Assembly: GCA_001600635.1 (NCBI GenBank)
Contig: BCKL01000025.1
Coordinates: 310,001 to 374,000, forward strand
Direction of reading: 5' to 3'
Origin: Leucosporidium creatinivorum
Taxonomy: Eukaryota; Basidiomycota; Microbotryomycetes; Leucosporidiales; Leucosporidiaceae
DNA length: 64,000 nucleotides
Below the pieces are notes generated by a model. That model saw only the letters and a list, made by a program, of their open reading frames with translations. It did no database searches and was not told the DNA's origin. Of the stretch, positions 1 through 64,000 are shown piece after piece. Made by a program: the position numbers and the translations under genes. The number at the start of each line of letters is the position of its first letter. Positions within the stretch are counted from its first letter, which is position 1.

Positions 1-67
1 CAGAAACGGCTCCGAGGTAGGAGAGCAAGAGCAGCAGAGCGCTGCTGTTGAACAGCTGAGCCTTCAT
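1..67 (-). CDS. Secreted protein, N-terminal signal peptide only (partial)
   Basis: The minus strand starts with ATG at 67 and runs open to the window edge. It encodes MKAQLFNSS followed by a run of leucines and alanines, a typical cleavable ER signal peptide. Only about 22 residues are visible, so the product cannot be named. The gene reads leftward out of the window; the bases just right of it would be its promoter. Confidence 0.55.
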   Translation of the reverse strand, partial: MKAQLFNSSALLLLLSYLGAVS

Positions 68-969
68 GACTAGCTGCAGGTTTGAACGAGCGACGAGAGG
101 TGAAAGCGAGCGAGACGAGGTGATGGTTGGAAGTCGACCTTGGGTCAAGCGCGTCGCAAGGCGAGCCGGGTTCAAATTGATTTGGTGCAGCAATGTGATA
201 GGGCCAATCTGGCAGGATGCAGTACAGAGCAGAAAGTGGCAACTCGACCTGTAGACCTGCAAGCACCATCGCCGAGGTCCAGCGAGGAGAGGCTCGGCGC
301 CGAGCAGGCGTTGGAGGTGATGGAGTGAAGTACAGACTTGGTGGTGGAGACTCGCGTCGTCCTTAGCTCTCACATGCCGCTGGATCTGAAAAGTCACTCA
401 TCTACAGACATCGCCTCCTATCCGACCTCTCGCGCTGCCCAAGTCCAACTTGGCGAGCGGCTCTTCTTCCCCTTTTGACCACTCTTGCGCATCAAAAATG
501 TACCACCACGTTTCTCGACTGTACCACACCTCCCCCCTCGACCACCTCATCACCCTCCCGCCGCTCTCAGCCCTCCTCAACGTCTGGGAGGGGAGAAAAT
601 TGCGGCGGAGCCAGCGAGGGCTCAGGAAGCTGCAGACGAGCGCGAGGGAGCAGCAGACGGAAGAGGATATGCTAAAGTGCATGGGGAGGGAATGATTCTG
701 CAGGAAATCAGCCCTGGGAGGCGTAGGGAGGGCCAGGCGGGATGGACGGACCAGCAGCGGGAGGGGGAACTGCTGCCAGTTCGCTACAACGAGCGGGCGG
801 GATGTACTGCACATCTCTGGGGAACCTATGCCCGCTTGTGTGGACTGGAGGGCTGGCAACTGGTCGAAGGGTGCATACGCGCACTTCGGGGGGACCGCCG
901 CCCGTTCGCCGGAGCTGCAGCTCATCAAGGTCGCTGAGCAGGGAGCTGACCATCTATATAATACTACAG
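68..969. promoter_or_regulatory. Divergent intergenic/leader region before eL28
   Basis: About 900 bases lie between the leftward secreted-protein gene and the first recognisable eL28 exon. The right part must hold the eL28 promoter, leader and very short first coding exon. The GCTGAC near 938 and the acceptor CTACAG at 964-969 mark the end of its first intron. Long open frames here on both strands show no family resemblance. Confidence 0.4.
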
Positions 970-1723
970 GGCTTCCGGAAACATTGCCTCGCCCGACCTC
1001 CTCTGGCTTTTGACCAAGAAGGGTACCTCCTTCACGCACAAGCGTATCGGAGCCCCCGTCTTCTCGGCTGAGAAGGGAAACCTCCGCGTGAGTGTACACC
1101 TTCACCCACTCCCTATCGACCAATCAAGCTCGCCCATCCGCCTCTTCCGAGCTTCGACACGCCCTCACCCGCCCCCGCCGAACCTCGGCTGACCCCCTCC
1201 CTCCTCCAGAACCTCCACTCTCACAAGAACTCGGGTCTTTCCAACACCCGCACTCTTCACATCCAGGCTCAGGCTTCCGGAAACGGAGTTACCCTCATCG
1301 AGCGCGACCCCAGCGCTTCCATCTACCAGAACGCTTCGGCCCTCAAGTCGACCAACGTCAAGGGCAAGGGTGGCCGCAAGGTTGCCGGTGCCGTTGCCCG
1401 CCAGTCCGGATCCCCCGCTGGACGTCTCGACCTCCTCCACGTACGTTTTCCGCCGAGCTGGACCTTCGAGTCGATGAAGCGGCTGTCGAAGCCGAGCCGA
1501 GCAGCGAACGCCGAGCTGACCTTCTCGCTTTCGCATGTCCTCTCATCACCTCGTTCAACTTTTTCCTCTCTTCTACGCTACTCCATCTCTCTCCAACCCC
1601 CTCCAACAACCGCTCACCACCCAACAGGCCGCCCGTGCCCGCGCTTCCGCCATCCTCGCCTCCCAGTCGGCTCGCAAGGAGCAGCGCCAGCGCGCCGCCC
1701 GCGGCAACAAGGTCGAGGCCTAA
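970..1723 (+). CDS. RPL28: 60S ribosomal protein eL28
   Basis: Structural protein of the large cytosolic ribosomal subunit. Visible exons are 970-1087, 1210-1440 and 1628-1723 (TAA), joined in phase. The peptide carries the eL28 hallmarks: DLLWLLTKK near the start, then FSAEKGNLRNLHSHKNSGL spanning the first intron, and a C-terminal RARASAILASQ rich in Arg/Lys. Exon 970-1087 begins with a split codon (xx|G then GCT TCC), so the initiator lies in a tiny upstream exon. An ATG split over the intron would give MASGN; one possible site is the ATGT near 801, but this is not settled. Introns are short with GCTGAC-type branch sites. This first-exon layout is common for fungal ribosomal protein genes. 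Confidence 0.9.
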
Positions 1724-1811
1724 ACGCAGTCTTGTTGTGTAGTACTCGGTCGGTCGTTCGAGGTGGGGTTAATGCAACGCATTGAGTGTGTTCCCCGGAG
1801 ATCTTGGGGAG

Positions 1812-2110
1812 GCGACTGGCGAAGGCGGTTCCACTCGAGGACATGGCGGCTTCGATACAGACGAGCAGTCCACGGCTGTGGCTTCTGGCCGTCTCGGCGT
1901 GTCGGATGGGAATGGTCTGCAGCAGAAAGGGTCAGTGAGAAGGTCGCGAAGGCATGCTCGGCGCGAACGAGGCCGGGCTGGCGGAGCAGCGTTCCCAGCA
2001 GTCGGAAATCACGTACAGCAGTGTTGGCTCCGTTTTCTCCCAACTCCTGTGATGACATGACCGATGATGAATTGGACTGTAGAAGAATGAAGGTCGTCAG
2101 GTCGGCGCTC
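1812..2110 (-). pseudogene. Degenerate duplicate of part of the sugar-transporter gene
   Basis: This stretch closely matches 7878-8170 in the same orientation, which is exon 9, its intron and exon 8 of the MFS transporter at 6553-9260. Shared blocks include GGCGGCTTCGATACAGACGA at about 1846 and 7910, GGTCTGCAGCAGAAAG at about 1915 and 7980, and GTTGGCTCCG near 2023 and 8091. The copy includes the intron, so it arose from DNA and not from mRNA. It has substitutions and small indels and no continuous frame, and lies between eL28 and the chitin deacetylase. It is a non-functional fragment. Confidence 0.85.
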
Positions 2111-2534
2111 GAAAGCATCTCCTAAGGAGAGACTGACGGGCAGCGTAGCCAGAGATAGCAGTCGCCTGGAACAAGACGCCTATCAGCATTCTGTAGCTCG
2201 CTCCACGTAACATCTTTGACGCGGGAGCCTGTGGAGATACAGGACGTGAGGAAAGCCAGTCAGGCGACGTTAGCTCGGCGGTGCAGGAGTTCGGCGAAGC
2301 CGAGTTGCCAGTTTGACTTTCAATGCGGACCCATAAAGCTACAGAATCGATATCGGAGATTGCTTAAGCTGATCTCATCTATCTTGTACGACACACAGAC
2401 ACTGTATTGTGTCGGTTGAATTTAGCAGCTGTTCCCCTCTTAGGCCTCGCGCTTGAGCCTCGCTCGCTTGTGCCCTCCTGCTTTTCTCGCCTCTTGCTCG
2501 TTTCGACTCTTCGCTCGTTTCTCGCGTTGTAAGG
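2111..2534 (+). promoter_or_regulatory. Promoter/leader of the chitin deacetylase gene
   Basis: No gene is visible. The last 100 bases before the ATG at 2535 are pyrimidine-rich (CTCGCTTG, CCTCCTGC, TTTTCTCGCC), as is common for leaders in this window. No defined transcription-factor site could be assigned. Confidence 0.35.
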
Positions 2535-5162
2535 ATGGCGCCTACATTGCGCGGAACTGTGCTCGCCTCCCTTCTCTTGCTCTCTGCACCTCTCGCCCTC
2601 GCCCACCCCAAGCCTGTCTTCGCTGACAGCTGCAAGCCGATCGTGCGCCGCCAAACGGTCTCGACAGGCGAAGGAGGAGCACCCACTGGACCGACCAGCA
2701 GTACCGAGTGAGTGTGATGTGCTACAGCGCAGCGAGGTGACCCACTACAGCGGCTCGACCAATCGCTCAACTGGAGCTGTCACGCGGGTCCCGCAACGCT
2801 GGCGCAGAGGGCTGACCTCGCTCGCTTCGGTGCTCGGTAACAGATCTGCAGGCTACTCATGTGATGCTTCGACTTGCGTGCTCCCCAACTGCCTGGTAAG
2901 TCCCGCCTGTTGAGCTCGAGCGCCGGCGCTCGAGACCCGCGTTCGCGTCCCGTAAGGGCTCTAGCTCGCTCTTATTGACCTACAAGACCCGCATTTGCGT
3001 ACCGTAAGGGCTTTGGCTCACTTTTGACTCATCTACAGTGCGCCTCCACCTCGCCGCCTGGTGGACTGGACCCCAAAGATACACCTCAATTCGTCACTTT
3101 CACGTCCGACGATGCGATGCAGTCCTACAGTGAGCTGGCTCAATGGTTCTAGGGATAACTGGAGCTGATCCGAGTCTTTACTGCAGCTCTCGAGGTGCTC
3201 AACTACTTCTTCGCCGACCGAAAGAACCCCAACGGATGCCCCGTCAAGACGACCTTCTTCAACTCGTTGACCTACAACAACTACAGCATGGTGCGTTGAA
3301 CCGGTGTTGTCTGCAGGAGAGCAGCGCTGACCTCCTAACACCTGCAGGTCACCGATTTGTGCGGCGCTTCTCGTCGCCCTCCCTTTCGCCGAGCGCTCAA
3401 CTGACCTCTGCTCCACAGCTACGTCGCAGGCAACGAGGTCGCCGATCACACCATGACTCACGTCGGCTCTCCCAACGCTGTAAGCTCTCCTTCGCCGACA
3501 CCGCCTCTCCCTTCGCGCCCAGGCGTCTCCCTTCGCTCTCGCCGACGACGACTGACCTCCCTGCTCTCCAGTCCGAGATCAACGGAAACCTGGCTGCCCT
3601 CAACGCCTTCTCTGGGATCCCTCTGTCCGACTTGTCGGGCTTCCGCGCCCCCATGCTCAACTTCACCGCCGACACCCTCACGACGCTGCACAACAGCAAG
3701 TTCCTCTACGACTCTTCGGCGACGTCGGCTACTCCTGCCGATGCACCTGGCACAGACGCTTTCTGGCCCTACACGCTCGACAATGGTGAGCTTTGAGTTG
3801 CTCCGGGAAGCTTGGCGCGCTAGAGCTGACTCCGCCTCTCGCTCAACAGGCCTCTCCAACAACTGCCTCGACGTCGACAACGTCTGCCAGGGCAAGCTCA
3901 AGCTTCCTGGATTGTGGGAAATTCCGATGTACAGTGTATTCGCCGGAGACAACGCTGCCAACATCCATCTGATGGACCCCTGGCTCGACTCGGCCAACGT
4001 CTCGGATGTCGTCGAGTGGATGAAGTCGAGCTTCTTGACCCATTGTGAGTTGGTCTCTTGATACGTTGCACATGCTGTTTCTCTACGTCGCCGGTGGACT
4101 CTCCTACGAGGTCCTCTCGTTGTCGCCCGAAATTCTCCTCGTCGCCGAGCATCTCAACTGACACTCGGCTTACTTCGCAGACAACGGCAACCGTCAGCCT
4201 TTCGGGATCTACTCGCACCCCATTCATCTCGCTGTTGGATACCCCGGAGTCACTGGTGAGCTGGGTTTAGCTGCATCGGACCACGAGGACTGCCGAAGCT
4301 GACGTTCCCGCTCGCAGACCCCATCGCCATGCGCGAGGCGGTCAAGGGCTTCCTCGACTGGCTTCAGACCCACGATAACGTCTGGTTTGTCACCAACCAG
4401 ATGGTGAGTCGCTCTCCCCTCACTTCCCGGCGATTGGCGCGCTGACTCGCTCGTTTGACTCGCAGATGCTCGACTGGATTCGCAACCCCGTCGCCATCGG
4501 CAACATCGCATCCTCCTCGGCTCTGACCTGTCAAGTGCCCGACGTGCCCGCCAGCACCAAGATCTGTAACGGAATCGAGGTCAACGAGCTTGGCCTTCTC
4601 AACCAGTGCCCCTTCGCCAGTTTCCCCTGGTGCGCTCTCTTCCCCCCTTCGCGCTCGTGTAGAAGGTCGCTGATCCAGGTTGTACCATAGGACTACCTGC
4701 TACGGATGCCCGACTGTCCCTCCTACGCCCGACAACCCCGTCCCGCCTCAAGACACTTCCATCGGCGGAGTTCGCCACCGTCTCCCTACCAACTGCAGCA
4801 CTCCTGTACGCTCAGCTGGTCGATTGCAATGCTCTTCCTGCAACTTCGGATGCTAACCACTCTTCTCCTTCCCTCTCCTTCTCCCTGCGCCCGTCTCTGC
4901 TACCCCCGCTCGGCCTCAACAGTTCTTCGACCCCATCGCCAACACCTGCCTCTGCACCTCCGACAGCTGCGCCTTCACCGACACAACCCGTCCCATCGGC
5001 AACTACTCCTCGGGCACCGGCGCAGGCGGCTCGAGCGGTGCGGCTCCTTCGCCGACCTCGATTCCTCGTCAAGCGAGTGCGGCGGACAAGAAGCTCGCCA
5101 TCCAGGTGGGAGTGAGCGTGGCGCTTGGAGTGGCAGCGGTCGCGATTGCTAGGTGGGCGTAG
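2535..5162 (+). CDS. Chitin deacetylase-like polysaccharide deacetylase (CE4), membrane- or GPI-anchored
   Basis: Removes acetyl groups from chitin, probably at the plasma membrane/cell wall. Thirteen exons give about 526 residues: 2535-2707, 2844-2895, 3039-3129, 3187-3290, 3348-3358, 3419-3479, 3572-3785, 3850-4044, 4181-4255, 4318-4403, 4466-4629, 4691-4805 and 4923-5162. The start has a clear signal peptide (LRGTVLASLLLLSAPLALA). A Cys-rich CDASTCVLPNC segment follows, then DPKDTPQFVTFTSDDAM (CE4 motif 1, with TSDD where TFDD is usual) and VADHTMTHVG (motif 2, HxxxH). The C-terminus is Ser/Gly-rich and ends in a weakly hydrophobic tail. The DPKDTPQ...DDA form resembles the animal-type chitin deacetylase group more than bacterial NodB. 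The 11-nt exon 5 is needed to keep frame. Confidence 0.88.
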
Positions 5163-5698
5163 ATGTAGAGGACGATGGACAGATGGACAATGTTGAGACG
5201 GTCTCGTTGGAGCGCGCTTTCCCCTTCCCTTCTTTTTACGGTTTGATCATGTCGAGTACACCATTAGCAAATACATAGCAGTAGACACTTTTCCTCCCTC
5301 TAGCTCTTCCCTCACCCTTGCATGTTAACGAACGACAGTCTTTCACTTACAACGAGTCGGCGAGGCCAGGGTTCGGGGCTAGGTTCGGCGAAGCTGGCTG
5401 GAGAAGACCAGGACAAAGGTCGGATCAACGGGCTAGGTAGCACCGTAGGACCTTGACCCGTGTCGCAAGCGCATCCTCCTCCATCTGAGACGAGCGTCGG
5501 CACCTCTTCACTCCCTTTCACCTCCCGCTCGGTCCTCTCCTTCGCTTCGTGCTCGCTTCATCGTTTTCCTCGCCTCCGTCGCTTCTTGCCTTCGACCTCT
5601 GTTCTTCTCATACATCTTCTGCTTGCCATACCCTTTCTCCTCGCCCACCGTTTTCGCCCTCGTTCCCTCGCGCTCCCAGGTCTCCTTCCTCACCCCCG
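5163..5698. other. Intergenic region with 3' end of deacetylase and leader of next gene
   Basis: The left part would hold the deacetylase 3' UTR. From about 5480 to 5698 the strand is strongly pyrimidine-rich, as expected for the leader of the gene starting at 5699. No other gene or repeat was recognised. Confidence 0.35.
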
Positions 5699-6223
5699 AT
5701 GTTTCGCGCCTCAGCTATTCGGCTCGCCGTCAAGAAGAGCACACCCGTGCGTCGAGGTATATCTCAAATCTCTTGACTCTCCCCCTGACCGACATTCGAC
5801 TCTCATACAGGCTCGCAAAGCCGTTGCAAAGGCATCGCCGAGTGAGCTTCCTTCTTTTGCTGTTCGAAGTCCCAGCTTACGCCTAGCCGAACAGAGATCG
5901 AGACCTTGGAAGTCTACATCGCTCCGACTCAGATGTACAGGATCGATGGTGAGCTCCCCACCTCACCAAGAAGGCCGAGGTTCGGCGCCGACCGAGATTC
6001 CTGGTCCACAGCAACGACCGACGCCGAGCACATGCTGGGCGCTGTTTGGCAGCACTGGTACAGTGAGTTGATCTTTCCGGCTTATGTGAGGTGATATGTA
6101 GCACTCGCTGAGCTCTCGCTTCCAGGCCACAGGGCGGTCGACAAGGAGATCGGCGAGGCGGTCAAGACGCTGCTCATGTACAAGGCCACGGGCGGGGTGG
6201 GAGGTGCTCGCAGGGTCAAGTAG
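5699..6223 (+). CDS. Small mitochondrial-type protein, function not recognised
   Basis: Five exons (5699-5746, 5811-5841, 5895-5948, 6012-6062, 6126-6223) join in phase to a 93-residue protein. It starts MFRASAIRLAVKKSTPARK, an Arg/Lys-rich amphipathic stretch without acids, typical of a mitochondrial presequence. The body (ETLEVYIAPTQMYRID, then EHMLGAVWQHWYSHRAVD and GEAVKTLLMYKATGG) looks helical and conserved in style, and the end is basic (GGARRVK). I cannot assign it to a respiratory or ribosomal subunit by eye. It faces the transporter gene tail to tail. Confidence 0.65.
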
Positions 6224-6552
6224 AGCAGTACAGAGTGTGTAGTGCTATTCTGGAGCCGCTCGTTGCGCAGTCATCGCCATTCTCACAGAGCGAATCGTGA
6301 GCTCGGCTCCAAGCTCGTTCGCCTCAGCTTCGCCATTCTCGCGAGGGGGAAGTCGTAAAGAGCGCTTTGTTTCTAGACACAAGCTGGCTGACGGACAGCT
6401 CAAAAGTATATACCGAGAGGGAGGATCTAAAGGTGGGAGGGTCTCGAGATCTAGTTGCGGGAGAGGGCAGAGGAGGGGTAACGGTGCAGAGGGTGGGGTG
6501 AATATCTATGAACACAAGAGAGACTATCTAACACGATGCCAGCACCCGAAGA

Positions 6553-9260
6553 TTAGGCGTTGACGTTGTGGGGCACCTGGCCGAGGCCAAGACGAGTCCA
6601 CTCGGCCTCAATCTCGTGAGCGGTTAGCGAGGGCATCTCGTTGGCGACGGTAACGTAGTGCTTCTTCTCGATGTAGCCGATAGCAAAGATGACGTCGATC
6701 TCCTCGAGAGTACGACCAGCGGTCTCGGGGTCTGCGGAGAGTCGCATGTCAGCTTCGGCGCCGAGCAGGGACGGCAGCAGCATGGACGTACAGAAGACCC
6801 AGATGATGGGGATGAAGCATATATTAAGAGCTCCGAAGAGGGCGAAGGTTCCGTATCCGATGCTGGTGAGAAGAGGAGGGGTGGCCATGACGATCGCGAA
6901 CTGGAAGGAGGAGGGAGAGTCAGCTCAGCGTTTTGCTGTGACGGGAAAGGGCGACTCACGTTGAAGAGCCAGTTGTTGATGGTCGAGATGGCGTTGGCAT
7001 TGGTACGGGTAGCGAGAGGGTTGATCTCGGCGGGGTAGAGCCTGAGCGATGACGGAAAGTCAGCTCACCATCGACGCCGAAGCGATCGCCGAGCCGAAAA
7101 CTCACCAAGGAAGCTGGAGCCAGGTGAAGCCGAAGAAGATGAGGTACAAGAAAAGACCGACGACGGCTCCCTTGAGAGCCGACTGGGTTCCCACGCGAGT
7201 GCAAGCCATGATCAAGAACATCGATACGGCCTGACCGAGTGATCCGATGAGGAAGAGCTTGCGACGTCCGAGACGCTCGATGGTGATGAAGGAGATGAAA
7301 GCCGAAAGGGCGTAAACGGTGACGTTGACTCCACCGAGCTGCAAAGAGGATGGTCAGCAGCGAGCCGCTCGGTGGAGCTGAGAAAAGAGCGTACGATAAG
7401 GGAGAGGTTACGGTCGAGCTTGAGCTGCTCCTGGAAGATGACGGGCGCGAAGTAGATGACTGCGTTGCAGCCACCAATCTGCTGCATGATCTGCGAGCTG
7501 GCTCCGATGAGCATACGCCTGAGGTGCTGGGTTGGGCCTCCGGTCAAGACGTCCTTTTTGCGGCGAGCCTGCGATCCCTCCAGAGAGTCGAGGATGACAC
7601 GAGTCTGCTCGACGACGACGTCCGAGTGGAAGGGAGCGGGCTCGAGAGCGGCGACGACACGCTGGGCCTCGGCAAAGTCGCCGTGCGAAACGAGCCAACG
7701 CGGCGACTCGGGGAGCCAGTGCAGCATGACGAGGAGACCGACGGCGAAAATGCACTGGAGGGCGATGGGGACACGCCACGAAGTCGAAGTAGGGATGAAG
7801 GAGAATCCGTAGTCGACCCTGGGAGCGAAGATAAGGTCAGCACGAGCCGAGCCGGACCGTGAAGCGCTGAAGCTCACCAGTAGGCGATAGCGGTTCCGGA
7901 GGAGATCATGGCGGCTTCGATACAGACGAGCAGTCCACGGTTGTGACTCTTGGCCGTCTCAGCGTGCCAGGTAGGAATGGTCTGCAGCAGAAAGCGTCAG
8001 TGAGAAGGTCGCGAAAGCCTGCTCGGCGCCGGCGAGGGCGGGCTAGCGAAACAGGATTGCCAGCCGCTGAAAAGCACGTACAGCGGTGTTGGCTCCGTTT
8101 CCAACTCCAGTGATGACACGGCCGATGATGAACTGGACTGTAAGCAGGAAGAGGGATGAGGTCAGTCTGGGATTCGGCGCCAGGAGGCAGGGGAGCCGTA
8201 GTGGCGCTGCCTAGAAGAGGAGTGCTGCTTGACAGCAGACGGGCACTCACCAGCAGCGTGGTGACCAGAGAAGGCAGTAACTTGGATGAGAACGCCGACC
8301 ATCATCTGTGCGAGGAAGAGCGATCACATGAGCTTCGGCGGCGATTCGAAAAGAAGCGAGAGTACGTACAATGTATGAAGCGCCTTGCATCATACGGTGC
8401 CTTCCGAGCCTATCTCCGTACGCAAGAGCGAAGATAGCTCCAGCCAAGCTGCGAGATGCATGAGGTTAGCCGAGAAAGAGCAACTCGGCGCGAACGAAAG
8501 GCAAGCTTACCATCCGATCTCGTAAATGGCGACGTAGAAGGCCTGCATGGTCGAGGCATGGGCGGCGCCTGTGGTGTAGAATTATAGTGCGTTAGCGACG
8601 AGGATACAGACATGACATGGCAGGCGTGGAGTGGGGACGGCAAGGAAGGGGCCTCGGCTGAGCTCAATGACAGCCATTTCGTGATGTTACTCACCTTGGA
8701 TAGCTGGGTCACAATCAGGGAACGTTTCGAAGAATTGAGGTGCCGAAATCAAGCCACTCTGTAGGGTTCAGGATCGAAGTCAGCCTCTCCGCTCTCGCAC
8801 TCCGAAGGGGGCAACGGCGGGGCGCCAAACTCACCATAACACCTTGATCCTGATAGCGGAGAGTCATGGAGGGGTCAGTAGGGAAGGGATGGACATGCTG
8901 CTGTAGCATAACTCACGTAACCTACATGAGAAGAATTGTTAGCCAGCTACTCCGGCCTCTCGCCATGTCTCTCGACGGCCTGTCTGTCTGTAGGTCGACT
9001 TCTCGCCACGTCTCTCAAGACCTCTGTATGTAGGGATATTGGCCGAACTTACCGAAAAGGCCGAAACCGAACGACGATGCCACCGTAATGGCCCAGATGA
9101 GGGGGTGTCCGGTCAGCCCCATGAAGGTGGGAACACCAGCGTCGTTGAGCTTCGCGCCGGCAGGCAACTCAGCCTTCTGGATGGAGGCATCCTCCTTCTG
9201 GTGAAACTGGTCCTTTTCCAGCTTCTGTTCGTTGTTGAGTGTCGTCTGAGAGCCGGCCAT
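6553..9260 (-). CDS. MFS sugar transporter (hexose/polyol permease family)
   Basis: Twelve-helix sugar/proton symporter of the plasma membrane. From ATG at 9260 it has 14 exons: 9260-9053, 8921-8917, 8849-8835, 8758-8695, 8568-8511, 8448-8370, 8305-8251, 8137-8082, 7981-7878, 7818-7395, 7338-7106, 7041-6960, 6900-6792 and 6731-6553. These give about 556 residues. Diagnostic motifs are GYDQGVMSG in helix 1, GDRLGRHRM (loop 2-3), GRVITGVGNG, LPESPRWLVSHGDF (PESPR), QQIGGCNAVIYFAP (helix 7), ERLGRRKLF and FYPETAGRTLEEID (PETKGR-type). The N-terminal cytosolic tail has about 55 residues. Exon 2 has only 5 nt and exon 3 only 15 nt; both are needed to build GYDQGVM. Substrate cannot be read from sequence. 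A partial copy lies at 1812-2110. Confidence 0.93.
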
Positions 9261-9984
9261 CTTGAGCGAGAAGTGTGAAGTAGGAAGGCAAGCCGCGAAG
9301 ACAGCCTCGCAGGGACTGGATGTCGTCGGTCTGCCCAGCGTTTGCCGAGCCGGATGCCCACTAAATGAGGACCCCAAACGGCCCCAGAACCGCGCTAAGA
9401 AATCTCGGAGGAAGATGGGGAGGGGAGGGGGATGACGCTGCCTTGCCCGATCAGGCCGTTCTACAGCAAAGTATTTTTGTAGGTCGTCAGAGCGCGAGCC
9501 TTGGCGTGGGCGAATCCTGGTCGTCAGAGGGTGTTGTGCAGCAGAAATTTGGCCAATTTTCAGCGCCGAACGAACGCCGAGGAAAGGAGAAACGGCACTT
9601 TTCGGCGAAACTTGGTCGCGCCTGGCCTGTTCTGCAGGACAACAGCAACCGACGATCTGTACGCTAGCGACTTGGTGCACCAGAAGGGAGCTCCGCCACC
9701 TGAGGCTGCCTGGGGCAAACTTTCCCCATTGTGCCCTTCGCGAGCGCTTCTCACGCGCAATTTCGGTGACATTCCTGCCATCCGAAAGCCTCCGTCTTAG
9801 CCGCTCTGTTCTCACGTGAAGTGAGCCCTGCAGCCGAGCGTCTGTAGCACGGAATAAGCAACAAGCAAAGTGCCGAAAAGCAGACAGGCGACGCGACGAG
9901 GTCCCTGCCCTACGAATCCGAGAGGTCGTCGTTCCGCTCTCCGAAGCGAGGAGGAGCAGGGTTCGGCAGGGTTCGAGTTTCAGC
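9261..9984. promoter_or_regulatory. Divergent promoter region between sugar transporter and next gene
   Basis: A head-to-head interval of about 700 bases. It would contain the transporter promoter on the left. No open frame with family resemblance was found. No binding site could be assigned with confidence. Confidence 0.35.
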
Positions 9985-10442
9985 ATGCCAGCCGAGGCCA
10001 AGCAGTTTCGACGAGCCACCAACCTCCACCCTCTTGCCGGAGCCAAGTCTGCAGCGTAAGTACGACCAGTTCGGCGCACAGTCCCCTCGCCGAAGCCGAT
10101 TCGGAACATGGGAAGTTCAGCAGCTGGGTTCTCGCTGGACTCGCCTCCGTACACAGGTGTACAAGTAATATCGAAGTTGCGCAGACGACTTCAGTGCCTT
10201 CTGGTGACATCTCGGCGATGGAGGACCAGGCCGAACTTTCGGCGGAACCGAGTCGGGTTTCGGAACTTGGCGATATTGGCATGCTACAGAACTGTGGGCA
10301 TGGTGGGGAAATCGATGCAGGAGATGTGGGACTCCCCACCAGTCTCGGCGGCGGGGAAGGGAGCCCAGCGAGAGAGGCGACAAGCGACGATCCCGACTCC
10401 GAGTCGGAGCTCTCTGCGATAGCTGCTGCTGAGCCCTCCTGA
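9985..10442 (+). CDS. Small acidic hypothetical protein
   Basis: Two exons, 9985-10055 and 10157-10442, join in phase to a protein of about 118 residues. The GTAAGT donor is canonical and the acceptor is ACACAG. It starts MPAEAKQFRRATNLHPLAG, a basic and possibly helical segment. It continues as a Ser/Glu/Asp-rich tail with EDQAELSAEPSR and DDPDSESELSAIAAAEPS. The low-complexity acidic tail suggests disorder. No family recognised; the consistent splice phase is the main support. Confidence 0.5.
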
Positions 10443-10516
10443 GTACAGTATACCCGCTCAGTAGCCACCTATAGAGCTGCATAGCTTTGTATGTCTTGCC
10501 TCTCAATCCTTAGTTC

Positions 10517-10627
10517 TCACTGCTCCTCGGCTGGGCCACCTTCGAGTCTTCGCCGAGCATGAGCCTTGCTGGCAACCTGCGCTGCGATCCCCCGTACCTC
10601 CTCTTCCGCTCCTTCAAGCTTCTCCAT
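10517..10627 (-). CDS. Possible 36-residue ORF, Glu/Ala/Arg-rich
   Basis: ATG at 10627 opens a short frame starting MEKLEGAEEEVRG and ending GGPAEEQ before a stop at 10517. It may be a complete micro-protein or the last exon of a longer minus-strand gene; a CAG acceptor just upstream keeps the frame open. It would be divergent from DUS4 and convergent with the acidic protein. Function unknown and existence uncertain. Confidence 0.25.
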   Translation of the reverse strand: MEKLEGAEEEVRGIAAQVASKAHARRRLEGGPAEEQ

Positions 10628-10870
10628 TTTTAGATCTGAGGCGGTGAGGCTGTGACTGAGTGTACCTAGACCTGCAAAACGAGGGAGAGGCGAGCGGTCT
10701 TTCGGCGCTGAAAGCAACGCTTGTAAAGGGCTGCTCCGACACTGCGCTGCAGCGAGCCGACTGTTGGCGGCTTCCAGAGGCTCTAACTCATCAGCCTACA
10801 CCTGTACACAGCTTCGTCGACTATCCAAGAAGGGCCCCTCGACGAGAATCCAGCTTCGTCTCCGTCCTCG

Positions 10871-12546
10871 ATGTCGCTTCCAACACCGCCACCGCTACAC
10901 GAGGAGGAAGATGGACCAGCAGAAGTACTGCTACCACAAGAGATGCTCTCCCAGTTCGAGCGAGTGAATGTCTGCGGTGAGCTTGAGCTGCAGCTTGGAG
11001 GAAAAGTCTGTTGAGCCACCTTTGCTGACCATCAATCGCCATTCTGAGCAGCTCCCATGGTGCGTCAAGAATATTTACTAGATTCTGAGCTATCTGTAGG
11101 TCGCTGACTCGTGTCGATCCCGCAGGTTCGCTACTCGAAGCTCGCCTTCCGGCAGCTCGTCTCTCAGTACGAGACACACATCACTACAACTCCCATGATG
11201 CTGTGCGTTCGCTTTTGCACTATCTCAGTCTCTCTCACTGACTCGCTCGCCCCCAACAGAGCCAAGGAGTTCTCCCGCTCGGCCATCGCTCGCGATTCCG
11301 ACTTCTCGACCAACTCGCTCGAACGAGGGACATTCTACATGGAGGAAGTCCGTCGAGCGGCTCCCATCGTTGAGCTGGACGACTCGCCCGAGCCTCGTGG
11401 AATCCTCTCGACGCCGAGACGGAGAAAGAGGAAGGTCCGAGGGAGCTTGATCGTTCAGTTCGCGGCGAATGATGGGCAACAGTTGGCAGATGCGGCTGAG
11501 TTGGTCAAGCCGTGGGTTGATGGGATTGACTTGAACTGTGGTATGTCTCTCTTGCTCCTTTCCTGTCCTCTCTCAACGCTGACTGACACTGACTTCGCCG
11601 AGCAGGATGCCCTCAAAAGTGGGCTTACCAGGAGGGCATCGGATGTGCTCTATTGCGCAAGCCCGAGCTCGTACGAGATCTAGTACGAAGCACGAAGCAG
11701 CGAGTAGGCTGGGACTTCCCCGTCAGCGTCAAGATCCGAGTCGACCCCGACCTCACGTGCGCCGTTCTTCTCCCCTCTTCCTTGCTTCTCGCTGACTTCT
11801 TCACATTACAGCCTCACCAACGAGCTAGTCCGCACCGCCATCGCCGCCGGCGCCGACATCCTCACCGTCCACGGCCGAACTCGGCATCAATCCTCCTCGG
11901 GCCACCCTGTCAACCTCGAATCGCTCGCTTTTGCTGTTGAGTGTGCCAAGGGGGATATTCCCTGCATGGCGAACGGAGATGTGTTTACCCTCGAGGACGC
12001 AGAGGAGACGAGGAGGAGGTGTAATGTCAGGGGAGTGATGAGCGCGAGGGGGTTGTTGGCTAATCCGGTGAGTTTTAAGCTTCGGCTGGTCGCTCGACCT
12101 CTAGACACGTGCATCTGAGAGCTGACTAGAATTTCTTGCATCACAGACCCTCTTCGCCGGCCATTCCCAAACGCCACTCTCGGCGATCTCTGTTCGTCCC
12201 TTTCCTCCCTCCTTCTCCAGCTTCCACTGACCCCCCTTCTCGCATCCGCAGGAATTCACCCGCCTCTCCACCTCCCTCGGCCTAATCTACCCCCTCTTCC
12301 ACCGCCATGTCTCCTACATGCTCGAGTCCCACCTCCCTCGGAAACGAGACCGAACTTATTTTAACTCGTTGAGCTCGCATGCGGGGGTGATGGACTATCT
12401 GGAGGACGAGATGGGTTTGAGCTTGAGAGGAGGGAAGGAGACTGGTAAGTGTGCGCGAGGAGGAAACGCGGTGAGCCGAGCAGCTGAGCTGACCCTGTTC
12501 TCTCGCGCGCCCAACAGGTCTTGAGAAGCCTTTGTCGTTGCTGTAG
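10871..12546 (+). CDS. DUS4: tRNA-dihydrouridine synthase, DUS4 type
   Basis: FMN enzyme that reduces uridine to dihydrouridine in the D-loop of cytosolic tRNAs. Nine exons (10871-10976, 11052-11059, 11126-11202, 11260-11540, 11606-11756, 11812-12067, 12147-12191, 12252-12444, 12518-12546) give 381 residues. Dus motifs appear in order: NVCAPMVRYSKLAFR (FMN site), TPMMLAKEFSRSA, QFAANDGQQLADAAE, GIDLNCGCPQKWAYQEGIG with the catalytic Cys, SVKIRVD, ADILTVHGRTRHQ, MANGDVFTLEDA and SARGLLANP. APMVRYSKLPFR is characteristic of the Dus4 branch. Exon 2 is only 8 nt and supplies the PM of APMV. The gene ends 58 bases from the stop of DPH6, tail to tail. Confidence 0.93.
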
Positions 12547-12604
12547 CTCTCTCGTTGATCCCCAAGTTTCTTCGGAATCCGTCTCGTTACGCATCTATAA
12601 CCAA

Positions 12605-15600
12605 CTACAGCTCCCGAGCTCCCGTCGTGATTACGAAAGCGACTTCATGACTTCCCTCTGCTCCTTCGCTCGTCGAGATCCGTCCGACTCCGACGGTGGA
12701 GAGAGCGGGGAGGTAGTCGACGTGGAGCTTGAACAGTGTTGAAGCGAGTTGACGGACTGTGTACGAGAGAGTGTGAGCAAGTGAAGAGGAGACGAGCGAG
12801 AAAGTGAGAGACGGACTCTGCGACTGCGAGACGCGAGGAAGATGGAAGGCTTTGATGGCGTGGATTTGGGAGGTGGAGGAGAAGGACGGCGGAAGGGTGG
12901 TGTGATCTGAGGTTTGAGCGAAAGAGGGTGAGCGAGCGCGGGAGAAGGCGAGGCGAACGAAGCAGCGCACCGAGGTTGCAGGCGAGGATGGCGTTGACGA
13001 CTTTGGCGACGCCGTTGGATTGGGAGCACTGGTACACGAGTGGTGAAGCTGATGCTGGTGATGAGGTGTCTGCGAACGACGAACTGGTCAGCCTTGCGCC
13101 GACCGAACCCGACGACGAGTAGCTCACCCTTCTCATCCGCCCAGCTCTCGACACGCCTGCTCTCCCCCTTCTCACCCGCCTCCTCGTCACTGGTATCCTC
13201 ACCCTCATCCGCCGCGGCCTCAATCCCAGTAGCGAAAGTGACCTGCCACTCGACCTCGGCATTCTTGGGCAGCACCTCGGCCTGAACAAACAGGATCGGC
13301 GCTGTCCTTTCTCCCTCTCCCTCTTCCTCCTGGTCCTCCTCCTCCTCCTCGAAATCCCAACCAGCACCAGCTTCAACCCCCCTCTCCCACTCTCTCCACC
13401 CTCTCCTCGCCACCGCAACCTTCCTCTTCCACTCCCCCTCTTCCCCCGTCTTGCCAATCCAGCAAACCCCACCTTCGCTCCACCCTTCCCAACCTCCACT
13501 CCCAGCCACAGCCTCCTTCGCCCGTCGGACGTGCTGCAAACTCAGAGCCACTTGGAAGGCGAAATCCTCCTCGCCCTGGCCGGAGGGAAGAGTGAGGGAA
13601 GAGGGAAGGAGGGGAATCTGGCCGGCGATGAAGAGTCGCTGTTGGTTGGTCACAATCGCCTGGCTATAGGGCCCGATGTTTGCTGGTGCCCAATAGCTCA
13701 AACTCTGGACATGCAGTCCGCTCCTTCCTCCCTCGGAGGCGAGGCCCTCGATTTCCATCCGCCGAAGAGGGGAGGAGGGGAAGGAGGTTGGATGGATGGA
13801 CACGCATGCTCGTGTAGGAGGGGAGGTGCCGAAGTAGGAGGTGTAGATGGCGTTGATGCGAGGGAAATGGGACATGAGGGAGGGGGAGAGGTAGAGGGTT
13901 AGGTGGGTGAGGTGCACGAGGGTTAGGGAGTGAGAGTGGAGGAGGGCTGTCGAGTCAAAAGGACGGTATCAGTGAGCCGAGCGAGCGGGAGAGGAGAGAA
14001 GAGAAGAGAAGACAGAGAGGATGGAGCAGAACGTACCCGATAGCTCGGCGAAGCATCCTCTCACCTCCTCCTCGATCCCCAACTCCTCCTCTCCGTCTCC
14101 TCCAGCCATCACCTCCCCGAAATAGACCCATTCCCCAACACGCCTACTCGTCGATCCCCTGCCCTCCCACTTCGCCATCTCCCTCTCCTCCCTCGCCCTC
14201 AAGCTCAGCCCCTCCACCCCCTCCTCCCCCGACCGAGCCGCAGCGACGACCTTCCTACTCCTCCCATCCAACACCGGCGGGATGGTAACGACTCCCTCCA
14301 TCCTCTCTCTCAGTTGCTCAAACGTTTCCTCGCCTGCGCCGACGCTGGCGACGGGTTTGAGAGGGCCGAGCGAGCAGTCGTCCAAGTGCAGGTGAGCGAT
14401 GGTGGAGAAGGAGGAGGGGTCGGTGATCACCGTAGTTGTCTTGTCCCTGTTCATCCGGGACGGGGTCAGCGAGCGAGCGAGGTGGCGGAAGTGGAGAGGG
14501 GAAGCGTACAGGATGACGGGTTGACGGAATAGGGGACAGTCGACGGTGAAGGTCTCGTACTCGCCGCCTTCGCCGCAGATGTGGAGCTGATATTTGCTGT
14601 TCTGTGGGTGAGCGTGACGAGCGATAGGAAGGAGGGTCAGCGTCGAGAAGCGGAGAGGTGAGTGTGATGGAAAGGTGAGAGGGCGACGTACGAGGCGGTG
14701 TAGAGTGGGCTCCATCTCTGCCAGAGACTTTCCGAGATGCTCGACCTGAAGCCTACGAGGAGGTGGAAGGAGGGGAGAGGAAAGCCGAGCGCAGAGGTCA
14801 GCTTCGTCCTCTACTGTCTCCCCTGCTTCGAAGCCCTCGCCGCTCCACCTCTAAATGCGAAGGGATAAGAGATCAAGACTGACCCCGCTCCAGCAACTTT
14901 GACCAACAAACTCCTCATCCCGGCCTTGACCATCTCGCCGAGCAACTCCTTCTGCCCCCGTTCCCACAGGTAGGCGATCGGCGTCAGCCCCAGTCGAGAG
15001 CAGACGTGCTCTACGCGGACGCGTTGGTAGTTGGAGAGGATGGCGCCGCAGGCTACGCCTTGCACGTTGGGGTGCGCCGCCTGAGGGGAGTGGGAGGGTC
15101 AGCGCCGAGCAGGAGGATGAAGGAGGGAGGAGACCCACCTTGACCGCTAGCAGTAGCTCGTATAGATCTTCAGTCTCATCTCCTTTCCTCCCACCTCCAG
15201 CAGCAGTCTCCTCACCCGCCTGCGCCGAAGTAGAAGCTCCCCCCTCCCTATCGCCGTATTCTGCTCCCAACTCCAATGCTGTGCCCTTGATCTCGCGAGT
15301 GTAGAGAGGGAGGTCTAGTGCTAATGCGATGGAGGTAAGACCCGAATGACCGACGGTTTGGTACATGTACGAGTCGAGCTCATCTGGTTGGCGGCAGAGT
15401 TGGTTCGGAGAGGGTGAGAGAGGCGGTCAGAAGGGGAGAGGGAGCAGGGGAGGAGAGAGAAAGGGGTGAGCTATCCTGCAGCCGAGTAGCCCGAGCTCAT
15501 AAGGACTGACCTTTGCCCTGTGGAGGAGCGAGAGAAGCGAGAGCGATGGGTTGATGGCCATTGACGATGCAGTGGAGCAAGTTGTACACTGAGTCTTTCC

Positions 15601-15628
15601 CTCCCGATAGTAGTCCTACTACCAGCAT
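12605..15628 (-). CDS. DPH6: Diphthine-ammonia ligase with C-terminal RidA-like domains
   Basis: ATP-dependent enzyme for the last step of diphthamide synthesis on eEF2. From ATG at 15628 the first exon reads MLVVGLLSGGKDSVYNLLH, the PP-loop of the N-type ATP pyrophosphatase. Later come QGVACGAILSNYQRVRVEHV and YQLHICGEGGEYETFTVDC, both typical of Dph6. The second half contains two RidA/YjgF-type regions: one with SYWAPANIGPYSQAI and IAGQIPL, another with QCSQSNGVAKVVNAI. This is the layout of fungal Dph6. Exons include 15628-15511, 15383-15140, a 13917-type long exon reaching about 13136, about 13077-12971, and a last exon ending at 12605. An acidic EEEEEDQEEE linker lies inside the second RidA part. 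The last two introns are inferred from GCTGAC sites and phase. Confidence 0.88.
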
Positions 15629-15953
15629 TTCTAGTCTGTAGTCGAGTTCGATTAGGCGAGAACAAGCAGGAGTACAACAGTGTTTGGACTTCGCGCTCAC
15701 GGCTTTCGCTCCTCTCCTTCCCTCCCGCCTCGCCTCAGTCTCAGCTCGTCGTTCAGCTCGAAGGCTGTAGCACGTCCAACTCGTCTCTCTACTCAGCCAC
15801 CTACCGTCCTACAGCTTTCCTTCCCTCCTTCGCCTCCCTCGACTTTTCCTCTCCTCTCTCGCGTCGGAGTCGGAGCTCACTCAGTCAGCTTTCTCCCTCG
15901 TTTCTCGCTTGCTGCAATAGCTCTTTCGCTGACGGTACAACATCCTACAGACT
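15629..15953. promoter_or_regulatory. Shared divergent promoter of DPH6 and RPC2
   Basis: The two start codons are only about 325 bases apart, so the promoters overlap. The right half is pyrimidine-rich and ends in GCTGAC at 15928 followed by CATCCTACAG just before the RPC2 ATG. This suggests a short intron in the RPC2 5' UTR. Confidence 0.45.
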
Positions 15954-18900
15954 ATGGCGCCCAAGATGAACCCCGTAGCGCGAGCAAAAGCTGCAGCACA
16001 AGCTCGCAAGGACGCAGAGGCAGCAGCAAAGGCCGCTTCAGAGACTCCTCCGCCAGCCGCTCCAGCACCCGCTCCAGGTCGACCAGCTCCTGTAGCTCGT
16101 GCTCCTACACTGGACGACCTACCGCCCCTCAACGCTCCCTCCACCTCAGCAGCAGCAGCAGCAACCGCTCTCCCTCCCGCCAAATCTCTCCCCACTCAGC
16201 CGATGGACCTCGACGAGCGCGAAACGGGCGGAGAAGGTGATACGGAGATGGCCGATGCTGTTGAGGGTCCAGCAGATGCGCCTGTTCCTGCTCCTCTTCC
16301 TCCTAGTCCTCCCAAGCCAGCGGCGGCGACCGACAAGGGGAAGGGAAAGGCCAAGATGCAGGACAAGGACGAGTTGAAGGGGTTGCAGAATGTTGGAGAT
16401 CTAGGACAACTCGGTCAAGGGATGGAGGGTATGGGCGAGCAGGTGTGGAAGGGCAAGGGCTTGACCGACAGCATCAAGACGGTCGAGGTGCGCTCGCTTT
16501 CGCTTCTTGCTCACCGCCGAGCTCCTGCTGATGCTCTCGCACATTTCACAGGACAAATGGGACCTCCTCCCCGCCTTCCTCGCCGTCAAGGGGCTCGTAA
16601 AGCAGCACATCGACTCCTTCAACTTCTTCGTCGACGTCGACCTTCAAAACATCCTCCGCGCCAACAGTCGCATCACCTCGGACGTAGACCCCCACTTTTA
16701 CCTCGAGTACCTCGACATCCGCGTCGGATCCCCCGAGCGCACCGACGAGAACGCCATCAACCCCTCCATCACGCCCCACGAATGCCGGCTCCGAGATCTG
16801 AGCTACTCGGCCCCCGTGTACGTGAGCGTCAAGTACACCCGAGGGAAGCAGGAGATCATCTCCAAGGGGATCAAGATTGGTCGACTACCCATCATGCTCA
16901 GGTCCAACAAGTGTGTCCTTACCGGCAAGAATAAGGCCGAACTCGCCAAAATGACCGAGTGCCCCCTCGACCCCGGAGGATATTTCGTCGTAAAGGGGAC
17001 GGAGAAGGTCATCCTCGTCCAAGAGCAGTTGAGCAAGAACAGGATCATCGTCGAGACGGATGAGAAGAAGGGGCTGGTGCAGGCTAGTGTGACGAGGTGA
17101 GTTCTTGAGCTTCGGCGGAGGAGATGAGGGTGCTGTGCAGTCGAGGGAGGACGGAGTCGGACACGAAGCTGACGCTCTTCTCTCCTCTTCACCATCTCCA
17201 CTCGCTACCACCCTTCCCTTTCCCTCCCTCCGTCGTCTCTCCCTCACCCTCTCCTCCGTCCCCTTCCCTTCCCTCCTTCTCCTCCCTCCCCACCACCCCC
17301 AGTTCCACCCTCGAACGCAAATCCAAAACCTACATCCACACCAAGCACTCCAAAATCTACCTCAAGCACAACTCGATCCACGAGGACATCCCCGTCGCCA
17401 TCGTCCTCCGGGCCATGGGCATCATCTCCTCGCGCGAGATTGTCCAAATCGTCTGCGGCAACGACGAGGAGTTCCGCGCGCGCTTCGCCGTCAATATCGA
17501 GGAGCTCGAGACGCTCAAGACCAAGACGGGCGCCCCGATCCCCGTGCAGACGCAGCAGCAGTGTTTGGATTATATCGGGAGTAGGGTCAAGGTCATTAGG
17601 AGGACGGGACCCGGCGCGGCGTGGAATGCGAGGAGGCCGATGGCGGAGGAGGCGATCGAGGTGCTCGCGACGGTCGTGCTGGCCCATGTCCCCGTCGAGG
17701 ATTTGAACTTTAGGCCCAAGGCGATTTATATTGCGGTCATGGTCAGGAGGGTGTTGATGGCGATGGCGGATCCGACGAGCGTGGATGATAGGGATTACGT
17801 CGGAAATAAGAGGTTGGAGCTGTGAGTTTTGGCGATTCGCGCGAGGAGGAGGAGCGCCGAGCCGAGCTGACCTTCTCTCCTACTTATCCTTCCACCCTCC
17901 CCTTCGACATCGCCCTCCCTGTACCATTCCCATCACCATCAAACTACGTGCCCTGCCCTCTCGCTCTCTCGCCTCGCCATCGCCGCCATCGCCACACCCG
18001 CTTCGCTCGGCTCTCCTTCCATCGCTCCTCGCCCTTCCCCCACCCAGTGCTGGACAACTCCTCTCCCTCCTCTTCGAAGACCTCTTCAAGAAGTTCAACC
18101 ACGACCTCAAGACCAACATCGACAAGATCCTCAAGAAGGCCAACCGCGCGACCGAATTCGACGCCATCAAGCAATTCCAACTCCACGGCGACGGCATCAC
18201 CCAAGGCTTCGTCCGCGCCATCTCGACGGGCAACTGGTCGCTCAAGCGCTTCAAGATGGAACGCGCGGGCATCACCCACGTCCTTTCCCGTCTCTCCTTC
18301 ATCTCGGCGTTAGGGATGATGACGAGGATTTCGAGTCAGTTTGAGAAGACGAGGAAGGTCTCGGGACCTAGGGCTTTGCAGCCCAGTCAGTGGGGCATGC
18401 TGTGCACGAGTGATACCCCCGAGGGAGAGGCGTGCGGGTTGGTCAAGAATTTGGCGTTGATGACCCATATTACGACCGATGTGGAGGAGGAGCCGATTTG
18501 GAATATTTGCTTCTTGATTGGAGTGGAGGGTGAGTCTTTGTTTGAGTCTTGGGCTGGGGAGCGGGAGCGATGGGAGGGAACGAGGGCACGCCGAGCTGAC
18601 TTAGAACCCATCTTCTCCCTCCTCTTCCCCTCCTCGTCGACCCGACTTCACCTCGTCTACCACTCCACCATTTCCTCTCTCTCCCTCTCCTACTCATCAA
18701 CAGACATCTGCGTCCTCGACGGCAACGAGATCTACTCACCCGGCCACCTCGTCGTCTACCTCAACGGAAACGTCCTCGGCCTCACCCGATGCGGTCCTCG
18801 CTTCGTCTCCCAGTTCCGCCGTCTTCGTCGCGCAGGCAAGATCAACGAGTTCGTGTCCATCTACGTCAACATCCAGCAGCAGTGCATCCACATCGCCAGC

Positions 18901-20970
18901 GATGGTGGTCGCATCTGTAGGCCGTTGATCATCGTCGAAGACGGCAAGAGTAGGGTCAAGGAGGTACACATGAGGGTGAGTTTGGTCGTGGTCGTTGAGA
19001 GAGTGGCCGAAGACCGCTCGCTGACCTCGCTTCTTCTCTCCCCTCGCAGCTCCTTCGCGAGAAGAAGATGACCTTCGACTCGTTCCTCCAGAAGGGGCTC
19101 ATCGAGTACCTCGACGTCAACGAGGAGAACGACGCCTACATCGCCCTCTACGAGTCCGACATGATCCCCGTCACGACCCACCTCGAGATCGAGCCCTTCA
19201 CCCTCCTCGGCGCCGTCGCCGGCCTCATCCCCTACCCTCACCACAACCAATCCCCTCGCAACACCTACCAATGCGCCATGGGAAAGCAAGCCATCGGCGC
19301 CATCGCCTACAACCAGCTCGAACGCATCGACACCCTCCTCTACTTGATGGTCTACCCTCAGACGCCCATGTGCCGCACCAAGACGATCGAGCTTATCGGA
19401 TACGACCGCCTCCCCGCTGGTCAGAACGCCATGGTCGCCGTCATGTCATACTCGGGATACGATATCGAGGATGCCCTCATTCTCAACCGAGGAAGTTTGG
19501 ATCGCGGCTTCGGAAGGTGTCAAGTCTTCCGCAAGTACGTTACCCTCATCAAGCGATACCCCAACGGACTGTAAGTTGTTCTCCTTTCTCTCGTCTCGTC
19601 AAAGGGAGAGCTGACCTCCTCGCCGAACAGCTACGACCGTCTCGCCGACCCTCCCAAGGAGCCGAACGGCGATGTCATCCCTCGCTACGGCATCCTCGAC
19701 CACGACGGACTCGCGCACGTCGGCGAGCAAGTCAACCCCGGTCAGATCTACATCAACAAGCAGACGCCCGCCAACGCCAACGACAACGGCGTCCAGACCA
19801 CCACTTCCTCCTCCGCCGGCGCTGGAACGTGGAAGAACACCGGAATGACCTACCGCGGACCGATCCCCGGCTACATCGACAAGGTCCTCCTCACCGACAC
19901 GGACCAGGACAACACGCTCGTCAAGGTCCTCATCCGCCAGACTCGGCGACCAGAACTCGGCGACAAGTTCTCCTCTCGTCACGGACAGAAGGGAGTCTGC
20001 GGTCTCATCGTCCCCCAGGAGGATATGCCGTTCAACGACCAGGGCATCTGCCCCGACATCATCATGAACCCTCACGGATTCCCCTCGCGTATGACGGTCG
20101 GCAAGATGCTCGAGTTGTTGAGTGGAAAGGCGGGAGTGCTCAAGGGCAAATTCGAGTACGGAACGGCGTTTGGAGGATCCAAGGCCGAGGATATGAGTCA
20201 GGTGCTCATCGACGCGGGATACTCGTACGCCGGAAAGGACTACTTGACGAGCGGAATCACCGGTCAGCCGCTGGAAAGTTACGTCTTCATGGGGCCGATT
20301 TACTACCAGAAGCTCAAGCATATGGTCAGTCGACTTGCCACTCCTCCTTGTCGAGCAGCTCGCTGACCTCTGCCCTGCCTACAGGTCCTCGACAAGATGC
20401 ACGCTCGCGCCAAGTTCGTCCTCTTCTCGCTCCTCTCCTCCCTACACTCGCTGACCTCTTCCGTCTTTCAAACAGGGGACCTCGCGCCGTCCTCACCCGT
20501 CAGCCTACCGAAGGACGTTCGCGCGATGGAGGACTTCGCCTCGGAGAGATGGAGCGCGATTGCTTGATCGCTCACGGAGCGTCGCAGCTCCTGCTCGAGA
20601 GGTTGATGATCTCGTCCGACGCGTTCAAGGTCGACGTCTGCCAGGAGTGTGGATTCATGGGCTACAACGGATGGTGCATGCGTGAGTTTCTCGATCTCGG
20701 CGTTCGCGAGGGAGGCGAGGAGGGGTGTGGGCGCTCTCGAGTTCGAAGCTGACTCGTCTCTCGTTTCTTCGCGCAGGCTGCAAGAGCTCCAAGCACGTCG
20801 TCAAGCTCATGATCCCCTACGCTTGCAAGCTGCTGTTCCAGGTTCGTCGCTTCTGCCCTCTACCTCCTCACGTTCGGCGTTGCTGACCTTTCTCGCGTAC
20901 GCTTCGCCTTCGATAGGAGCTCATGGCCATGAACATCGCTCCTCGTCTCGTACTCGAGGACGCCGTCTAA
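15954..20970 (+). CDS. RPC2: DNA-directed RNA polymerase III second-largest subunit
   Basis: Catalytic-core subunit that with RPC1 forms the Pol III active centre for tRNA and 5S RNA synthesis in the nucleus. Eleven exons: 15954-16487, 16552-17096, 17303-17821, 18048-18529, 18704-18975, 19050-19570, 19631-20324, 20385-20413, 20476-20681, 20777-20841 and 20917-20970. Together about 1306 residues. Seen motifs: [81 protein letters not shown], the zinc site CQECGF...WCMRC, and [16 protein letters not shown] at the end. The latter sequence and the absence of Pol II features favour Pol III. The first about 140 residues are an Ala/Pro-rich, Lys-studded extension unlike the compact N-terminus of most RPC2 proteins. 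Introns are 57-226 nt. Confidence 0.95.
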
Positions 20971-21373
20971 TAGCCTGCCCCCTCCACTCACTCCGCTTCC
21001 TTCGCCTCCTCGACCCCGACTCCCGCTCGCTCCCGCACCCATGTTGATACATCCCCTTGCCTCTACGCTACACGACTACTCGTCTCTTCTCTTGCATAGC
21101 TGATAGATAGGAAGAAACGAACGACGCTCGATACCAGAGCTGATGAGCCGAGTCGATGCGAGCGAACGAAAGGAATGGCCTCTCGTGGTGTAGAGAGTGC
21201 TGCGAAAATGCGCGCTGTATAGCAATAACAACACTGAGAATAGCTGCATGTGCGAGAGTAGTCATGCTCGTCGACGACTTCAAGCGCAGGCGTACAGTCA
21301 GCGCCGAGCTCTCACTCGCGGCGAGGAGAGAGGTCACTAAATATAAGGCGCCGATAGCTATAGATACTTGAGC
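20971..21373. other. Convergent intergenic region
   Basis: Between the RPC2 stop and the stop of the minus-strand gene at 21374. It should hold both 3' UTRs. Nothing else recognised. Confidence 0.3.
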
Positions 21374-23597
21374 TTAACAGTTGTAGTCGAGGAAGCTGTT
21401 GAGCGAGGAGATGATCAGCGAAGAGCGAAGCGGTGGAGGCGAGCGACTGACGAGACGACCGAAGCGCTTCGCTCGTTGCGAGTGAGCTTGGAGGCGAGAA
21501 GGGACTCCATGTAGTTGGTGTGGCTCTGCTTGAAGGTCACGAGTCAGCTCAGCGATGATCTTCGCCACCAGGCTGGAGCTAGCGCACCTCATCAGCCATC
21601 TTGACGTCCTGCTCCCAAGCGTCGCCCTCGTCGGTAAGCGGCGACGCCTCATCTCCATCCTCCTCCTCCTCCGAGGTCCTATCCCTCATTAAACCAGGCT
21701 CATCCTCCGAGCCCTTATCTTCTCTCATCACCGACCCAGCCCTCGAGGAGCAGGTCTCGCCCTCCTCAACCTCATCGGCCTCGCTTCCCTCCGCCGTCTC
21801 GCCCCGCCATCCGCTCGCCTCGTCCTCCCACGAAATCTTCCTCTCGAGTCTCCTCGAGTTCTGATCCGCCTGGTACGAGCTAAATCCCGCCGATTGCTGC
21901 CCTCCTCGCCCACCGCCACGTTGGTCGAGCGGCTCGGCGATGGCAGGGGAAGGCGCGCGGGAGTTGAACGTCGAACGAAGAGGATCGGTACCCCAGATCC
22001 GGACTCGATGCTCATATGGTAAGCTACGAAGAACCTGGAGGGCTTGCTGAGCCTCATCGCTGACGACGGCGGTCGAGAGGTCGAGCGGGTCGGTCGCTTC
22101 GGTGCTGATGGTCTCGCGAGAGGTCGAGGATGGGAGGTCGGAGGCGTAGTTCGATGCAGAGGGAAGACGTGAGGGTGGGAAGATGGCTCTGGGAGCCGGG
22201 ATGGGACTGGAAGAGCGGCGGGGTTGAGTGTCGGGTCGTGCGTTTGAGGAGCGCGAGAAGGGAGGAGGTGACGGGAGGCGTTGAGGTGGGAGAGGGCGGC
22301 GAGAGTGACGGACGGGGTCTTCGTAGTAGCCGTGATCGTGATTTTGCGTCGAGTGGTAGCCTGCGAGTGGTTTGACGCCTCGTTAGCTAAAGCGCGTCGA
22401 GCGATGTCGACGAGCGCCGAGCTCGACTCACCAGATCCGCCAGACTTGGACACCTTCCTCTCACGTCCATACTCCTCAGACTCGTCGTACCGCCGTTTAC
22501 TCTCTCCTGCCTAATCGCCACCTCCATACCACCCTCAGTCCTCTCCGGCAAGCGAGTCACCATTCCCTCGGCGAAGGGATGTCCTGGCTCCAACCCTTCC
22601 ATCGGCCTAACGACACCACCCTTCTTCGTCGGCGCAAGACAAGAGTACATCTCCATCGACACGCCCATGTCCCACATCGCCCTCGGATCCCACTCGCACC
22701 ACCCTTCAAGATCGCCGACGAGGTTCTGGTTCGTATGCTGCCGCAAGCAATCTTGGATGCCTTGGATGCCACGATGGATGGAGGAGTAGGTTCCTTGAAG
22801 TCGAGTCACAGGAGTGAGAGTCGTAGAGATGTATCCGAGCGTTAACTCGAGTAATTCGGCGGGCTCGCGGATGGCGGAGGAGCGCTCGCCTCGAGGGCCG
22901 ATGAGGAAGGGTACGAGTTGAGGAAGGGTACGAGTTGGGGCGAAGGGAGCTCGAGTTGGTAGCCGAAGATTTGAGGAGACTTGGTGAGCCCGGGTTGAGG
23001 TGTGGGCAGGGGAGGAGGTCGAGGACGAGGCTTGAAGGGAGGCGGGGAGGAGGCTCGGCGGTGCTGAGAGGTGGAAGGGTAGGAGTGACAGCGAGAGTGG
23101 TGGGGATTGAGAGGGTGCGATGGACCGGCGTGGTAGCCTGAAGCGGTGGGATTCGGTGCAGAGGCGAACGGAAGGCGACGAGATGCCCTTTGTTGATCCC
23201 GGGGAACTGGAGCCTTTCGGCGAGGCTGCTGATGCCCTAGCTCCTCTTCCTGAACGCCGAATGCTCCCCTACTAGCCCCGTTCATCCTCCCATTCTGCTC
23301 CCCCGCTATGTACCTTTCGCTTCCTATCTCGCTGCGTCCTAGCCCCCAGTCCGACGACGGCACGCCCCGCGAGCGAGAGCCCGATTCCTCAGTGCTCGCA
23401 GAGCACCGATAGTTTGCGTGGTCGTGCTGCAGCTCGGGCGACGAGGACGAGTGAGGGTCGTCCTGGTAGTAGGGAGAGAAGGATCGTCGCTGCTGTAGGC
23501 TATCGTGGGAAGGTCGGCCGCCGTGCTGGTGCGAAGCGCCTCCTCCGCTCGTTGTAGGGGCTCGAGTCAGCCCGCGTCCTCGCTCGTAGAGGCGCAT
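21374..23597 (-). CDS. Fungal protein of unknown function, frame broken by a 17-bp tandem duplication
   Basis: The 3' half splices well: exon ending at 22561, then 22506-22432, 22360-21588, 21528-21452 and 21395-21374 (stop). The N-terminal part is disordered, rich in Pro/Ser/Arg. A folded-looking segment follows (IGPRGERSSAIREPAELLEL, then TRLQGTYSSIHRGIQGIQDC, GWCEWDPRAMWDMGVSMEMY). The C-terminal half is Ser/Arg-rich then acidic, ending ERSASVVSFLDYNC. The unit AGGAAGGGTACGAGTTG occurs twice in tandem (22904-22920, 22921-22937). With both copies the frame hits a stop near 22842; with one copy LVPFL would run straight into IGPRGERSS. Start is uncertain: ATG at 23597 is the first in frame, but an open frame and a CTGCAG acceptor continue upstream to about 23700. 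Not recognised as any known family. Confidence 0.6.
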
Positions 23598-24095
23598 GGG
23601 TGGCGGAGGGTGGTGTAGGGATGTATTGAGAGTGTCGATGTCGAAGTTGGGCGAGCTCAGACGGCGAGAAGCCAAAGAGAAGCCCGCCTCGTTCGAGCTG
23701 CAGATGGGAGGGCGAGAGATGTCGTCAGTTCGAGCTCTGCGGCTTGCCGATTCTGTTGGTCTGTAGGCTTACGTGTGAGAGGTATGCTTTGAGCGTTCGA
23801 AGAAGGCGAAGGCGAAGAGAAGAGGTCGAAGGCAGGGACGAGGCAGAAAGAGAAGAAGCGGCGCTCGAAAGCTGGCCAAACGATCTTGGGCTGGTCAGAC
23901 GAGGCGGGCACTGCAGCTGTACAAAGTAGCCTGGAGCAGATTCGCCCTTCGATCACGATTCGACAGTAAGCTCGCGGATGCTGTAGGCTGTCTCTCGGAA
24001 GCTTCGCCGAACTCGCAAAGTCAGGGGCATCTCTGGCGAGCAAGCTGTCGTTCGTTGCGTCAAAGTGAGGTCCTCCTATCCTTCGGGTCATCTCC
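23598..24095. other. Upstream region of the unknown minus-strand gene
   Basis: Probably contains 5' exons or leader of the gene ending at 21374 (acceptor CTGCAG near 23701-23706 reading leftward, possible donor near 23775), and the 3' flank of family member A. The first exon could not be fixed. Confidence 0.3.
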
Positions 24096-25115
24096 TCAGT
24101 ACTTGGCCAACGTCCAGAGCATCCAGCGCGGCTCCCCCTCTGCAAAGCTCGGCCTTGCTTCGGCTCCTTCCTGCGCCGAGCTGGTGTCGGGCTTCGTTTC
24201 GGTCGCTACTTGCTCCTCCGAGGCGGTCAAATGGCCCTCGGCTCCCTTCTCAGCGCAGATGGTACTCTTAGTGCGGTCGATGACGCGGAGGCGGTACTTC
24301 GAGACGAGGCGGGCGAAGCGGCGGTCGACGTTGGGGGGAAGAACGAGAGCTTGGGGGAAGACTTCGAGCACGTCGCTGCTCGTGATGCAGGGAGTATCGT
24401 GATACATGTCGTCGGAGTAGGCCGAGGGGAAGTCTTGCCTGTTCTGGCTGGTTGTGCGGAGCCGGAGAGCGATAGCCGAGAGCGCGTCGAAGTCCTCGTC
24501 GAAGCATTTCGGGTCCACGTGCCACATCTCGTCTGTCGCCAGGGCGAGTCCATGGTACGAGAGAAGCTTTCCGATTCTCTGTTGAAGCGCGACGGCTGAG
24601 AAAGAGAGCCGGCGCGGAGAATCGAGAGAACTCACGGTGAGCTGCTGAGCGCTACGCGCCCACGTGATGTTCGACTCGAAGACGCTGTACATACAGCCAT
24701 CGTCGTAAGGGCAATCTGCGGGTGGCCCCCAGCGACTCCAGATGTGCCCATCTTCTATTCGTTCTCGCTGCTCGGGCGAGAGGTTGCACACTGGGCAGTC
24801 GCAGTTGGCGTCCCCAGCGTCCCTCGCCTTGCAGAACCTACAGCGGAGCTTGTCGAGGGTCTTGAGCTCGGCCTTCCTGATCTCGACGCCGAGAATCTCA
24901 TCCCTTACGAGCTCCCACACCTCCTCGGGCAGCTCCCTCGCAGTCGTCTTCTCGTCTTGAGCTTCGATCTCAAGCTTTCCAGAGCGACGGCGATGGACGA
25001 TGAGGTCGATGGCGAGGATGGTAGATCTCGTAGCTTGGTGAGCTGTAGCCGCAAAGTTAAGCGAGGCTGTAGTGACCCAGAGCCCGTAGAAGAGCGTCGC
25101 GTTGCTGAAGCACAT
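24096..25115 (-). CDS. Dispersed gene family member A (F-box-like/Cys-rich protein), unknown function
   Basis: Two exons, 25115-24636 and 24578-24096, phase 0, 320 residues. N-terminus MCFSNATLFYGLWVTTASL then a basic HRRRSGKLE stretch. Next comes ARELPEEVWELVRDEILG, which looks like an F-box helix, and cysteine pairs CRFC...CDCPVC. Then ADCPYDDGC, a hydrophobic middle, PPNVDRRFARLVSKYRLRV, a variable Ser/Glu tail and EGEPRWMLWTLAKY at the end. Close relatives lie at 32170, 33759, 48474 and 60166 in this window. Zinc binding and protein-adaptor roles are inference only. Its 5' leader shares phrases with members C and D. Confidence 0.75.
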   Translation of the reverse strand: MCFSNATLFYGLWVTTASLNFAATAHQATRSTILAIDLIVHRRRSGKLEIEAQDEKTTARELPEEVWELVRDEILGVEIRKAELKTLDKLRCRFCKARDAGDANCDCPVCNLSPEQRERIEDGHIWSRWGPPADCPYDDGCMYSVFESNITWARSAQQLTVSSLDSPRRLSFSAVALQQRIGKLLSYHGLALATDEMWHVDPKCFDEDFDALSAIALRLRTTSQNRQDFPSAYSDDMYHDTPCITSSDVLEVFPQALVLPPNVDRRFARLVSKYRLRVIDRTKSTICAEKGAEGHLTASEEQVATETKPDTSSAQEGAEARPSFAEGEPRWMLWTLAKY

Positions 25116-25864
25116 CGGTGCAGACCTTGTCAAGCTGCTGGTAGCTTTGGTACAGCAGGCGAAGATTTCTGTAGCTTTCCACGAGTCGCCCGAGCTGTCG
25201 AGCAGCAAGCGAGCGATGAGGTTGGAAGGAGAAAGGTGCCGGCTCGCGAGCTGCGAAGGTCGTTCAGGCGTCGAGCCTCGGAAGACGGTGCAGCGCTCTT
25301 GGGAAGTAGCTGGTCAGCTCTGCAGCCTCAGAGCCCATTCCAAAGTTCCCCAGACCCTTCTACTACAGCTTCCAAGCCGGACCTCTGAAGTCAGTTTGAG
25401 GCGCGAACTGTTCGCCCGCGTCTCTCCCTTCGATTTTTACCTCGGCTTCTCACTGCAATCAGCAGCGACTACAGCGACTCGATCTCCACTTCAGGGTGAG
25501 TCCACAGACTGCTCTGCTGTAGAGCAGGAAGAGCTGGGCTCGCTGGGCAGCTCAAGGCAGCGCTGGGAGAATAACGCGCTCGCAAGAGCAGGTTGGAGAG
25601 CTACAGACGGCGTCGGAGCAGCGCTGGGGCTGACATAGCTTGCTAAGAGCTATCTGCGCTACTCTGCACCTCTCCAGACGCCCTACAGAGCGGACTGTCC
25701 CTGAGCAACAAGCTGTGGCGCGAACAGAACGCTGTACTGACTTTGGATCTCACTTCCCGCCTACCGCAGACCTACACCAACTCATAACGACCCCTCCACT
25801 CACTGTCACCTCTCTCCCAACCCGCCAGAGCACCTCCGCCTCTCGTTCGCCCTCCCCCGCCGCC
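25116..25864. promoter_or_regulatory. Divergent promoter region between member A and the SNF2 gene
   Basis: Head-to-head interval of about 750 bases. The left side (25116-25215) is the leader of member A and resembles that of C and D in short blocks. The right side leads to the Kozak-like GCCGCCATGG at 25859-25868. No third gene is convincing. Confidence 0.35.
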
Positions 25865-28800
25865 ATGGCCTACGGGTCGGCCACTGTTCCAGTGCGCACC
25901 AAGACCAAGGTCACGACCAAGAACAAAACCACGGTCAAGACTAGCACCACCGCCTCGGCCGTCGCTTCCACCTCCAAGCTCCCAGCCAAACGTCGCAAGA
26001 GCGCCGAGGAGGACTCGCCTCCGCCGAAGCGTCGCGAATCGATGCCCGATCCCAGCGACTCGGAGGACGACGATGATCCCGACTTTGGACGCGACGCCAA
26101 GGAGAAGACGCGCGAGGAGGTGGAGGATCTGATGGAGCAGGAGGAGAAGAAGCGCGCGAGGGAGGAGGTCAAGGCCGCGAAGGCCTTGGCCAAGGAGCGT
26201 GGCGAGGTGTATGTGGCGCCGCCTAAGCCGAAGGGGAAGAAGCCGGCAAGGAAGAGCAAGCCCAAGGAGGAGTCGAGCGACGAGCCGTTGCCCAAGGTTC
26301 GCCGACCTCCGACGAGGGCGACCAACGTCTTCGAGCCGCGTGCAGGAGACTCGACCGATTCGGACCAAGACAAGATGACTACCAAGTCAAGGTACGACCC
26401 CGAGGCGAGGAAGAGGGAGTTGGAGCAGCGCACGGGCTTCGATATCGGCGACGTCAAGAGTACCGACAAGGGCAAGGGGAAGGCCAAGGCTACGACTTGG
26501 CATAATGATTCGAGCGAGGAGGAAGGAGGAGGAGGAGGAGGAGGAGGAGAGGGCTACCTCAAGCAGCGCGGAGACCACCACTCGTATACCGGCAAGGGCA
26601 AACACAAGCGCCGCATCTACCCCGACACCGAGCAGGGCCGAGCTCAAGAGCTTGCGGAGCACAACAAGCGCCGCTGGGTCAACAAGAAGCACCCCGAGCG
26701 CATGAATGCCTATAGGAAGCGCTTGGAGGAGCTGAGCAACCCTCTCGTACAGCTTCTCAGTGCGTTTCTCTCTCCGCCGAGCCTCGGTCGTTCAAAAGCT
26801 GACGCTCCTGCCTCCACCAGACGTCGAGATTACTGTCGTCAACTCGGACAACGAGAGTATGGACGACGGAAGCGGCTACGAGGACAACATTCGCCTCCAG
26901 ACCGACTCGGACGACGACGAGAAGCCAGTCGCTTGTCAAGCTCCTTCGCGACCCAAGAAGCCCTTGGCGACGCCGCTGCTCGACAACGTTGACCGCAAGC
27001 TCAAGCGCAAAGCATCCGAGGAGGACGTCAAGCCCATCATTAAGGAGGAAGAGGAGGACGTCAAGCCTTTCATCAAGCGCGAGGAGCAGGACGTCAAGCC
27101 CGTCATCATGCCGGTCCGTCTCGCCTTGCTGCAGCTCGCCTCTCTCCGTTGACCCCTTCTTCCCGCTCGCAGATGCTCACCCTGTCCGACGAGGAGTCCG
27201 AGCCGGCGACCGAGCACGAGGATGACGAGGAGGACGAATCGCCTACCAACCGCCTCAGCAACCGCCTCTCCCTCGTCGACATCAAGCCCGTCATCCAGCC
27301 GAGCCCTCCTTCCGTCGCTTCGACTTCCAAGATCCCTGCTACTGCTCAGGATGTCAACGTACGTCCGCTATAGCTCTTGGCGTCTTCAGAGGCTGACTTC
27401 TCGTCTCGCGCAGATGATCTCGCTCGACGACTCGGACGAGGAGCCCGCAACGGAGGACGACGAGTCACCTCTCCCCCCTCCTATCGCCTCCTCCTCCTCG
27501 CAGAGTAACAAGGGAGCCCTTGACGCTATCTCCTCGCTGGACGACTCGGAGCCGGAGCCCGAGACTGAGGTCGAGGAAGAGTCGGCCGAGATGGACGTCG
27601 ATGACGAGGGCATGGATCCCATTACGAGGGGACTCGTAGATAGTTCGAGGAAGGCTGCGGAGAAGCAGAGGCAGGAGGAGAGGGCGAGGAGGAAGAAGGA
27701 GGATGAGGAGCGCATCCGGATCAAGATTGAGGAGACGGCCAAGGTGAGCCGACCATTCGAGCTTGCGAGAGCCTGAGCTGACACAAACTCGATATCACAG
27801 GGAGCCGACAGCGACGTCGAGGACGCTCAAATGGAGGACGAGCCCAGCTACTCTCAGGCTGTCGAGCTGGCCGTCTCGCAGGCGGCTTCGCAGGTGAACT
27901 TCGCCTTCCGCTCGCACGCCGAGTCCATCGCTGACTTCTCGAAAACAGACCATCCCGCCCGAAGGCATCCCCGTTCTCAAGGGTCGCCCCAAGTTCCCTA
28001 TTCGCACTCAGGAGCAGCTCACGACCGGCCGTCACAAGCTTTCGAGCATGCACGAGATCCCTGCGCCCATCAATCGCTTCCTCCGTCCTTACCAGCGCGA
28101 TGGAACCGACTTCCTCTATCATCAGTTCGCCAACAATATGGGAGGAGGTGAGTGCCCCTCGTCGCCTCTGACCGAGGACGATGAGCTGACCTTGCCGCCC
28201 CTCGCAGTTCTCGGCGACGACATGGGACTCGGCAAGACGATCCAGGTCATCGCCTTCCTCAGCGCCGTCATGAGTGAGCTTCTCAGCCTCTACTTCTCAC
28301 CGAATGCTCGCTGATGTCGCTCTTCATCGCTCGCAGACAAGACGGGCAAGAGGGCCGACGCCGGCGCTCGTAGCCGCGCCATGAGGGAGATTCCCAAAGG
28401 GGCGGATCTCCCTGCGCCTTCCGAGCACGGCTTGACCTGTCTCATCATCTGCCCCGCTTCGGTCGTGCACAACTGGGAGCGCGAGTTTCAGACTGTGAGT
28501 CCTTGCCGAGCACCCTCATCTCGTTTCGTCGCTGACCCTCGCTCGCGGCTGATAGTGGAGCTACATCGATACTGTCGTCTATGGAGGTCCTCACAAGAAG
28601 GAGAACCTTCGCATGTTCTCCATGGGGCACAAGGACGTCGGTGAGTTGCGCTTCGCCTCCGCCGAGCGAAGCCGTAAGCTGACATCGCTTCGTCGCAGTC
28701 ATCGCCAGCTTCGAGGCCGTGCGCAGCAACATCGACCGTCTTTGCAAGGAGGACTTCTCTATCATCGTCGTCGACGAGGCGCACCGCCTAAAGACCCACA

Positions 28801-31772
28801 AGGCCGAGGTGACGAAGGCGATCCACCGGTTCGACACGCGCCTGCGCTACGGCTTGACGGGAACGGCTGTGCAGAACAGGCTTGGAGAGCTTTGGTCGAT
28901 CCTCAACTGGGCAGTGCCGAATCAGGTCGGCAACTCGAAGCAATGGTGAGTCATGGGCGACGAGGCGGAACCAGAAGGCTCGGCGCTGACACACGCGTCG
29001 ACTCGCAGGGACGACCTCGTTACCCATCCGATCAAGTTCACGCAGAAGGCGGATGCTACCGAGGAGCAACTCGCTCTCGGCCGTCGTCGTACAATTGCGC
29101 TCGCCGGTTCGCTTCTCCCTCGCTTCTGGATCCGTCGGTAGATCGTCTTGCTTCTCCTTCGCTTCTCGAGGAAACAGACTGACGCTACTGTGCACCTACA
29201 GCACGAAGGAGAGCGTCAAGCTTCAGCTTCCTCGCAAGATCGACAACATCGTCCTCTGCCCCCTCACCTACACGCAGAAGGAGGTCTACAGGAACATCAT
29301 GCAGCTCGAAGAGGTTCAGATTCTTCTCACCGCCGACGATCCTTGCCCTTGCGGCTCCGTCGACGATCGAGGACAGCCGTTCAAGCAGGGCAAGTGCTGC
29401 CAGCAGGGATGGGCCAAACTCATCTTCAAGGTGCGTCGACTCCTCACTTCGCTTCTCATCTCGACGATTGCTGACTGTCGCTTCTCATAGTACATGGACC
29501 TCTTCCGCAAGATCTCCAACCACCTCGCCCTCATCTACCCCGGTGAGTCTCGTCGCTATCTCGTTCGGCTTGAGCTGACCTCCCGCGCTCCTTAACAGAC
29601 AAGGAGGACAAGAAGCTCAACCCCAACAAGTACCAGCAGGTAGGTCGACCTCACTCCGTCTCCGACCGATAGCATCGCTGACCCATCTTGTACAGGACCT
29701 CGCCTGGGTGCAAGCTGCCTTCCCCGACGATTGGCAGAACCGAAGGCTCGGCGCGCTGCAGAACGACTACGACCCCGAGCTTTGCGGCAAGTGGAATATC
29801 CTCTGCGAGCTGCTCGACGTCTGGAAGGCGGCTGGCGACAAGGTCTTGCTCTTCACGAACTCGCTCAAGAGTGAGTTCACTTTCGGCATCGCTCCTCTTC
29901 GAGCTCTTGCTGATGCTCCTCGCCACCGCAGTCCTCGACCTCCTCGCGACTCGCTTTGACGCTAAAGACGACTACAGCTACAGGCGCCTGGACGGAAGTG
30001 TGCCGAACGACGCGCGTGAGTGATCTCGCTCGGCTTGGGGACGGCAGCCGCTGATATGTCTCGACTCGCAGGCATGACGCTGGTCGACGAATTCAACAGC
30101 CCCGAGGGCAAAGTCGACGTCTTCCTCATTTCTACGCGTGCTGGAGGAGTCGGCCTCAACCTGACTGCTGCCAACCGAGTGAGTTGGGTTTCGTCGCGCT
30201 TGCCTCGAGAGCGAGCTAACACGTCCTCACACCTCCAGGTCGTCATCTTTGACCCCAACTGGAACCCGAGTCACGATTTGCAAGCCATGGATCGCTCGTG
30301 CGTTTCGTCTCGCGTCCTCACTATCCTAGTCGACCTGACCGAGCTCTCCTTCTCGCACAGCTACCGCTTCGGTCAGACTCGCGAGGTCCACGTCTACCGC
30401 TTGGTCGGCGCCGGAACGTGAGCTCCGTCGATTTATTTATCGTGCAGACCAGCAGCTGACACTTGTCTTCGTACAGCATCGAGGAGCTCATCATCAACCG
30501 TCAGCAAGTCAAGCGCGCCCTCGCCAACATGGCCTACGACGCCAACGCAGAACGTCGTCTCTACACTGGTGTCGAGGGAGAGAAGGAGCACAAGGGAGAG
30601 CTCTACGGCGTCAAGGTGTGTCGGATGACACAGGTGGATCTGCTCGGCGCAGGCCAGCTGACTCTCGTCGCTCTCGCAGAACATCTTCAAGTACACCGAG
30701 CACTTTTCTCTCACCGAGAAGGCGATCAAGGATGTGCGTCGATCTCTTGTTGCCGCAGATGAGAGCATGCTGACCTCTCGACGCCTTCGCAGTGCGCTCT
30801 CGCCGAAGCCGAATACGAGGACTACGACGAAGACGAGAACGCCGATGGCTCGCAGCGCATCAAGGAGATCGTGAGCGACTCGTTTCTATGCGCAGAGCCC
30901 GAGCTGACCTCCCCTCTCTCGAACAGGACGAGAATGAGGTCGTTCAGGGCTTGGTCGATATTGGCAAGCAAAAGCAGCTCTCCGCTGCCGAGCGCAGGAA
31001 GAAGGAAGAGCAGGAGGCGATCAAGAGGATTCTCACCGGCGCCTATACACTCGAGAGCAATGCGACGCTCGGCAACAGCAAGGTCGAGGAGGAGCGCGCT
31101 CGCCGCGCCGTCCAGGTGAGCTTCTACTTCTCTCCCTCGCTCTCGCGCATCACGCTGATTCGCCTTGCCCTTCTCAGGGTCAAATTCTCGGCGGAGCCAA
31201 GCCCCGCACCAGCCGCGAGGACTCGCCTGCGACCAAGAGGGACTCGAAGCCCGCCGTCGACGTCAAGCCCGCCTCGAAGGCGCCGAAGACGGGTGGCGAC
31301 TGGGACCCAACGGCGAGGCGCAGCAAGAAGAGGAAAGTGCTCGTTCAGCAAACCGTCGTTTCCAAGTCCAAGCCCAAGAGGGAGACCAAGGTCAAGCCCG
31401 AGCCCGTCGTCAAAGCCGAGCCGGCTGAGGTCAAGCCCAAGGTCGTTCGCGTCAAGGCCGAGCCGCCTTCCTCCCCTCGTCAGTCGTCCACCTCGACGTC
31501 CTCGTCGGAGTCCTTCGCCATGCTCGCCGATATGAAGAAGCGTCTCGGTATCTCGTCCAGCGTGACCCTCAAGCAGATCATCAATGCCAGGTGAGCTCCA
31601 CTTCGCCGCCTCATACTCGCTGAAAGCTGACTCTGGCTTGACCTACAGCATGCCGGATCGTCGTGCTTGGAGCGTGTTCCTGCAGAGCTTGGCCTTCCTG
31701 GACGAGAAGGGCCAGAAGCAGGAGATGGAGAGGCTCTGCTCGGCGTACAAGAACAAGAGCAGGAGGGGATGA
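25865..31772 (+). CDS. SNF2-family DNA translocase, ERCC6L2-like
   Basis: ATP-dependent translocase of the RAD26/ERCC6L2 branch, linked in other eukaryotes to DNA repair and transcription stress. Start ATG sits in GCCGCCATGG. The first about 600 residues are charged and disordered with Lys-rich and acidic blocks. The helicase core follows: GDDMGLGKTIQVIAFLS (motif I), IICPASVVHNWEREF, VVDEAHRLKTHKAEV (DEAH), LTGTAVQNRLGELWSIL, then DDPCPCGS...QGKCCQQGW, a cysteine cluster typical of ERCC6L2. The C-lobe carries KVLLFTNSLKILDLL, ISTRAGGVGLNLTAANRV, FDPNWNPSHDLQAMDR and RFGQTREVHVYRL. A Lys/Glu-rich tail ends with a folded-looking LADMKKRLGISSSVTLKQII and AWSVFLQSLAFL segment. About 20 introns, nearly all with GCTGAC branch sites. 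Repeated acidic/hydrophobic exons near 27173-27500 resemble SUMO-interaction motifs. Confidence 0.85.
26520..26550 (+). repeat. GGA trinucleotide run
   Basis: An uninterrupted run of GGA/GGAG units inside exon 1 of the SNF2 gene encodes a polyglycine stretch of 8-9 residues after SEEE. It is a simple-sequence tract and may vary in length between strains. Confidence 0.8.
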
Positions 31773-32169
31773 GGTGATGTAGGGCTTGCTTGATAGTTTC
31801 CGCTTCCTTTCTGTGTTGATGTTTGATTTACTCGTAACTCGCTTTTCGCTTTTCCATCAGCCATGTCCGGCGGTCACGAGAGGAGAGCGGCTCGGCGAAG
31901 AAGGGAGTGAGTGGGAACGCGAGGGAGCGGGAGCGGGAGCGGGAAGGGTGGCTTGCCCAAAGTCAGAACGCTCACAGGTCTCGGGCTCTGCAGGCATCGC
32001 GAAGGAAGTCGGAGCGCATCAACGGTACTCTCAGAGCCAACCTTCCAAGCTCGTCTGCTTTCGCGCTCTCTCTCTATTCGACCAGCCTCTCTCGCCGTCC
32101 GCTTCCGCTCAAATCCCTCACCTGCAACCGAAGCACACCTACCCCGACACACTCCTACTCCCGTGCAAC
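31773..32169 (+). promoter_or_regulatory. Intergenic region before member B
   Basis: 3' flank of the SNF2 gene and promoter/leader of family member B. A short GAGCGG-type repeat (GGGAGCGGGAGCGGGAGCGG) lies near 31923-31945. The last 130 bases are pyrimidine-rich. No gene seen. Confidence 0.35.
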
Positions 32170-33195
32170 ATGCGCCCCTGGAGCTCGGCAGGCCTCTTCT
32201 ACGGCGTTTGGGCGACGATTGCCTCTCTCGTCTTTGCGGCAACAGCCCATGTCGAGTGGGGAGGAGCTCTGCGCGCTCTCAATATGATACATCTCCGTCG
32301 GCGTCATGGGAAGCTCTCGGTCAAGCACTCGAGGAGGAGCAAGGGAGCCATCGAGCGAGTTCCGGAGGAGGTTTGGCGCATGATCAGGGGGACGGTGTTG
32401 CAGGAAGTGTGGGGTACGGAAAGGGTGATGATGGATAGGATGAGGTGCGAGGAGTGCACCAAGAAGGAGTGGGATTTGGCGAGGAAGGACAGCGAGGAGG
32501 CTGGGGAGGGGCCCGCCGAGCGGGACGACCACCGAGTGCAGCCCAGGTTCGAGTGGGATCATTGGAGTCGCCCGAGCTGCAAAGACTGCCTCAAGGGGGT
32601 GCATAAGGAGAATCTTGGGTCACCCTCGGGTCGCGAGGTAAGTTCCAACCTCCTTGCCGAGGTGTGAAAGCTCCGAGCTCCCTCTCCCCTACGCGAGAGC
32701 TGATCCTCCGTGCTTCTACACCACCAGCGCATCAAGCGTCTACTCTGTGATTGTGGTCTCAAATATCTTCTCTATGAGGCGGTGGAGCTTGGCGAGCAAA
32801 GCTGGGACAAGTTCTTCGCCATCACCCTCGAGGAGCGACATATCGGCGAGACCCCTCCAGCTTGGGAAAGAACTGCCGAGGGCGATTGGGACGAAGAAAA
32901 TCAAGGCGGTACTGCTATTGTCAAGATGGCGCAGGAAGATTTCCACCTCCCAGCCGACGCCGACCATCGCTTCGCTCGCCTCGTCGCCGACTTTGGGCTC
33001 CGCTTGGAGGACCACTACCATCCCAAACCCAAGATCCCTCCCCCGGTCGCTAGCCCAAAACTGGATGATCGCTCAGCTCGAAACTTCCTGTTGGAGTTTT
33101 GTGCGCCGCAGGGGAGGCCGGAGCAGAAGGAGGTGATCACTTCTCGGATCGTCAAGCCGTGTTGGTCGCTGCGGACTCATTGCGGGCAACAGTAG
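32170..33195 (+). CDS. Dispersed gene family member B, unknown function
   Basis: Two exons, 32170-32637 and 32728-33195, each 468 nt, joined phase 0; 311 residues. N-terminus MRPWSSAGLFYGVWATIASL, then RVPEEVWRMIRGTVLQEVWG (F-box-like helix), CEECTKKEW, and SCKDC as the second cysteine pair. The second exon has PADADHRFARLVADFGLRL and a C-terminus IVKPCWSLRTHCGQQ. It is a diverged relative of A, C and D, closer to E. The intron uses a normal GTAAGT donor at the site shared by the family. It lies in tandem, about 560 bases ahead of the decayed member C. Confidence 0.75.
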
Positions 33196-33758
33196 GGTGT
33201 CAGGAGTATGTTTAGTGGCTTATACAGCTTCCTCGTCTACCGCGAGGTGCAAAAAAGCCCTCATCTTTGCCTTTTCGTTCTTGCTCGGCGCTCGGCGTTG
33301 GCTTCTGACCCGGCGAGCTGCCTTTCAATGCCTTTGCGAGGTCGTTTGGGAGGCGTCCATCCTTATAGGCTAGGTGTGAACTGAGGTCCCGATTGACCAT
33401 GACCTTCGAATGCGTGTGAGCGAAGCAGCGAAAGGGAAGGCGACAGCTCTTCGCCGAAGCTCGGTTACTGCACCTTACAGAGAGCTGCAGGCAAGTCATG
33501 CAGCGTCAATAGTACTAGAGACACCTCTCGGTCTGTTTTTGATCTTCTCAGCTCCCTTCACCTCACTTGCGCACCTCCTCTTCTCTCTTTCATCTTGCGC
33601 TCGAACCTGGTCCGCCTCTCCTGCCACATCCTCGTCTCGCCTCGCCGCTCGTCTACAGCTCCCTGAAGGACCTCAAAGCAGCAGCTACACCTTCAGCACT
33701 CTATCTACAAGCTCAACCTCAGCCCCTCCCTTCGCCCTCCTTCGCTCGCCCTCTCGAA
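33196..33758 (+). promoter_or_regulatory. Intergenic region and leader of member C
   Basis: Between members B and C. The last about 160 bases (33600-33758) match the 5' leader of member D at 48475-48640 (minus), for example GGACCTCAAAGCAGCAG and CGCCCTCTCGAAATGTGCTGG-like sequence across the start codon. This marks a duplicated upstream region. Confidence 0.55.
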
Positions 33759-34773
33759 ATGTGCTGGAGCAACGCGACGCTCTTCTATGGCCTCTGGGTC
33801 ACTACAGCGTCGCTCAACTTTGCCGCCACCGCACACAAAGCTACTCGACACACCTTCCTCGCTATCGACCTCATCGTGCATCGCCGTCGCTCTGGAAAGC
33901 TCGAGATCACGGGACAGGACGAGACATCACGACGGCGAGGGAGCTGCCCGAGGAGGTGTGGGAGATGATCAGGGAAGAGCTGCTCGAGAGGGCGGTGAGG
34001 AAGGCCGAGCTCGATAAGCTGGACGAGCTACGCTGTGACTGGTGCACCGCTAGGGACGCTGGACAGCACAAGTGCTTCTGCCCCGAGTGCACCTTGCAGC
34101 CCGCTCAATTGGAAGACGAGCACTACTGGAGCCACTGGGGACGACCGGACTGCCCCGTTGGTGCAGGATGCAATTCTCGCATCGCCAGGTCGGGCTTCAC
34201 CTGGCAGCGTAGCGCAGAGCAAATCTCGGCGAGTCCCGACCAGTCCTCAAGCCGTTGTCTGCTTCCAGCTGACCCAATGACACTCTACAGAGCATCTCCA
34301 ACCTCCTCTCGGAGTACTCTCTCCCCCTCGCTAACGTCGAGATGTGGCACGAGAAGCCTACCAACCGCACCTTGGACTTCGAAGCTCTCTCGGCGATCGC
34401 TCTGCCGCTCCACTCGACTCACCAGCTCAGGCAGGACTTCGCAGCGCCTGAAGCGAAAGCTCTACATACGTATCGAGGAGATCATGCGGCCAATTCCGTC
34501 TTCGATCTCTCCCCTCAAGCTCTCGCGCCCCCCGCCGATGCCGACCGACGCTTCTTCTGCCTCATCTACCTTCGTGTCGTCGACCGCTCCAAGGTCAGCA
34601 TCATCGCAGTCGATGAATCCACAGCCTCGCCCATCGCTTTGCCTCAGCTCGACCCCACCGACCCTACGCCGAACGTTGGAGTGCCCTTGGCGCAAGAGCC
34701 AGTTCAATTTGGATAACTCTTCGCCGAAGGAGAGCCGCGCTGGATGCTGTGGAGCTTAGCCGAGTCTTGTTGA
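33759..34773 (+). pseudogene. Dispersed gene family member C, decaying copy
   Basis: Starts MCWSNATLFYGLWVTTASL, nearly identical to members A and D. One base is missing between GQDE and TTARELPEEVWEM near 33925, so the frame shifts. Downstream the family sequence continues in the new frame: RCDWCTARDAGQHKCFCPEC, RPDCPVGAGC and GFTWQRSAEQIS. The intron at the shared site has a GC donor (GCGAGT). The second exon has PADADRRFFCLIYLRV with two codons lost. A stop at about 34714 precedes an otherwise intact EGEPRWMLWSLAESC end (stop near 34773). The copy is recent but broken, unless these are sequence errors. Confidence 0.7.
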
Positions 34774-35833
34774 TGAGACGTAGCGTATGAGGGAGCTTCA
34801 ACTTTACCAATACGACCGAACCCTTGCCATCGTCGCGCCGAAACTCGCCCCTCGCCTTTTCGGTCCTCCTCAGAGCGAGAAGGATGACATGCGAAGGCCT
34901 ACAGCTGCGACTAGCTTCGAGTTGTTCAACGCTACTTCGCTACAGCGACGACCAAGGCGAGCAATCTGCGGAGCCATCGTTGATCCGTAGAGGATGCGCC
35001 GAGGTCGACTGCACCTACCGAGCGCTAGCTCAGTGCCGCGAGTCGGGGTGTGATGAGCTGAACGAGCTTGACCCCTTCAGACCTCGCGAGATGTCGAAGT
35101 CGCGTCGAGCACTGGGACGCTTTTCCTCCTCCGCCGCAAGCAAAGGGTGAGGCACCTCTCCTGGACGCTTCTACGAGCTCTCTACGGCTCCAATCGCCTA
35201 TTCTGATGATCTACAGGATAATTTGCGGATGAGGTGCAAGCTCTTTCCTCGTACCGAGGTCAAAACAGTGCGCCTTCGCCGGACACTGGGCTTGCATCGC
35301 GGATTCCACTTTTCGTGTCTGATTCTACGGCTTTGGGGACACCGAGCAACATCCACGAGACATTGAGAATTCGTACTGACGTACTCTCGCTCCCCCCAGG
35401 TCACCTCGGCGATTTTGGTGCAGCAGGACACGAGCAAGCACGAGAAAAGGCCAGGCAGGAAAACGCCGAGGTGCGGCTCACGAGGCTTTGCAGGTGCTGT
35501 GGAGCGTTGTACGACGGTGATTCGTGTCTTTGATGATGGGCAGCGGTGCTGGGGCAGCAGCGTGCATCAGGGGAGCGAGGAGTGTTGTGTTCAGCGTCTC
35601 GCCGAGGCCGAGGCCTCGGTGCACTCTCAGCTGTTGTACATCACTGCCAATTCACTTTTGACTTCACTGCACTCCGCTGCTGCTCTCACGCGAACTCTGC
35701 TCCACTACAGAAACTCCCCGCCTTTGGAGCGAATCCCTCGGAGACCAGCGTTCGTCCCTTTGGCTTCCTCGTCGCCGCTGGTCTTGCCTCTGCTCCGACA
35801 CGTCGCTCGACAAGCCCTTGAAAGAGCTACAGG
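34774..35833. other. Long intergenic region without a convincing gene
   Basis: About 1 kb between the decayed member C and the Rieske/FAD gene. Several short open frames on both strands have no family resemblance and no consistent splice pattern. The right end has a pyrimidine-rich leader ending in ACAGG before ATG at 35834. Confidence 0.3.
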
Positions 35834-38800
35834 ATGTCCTCCAGCAGGATGACCTCCAGCAGCACATCTCGCCCGCTCACCCCCTCCGAAGCGACGAGGC
35901 TCATGCTCGAGAAGTGGGACCGCATGGAGGCGCTTCAGGACGCCGCACCAACTCGAGGACGACGACAGCGCGCCAGCTCAGTGCCAAACCGAGAGCATAC
36001 GAGGTCTCGTGTGAGGGAATGGGAGCGCTTCGACAAGGAGCGAGAGCGGCTCCGGCTCATCCAGGTCGAGACGGAGCGATTAGCGGACGAGGAAGCAGCT
36101 CGCAAGGTATGGGAGGGTCAACAGGAATCGCGCGACCGGCGGAGGAGACGGAAGAAGTCGCCTACAAGGAGCGAGACGCCCGAGCTGCTTCGGCAGCTCG
36201 AGAGCGGTTCGTTCGAGTGGATGCCGAGTCGAGCGGTCAGCGTCGGACCTTCCGTAGCTTCCACCGGATCAGCTACTGCAGCTAGTCGCTACAGCGAGGA
36301 CTCGGAGAGGCCGTTTCTCTTCGACAGCGCGAGTGAGGGGGAGCCGGAGGTCGAGTCGTTGGCAAGGTCAAGGATTTGGAGGCGGAAGGATGAGCTGAGC
36401 GGGAAGGAGACTGGAGCTGAGACTGGTAGAGGGAGTAGAAGAGGTCGTAGACCACCGGCGAGCCATCGTAAGTGCCCCTCCTTCCCAGCTGAACCTTCGC
36501 CGAAAGATCAAGCTGACCTGTTTTCTCGCCCAGCCCGCCCATCTCCTCCTCCTCCACCACCTACGAGAGCTGAATCTCCATCTTCCTCCACTGCAAAACC
36601 CTCCAGCAGACGACCACACCCGCGCCATCGTTCCCACTCGCTCCCCGCCCGATCTCGGCGCTCCCCCTCCCTTCGCCCTTCGCCATCACCCTCACCCGCA
36701 CACACTCCCCGCAGCCCGAAAGGCTCCTCACCTCTCATTTGCTCAGCCTCATTCTCGGACGACGATAACGAGCCGCCCAAGACGGCTGTAGAAGCGGGCT
36801 TGCAGGCGCTCGAGCAGTTGCCGGGGGCGATTGGCGCTGGGCTGTCGAAACTGCTCCCGGGGTTGTTCTCGGGGACGTCAACGGATGTGCGAGGAAGTGC
36901 GATTGGAGTGGTGAGAGCTGAGGTCGGGAGGGTGGGGGAGATGGAGGAGGGCGAGATGTGAGTCCTCGGCGAAGATCGCCGAAGGAAAGGTCGAATCTGA
37001 CACTGTCTTCGCCTTCAGGAAGGAGGTATCGTTTCTAGCAGCTCGGTCGAAGCTCTTGCTGTGCAAGGTGCGTTCGACTCGCGCTCGGAAGCTTCGAAAC
37101 CCGCCGAACTGACCAGCTTTCGCGCACAGCTCGACGGGAAGATATATGCTACTTCGTCGCGAAGTACCTACGGCGCTACTCGATTAGTCAACGGCGTCTT
37201 AACTGCCGACGGAGTCGTCAGATGGTGAGGTTTCTGCGCTTCGAGCTCGCCGAGTCGTCGCTAACGTTGCGCTCTCCTCCCAGCCGCCATCATGATGCCG
37301 CTTTCGACATCCGGACTGGCGCCATAGTAGACGGACCACCTCTCGCTCCTCTGCATACCTTCCCCGTGAGTCTGCCTGCCTCGCAGCCTCGGGCGCCGCC
37401 TGACATTCGCTCTCGCAGACCGAGGTCGATGCTTCCGGCGCCATCTTCATCTCCACCATCATCTCCAAGGTCGACTCGCTTGAAGGCGCCGCTCCGACTC
37501 GAGTGCGGCGCTCGAAAGAAGAAGGAGGCGTGGTCATCGTCGGCGGAGGCGCCGCTGCCTTCTACCTCGTCGACGGCCTTCGCACCGGGGGCTACAAGGG
37601 CGGTATCACACTCATTGAACGAGGGAAAAATGTACCTTATGATCGGTCAAAACTGTCAAAGAGGTGGATGGAGGAGGAGGAGGAGCTGCTGCTGCGCCAG
37701 TCAACCTATTACGAGAAGCTCGGCGTCGAGGTTCGGCTGTCTACAGTACGTCTCCGCCACCCAGAATCTCTCAGATACTGCTGAGAGATCGCTGACTTTT
37801 CTCTTGACCTACAGGAGGTGGTCTCGGCCGACTTTGAGGAGCGATTTGTGGCTCTCGGCGAGGGCTCCGTCCTCAACTTCGACAAGCTCGTCATCGCTAC
37901 GGGAGCTACACCCCAGAAGCTTCAGCTACCAGGCAGCCGTCTTGACGGTATCTTCACCCTTCGGTCCATGGAGGACGCTATCGAGCTACGCCGCGCCGTC
38001 AACCCCTCCAAAGTGACCCGGCGACCCCTCCGAGTTATCATCATCGGCTCCTCGTTCCTCGGGACAGAGCTAGCTACTCTCCTCGCCTCCAACAAGCTCA
38101 CCAAGAGTCGTCCAAAAGTCACCATCATCAGCTGCGACCGCTACCCCCTCGAAGAGCTGCTCGGCACTCGACTCGCTACTTCCCTCCTCACCTCATTCAC
38201 CGACCTCGGAGTCAGCCTTATCCACTCGTCGCCCGTTACCGCCTTCCTTCCCTCCTCTTCGTCATCCTCACACGTCGGAGCGGTACAGCTTGCCAGCGGT
38301 GAGCGAGTATCCGCTGATCTCGTACTCCTGGCAATCGGCGTCAAGGGAGCTGCGCCGAGCTGGTTGAGGCAGATGAAGGGCGTGAAAAGTGAGGATGGGA
38401 GGGTCGAGGCGGATGAGAAGAGTAGGATCAGAGGGCTGGGGAAGAAGAGCGGGGTGTTTGCTATCGGTGAGTTCGGGCGTTGAGGAGAGGCAGGCGAGAG
38501 CTGATTCAAGGCCGCCGAGCAGGAGACGTCACATACCGGCGGGACAAGACGACGGGCCAGATCATCAAGTCCGAACACTGGAACCAAGCTGCGGTGAGTA
38601 GCTGTACTTCAACCCTCCTCCTCCTCAGCTTGCGCTGATCTCGTCCCTTCGCAGAACCAAGCCCGAGCCCTCGCGCACTACATCATCACTTCGAAGATCC
38701 TTCCACCACAGCCAGCTACCATCATTTAGTACGTCTTCCATGACTCGGGCCCTTCACCCCTAATGATCTCCTTGACCGCCCTCGCAGCTCGTCCCAACCT

Positions 38801-39221
38801 CATCCCCTCCACCTCCTCCTCACGCCCTCAGCTCCGGCCTGGGAGACGACCATGATTCTCGGTTCGCTCGACAAGCTCTCCTGCGTTGCTTACTATGCTC
38901 GTACGCCCTTCTCTTTCTCCTGCTCCCGCCGAGGCTGACTGACCCCCTCGGCCCTCTCGCTCGCAGAATCCAAGACAATTGTCTCCATCGCCCAGTTCGA
39001 GGACCCAAAGGACGATGACGGGAGTCCGTTACTCGTCCATTGCAAGGAGCTGATGAGGAGGGGTAAGATGTTGACGTTGGAGGACGTTAGAGCGAGGAAG
39101 GTGAGTCGCCGAGCCGAGCCGTTCCCCTTCGGCGCCGGGGTGTCTCGGTAGTCTGCATCGTCGGCTGATACCTCGTTTCTTTCACTCCTTTCCGCAGAAT
39201 CCGATGAAGAGGCTGCTGTGA
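35834..39221 (+). CDS. AIFM3-like Rieske/FAD-NAD(H) oxidoreductase with long disordered N-terminus
   Basis: Predicted flavoprotein of the AIFM3/apoptosis-inducing-factor-like group. Exons begin 35834-36467, 36534-36957, 37019-37067, 37130-37224 and 37284 onward; the stop TGA is at 39219-39221. The first about 340 residues are Arg/Ser/Pro-rich, with RRRRRKKSP and RSRRSPSLRPSPSPSP. A Rieske fold follows from VGRVGEMEEGEMKEV through KLLLCKLDGKIYATSS to VVRCRHHDAAFDIRTG. The second cluster motif (CRHH) is present; the first Cys-x-His is not. Then come VVIVGGGAAAFYLVDGLR (FAD site), NVPYDRSKLSK, LVIATGATPQ, LRVIIIGSSFLGTELA (NAD site) and KSGVFAIGDVTYRRD. Known relatives start directly at the Rieske domain, so the N-terminal part could be a separate upstream gene. 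The continuous frame and in-phase introns favour one gene. Confidence 0.78.
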
Positions 39222-41654
39222 GCTGGCAGGCTGCTTCGGTGGAAGAATGGAGGGAAGGCGATGAGGGCTTCGCAGCTCGGCAGCGCGATCGAGTTCGATG
39301 AGGCTGTAGGTCGCCAGAAGTCAAGCTTATGTCACTCTATCGAAGTTTGCTGTATCCACTTCGTCATGCGAGTTGGCAAAGCGAGCAGGCGCGAGAGCAA
39401 TCGGATCGCCAGCCTCCGCTCCTTCTCGCTCGTCGCTCGTCGCTCGAGCATCTTTACGAAGGTCGCTACACATGGGTCGGTACTGCGTAGTTATAGGCAT
39501 CGACGATGCGCCTTCTCGCTCTCTCCTGCTCGCCCTTCGTCACTCATCTCGGCGCGAGGCGACCAAAAAAGTCAGTGAGACTTCGGCGCTTCGGCGACGA
39601 GAGGATTGCGAGTTGCAAGTCGTCTGCTTCTTGCTTGCGGGCTTGGGCGGATGGCGCAGTCGAGCAATGCTCATACAGGTGGGAGGGTGTACTGTGAGCT
39701 GTAATGAACTGGCAGCCTTTCATCCCGAGAGCCGAGCAAGTCCCATCACCTGAAACACTTTCGCCCTTCCTCCTCCCGACCCCAGCCCGCCGAGCTTCTC
39801 GCGCGCCTTTCTTCCATGGCGACGAATCGAATTGGTACGTCTGTATCGGGTGTAGCTGGTGCTTCTATTGTTCTTTCTGCATCCCGCGCGATCCAGCTGC
39901 CGGCTGAGAAGCACCCCAAGTCCAACTCCAAGCCGAGCCGAGCATGTCTCATGGGCTCGTCAGCGGTTAGTCGAGTGGGATTTTGGCGCCCATGTCAAGG
40001 ACAAGCCTCGCCGATACATCTCGATAGACTTTCGTTCGCTCCCACAAGCAAAGTAGCGCACAGGGGAGCAGAGGGCCAGCTCAAGCCATCGCCGAGCAAA
40101 CGCTCGAGCAGTATATCGGTCGATCGAGAGGCATTACCGGTCCCCGCCTGATCTCCCGTTAAATTCGTACGTGGGTCACTTCCAGAAGGCAAGCGTGTGC
40201 TCGGCGTTCACACTTCGCCGTCGAGCGAGAGCGAGCTGCGAACACCGAGCGAAGGCCATCACGAATCGCCACCGACGTTCTCATTGCTGAGCCCGTGTCG
40301 TGTGGGAGATGAATGGACGCTGCGCCCGCTGCACCATGCGCCTCTCCGAGAGAGCAATGTGAAGTAGCGCGCTGTCCTTCGTAGTGCGAGTACGAGGGCC
40401 CTCGCCGAGCCGGCGGCGCTGGTGCTGGATCCGAGGCGGGAAGGTCGGGAGACGGGAAGGAAGCTGTATTGCAGTACAGCGGGTCTCAAGAGGGGTTCGC
40501 CGAGCTCTGGACCCCTCTGCACAGCCTACACCGAGATTGAGCGGACTTGCTAATGCGAGTGAGTCGCCCGACCCGAATTGCTCGGCGATCCCTTTTGCTC
40601 CGTTTGGTGCTCGACTGAGGGAAGGTCGAAGAAGGGTGGGTGGGTAGAACTTGCGCTTGTATGTGGCAGAAGAAGCTAGTGGCTGCCTTACGGAGTAGTA
40701 GGCTTCGCCTGCTTCCCTACAAGCCGACCGAGCTGTTCCCGTTTCTCTCTCGCACTTGCGCTCCCGGATGGGGCCTCTTTGACGGGAGACGAGGCAAAGT
40801 CGCAACACCAGATCAGCTACTTTGCAGCAGACATTGACCACCTCACTCGCGTGCTCCCGGGAGGTGACTTGTACGAACGCTCTGGCTCTTGAGCCATCGC
40901 CGAAGGCACTGAGGGAAAGTTTCGGAGGAGGCTGAATTGGCCTTGAGTCGCCTACAGGACGTCCAGATATCATACCGACTCCCTCGCGTTTCACAAGTGA
41001 GTGAGGATGAATGGGCGGAGGGGAGAAGAAGATGTGATGGAGGAAGAGGGAGAGGCGAGCGAGCTGCCGCTTGAGGAAGGTCGCGGGTGAGGAGGGAGAA
41101 GGGAAGATGATAGCATGGCAGAGCTCGGAGGGTCGATCTTTTGGGGCGGGCCATAATATCGTGGAGTATTAGAGAGGGATCATCGGGCGGCGACCTTTGG
41201 GCGCCGTCAAGCCCACTCGTCTGCCTCTGCCGAGCGCGAAAGCGAGCAACCCCGGCCCTTCCGCCTGCTCACAAGGCTCTTTGGGGTATCTTCTTGCACA
41301 CACAGCAGAGTCTTCGAGTGGCTTACATCTTGCCACCACTTGCGCCCTCCCTCCTCCCTCCTTCCCTTCCTCTCGTACACCCAAGACCTCGGCGATTCCT
41401 CGATCCCCCTTTTCGACTTTCGCAACGCTCGGCAGGACGCAACTCGGAATCCAGCAGAAGCAAGTAGCCGCCTCGCGCACCCTCCGGGAAGATACAGTGA
41501 GTCCTGTTCTCTGCTGGTATGTATGGCCGAAGCCCTGCAGAGCAAAAGAGAGCAGAGCCGAGAGGGTATCATCACAAGCTTCGGGAGCTGACTTATTCGG
41601 TTTGATCTGCAGAGCCCTACAGACGAGCTTAAGAGCAAGCAGAGGCTTCAAAAG
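39222..41654. other. Longest intergenic stretch, upstream of the zinc-finger gene
   Basis: About 2.4 kb without a supported gene. A 237-codon open frame on the minus strand (40281-40994) and several smaller ones are compositionally ordinary and show no domains. Long upstream regions are typical of regulator genes. The end (about 41420-41654) reads as an in-frame upstream exon plus intron (donor GTGAGT near 41494, acceptor CTGCAG near 41612) of the zinc-finger gene. Confidence 0.4.
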
Positions 41655-43814
41655 ATGATGCTGTACCACTCCCACTCGCAACGGCTGAGGGAGCAAGGGA
41701 TGCTGCCCCTCCAAGTCGAGCCTGAACCGCTCGTCGCCTCTTTGCCTCCTCCTCCCTTCTACTCGCCCGACTCTGGCTCAGCAGGACACGACGGCTCGGC
41801 TGTTGGGTGTACAGAGAATCATCTGCAGTACCCTTCTACTCTGTACCCTTCTCCACCTCCCTCCTACCCGCCTTACGACCACCAACCCGCACTCTTCCCC
41901 ACCTCCTTCCTCTACGACCCAACCCTCGACTCGGGAGCAACCGACTTCTACCCGGCCACAGCAGCCAATTACTCGCTCTACTCGGCTACACCTCACCACT
42001 CGCAAGCTCTCATGACCACCTCGTCAGGCTCAGAGTACGACGACTCGCAGCTGGAGCATCGTCGCGGCAGCTCAAACTCGTCGATCGCTACTACCGTCTT
42101 TGGCGGACCGAGCTACTCGGGTACAGAGCAGGAGATGATGTACATGGACGAGGACGCGGCTGCCAGTTTGCAGCAGAGTATGTCGAGGATGGAGCAAGGT
42201 CAACATGAGGCGTTCGTGGGGTGGAAGAGGGGCAGGGAGGAAGAAGGCCAGCAGCAGGGATTGGGCGTTTCTGTAGGGGATCACGAGGACTGGGGCTATC
42301 ACCAACAACAAGCTCCGAAGCGCTACCGCACTTCCGCCGTCGTCCCCCCTCCTCCCGCCAACGCTCCCGTCACCCCTCCTTCCTCGGTCTCGGCCTACCC
42401 TTCCCGCCGCGCATTCACCGACCCAGCAGCGCCATCACGCTACCAACACCATCCTCACCACCACGCCACTACACCACTCATCGCTCCGATCCCCCGCTCT
42501 AGTAGTATGTCCATCGCCCGAACCCTCTCCTACGGCGCCCTCCTCCCCACCGCCGAGCGCGACCGGACGATCCCTCGTTCGCACTCCTACGATGGAGTCC
42601 TCCCCGCTACACGCTATCCTATCGCCCGTCCTGCGTCCCCGACCCAACCGGTCGTGCTCAAGAAGTTTACCCTCCCTGCTAGTCAGGCGTTGAGCAACAA
42701 GAGCCCGGCGTCGACGAGTCCGAGGATTGAGGGGGAGTTGGAGTCGGCGGCGAGGTTTGAGCCGCTGATGAGGGCGGGGGGATGGGCTGGGGAAGATGGG
42801 TGCTCGATGCCCTCAACGCCGGGGAGGCGAGGGAGTGGGGAGGAGTGGACGACGACGACGACGAAGCAGCAGCAGCAGCAGCAGCTCTACTCGCCCATCT
42901 CCCCGCCGCACCACCTTCACCCCGCACCACCACCACAGCAAGTCGGCGACTTCTATCCCCCTCCTTCCACTCCCGCTACTTCGACTGTACCTCTCGCTCG
43001 GTTTCCTCCGGCTTCGGCTTCCTCCACCCTCCCGCTTCCCGAGGAACCTATGCTCCTTCCTGTTGTCACGCCTCGTCAGCAGAGTGCGACGTCGAGGAGG
43101 AAGGTCTCGACGCCTCATCTTCCTGGTAACGGAGCAGGAGGCGAGCCACCCCTCCCTACGTTGCCGGGCCGTCGACCTTCGCTCGCGCCGAGGCCGGTGC
43201 TCGAACATGCCCCCTCCTCCTCGGTCGCTGCTCCTCCTCCTCCCGTCGTCACAGGCATCACCGTTGTCCTCCCTTCTCCCACCAACGCCAAAGGCCGCCC
43301 TTCTTCCTCCTCTTCCTCCCAAGCCTTTCCCACCGTCTCCCTCCCCTCTCCCTCCCCCTCCTCCCTCGCCGGCCTCGGGCCCATCTCGACCATCCACCCC
43401 CGGTTCAACGGCTCCCCCGCCCCCTCCTCCTCCACCACCGCCCTCCTCAAAGAAGCCGACAAATCCCACCCCTGCGAGTTTAAGGGATGTGGCAAGATGT
43501 TCCGCCGGTTGGAGCATTTGAAGAGGCATGAGAGGAGTCATACGCAGGAGAGACCGTATGGGTGTGAGGCGTGTGGGAAGTGGTTTAGGTGGGTCGGCTT
43601 CTGGCTCTGCTCCTTCTCCTTCTCTACGCCGAGCCCGAGCAAAGGCTGACCCGAACTCGATTGGATACCGAACAGCCGCTCTGATAACCTCGCTCAGCAT
43701 AAGAAGACTCACGCCAAGGCATTGGGACTCGGATCCTCTCCTCCTCCTCCTGGACGTCGCTCCCAATCCTCCGCCGAGCCTGTTGAAGTGGCCGTAGCCG
43801 TTCCCCGAGCTTGA
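41655..43814 (+). CDS. C2H2 zinc-finger transcription factor
   Basis: Probable nuclear regulator. Exons 41655-43588 and 43676-43814 give 690 residues from the ATG at 41655. The first about 590 residues are disordered, rich in Ser, Pro, Gln, Tyr, with a polyglutamine run (CAG repeats near 42867). Two adjacent C2H2 fingers close the protein: CEFKGCGKMFRRLEHLKRH, then CEACGKWFSRSDNLAQHKKTH split by the intron. The EHLKRH...ERP...FSRSDNLAQH pattern is that of the Msn2/SteA-type finger pair, which binds short G/C-rich stress or development elements. Just upstream, SPTDELKSKQRLQK reads in frame from a CTGCAG acceptor, so the real start may lie further left. Target genes cannot be inferred. Confidence 0.85.
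42866..42886 (+). repeat. CAG trinucleotide run (polyGln)
   Basis: Tandem AGCAGC units inside the zinc-finger gene encode about six glutamines after a run of threonines from ACG repeats. A simple-sequence tract prone to length change. Confidence 0.75.
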
Positions 43815-44396
43815 TCCCCCTCCTCCTCCCCTCTCCCTCCACTCGCATCACTACCATCACGTTACATACGTTCATACATACATTACCTCATTCTTTCTCA
43901 TACTACTCCATACGACCGACTGCTGTACCCTCCTTCGCTCTCTCGCCTCACTTCGGCGCTCGGAGAAGCCGAACCCAATTTAGTGCCCTTCTGTAGCCTT
44001 TCAGTAACCCTCACAAACAGACCTTGGATACAAGAACAATTGAACACGATCAAGCAGTACCATACCTGTAGCCCATTCTCGACAGCAAACAAGCTAAAAG
44101 TGCTGCGCCGAACTTGGACCCTTTCGCCCTTTGGACTTGCCCTCTCGAGCGCGTCCCTCCTCCTTGCTTGCCTTTCTCCCATCTCGTCTCGCCTCAGTCT
44201 CTCGCCTCGTCGGTTCTCGTACAGCAACACTCACCCTAGTCGCTCACCCAGCACCCCACTCTCCTTCTTTTCTCCTTCTCTGCTCCCCTACAACCCGACT
44301 CGAGCACACCCCGCCAAACGAGCACAGCGGCGCGTCCCCTCTCCTCCTCCTCTCCCGACAAACAGCCCGCCCGCCCTAGCGCACAAGCAGCTAGGG
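43815..44396 (+). promoter_or_regulatory. Intergenic region before the KRE9-like gene
   Basis: Zinc-finger 3' UTR on the left; promoter/leader of the GPI protein on the right, with a long pyrimidine-rich stretch from about 44110 to 44330. No gene recognised. Confidence 0.35.
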
Positions 44397-47017
44397 ATGT
44401 GGCACACCTCTCTCTTCCCCTTCTCCCTCACCCTGCTAGCGCTGGTAAGCAGCAGAACAGCGAGAGCAGCTGACAACCCGGACGATGCGAGCGGTAGGTC
44501 GCATTGTCTGTCGAGTTTGTGGGAGCGGGAGCTGACGCGTTTTTGCATGGGATACAGGGAAACTACTCTAGTACGTCTTTTTGCTGCTTCCCGCCCTCGT
44601 TTGGCTGGTCGGGGAGGCGAGGGCACGGGGCTGGCTGGCGAGAGAGGGCTCGAGCGGGCTTGGCTTGGCGGAGGAAGAGCGAGCGGGCGCTGTAGGGCTG
44701 GAGAGGGTGCTGAGGATTCTCAGAGGTGCTGCTGAGCGGTGTTGCTGCAGCCAAGACCTGGGGGGCAGCCAAGACCTGGGGGCAGGCGACGGAGGGGAGG
44801 CTCGGAAGCGCCGAGCTGGAGGGGGGAGGCCGTGCGCTGGGGCTGTGCAAGGACGACGTGAGGCTGAGAGGAGGAGATGGGGGGTGTTGATGGAGAGGCG
44901 GAGATCCCTGAGCAGGAGGAGCAGCAACAAGGAGCAGCAGTCGACCTCGCCCGCCCATTTCTCCTCGGCGTGTGGAGCGGGGCTTTGCGCGCTGGAAGAA
45001 TGAAGATGGGAGATAGGGCTCGCTGGTGATCCTGAAGCTGGAGCTTAGGAGCGAGCGGAGACTCCCACCTCGGGACGGCTCGTCGAGTCGAGGGGCTCGG
45101 CGGGAGGTCTCGTGCGTGCGTGGAAGGGATACTTGCTCGCTCGGTCGCTGAGATTCGGCGGAACAGAGCGGGGGTCCGAGGAGGAGCAGCACTACGGCGC
45201 AAGATGTCGAGCTCTTCGCTCGGCAGGCTGCTCGTTTACTGTCTCCTTCCTTCTCAGGCTCTTGCTCACTGCTGTCTCCGCTCGGGCTGCCTAATTAGTG
45301 TGACGCTGAGCGAGGTTCACCAGGCGCTCATGAGGTGGGGGTGCGTTGGAGACCAGTGCAGTTCCGGGCGTGTCGGTCGTAATGCTCCCTTCTCGGCGCC
45401 AAAGGCGATAGGCTGCCGAGGTGTGAGAGTGGGGCTCGAAGCTCTGCTTTTGCTCTTGGTGTAGCAGACATCGCACTCGCATAGCAGCCGCGCTATGGGA
45501 GCAGCGGCGGAGATGTCTCGCTCTTTCTTCTCGGCGCGTGCAGCTGGGACTGTGTGCGCTGGAAGAATGGATAGCGAAGGGCTGAGACGCTGCTGCGGAT
45601 TTCGGAGCTGGAGCTGGGAGCGAGCGGCGGCGACTGCATCTCGGGACGGCTCGTCGAGTCGAGGGAGCTCGGCGGGGGGTCTCGTCGGAGGCGAAGACTT
45701 CTGCTCGCTCGTTCGCTGGTTAAGCGTCGAGGGAACGGAGCAGCAGCCTGATGTGCAGCGGAGGCGGACACTTCTCAAGTCTTCGAGCCGTCACAGCGGT
45801 GGAAGCTGAGGATGGAAGGCTCGGCGAGCAGGCGCGGCCAGATGACGGCAGCGCCTGCAGCTGATGGTCCCTCTGCCTCAAGGTTCCACATAGTCGAGGC
45901 TCACGAACATGCATCGATGGACCTTTCCGCATCGAGATTATTGCTGACCGCCCCTCCCCTCCTGCAGCATCACCGAACCGGCTTGCGGCTACTACCAGGT
46001 TCGTCGATCTCGCTTCTCGTCGCGCTTAAAGATAGCTGATCCTTTCTCCACCATCACAGTGCTTCGTAGACTGGACTCAAGGCGAAGATGTCGCCGTCAA
46101 CTGGCTCGGCCCAGCCGCCGGCTCGGTTTCGGTCATGCTCATCTCGACGAACGGAGGACCTACGTGAGCTTGCTCTTCTCTCTCATGGACAGTGAGCGGC
46201 AATGCTGACTCGTTCTGCGCTCAACAGATACGACGTCACCAACTCCATCGCCGGCATCTCGCAAGAAGGCTACTGCAACTCGGGCGGAGGACTCGGTGTA
46301 GTCCAGCCGGGCGTTGAGTGCGGGAGGATTGAGTTCACCGTTCCAGGCGGCTGGCGACCCCGGGATAACTGTACGTTTCTCGCTCCCTTCCCTCCCTCTG
46401 AGCGCTCGCTGACCCTACCCAACTCTCAAACAGACACCATCGCCGTCCAATCCCTCTCCGACCCCTCCATCATCGGCTACACCGACAACATCAACGTCAT
46501 CAAAGGAGAAAACGTCGGCTCGGGAACGAGCGTCCAGCTACATACGATTGCTGGACCAACGAGCACGAATTGGAACGCGGCGGCGAGCTTTACGGGGAGG
46601 ATACCGGATCCTACGGCTGTGACCGGCGGGGGCGGAGGGGGAGCAGGAGGAGGAGGAGGAAAGTCCAAGACGAGGGACTCGGCGACACAGGCGCCCAGCT
46701 CGACTCAGCAGCCCTCTTCCTCGGACTCGAACTCGGACTGGTCGAACAAGGGCTCCAAATCCCGATCCGACTCTCCTTTCTCCACCGCCTCCTCCTCGAG
46801 CACAGAGGACCCATCGTCCACCTCTCCCGCGATGGCCTCCTCCATCCTCTCACTGTCCTCACTCTCCGCCGGCGGAGGGTCACTCGCTGCGCAAGGCTCA
46901 AGCTCAAGCGAAGGAGGCGCAGTGGCTACTGCTACTCCCACCTCTGGATCAGAACGCACAACGTCGGCTGGTGTTGGTGCGGTGCTGTCGGGATTGCTGG
47001 GATTGTTGCTGCTTTAG
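44397..47017 (+). CDS. KRE9/KNH-like GPI-anchored cell-wall protein
   Basis: Secreted Ser/Thr-rich protein likely attached to the cell wall by a GPI anchor. Exons 44397-44493, 44558-44570, 45968-45998, 46060-46163, 46228-46370 and 46434-47017 join in phase to 323 residues. A signal peptide (SLFPFSLTLLALVSSRTARA) is followed by YITEPACGYYQCFVDW, WLGPAAGSVSVMLIST, IEFTVPGGWRPRDNYTIAVQ and GYTDNINV. This matches the Ig-like Kre9/KNH N-terminal domain (ITxP...V.W...VxL....YxIxV). The rest is Ser/Thr-rich and glycosylatable, with a Gly run. A terminal hydrophobic tail (GVGAVLSGLLGLLLL) fits a GPI signal. Exon 2 has 13 nt; intron 2 is about 1.4 kb, some twenty times the local norm. Confidence 0.8.
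44749..44784 (+). repeat. Tandem duplication of about 18 bp
   Basis: The phrase GCAGCCAAGACCTGGGG occurs twice back to back inside the long intron. A minisatellite-like duplication. Confidence 0.8.
44930..45190 (+). repeat. Direct repeat, copy 1, inside the long intron
   Basis: Matches 45497-45755 in the same orientation over about 260 bases with many changes. Shared blocks include CTCGGGACGGCTCGTCGAGT (about 45070 and 45640), CGCTGGAAGAATG, and GGAGCGAGCGG. Origin unknown. Confidence 0.7.
45497..45755 (+). repeat. Direct repeat, copy 2, inside the long intron
   Basis: Partner of 44930-45190. The two copies lie about 565 bases apart, start to start. Translated on the minus strand they give similar but frame-broken Ser/Arg/Pro-rich strings, which suggests a duplicated non-coding unit or an eroded coding relic. 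Confidence 0.7.
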
Positions 47018-47448
47018 GGAGGGTTTAGAGAAGGAGCTCGGTGGTGGTCGTTTTTTTATCCCGTCGTTCGATACCCCCTTTTCATTGCTTGCTCGCTTTC
47101 ATCTAATGTGCAACCCCTGATTCTTGTTCAGCTGCACATCTTGTCTCGGTGCGGCGAGGTAGAGAGCGAACGAGAAGAACGGCGAGGCAAGGTCGACTCG
47201 CTCCTCAGCCTCGAGCAGCGGCTGGCGAGCGGTCAGTCTGCTGCGGGTTGCTGATGCTGTGGGGTGCTCTCATTCGGATGAAACCGTCTTGAAGGGCTCT
47301 CACGACGCCAGCGAAAGGTACACAACAGCGGGCGAGCGACTCTCGCGTCCCTCACTCTCGCGCTCTCGGCGGCCAAGTCGGTTGCGGCGGATCAAAGCGA
47401 GGTGGCAGATTGACAACGGCTCAGAGTAGTACAGATCCCGCCTGATCC
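47018..47448. other. Convergent intergenic region
   Basis: Between the KRE9-like stop and the stop of member D. It begins with a T-rich block (TTTTTTTATC near 47050) that may be part of the 3' processing region. No gene recognised. Confidence 0.35.
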
Positions 47449-48474
47449 TCAAAAGCAAGGCTCACACAAGCTCCAGAGCATCCAGCGCGGCTCAGCCTTG
47501 GCGAAGTGCTTCGGCGTTTCCTTCTTGGCTTCGGCTTGCCTGTTCGAGCTGTTGTCGGCCGTCTTCTCTTCCTTGCTGCCCGTCGTAGGAGGGAGAGGAG
47601 AGGCGTCGGAGAGGCGAGGGTTGCTGGGAGCGAGGGCTGAGCCCTTGGTGCGGTCGCGAACGTCCAGGCGATAGCTCGAGACGAGGCGTCGGAAGCGGGT
47701 GTTGGCGTCGGCGGGGACAATGAGAGCTTCGGGGGTGAAGTTGAAGACAGTGTTGGCAGTTCCGAACTCGTGGTGGCCTTCGGCGCGGCTAGCAGGGAAG
47801 CCAGACTCGGTTGAGGCGAGAGGAAGGGCGATGGCCATCAGGCTGTCGAAGTCGAAGTAGCCGTCCTCGCCGTCTCGCCTCCACATCTGATCCCCAGCGA
47901 GGCAAAGCTGGTGATCCTTGAGGAGACTGTTGATGTCCTGCTCGAGCGTAATGTGGTCAGCAGAGGGCTTTCGCTATCGCCAGCCGAGGGCAAGAGGCCA
48001 TCCACTGACCGCCAGCTGCTGTAAGGTACGTTCACGCAAGACGTCGGACTCTGCGACGTTCTCGAAGCAGCCATAGTCGCATGGAGGCGAACCCCAGCGA
48101 TTCCACGCGTGCTTGGAAACCGGCTCGGGGCCTTTGCTGTGGCAGGGGCACCATCCATCGACGCCCGAGTTCTCGTAGTCCTGCTCCACGCACCAATCGC
48201 AACGGAAACGCGAGAGCCTGTCCTGCTCTGCCTTTTCGACAGCGCCACCGAGCAACTCGTCCTTGACCATCTCCCACACCTCCTCAGGCAGCTCCCTGGC
48301 GGTCGTCTTCTCATCCTGTCCCTTGATCTCGAGCTTGCCAGAGCGACGGCGGTGTACGAGGAGATCGATAGCGAGGATAGTAGGTCGGGTAGCTTTATAA
48401 GCTGGAGCGGCAAAGTCGAGCGAGGCTGTAGTGACCCAGAGGCCATAGAAGAGCGTCGCGTTGCTCCAGCACAT
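47449..48474 (-). CDS. Dispersed gene family member D, unknown function
   Basis: Two exons, 48474-48010 and 47937-47449, phase 0, 317 residues; intact. N-terminus MCWSNATLFYGLWVTTASL is nearly the same as that of A and C. It continues with HRRRSGKLEIKGQDEKTT, ARELPEEVWEMVKDELLG, RCDWCVEQD...WCPCH and PPCDYGC. The second exon has PADANTRFRRLVSSYRLDV and KAEPRWMLWSLCEPCF. Its intron donor is GTCAGT. The leader upstream of the ATG matches that of member C for about 150 bases. It is the closest intact relative of the decayed C copy. Confidence 0.78.
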
Positions 48475-49284
48475 TTCGAGAGGGCGAGCGAGGAGGGGCT
48501 GAGGGCGAGCTTGCAGGTGGAGTGCTGTAGCTGTAACTGCTGCTTTGAGGTCCTTCCGAGAGCTGTCGACGAGCGGCGAGAAGCGAGACGAAGATTTGGC
48601 AGGAGCACAAGCGAGGCGGACGGGTTTGACCGCCTGTTGAAGGGTTCGCTGCGGATCACATCTTGAGCTCGGCTCATATGGAGCTCAGGATAGCTAGGAG
48701 TCGAGCATTACTGGGCTGTCTCGGTACTAGACTGTACACCGAGCTCGTCTTATCGTTCCTCAGCGCGCGAGAGCACTGGGAGGGCAGCGCCGAGCAGCTT
48801 TCCTGCAGTCGAAGAGGGTTCGAAGCGGCTCTGTGGCTCGGGCAGCGCTTTCTTAGTAATGCAGAGCCCTGTAGAGTAGCTCAAGCCGTACCAATGGGCC
48901 AGAGCTGGAGAGAGGGCACCTCCTTCGCCGAGAGTCTCCTTCGCCGAGCTCATAAAGCCGAGCAAGGAGTGGCTCTGTAGAACATCGGAAAGGCCGACTA
49001 ATTGATTGTAAGATCCGGCCGGACAATAGAATCGTGACCTGCTGACCTACAGGATCCGCCTATCGGCTCGGAGCCGAACTTCGGCACCTCCCACCTCTTG
49101 ACCTCTCCCACAACCTCACTTGTCGCTCTCGTCTCGCCTCGACTATTCGGGACGAGTCTGTAGCTGTCTGAGCACTGCCAACACCCCTACAAAACCTCTC
49201 CCACGCTGCCCAACAGCCTACAGGACCCCCACTTTGAATTGACGCCGCCCTCGCGCCCTCAACGACTCACGGCCGACCAGGACG
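48475..49284. promoter_or_regulatory. Divergent promoter region between member D and the BAR-SH3 gene
   Basis: Head-to-head interval of about 800 bases. The left 150 bases are the duplicated leader shared with member C. The right side becomes pyrimidine- and C-rich near 49080-49220. No further gene seen. Confidence 0.4.
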
Positions 49285-51361
49285 ATGCAGAAGCTCAAGA
49301 ACTTTACGCTGCCCTCGTTCGCCAGTAGTAGCAGCAACGCTACAGAGAACACCCCGCCGCCGCTAGATCCCGACACGCTGAGCTCCGTCGAAGCTCGACG
49401 CACCGTCCTCAGCGCACTGCTCGCTTCCCTCACCGTCTACCACAGCACAGCAGCAAAGCTACGGCCAAACCCTCAGAGATCTTTGGGAGGATCGACGGAG
49501 ACGGCCCTTCCCGTGCAGTGGGTTGGCAAGGAGCTGCTGGCGGGAGAGGAGCAGCTCGACTCGCTTGAAGCCGGTCCCGAGGGCTTCGCAGCCTATGGTG
49601 AGTGCCGGCAGCATTGTAATGCAACGCTGTAGCTGACCTCCCTTGTGCTCCACAGCGCGCACACTCAAGCTCATCGGCGAGGCGCAACTCAGAGTCGCCC
49701 AACTCAACCAAGGCTTCCTCGACACGGTCGGCATCTCGGTCCTACAAGAGCTCGAGCAGACGATGCGGGACTTCAAGGATTTCGAGCGCAAGTACAAGGA
49801 AGCGGAGAAGCTCCGAGCGTCACTCGAGTCCAAGCTCGCAAAGGTGGGGCCGCGCGCTCGAGCTCAGCTAGACGGGGAGAAGGTGCTGACAATTAAATCG
49901 TACACCCGAGCAGAAGGAGAAGAAGACTTCAGACGCCGAAGCAGAGCGAGTAGCTGAGCTCGACTACACTGATGCGTGCGATTCGCTCGACCGGCTCGCT
50001 CGCTCCCTTCTCACGGGCGTGGAGAAGGACAAGCAAGTCCTCGAGGATCTGGTGGATGCTCAGCTGGGTGAGCGCGATGCGACTTGCTTCTCTCCTATTC
50101 TCGCTAACATACTGCCCTCAGATCATGCGACGAAGCAGGCCGACCTCCTGCGCGAGTGCCGAGCTGCTCTCTCGTCCTCCAGGCCGTTAGTTGGACTCAA
50201 ACGAGCCTCGGTACACAGAGCTGACCCTTACATCGATACAGTGCCCTTCCTCCTCGCTCTTCTGCTACCCTCGGGCTCCCTCGAGCCACCACACGCATGG
50301 CTCGCTCCCACTCCGACTCGGTCGTTCGCCCCGAGCGGCACTCCTCCTCCCCATCTTCGACACCTCACTCGCCCAGCATCTCAGGCGCTTCCACTCCCAG
50401 CCTTCGGCGCAGCACTATCGGTACTGCCAGTGCCGACAAGGGCAAAGGAGGCCGGCCTGCCATCCCCGACGCTCTCAAGGCCCAATCCCGGAGCCGGAGC
50501 AGCAGCATGCTCGGTCGCTTCTCGCCCAGCGTCATCCGTGGGAAGAAAAAGGAGAAGGCGACTGGAGGGCAGGAGGGAGAGGAGGACGACGACGAGGATG
50601 CCTATCGGCACGAGGAGAGCGAGCCGGAACCGCTGGACGAGCCTCCCGCTGCTGTCACCAACTCGCCCTCATCGAGGTTCACTGGCGCCCTCCCGACACT
50701 CAGCTCGTTCAAGGGCCTCTCGCTCAGCAACGGATATTCTTCCACGAAGTACGACTCCCTCGCCGACGACGCCGCCTCCCCCATCACCTCGTCTCCGACC
50801 TCCGCCTCAGCCCGCCGTGCCCTCCCTCCCGCACTCAAACGTCACCAGACCGCTCCATCCCCTCGCACCTCCTCTTCCCACGACCATGATCCCCCCAAGT
50901 TCGTCGAAGCGCGCTGGCAATTTGCCACGACCGACTCGGGCGAGCTAGCGCTCGAGAAGGGCGACCTCGTTCGCGTGGAGGAGGAGATCAACACCGAATG
51001 GATGACGGGAGAGATCGTCTCTACCTCAGATGGGAATGAGCGGCGTGTAGGGAAACGAGGCATGTTCCCTACCGCCTTCGTCGCTCCATCCATCTCAACC
51101 CTCGCCTCTCCCGCTTTCGACTTCTCGCAACCCAGTCGGCGGAGTCAAGAGCTGGATCGAGGTGATTCGTGGAGCATGAGTGCGGCTTCCACGACGGACG
51201 AGTCGGCTAGTGAGCTGTCGGAGGATGAGGAGGCGAAGGAGGGGTTGAGAGAGGCGGGTGGGAAGTCGGGCTCGGGAACGCCGAGGAAGGCGCCTCCTCC
51301 TCCACCGGCGAGGAGGAGGACGGGGACTGTGGGAGCGACGGCGAGTCCGTTTGCTGATTAG
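49285..51361 (+). CDS. BAR-SH3 domain protein
   Basis: Probable membrane-curvature adaptor of endocytosis or vesicle traffic. Exons 49285-49597, 49656-49843, 49914-50067, 50122-50185 and 50242-51361 give 612 residues. The N-terminal about 235 residues are helical and coiled-coil-like (ISVLQELEQTMRDFKDFER, YKEAEKLRASLESKLAK, DYTDACDSLDRLARSLL), which fits a BAR domain of the endophilin/Gvp36 kind starting KLKNFTLPSF. A Ser-rich linker with basic and acidic patches follows. Then comes a clear SH3: FVEARWQFATTDSGELALEK, GDLVRVEEE, EWMTGEIVS, GKRGMFPTAFV (ALYDF, WW-like and P..YV elements). The tail has PPPPPARRR, a likely SH3 ligand. Intact. Confidence 0.85.
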
Positions 51362-51494
51362 GGACAAGAATCTTAGAAGAGCTAGATTATTCGCAAAGCA
51401 GTGCTCTCATTCGCTATCGTCGCAGCGCGAGCTGAGGTGTGGTGGCTCAGATGCAGCATTGTCTGCAAACGACCGTTCAGCGAGATAGACCACA

Positions 51495-51733
51495 GCTGTG
51501 TCTTATTTTCGAAGACTGAAGAACAGTATTGAAGGGGGGAAGGAGGGGAATCGGAGGGAGGTGAAAGGGTCAGTGAGCTGTTCAACGAGATCCCGGCTCG
51601 ACTCGTTGTTTCCGTCCTCCTTCCCTCCAGCAGCACCATTTATTCAACAACGGGGTCGCGAGGGCTCAGATACCGTTGTGTTGTATCGTCACGGCTTGTA
51701 CGGCGCCAAGCGACAAGATAAGGCAGTGTGAAT
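51495..51733 (-). repeat. Partial copy of an inverted-repeat element (partner of 57337-57780)
   Basis: Reverse complement of the left half of the element at 57337-57780. The end AGATAAGGCAGTGTGAAT at about 51716-51733 corresponds to its left terminal repeat. Similarity includes CAACACAACGGTATCTGAG-type sequence and a block with GATCCCGGCTCGACTCGTT, and fades near 51495. The right terminal repeat was not found. It lies in the 3' flank of the BAR-SH3 gene. Confidence 0.7.
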
Positions 51734-51850
51734 CACTCGCTCTTCTTTCTCTGCTTCTCCAGACGACTGATGAAAGGGATGACAAATCGTGATGCAAAGC
51801 GCGAGGATCCAGCCTACATGCCTCACCCTCGCCCTATGCAGCAACAGTAC

Positions 51851-53599
51851 TCAAATGAACAGCTCCTTGACCTCCATCAGCACATTCTCCTCCCCACCGT
51901 TCGCTCTACTACTCCTCGCCTTCTCCGCCGCACTGGTCCCAGCCCTCGCCTTCCTCAGCTCGGTCCTCCTTTTCCTCGCAATGTCCTTCTTCTCGCGAGC
52001 GGTAGGACCTCGACGAGGTTTCGGCGGAGGGTGAGCCTTCTTGGACGATCTCGTCTCGCGCGTTTCGGTTTCTTCCTCCTCTTCATCGGTGTGCTCCTCG
52101 ACGTCGTCGGTTGTGGTAGGAGAGGGAGCATCGGAGGTAGCGGGGCTCTGTCGACGGGAGCGAACCTTGCGACTCTGGTGGGAGTCGTCGCCCGAGACGG
52201 AGGACATTGAGGCGGAGCGAGCGCGCTGACGAGGGCTGCTGCTGTGAGGGATGCTGAGGTGGTCGGAGGAGGGTGGTGGTGGTGGTGAAGTCGCCGGAGA
52301 GGGTGGACCTGAGGGAGGGAGGGCGATGCTCTGGGCGAGCAGGGAGGTGGAAGTCGTCGCGGGCTTCTTGGGCCGACCGCGAATTCGGCGAAGGGGAGGT
52401 GGTGGCTCGTCGGGAGTGGAAGGGATGGAGGTAGTATCGTCGTCGTCCAGAGGGGTGAGAGAAGGCTATCGGGAATCTCGAGTCAGCTTTAGTGAGGAGC
52501 GATACGAGTGAAGACTGCTCACAGGCTCGACGTTGGGAAGGCCGGAGTGAGGACCAGCGAGACGGCGGATGGAGCTGTAGTGCTCCCAGCTGTGGTACCT
52601 GTGGTTTCAAAAGCGAGTGAGTGGTAAGTCAAGAAGCCAAAGCCTTGCGAGTATCGTACACGATGTAGAGGGTGCCGGTCGCCCTCGGTCCTTGACTCGT
52701 CTGCTTGCCCTTGCCCTTCTCCGCCTTGAGCTTGGCATGGCGCTTCTTCAGCCTGAGCTCTCTAGGCGTGAGGTTCTCTTGCAGCGGTTCCTCCTCGGTC
52801 TGCTCCTCGTCTTGTTGGTCGGGCGAGACGACTCCCTCCATCGGCTCGGGGGTGATCACGTAGGTCAAGCCGGGCTGAACAACCTTGATGGAGCGTTGGT
52901 AGAGGTTTGCGAATGCTGAGAGTTCAATGTTGGTGCCGTAGGTCCCTGCAATAGCGCATAAGCCAAGTCAGCAACGAAGGCCGGCGCTGCGAAGGCAACT
53001 CGACTGACCGAGGCGCCTCATGCTGCCGACGTGACCATCGTATCCTCCTGGGACGGAATCGCTGTCCACGAAAAGACGATACCGATCGGCGTGGGAGGAC
53101 AAGTGCTGGCAGACCTGCGAGAGAGAGGCTAGGTCAGCCTTCGAAGCGACAAACATGCGAGAGGCGGGGGCCTCACTTCGTGTCGAATCGAAGCGTGGCC
53201 ACCGTCGCTGCCAGTGAGCTGGTCCGAAAGCGCTCTGATACAGTCGCGAAAGGTCAGCGTGGCCCTCGGTCGTCCAGCGCCGAAGCAAGTCTTACCGGAA
53301 GAGACAGTTGCCATCCTTCGTGTTTGCGAGGGGTTAGCAAGGGGTCCTCTAGTACCAGGGAAGCCTGCAAGCTTACGCCGAGGGTATTTGCAGCGTACAA
53401 GCCTGCGCTGGAGAGCTGAGCCTTCAGCAAGCGCTCCTCCTCGAGAGGATCCTCCGAGTTGATGAGCTGGGCGCGAGCGTCAGCGGGCAAATCCCTGTAG
53501 CGAGTTCAAGCGCGACGGGCTTACCTTGGGCTTGTTACTACGAGTCTTGGAACGCGCTCTCGGTCGCGCAAAGTCGTTCTTGCCGCCTTTGCGAGCCAT
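51851..53599 (-). CDS. OTU-domain deubiquitinase
   Basis: Cysteine protease predicted to cleave ubiquitin chains; cytosolic or nuclear. From ATG at 53599 the exons begin 53599-53525, 53466-53377, 53315-53296, then about 53250 leftward, ending at 51851. N-terminus MARKGGKNDFARPRARSKTR is very basic, as in OTUD3-like proteins. Catalytic motif DGNCLFR is encoded almost alone by the 20-nt exon 3. RALSDQLTGSDGGHASIRHE, HLSSHADRYRLFVD, GTYGTNIELSAFANLY and the histidine motif WEHYSSIRRL complete the OTU fold. The C-terminal half is disordered: PPPPLRRIRGRPKKPA (AT-hook-like), Ser-rich, then an acidic EEEEETETRE stretch and a Lys/Arg-rich end. Its 3' end is about 120 bases from the repeat at 51733. 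Confidence 0.88.
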
Positions 53600-54012
53600 G
53601 AAAGGCGAGGAGCGTTTGGTCTCGCGCTGGCACGAGACGAGATCAAAGGGCGGGCGAGTTGGAGGTGAGAGGTGATATCACAAGTCGTGAGAGCAGGAGC
53701 AGATGTAGCTTGTTGGCAGGCGAGGGAGACGAGAAAAGGACGAGGTGAGGTTGAAGTGCAGAACCAAGCTCGGAGGCGGCTCGAGCTTGACGTCCTTAGC
53801 GTGAGCGATCCTGTTCACTTCGCTACGACTCACAGCAGCCAGCAAGGACTGATCGTGTAGTGTACAGAATACTCTCTATAATGAGAGCGAGAACCGAATA
53901 CGGAAACTAAGAAAGCCCCTTGCCGACCCCTCCGCCGAGCTTCGCACGGCTCCCCTCTGCCTGCTCTACTCTCTCCTCCAATGCCTCGCCGAGGTAGCTC
54001 GACAGCGCCATA
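53600..54012. other. Intergenic region upstream of the OTU gene
   Basis: Promoter of the OTU gene and 3' flank of the membrane-protein gene (both minus). Nothing else recognised. Confidence 0.3.
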
Positions 54013-54819
54013 TTACACCCACCTCGCCGCCTGCCTTGCTCCACCGGGCGCTACCGTAGGCTCGCTCGCTCCCCCTCCCCCGGCGGTCGCCTGCGCCGAG
54101 CCCGCCGACCGCGATACAGAGATTCCTACGTCGCTGGTGCGAGTGCTGCCCGAGTCGGTACGAGAAACAGCGGGTAGAACTGTCGACTGGGAGACTGGGG
54201 GCATCCTGGTCTCATCGGCGAAGTTGTTCGTCTTGCCCTTCTTGATGCCGAGTCCAGCGCCGAGTCCTACGCCGAGGGCGATGAGCAGGAACAGACCACC
54301 CAAGAAGACTGTGGGAAGTAGCAAAGAGGTCAGTCTGTAGCTCTTCACTGTTGAGCAAGACCAGACGCACGAAGAGTCTTGGGTTTCTGCCAGAACTTGA
54401 GCTGCTTCCTCGGTCGGCGACGAGCTCCGCCAGCTCGCTTCGAAGTCCTAGGCTTATCGTCCGACACACGAGTCCTTCCATGGCTGTCGATGGCTCCCGA
54501 CGGACGAGATTGGTACGGCTGAGAGCTAGCGGGCAGCACTGTCGATTTCTCCTCCTCCCCAGCAGGGGCAGGAGCAGGCGCCGTCCTCTCGGCGAAGGCT
54601 TCTGGATGAGCGTATCCTTCCTGTACAGCGTGCGGAGCTCCGTTCAGCTCCTGCTCAGCTCGAGAAATCCCTCCGAATCAACAAAGGACGCACCTGCCGG
54701 TCCTCCTGGGTCAGCTCCCCTCCTGTTTGCTGGAGGAAGCGGTCGTTCTCCTGCGAGGAGGGCATCGTGCCGACGTGCGAGTGCCCTTGCACGCTGCTGC
54801 CGTGGTTGACGGTCGACAT
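54013..54819 (-). CDS. Single-pass membrane protein, unknown function
   Basis: Three exons (54819-54694, about 54620-54371, about 54310-54013) join in phase to about 220 residues. The N-terminal half is hydrophilic: MSTVNHGSSVQGHSHVG, Gln/Glu-rich, then Pro/Ala-rich. It is followed by a strongly basic block (RRRPRKQLKFWQKPKTL). One transmembrane helix follows (FLGGLFLLIALGVGLGAGLG), then KKGK and a Ser/Thr/Gly-rich tail. The positive charges just before the helix favour a cytosolic N-terminus and an outside or lumenal tail. No family recognised. Confidence 0.6.
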
Positions 54820-55190
54820 TCGCTCGGTGAGGTCGAAGGCGAAAAGCAAAGTCCAAGGATGTTCGTGAGGGGACGTGCGAGACGGAAAGGAGCCGAGCCG
54901 AGGCGATGCCATTCTTTTCGGTCGAGAATAGCTACAGAAACGGAATCCGAGAGCTGTGAAGATACACTTGATGCTTCTGTACCACATCAGACTCTCTCAG
55001 CCGAGTCCCCCTAAGTCGCTTGGGCCCCTCCGAGTCGGCGCCTCCCGCTCACTCGCTGCTCTTGCTCCTGCCTCTCGCTCGTCTTGCTGCTTGCTTGCTT
55101 CTCTCTTCGTGCTTCGCGTAACAAGTTGTACGAGCTTGTTGCACTCTCAACACAGCTACGCCCGCTGACCATCTCCCTACAGCTCTCGAG
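54820..55190. promoter_or_regulatory. Divergent promoter region
   Basis: Head-to-head interval of about 370 bases between the membrane protein and the RNase III-fold gene. GCTGACCATCTCCCTACAG just before ATG 55191 looks like the end of a 5' UTR intron. Confidence 0.4.
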
Positions 55191-56702
55191 ATGCTCCTAC
55201 GTCGGCTTCTCTATTCCGCTCGCTCCTCGCCCTCTCACGCTCGCCTCAGCACCGGTCTACTCAAGCCGCTCGCTTTAAAACCTCTTCACTCGTCGACTGC
55301 TCTCCCCGCCAAGAAGAAGGCAGCCACCCTCGAACCCTCAGGCTCGCCGACCGAGCAGAGGCCTCTCGACTGGAAGGGGCTACAAGAGTTTGTCGAGGAG
55401 CAGAGGAGACTCAGACTCGCCCAATCCGCTCCTCCTCAAGATCTCAAAGCCTCCGAGACCGAATGGCGCTACTTGGACAAGGTCGCCGCTGCACTTCGCC
55501 TGCCCGTCCCTACCGAGCTCCCTCCTCTCCCTCCCGCTCTCGACAAGGAGGTGTTCCGCCGAGGAGGTATCGCTTCACCTAAAGTTACTCACTATGAGGT
55601 CCTCGAGTGGATCGGCGACCGAGAGCTCAACAGCGTCGCAGCTCAAGTCCTCGTCGTCCTCGCTCCGAACGGCTCCTCCTCAAAGCAGCTCAAATGGCAT
55701 AACGCAGGGTAAGTCTAGAAAACACTGATGCAGCAGGTCTCAGAGCTGATGCTTGATGACCCTACAGAATCATGAAGCTCATCACTGGCCGGACTGCTGC
55801 AGTTTTCGCCGAGGAGCTCGGCATGCGCCGGCGCCTCATGATCAAGGGGACTATCGGTCAAGACACCTTGGCGGATCGTTTCGAGTCCTACGTCGGTGCC
55901 CTCTGGTCTCACCGAGGAAGTGAGGCGGTTCTCGAACTCCTGGCTCCACTCTTCGGTCGCGAGATGCTCAAGATTGCGCTGGACGACGTCAAGGAGCCTG
56001 AGGTCGCCGAGGCCAAGCAGATCGTCACGCCTGCACCAGCTCCCACCACATCAGAGCTCGCACAAGAAGCCACGGATCGTGCTTTCATCACAGCCTTGAG
56101 GGAGCTAGACGAGGCGCTGGCCACTCCGGGTGAGTTGAAATCCACTGAGCCCACGAACGGCGTGCTGACATTCTCATCCAGTGCCCCTGGCCTACGCTAC
56201 GCTTGCGGAGGCCAAGGAGCGCTTTCTAGACGATCTTGCTACCCAAGGTTGGGAACGCTGCTTCATTCGAGGCAAGCGCGTGATGGTGCTGGACCCGCCG
56301 AAGCGCCGAGGAGCTCGAGTGACCTTCTCATCGGGTCAAGACGGTCTCGCGCTACTTCTTCGTCAAGCGGCTTCGGTCGGCCTTCTCACGATTCAGGAGT
56401 GAGTTCGACGAACGAGAGCGAGAAGCGCATCTGGTGCTGACCCTTCCTTCCCCAGCCTTCCTCCTCTCGCGACCAAGAAACAGCGCAAGGCGGCCGAGGC
56501 GCAGAAGAAGCAGACGGTCGTCAAAGTCGCAGCCCCCAAGCTTTCCAAGGCCAAAGATAAGGCGCGCAAGAAGGCTGAGATCAAGCTCGCTGCCAAGGCC
56601 AGCAAGATCAAGAGCTCGGTGCCGTCGCCGAAGCTGGAGTCAAAGAAGCCTAAGCTGTCCATTCGAGGCGAGATTGCCAAGAAGGAGCCTTCGGGGGAGT
56701 AG
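55191..56702 (+). CDS. Mitochondrial RNase III-fold protein (mL44-like or active RNase III)
   Basis: Four exons: 55191-55708, 55768-56129, 56182-56398 and 56456-56702, about 447 residues. The start MLLRRLLYSARSSPSHARL is Arg-rich and acid-free, a mitochondrial presequence. The RNase III domain shows HYEVLEWIGDRELNSVAA (signature ERLEFLGDxxL) and TLADRFESYVGALW (DxxE motif). A segment AKERFLDDLATQGWERCFIR follows, then a Lys-rich tail (KKQRKAAEAQKKQ, SKAKDKARKKAEIK). The mitochondrial ribosomal protein mL44 has this fold. Here the acidic residues at all four catalytic positions appear to be kept, so an active nuclease cannot be excluded. No clear dsRBD. Confidence 0.75.
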
Positions 56703-57336
56703 AAGGTGAGTATTCTCGCTTCCTAGCTTTGGGGACGCGCTGACCCTCCTCGCCTTCCCAGCACATCTCGGCGGAGCTCTTCCCTCCCTCCTCCTCCTCA
56801 CCTGCACCCACCGCCGACGCCTCGCTCGCTCTCCCACAATCTCGATGCTAATCTCCTCGTAACCCCCATGCCCCTCCAATACCATATGCCTACGTCGTCC
56901 CGACTCGAAACGTACGAGAACGAAAGCGAGCGAGTAAGCGCCGAGCTGAGGGGAGAGGAGGACAAGCTGGATTTGTTGTGCTCACGCCCAGTACGCTCAG
57001 AACACCTCCAAAAGTAATTTCCTGCAGCGAAGTACACCATGAGAAGATAGGAGGCCCAGGTGTCCGAGCTCAGAAATCCATCGACCTCCGCTGGCTGGCT
57101 TCTCTCACTCTTCTCTTCCTCCTCCTCACCGCTTTCCTCGTCTTTTTCTCGACTCAACTCCTCGCTGTACATCTTCAACATGACCATCTTTTAATCACTC
57201 TGCTCGCCGACATCCCCATCGTGCAAACTTTCTTTGTTCGTCTTTTCCTCCTTTGCGCCTTCTCCTTCTCGTCGGAACCCCAGCAGCAACCACCCAGCAA
57301 CGCCTAGTAGGCCGGGGGCAGTGATAGACAAAATTT
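56703..57336. other. Region after the RNase III gene with uncertain small ORFs
   Basis: A donor-like GTGAGT at 56707 just after the stop suggests a 3' UTR intron. A minus-strand frame near 56848-57187 contains a hydrophobic segment (ASYLLMVYFAAGNYFW) and possible tiny exons. A plus-strand frame (56978-57307) has two hydrophobic stretches. Neither could be confirmed; one may be a small membrane protein gene. Confidence 0.25.
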
Positions 57337-57780
57337 ATTCACACTGCCTTATCTTGTCGGTTGGCGCCGTACAAGCCGTGACGATACAACACAACGGTAT
57401 CTGAGCCCCCGCGACCCCGTTGTTGAATAAATGGTGCTGCTGGAGGGAAGGAGGACGGAAATAACGAGTCGAGCCGGGATCTCGTTGAACAGCTCGCTGA
57501 CCCTTTCCACCTTCCTCCAATTCCCCTCCTTCACCTTCGAAAAACAGATCCGAACTCATCGCCGAACCCTTCTTGTTCTGTCTTCGACGGTCACTACAGT
57601 CGACGTGCTCCTTCTCATTATTATGAAGAACAACGCAACAAGACTGCATTCGTAAGCTCCCAGCTCTCCTACCCCTCATCATCGCCATCGGGAACCAGCA
57701 GCGCGGAAGCAGGGACGATGCTCCATCATCTTTACTTCTTTCTCCGTCGTAGCATGCCCTTAGATAAGGCAGTGCCGAAT
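57337..57780 (+). mobile_element. Short inverted-repeat element, MITE-like
   Basis: About 440 bases bounded by inverted ends: CACTGCCTTATCT at 57342-57354 and its exact reverse complement AGATAAGGCAGTG at 57762-57774. The symmetry extends outward imperfectly (ATTCA at the left, CCGAAT at the right). The left half is present in reverse complement at 51495-51733. An internal frame starting MVLLEGRRTE is seen in both copies, but no transposase motif. No clear target-site duplication was found. It is best read as a small non-autonomous DNA element of unknown superfamily. Confidence 0.6.
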
Positions 57781-58791
57781 ACTATCTTATTACAAAATGA
57801 ACCTTTCTGAGCGTACACGCTGCTGGATCCCCGGGCGAGCAACTGAGGCAGGCAGAGGAGAAGAGCGAGCTGACCCTGCCTTCCTCCTCCCCGATAGATG
57901 ACCTACATCGGCGCTTCTTCACTTCGTTACTGTCGAGGCTGCTCTTTGCCTCGCTGTCCCAACGAAGGACCCGCGTCGTCGTCGTCGAGTCATGGTAAGC
58001 TCTCCCTTCATCCCCCCCCCTCCCCTCCTTCGGCGGAGCTCTCGCGCTTGATGAAAAACATCAATATCGACAACTAGCTATCCCAAAGGGAAGCGATGTG
58101 GTTTCAAAAAATGTTTTAATTAGACACTGATGCGACTCAACCGCTGGAGCAAGGGAGTGAGACGACCGAACGAAGGCGCTGACCTCGACCTTGCCCTCAC
58201 AGTCACACAGAGTTCCTCGGCTGTACTCGACGGCTAAGGCTTCGAGCTAGTCAGCAGGCGACTCGCCTTCGAACACTTCACTTCGTCCAGCTTCCGAGCT
58301 GCTCGCTCTGGCCTTGTCCGAGCTCGCTTGAAGCATGGAAGCTGCGAGGGCTAGGGGGACAGACGTACCTCGTAGCTAGCTAACCTTGCGTTCTCATATG
58401 AATCTGTCAATTCACCTCTCTCCTACACACCACTCATCGCAATGAGAGACACTGCGAGAAGCAAAAGGCGATTCGGCGAAGAGAAATCGAGAGCGTCGGC
58501 GAAGACTTGTAGACTTGGCTGCAGGCGAAGACACTGTGGAAACTGGCGGCAAGGTGCTGTGGCGTTGTTCTGTGGCCGAAGCTTCTCGCGAGGTCTCGCG
58601 AAGTACCACCTCGAAACGTCTCTTGGGCGCGCCGCTCTTCATGGCCGGCTTTGCTCTCGCCGTCTCTCTGCTTGCTCTTCAACTCTCGTGTCCTCGAACC
58701 TACCAGTCCATCTCGAATACTTTTCAGGCAATCGCAGCAAATCCAAGACGCCGATACCTATCTCTGCTTGCCTACAGCGCGCTCTAAAAAG
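57781..58791 (+). promoter_or_regulatory. Intergenic region before the methyltransferase
   Basis: About 1 kb without a supported gene. It contains a C-run (CCCCCCCC near 58013) and an AT-rich patch near 58100-58125. The last 150 bases would be the methyltransferase leader. A frame at 58442-58813 has no resemblance to a family. Confidence 0.3.
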
Positions 58792-59833
58792 ATGGATCTG
58801 CTGCCAGAAGTGAGTTTCTCGGTGAATGGCGCGACGCTGAGCCCGCTGATGCGTTCTGCACCTCTCAAAAGCACAACTCTGCCTATGGTACGCAAGAGTA
58901 CTGGGACGAGCGCTACGCAAGAGAGGCTCCCGACGCGACGTTCGACTGGCTCAAGAAGTACGAGGACATGAAGCCCTACATCCACCAATTTGTGCCCGAC
59001 CGCAGCAAACGGATCCTACACCTCGGCTGTGGCAACTCGACACTACCTATCGACATGTACGACGACGGCTACGAGCAGCAGGCTAACTTGGACTACTCGC
59101 CGGTGGTGATTGAGAAACAGCAGGCGCTTCATGGAGAGCTCAGGCCGAAGATGACCTGTAGGTGACTGGCTCCAGCTTCGGAGACTGTGTGCTGACAATC
59201 TCGGCGCTGACAGGGTGCACGGGAGACATTCGCAAGCTGCCTTTCGAGGACGGGTCGTTGGACGTGTGCATCGACAAGGGTGAGTCCTCCGCCATATCTC
59301 TGTTCAGCATCTCGGCTTCCCTCTCTTCAAGGTCAAGACGAGCGCAGAACGACTCAGTGCAGGAGGCTAACCATCTCCCTCCCTCCCTCATCCGCTCCTT
59401 CTTGTTATTTCTACACACTCTCGCTGTTTCCCTATTTGCTACCACCACAAAGGCACCATGGATGCCATGATGACGCAAGGAGGAGATCCATGGGTGCGTT
59501 CTCGTCTCCTTGATTCGCCGCCGAGCTCGTTCGCTCACTCTCGGCGTTGCAGAACCCACCGGCCGAGATCATGCAGGCGTGCAAGGAAGAGGTCGACGAG
59601 GTGTGTAGGGTGCTGGCTCCCGGTGGCGTCTTTCTGTATCTGTGAGTCGCTGCTCTCCACCGGTTCAAGGTGCAGCGAGCTGACCCGCCCGTCGCAGAAC
59701 ATGGGGTCAACCGCATTTCAGGAAACGACACCTTGTGCGAGAAGGGTGGACGATTCAGGTGGAGGAGTTGGGTGGAGAGTCTTCCTTCTCGTACTTCCTG
59801 TACATCCTCCGGCGGACGAACGAATGCAAGTAG
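58792..59833 (+). CDS. Class I methyltransferase, EEF1AKMT4-like
   Basis: SAM-dependent enzyme, probably a protein lysine methyltransferase acting on elongation factor eEF1A or a similar target. Six exons: 58792-58809 (18 nt, MDLLPE), 58872-59157, 59214-59279, 59453-59493, 59553-59641 and 59698-59833; 211 residues. Motifs: QEYWDERYAREAPDATFDW, ILHLGCGNSTLP (SAM motif I), NLDYSPVVIEKQ (post-I), CTGDIRKLPFEDGSLDVCID, KGTMDAMM, EVCRVLAPGGVFLYLTW and GQPHFRKRHL. The order and spacing match the small METTL-type group that includes EEF1AKMT4. Substrate is inference. Intact. Confidence 0.88.
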
Positions 59834-60165
59834 CCGCCATCACTATGCCTCTCCATCGCCGAAGTCTGTCGCCGAGGTAGCTAAGCTCGCTGATTATCGC
59901 TGTAGCATCCCACCAAGCGGCACAGCTTGCTCTACTCTCAATCGCACTCGCTGCTGCTACGCGCTCAAAGGACGAGTCGAGTTGGCCTCTCAGAGCCCCA
60001 GCGCGATCCGAAGCGACCCGCCTCCCTTCGCGCTGAGTTTCTCTCCTTTCTTTCTTCTCCCTCGTCTCGGGTCGTCACTCCGCTTAGCCTCCCGCCGTCG
60101 ACTCTATCACCACTGCACCGACTCACAGGCGCCGAGTCCTCGCTTCCCTCTCGACCGTGCTCGTG
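59834..60165 (+). promoter_or_regulatory. Intergenic region before member E
   Basis: Promoter/leader of family member E, C- and T-rich from about 60020. Unlike the leaders of C and D, no shared blocks were seen. Confidence 0.35.
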
Positions 60166-61117
60166 ATGCCTTGGGGTGAAGCTGGCGTCTTCTACGGTGT
60201 GTGGGCGAAAGCCGACTCGCTCAGCTTTTGCGCAGAAGCCACACTTACTATCCGAGGTGCTCTACAAGCCGTCGACCTCATCATCCTGCGTCGTCAGCTC
60301 AACGCCCTGCACGTCGGCGCCGAAGGGCGGAACTCTGCGTTGGCAAGAGTCCCGGAAGATGTGTGGCGCCTAGTGAGGACATGCTTGCTTGAGGAGGTGT
60401 GTGCGATTGAGCAGAGGGCTCTGAGCGAGTTCAGATGCAAGACCTGTGAGGAGGAAGGTTGGGACTGGGCGCGAAGAGCGAGGGATACGAAGGTGATGGT
60501 GGAGGGGACCGAGGTCACGCTCAAGCCCGACTATGAATGGGTGTCTTGGGGTAAACCCGAGTGCAGGCACTGCGGGAGCGGCGAGTCGTTCTTCAGATCC
60601 GACAAGAACATCCAGGCAAGTCCGATCTCGGCGCATTGGCTCGGTTAGCTTCGTGGGCTTTTGGCTGATGCTTATCTCCACACAGAGGATCACCGCCTTA
60701 CTGCAACAGTACGGACTCGACCTCGTCTTCCACGCCGAGAACCGATTCGAAGACGAGGAATATTCGGAGTGGGATCAATTCTTCATGCCAGTCGGCGTTC
60801 TCAACCACCTCGGCAGGAAGCAGAGTTCTATCTATCCCTGTATCCAGACGTGTAGTGGGGAATATATTGGCCCCACTGAAGTCTCTTCCTTCCCCGCCGA
60901 ACTCCTTCAGCTCCCCTCCGACGCCGACGACCGCTTCGCCCGCCTCCTTGCCGACACTGAACTCCCAACAGGCAGCGGTGCAGCTATACCAATGAGGATA
61001 GAGCTCTTCAACTTTAGTCGCTACCTTCAGCCCAGCTCGACGCCACGTCGTAAGGTCACGAACGACGCGGCGAAGCCTTGCTGGATGATGTACGGGTCTT
61101 GCGGGACTGATGGGTAA
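60166..61117 (+). CDS. Dispersed gene family member E, unknown function
   Basis: Two exons, 60166-60615 and 60686-61117, phase 0, 293 residues; intact. N-terminus MPWGEAGVFYGVWAKADSL, then RVPEDVWRLVRTCLLEEVC (F-box-like helix), CKTCEEEGWDWARRA and PECRHCGSG. Second exon: PSDADDRFARLLADTEL and NDAAKPCWMMYGSCG. The donor of its intron is GC (CAG|GCAAGT), followed by GCTGATGC and CACACAG; a GT donor is not available nearby in phase. It is the most diverged member with B. An upstream GTG CTC GTG frame is open, but ATG at 60166 fits the family start. Confidence 0.72.
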
Positions 61118-61327
61118 CCTGACAGTCAGCAAGGAGGCTGAGGTTGGTTAGCAAGTAGCTAGGAAGTGAGAAAGGACTGCTATCAATAACTTGGTTGCTC
61201 TTTTCGCGCCTCGTCGAGTCTGGACTTCAGCGCCGAGGCGACGAAAGAAGCTAAATCACAAGTCACGACCAAGCAAGAAAGCTACAAACAAGCAAGCAAG
61301 AGATCCCTCCTCCCAGTCCAGTCCAGT

Positions 61328-64000
61328 CTACTCCCAAGATGCGGTGAGATAGAAGCGAGCATCCTCCCATCCAAGCTGCTTCTCGCCCTCTCGCTCCTCG
61401 GCGGCGACGGCTTCGACGGCCCTCCTCTCGATGACGCCCCACTCTTCCAGCGTCTCGAGGAGCATGAGCACTTGAGGGAGCGTCAAGAGACGGACGGCGT
61501 CCGAGCGAGCGAACAGTTGTTGCTGTGGGCGGAGTGAGTGAGGTCAGCGATGTCGCCGAACGAAAGAGTGAGAGAGACTCACAGTGGTCGCGCCGCTGTG
61601 CAAGAGGAGAAGACCCTTGATCCATCCGGTCGCCTTCTCCCACATCGCAGGAATGACCTCGCCGTGGAGGTCACGCCATGGGGCTGGGAAGATGCGAGTG
61701 AGAGTCGAATCGTCCTCCTCGACGTCGACCTCGGGCGTCTTTTCGACCTCGAGCTCCTGCTCCTGCTCCTGCTCGTCGTCCTGATCTTGACTCGTCGCAT
61801 TGTCCTTCTCGGGGACCTCCTTGCGCGGGAGGACGGCGACGGTCCAGCTGGCGAGGAACTCGCAGGCGACGAGGGTGACGGCCTTCTCGCCGGCGAAGAA
61901 TGCTAGGGGAGGGGTAGAGGAGGTGAGGGTCTTCTGGGCGGTCTTGAGAGCGATTGAGTCCATCTGAGGGAGTTGAGTCTGCAGGAGCTTTGCACTTAGC
62001 GAAGCTCGAGCCGCGAGAGACGAAGCGCGACTCACGGCGAGGACGTTGAAGGACAAGCCAGCGACTCCAGCAGCAGTGACGAGGTCGAGCACCTTAAGCG
62101 CAGAAGCTCCGTCGTCGGTGGCGATGCTCTCGAGCTCCGAGCGGGCGGCGGCGAGTGCGATGGGATCGGCGGTGTGGCCCTCACGAGGGAAGACGGGAGG
62201 GTTGCGGGGAGGCTGCGAGCTGACGTCGAAAGGTCCAGCCGAGTCGTTGGCCGAAACGAAGATGGAGAGCTCGTAGGCCTCGTCGTCTGTTGGAGAGAGG
62301 AGAGCGGCGTCAGCATCGAAAGGAGAGCGAGAAGGGTCGAGTGATTGCGCGTACCCTTCTGACGGGTCTGGTAGTCGTTGGGATCACGGAAAGCAGCAGT
62401 AGTGGAAGTGTCGACGTTCATGGTCACCTGTGCGCATTGAGCGACGTCAGCTAGTGTCACTCCGCGACGAGAAGCGATATTCGGCTCACCTTGCCCTCCG
62501 AAGCGAGACGGATGAGCGAGATCATGTCGCCCTCGAGCGCAAAGAGAGGCCACTCGATCGACTTCTCCTCCTCAAGAGCGAGAAGCTCGCGCTCCTTGTG
62601 CGAAGCGATGAGGCTCTTGGAAGGGCTGATGAGGTCCTCGAACGAGGAGTGGAATCTGCGAGCATGATGCGTGAGCTCGAGAGCGGCCGAGTCACGGAGA
62701 ACACGCTACTGACCTGTCCGAGAGTTTATGGCCCCGACCAGGAGCGCGACGAGTGCTCTCCTTGGTACCCTTGGGCTTGATGATGACGGCGTTGTCGAGC
62801 AAGTCCTTGAGGGCCGGCTCGAAGTTGGGCTCGAAGGGCCTGAGGAAGCGGGCGCCGCGAGCAGGGGTGTAGTGGTGCTCGGAGGTGGTGTAGAGCATCT
62901 GCGCGAGAGAAACCGGGTAGGAGTTAGATCTCGGAGCTGGCGAGCTCGCAAGCGGCGGACGACTGACCTTGAGCGCCTCCTCGGTCATGATGAGCTCGTG
63001 GTTGCCAGCAGGCGGTTCCTCGGTCAAGCAGATGGTCGAGAACGGAGCGGCGGCGGCTTCCTCCTCCCTGTTGGCTCCCGACAAGCCCGTCTTCCAGTAA
63101 CGATCCCAGCGAAGCGTCTCGTCCTTGTTGCCCGAGCGCGAGTCGATCACAAAGTTGGCCTCGAACTCGGCGAGAGTCGCGGGAAGCTTGATGATGGGAG
63201 CAGCCGACTCGACGGCGGGACGAGGTCCAGTGAGGCGACTGCGGGATGGGCGAAAGAGTGCGAAGTCAGCTCGGCGTCGGGAGGAAGAAGCTAAGTGAGA
63301 AAGAACGTACAGAGCTTGCTTGTCGACAGTGGCCCTCAAGCAGCGGACAAAGTCGGCGAGCTCGAAACGAACCTGATCCTGAGGATGCTCGTCCGGCAGC
63401 TCGGCACTGCCGCGCTTCTTCTCCCACTCGACGTGCCAAGCCTCGACGAGACGGTCATGGTACGTCTGCTCCTCCCTCGACTGGGTGAGCCTCTTGAAGT
63501 GGTGGCGCATCTTGCTGGAGGGGATCTCGGAGAAGAGCTGGGAGAGCGTCGTCCAGACGACACGACGACCGACGTACTCGGCGCGAGCCTTGAGGATGGC
63601 AGCGGCGTCGAGGAGGAGGTCGTCTTGCTCGGCGGTGAAGAAGTTGCGAGGGAGTCGTCCATTGTCCTTGAGCTCGGGAGCGGGGCGAGCGGGCGCCGAG
63701 AGGAACTCGTTCTGGCGGTTGGCGGTGAGGGAGGGGTAGTCGGCCTCGCCGAGCATGGAAGGGGGAGCCGCAGCGACGGCAGCAGCGGTAGCCTCCTCGT
63801 CTCCACTCATAGCTTGATCGTCGCCCTCTCCGTCGGCTCCGCTGTCGGCATCCCTGCTCGTGCTAGCGACAGGGTTGTCGGTGAGCGGCTTGGGGAGCGC
63901 CTTCTGACGAGAGCCGAGCGTCGCCCTCGACTTCCTCGACGAGAACATCTTGGCGGCGGGGAGCGAGTAGGGGTCGTCGCCGAGCTGAACGGAGCGACGA
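61328..64000 (-). CDS. TFIIIC largest-subunit-like protein (tau138/Tfc3 type), partial
   Basis: The open frame continues to the right window edge, so the N-terminal part is missing; the stop TAG is at 61330-61328. Seen in order: RNFFTAEQDDLLLDAAAILK and RVVWTTLSQLFSEIP (helical winged-helix-like), SSKMRHHFKRLTQSREEQ, FELADFVRCLRATVD, and ARFLRPFEPNFEPALKDLLD. Then GTKESTRRAPGRGHKLSDRF, LFALEGDMISLIRLASEGKV, and near the end EVIPAMWEKATGWIKGLLLL and TLPQVLMLLETLEEWGVIE, winged-helix-like. The RRxPGRxxxLSDRF element and the C-terminal winged helices fit the B-block-binding subunit of TFIIIC, which recruits Pol III to tRNA genes. Several introns, most with GCTGAC. Assignment is by pattern memory. 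Confidence 0.6.

Follow-up and report, generated by a model that had tools for sequence, protein, structure and literature searches.

An orphan gene family of about 29 copies on the probable pheromone/receptor mating-type contig of Leucosporidium creatinivorum

The window analysed here is a stretch of 64,000 nucleotides (C25:310001-374000) on contig C25 of the Leucosporidium creatinivorum genome assembly, which comprises 27.7 Mb in 63 contigs. The question raised by this locus is what is represented by a set of look-alike genes without a recognised counterpart, lying on both strands among unrelated neighbours, and how far this set extends beyond the window. A sequence-only reading of the window had described five such genes, with a number of motifs and a phase-0 intron in common. 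These genes, together with one neighbour that does not belong to the family, are located in the window as follows:

16465..20363 (plus strand): five open frames with domains of the second-largest subunit of RNA polymerase; housekeeping neighbour outside the family
24096..25115 (minus strand): copy A, 320 aa; exon 1 24636-25115, exon 2 24096-24578 (splice model)
24579-24635: intron of copy A, 57 nt, GTGAGT..CAG, phase 0
32170..33195 (plus strand): copy B, 311 aa, of a diverged subfamily; exon 1 32170-32637, exon 2 32728-33195
32638-32727: intron of copy B, 90 nt, phase 0
33759..34773 (plus strand): copy C, pseudogene
47449..48474 (minus strand): copy D, 317 aa; exon 1 48010-48474, exon 2 47449-47937
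47938-48009: intron of copy D, 72 nt, phase 0
60166..61117 (plus strand): copy E, 293 aa, grouping with B in a diverged subfamily; exon 1 60166-60615, exon 2 60686-61117
60616-60685: intron of copy E, 70 nt, GC-AG, phase 0

Related genes were found at all five positions and, as judged by sequence similarity, their kinship is far beyond chance, with the exon-1 matches of copy A against the whole genome having E=1.9e-51 for copy D, 5.2e-19 for copy B and 6.2e-14 for copy E. Copies A, B, D and E encode full-length proteins and carry a single phase-0 intron at the same site in all four, but this common design does not extend to copy C, which is broken. The reading frame of copy C shifts near 33930, an in-frame TAA (34714-34716) occurs upstream of the conserved C-terminus and its intron, positioned at 34229-34290 by reading of the sequence, would require a GC donor. 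Given these three defects it is not a working gene, and copy C is a pseudogene. With regard to the motifs thought to be shared, FYGxW, PE(E/D)VW, CxxC, WxxW and the second cysteine pair hold, but the "PADADxRFARLV" motif is uneven, being PPNVDRRFARLV in copy A and PADANTRFRRLV in copy D.

The other neighbours of these copies in the window are ordinary genes as well and include a sugar transporter, a dihydrouridine synthase, L-PSP and diphthamide-synthase domains, a pyridine-nucleotide oxidoreductase, and SH3 and DUF6581 proteins, as well as an SNF2-type helicase, for which one of two domain matches fell below the cut-off, and a zinc-finger protein (match below the cut-off). The domain scan covered 29 of 51 selected window ORFs, 12 of these 29 being without a match, and no tRNA or Rfam match was found in the window. 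Two further repeats were observed there. The first is an inverted repeat (51563-51733 and 57337-57507) with 171 nt arms that are 98% complementary and 5.6 kb apart, perhaps the terminal inverted repeats of a transposon. The second is a direct repeat (1818-2035 and 7883-8100) of 218 nt with 83% identity, occurring near the sugar transporter.

To count the family, four protein queries (copies A, 388043, 180306 and 93312) were searched against the genome, with all first-look candidates scored in each. Copy A gave 54 exon matches, 53 of them on C25 and one on C12, and all 44 matches of copy 388043 occurred on C25. With copy 180306, 49 of 51 matches were on C25, the exceptions being the C12 fragment and a match on C3 (E=0.4); with copy 93312, it was 54 of 56, the exceptions being the C12 fragment and a match on C9 (E=0.84). 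Three of the four queries detected the C12 fragment, at E values from 4e-4 to 0.06. Merging the exon matches of copy A by eye gave 29 places, and the family is thus not one of five members, as first described, but has approximately 29 copies, which occupy the 40-389 kb interval of the 440 kb contig C25, plus the one fragment on C12. Its description as a dispersed and expanding family was borne out. A control with sugar transporters gave at least 14 matches on eight contigs, with none on C25 among the matches listed; it is a weak control, as nine of 189 candidates were scored and the window's own transporter was missed.

Using splice models, it was possible to identify 21 of the 29 copies as intact, each with one phase-0 intron of 52-90 nt at the same site and with a GT donor in all but one, which has GC. 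Copy 93312 was scored as intact despite the absence of its cysteine region. The remaining eight copies (40725, 72241, 98016, 246904, 276354, 304434, copy C, and 382975) are broken or uncertain, and three of them (98016, 246904, and 276354) are without a canonical frame-keeping splice and could be misjudged. These eight were excluded from the protein alignment and from the dN/dS, fourfold-site, Mantel and tree counts. The piece on C12 has an N-terminal and a C-terminal stretch of the family within one short ORF, and near it are 53 bp resembling the 5′ flank of one C25 subgroup. Given this flank-like stretch and the N- and C-terminal stretches that were kept, the fragment may have been duplicated away from C25.

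Contig C25 itself carries genes related to mating. The only matches to the pheromone receptor STE3 (PF02076) found in the genome lie at C25:435951-436551 (all five candidates scored), with the likely STE3 gene running from C25:435530 on. The single match of ribosomal L18a (C25:433811-433936) precedes the probable start of STE3 by approximately 1.6 kb, and ASF1 is the downstream neighbour of STE3. Near the contig end there is a pheromone-precursor-like ORF of 64 aa (C25:439922-440116) with two NPAPPGSYLFCTIA repeats, the second of which is at the ORF end and is taken by us to be a CaaX end, like that of a prenylated pheromone precursor. On the basis of the only STE3 matches, the adjacent L18a and this ORF, C25 is very likely the pheromone/receptor (P/R) mating-type contig. 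The family is physically linked to STE3 on the same 440 kb contig, its nearest copy being approximately 46 kb away. The one homeodomain match in the genome is on C24.

Most of the intact copies encode proteins of approximately 290-335 aa with a constant N-terminal part of approximately 80 aa, a hypervariable middle (CxxC ... WxxW ... CxxC) and a semi-conserved C-terminal part. In the alignment of the 21 intact members, G11, W13, L19, A25, L48, W67, L166, and W312 (copy A numbering) are invariant, and both cysteine pairs as well as W126 and W129 are nearly so. The paired cysteines of the earlier description were confirmed, C92, C135, and C141 each being kept in 20 and C95 in 19 of the 21 members; copy 93312 is without all four. 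The four cysteines are a putative zinc site. The absence of a recognised counterpart was also upheld, as Pfam scans of seven members and of all 21 intact members gave no match better than E=0.11, and searches of PDB by sequence with copy D and with the 21-member profile gave chance-level matches only (best E 0.24). No relative was found in viral contigs scanned with the family alignment, and the portion of the literature covered by our searches, which included the family motif strings, gave no description of such a family. Two AlphaFold models from window sequences had mean pLDDT values of 35.4 and 45.7, too poor for fold comparison.

In the tree of the 21 intact members, copies B, E and 388043 are split from the other 18 (100/100); the branch leading to copy E is long, and the tree leaves 8 of its 18 inner branches unresolved. 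Among the 25 closest pairs, dN/dS was 0.25-0.60 in 16 and 0.61-0.84 in nine, all below 1, these values being rough as dS is 0.7-1.1. Signs of segmental duplication are found along the contig. Three head-to-head pairs (40.7/42.1, 70.9/72.2, and 87.2/88.4 kb) have flanks in common, with the same two subgroups supplying one member to every pair; two of the six genes (40725 and 72241) are broken. A convergent pair at 207.5/208.7 kb recurs inverted at 246.9/248.1 kb. Divergence shows only a weak relation to genomic distance (Mantel rho 0.15, 0.18, and 0.14, reached by 94, 26, and 118 of 2000 permutations, respectively).

Divergence is unevenly distributed along the genes. Profiles of nucleotide identity, drawn for seven groups of related copies, show approximately 0.63-0.92 over the first ~250 nt in five groups, 0.57-0.68 in 93312/98016 and an uneven 0.49-0.76 in the B type, which is without a clearly conserved N-terminal part. 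Over the next ~350 nt identity is 0.37-0.54 in two of these five groups and 0.40-0.67 in the other three, the range for all groups but those two being 0.40-0.68. Toward the 3′ end two groups recover clearly, 207546/248071 to 0.83-0.91 and the 46439 group to as much as 0.81. Conservation also reaches into the 5′ flank, extending for hundreds of bases in four of the seven groups and for less than 200 bases in a fifth, with none in the profiles of 207546/248071 and the B type. At the protein level, mean identity is 0.51 in the N-terminal part, 0.25 in the middle and 0.29 in the C-terminal part. In 10 disjoint closest pairs, the fourfold sites that differ number 115/309 in the N-terminal part, 77/125 in the middle and 133/310 in the C-terminal part, pooled sites being non-independent and the divergence of the middle being inflated by poor alignment there. 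Fourfold divergence of the N-terminal part is below that of the middle in 10 of 10 pairs and below that of the C-terminal part in six of 10, and the pooled N- and C-terminal counts do not differ (p=0.16). The N- and C-terminal parts share their nearest neighbour in 11 of the 21 copies.

One subgroup has a 5′ cassette of 1.5 kb which recurs on C25 only, apart from the 53 bp at the C12 fragment, a distribution that argues against a genome-wide transposon as the carrier of this subgroup. Stretches of the same cassette were also observed at C25:191172-192168, where the four protein queries found no family gene; this is perhaps a solo 5′ cassette.

Uneven identity is also seen in an inverted duplication of 3.5 kb (C25:89947-93454 and 98802-102323; 88.6% identical overall), with copies 93312 and 98016 at its inner ends. 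Its arms share 1,657 identical bases, including a MED7-like coding sequence. Flanking this tract, identity falls to 0.48-0.75 in the family genes on one side and down to 0.56-0.92 on the other. Arm-to-arm conversion would be the simplest account, as a recent duplication would leave every part alike, and gene conversion would be the likely source of the tract, with an assembly error as the alternative.

Taking these observations together, we lean toward a lineage-specific birth-and-death family of approximately 29 single-intron genes that has been kept and reshuffled on the P/R mating-type contig. What is directly observed is the common layout, the number of copies, their near-complete restriction to C25, the decay of some of them and their mosaic divergence. 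Copies would have spread along C25 by segmental duplication, singly, as head-to-head pairs or within inverted blocks. Nonallelic gene conversion, which we infer as the cause of the mosaic from the identity profiles, would homogenise the N-termini and, in several subgroups, the promoters too, with the middle left to diverge. In the one haplotype analysed, low recombination near the mating-type genes may let copies pile up and remain linked; the link to mating may be incidental, as local duplication alone could yield the confinement. The proteins are presumably intracellular, and a function as Cys4 binding proteins can be suggested tentatively. More speculatively, the constant part would be a shared interaction domain connecting to a shared machine, and the variable Cys4 middle a changing recognition surface for changing partners.

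A real but lesser possibility is that of an ordinary orphan family with a general intracellular role, which arose by local duplication on one chromosome and lies near the mating genes by coincidence. The segmental duplication visible on C25, dN/dS below 1 in all 25 closest pairs and the many housekeeping genes among the neighbours are all consistent with this. However, it sits less well with approximately 29 copies across 350 kb and a single fragment elsewhere, when matches to the F-box-like domain PF12937 are scattered over many contigs (at least 149, with 150 of 330 candidates scored), and it leaves the mosaic divergence unexplained.

The birth-and-death family on the mating-type contig could also be given a more specific role, as a mating-type-linked, previously undescribed family for conflict or nonself recognition in mating or meiosis (a driver/suppressor or compatibility repertoire), in which a constant N-terminus is joined to a hypervariable Cys4 recognition module and diversity is fed by gene conversion on one haplotype. 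We regard this as doubtful. The copies may have a wtf-like role, either selfish or in recognition. That the copies form a selfish family working like the wtf drivers of Schizosaccharomyces, with linked killer or antidote genes, segment exchange and frequent decay, is an analogy we consider unlikely. Enrichment on one contig, signs of conversion into promoters and broken copies would agree with the wtf pattern in the portion of PMC6526906 used here, but the genes of this family have two exons against the five or six given there for most wtf genes, and the repeat search of the window found nothing repeated beside the copies except the copies and their own flanks. Very unlikely are F-box adaptors in which the F-box has degenerated and the substrate part binds zinc. 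The earlier term "F-box-like" could not be sustained: (L/V)PE(E/D)VW is followed by a predicted helix in a low-confidence AlphaFold model, and this LPxEVW helix start is the sole resemblance to PF12937, but a search of the 21 members for Pfam F-box models gave no match at E<=0.5, and C25 has no PF12937 match among the at least 149 listed (150 of 330 candidates scored).

To our knowledge, few large gene families sit almost wholly on one chromosome. A 29-member orphan family on one contig with a pheromone receptor would make it possible to test directly whether conflict or recognition genes gather on the mating-type chromosomes of fungi, and its likely gene-conversion tracts form a natural series for study.

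The closest parallel for the contig is the P/R region of red yeasts (PMC2916851, PMC3236058), which, in the portions of these articles used here, resembles C25 in having STE3 near L18a and a repeat-bearing pheromone-precursor-like ORF. STE3.A1 of red yeasts is described as flanked by RibL18ae and RibL6/RNAPOL (PMC3236058), and agreement with C25 is partial, as L18a fits but the ribosomal L6 match is on C9 and the downstream neighbour of STE3 is ASF1. The fungus would be red-yeast-like in this respect, with an arrangement that is perhaps MAT A1. The term "gene family" does not occur in the main text of either article as available to us.

For the family itself, the nearest known pattern is that of the wtf genes of S. 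pombe, which are likened to it by behaviour and not by sequence. As described in the same portion of PMC6526906, the wtf family is enriched on chromosome 3 and its gene conversion extends to promoters, and this one-chromosome family proved to include meiotic drivers. Both families have many copies enriched on one chromosome and diverge fast, and the mosaic identity and 1,657-base identical tract found here would agree with the conversion reported there. They differ in that all 21 intact models have one intron, in contrast to four or five in wtf, and in that the contig of the present family carries mating-type genes.
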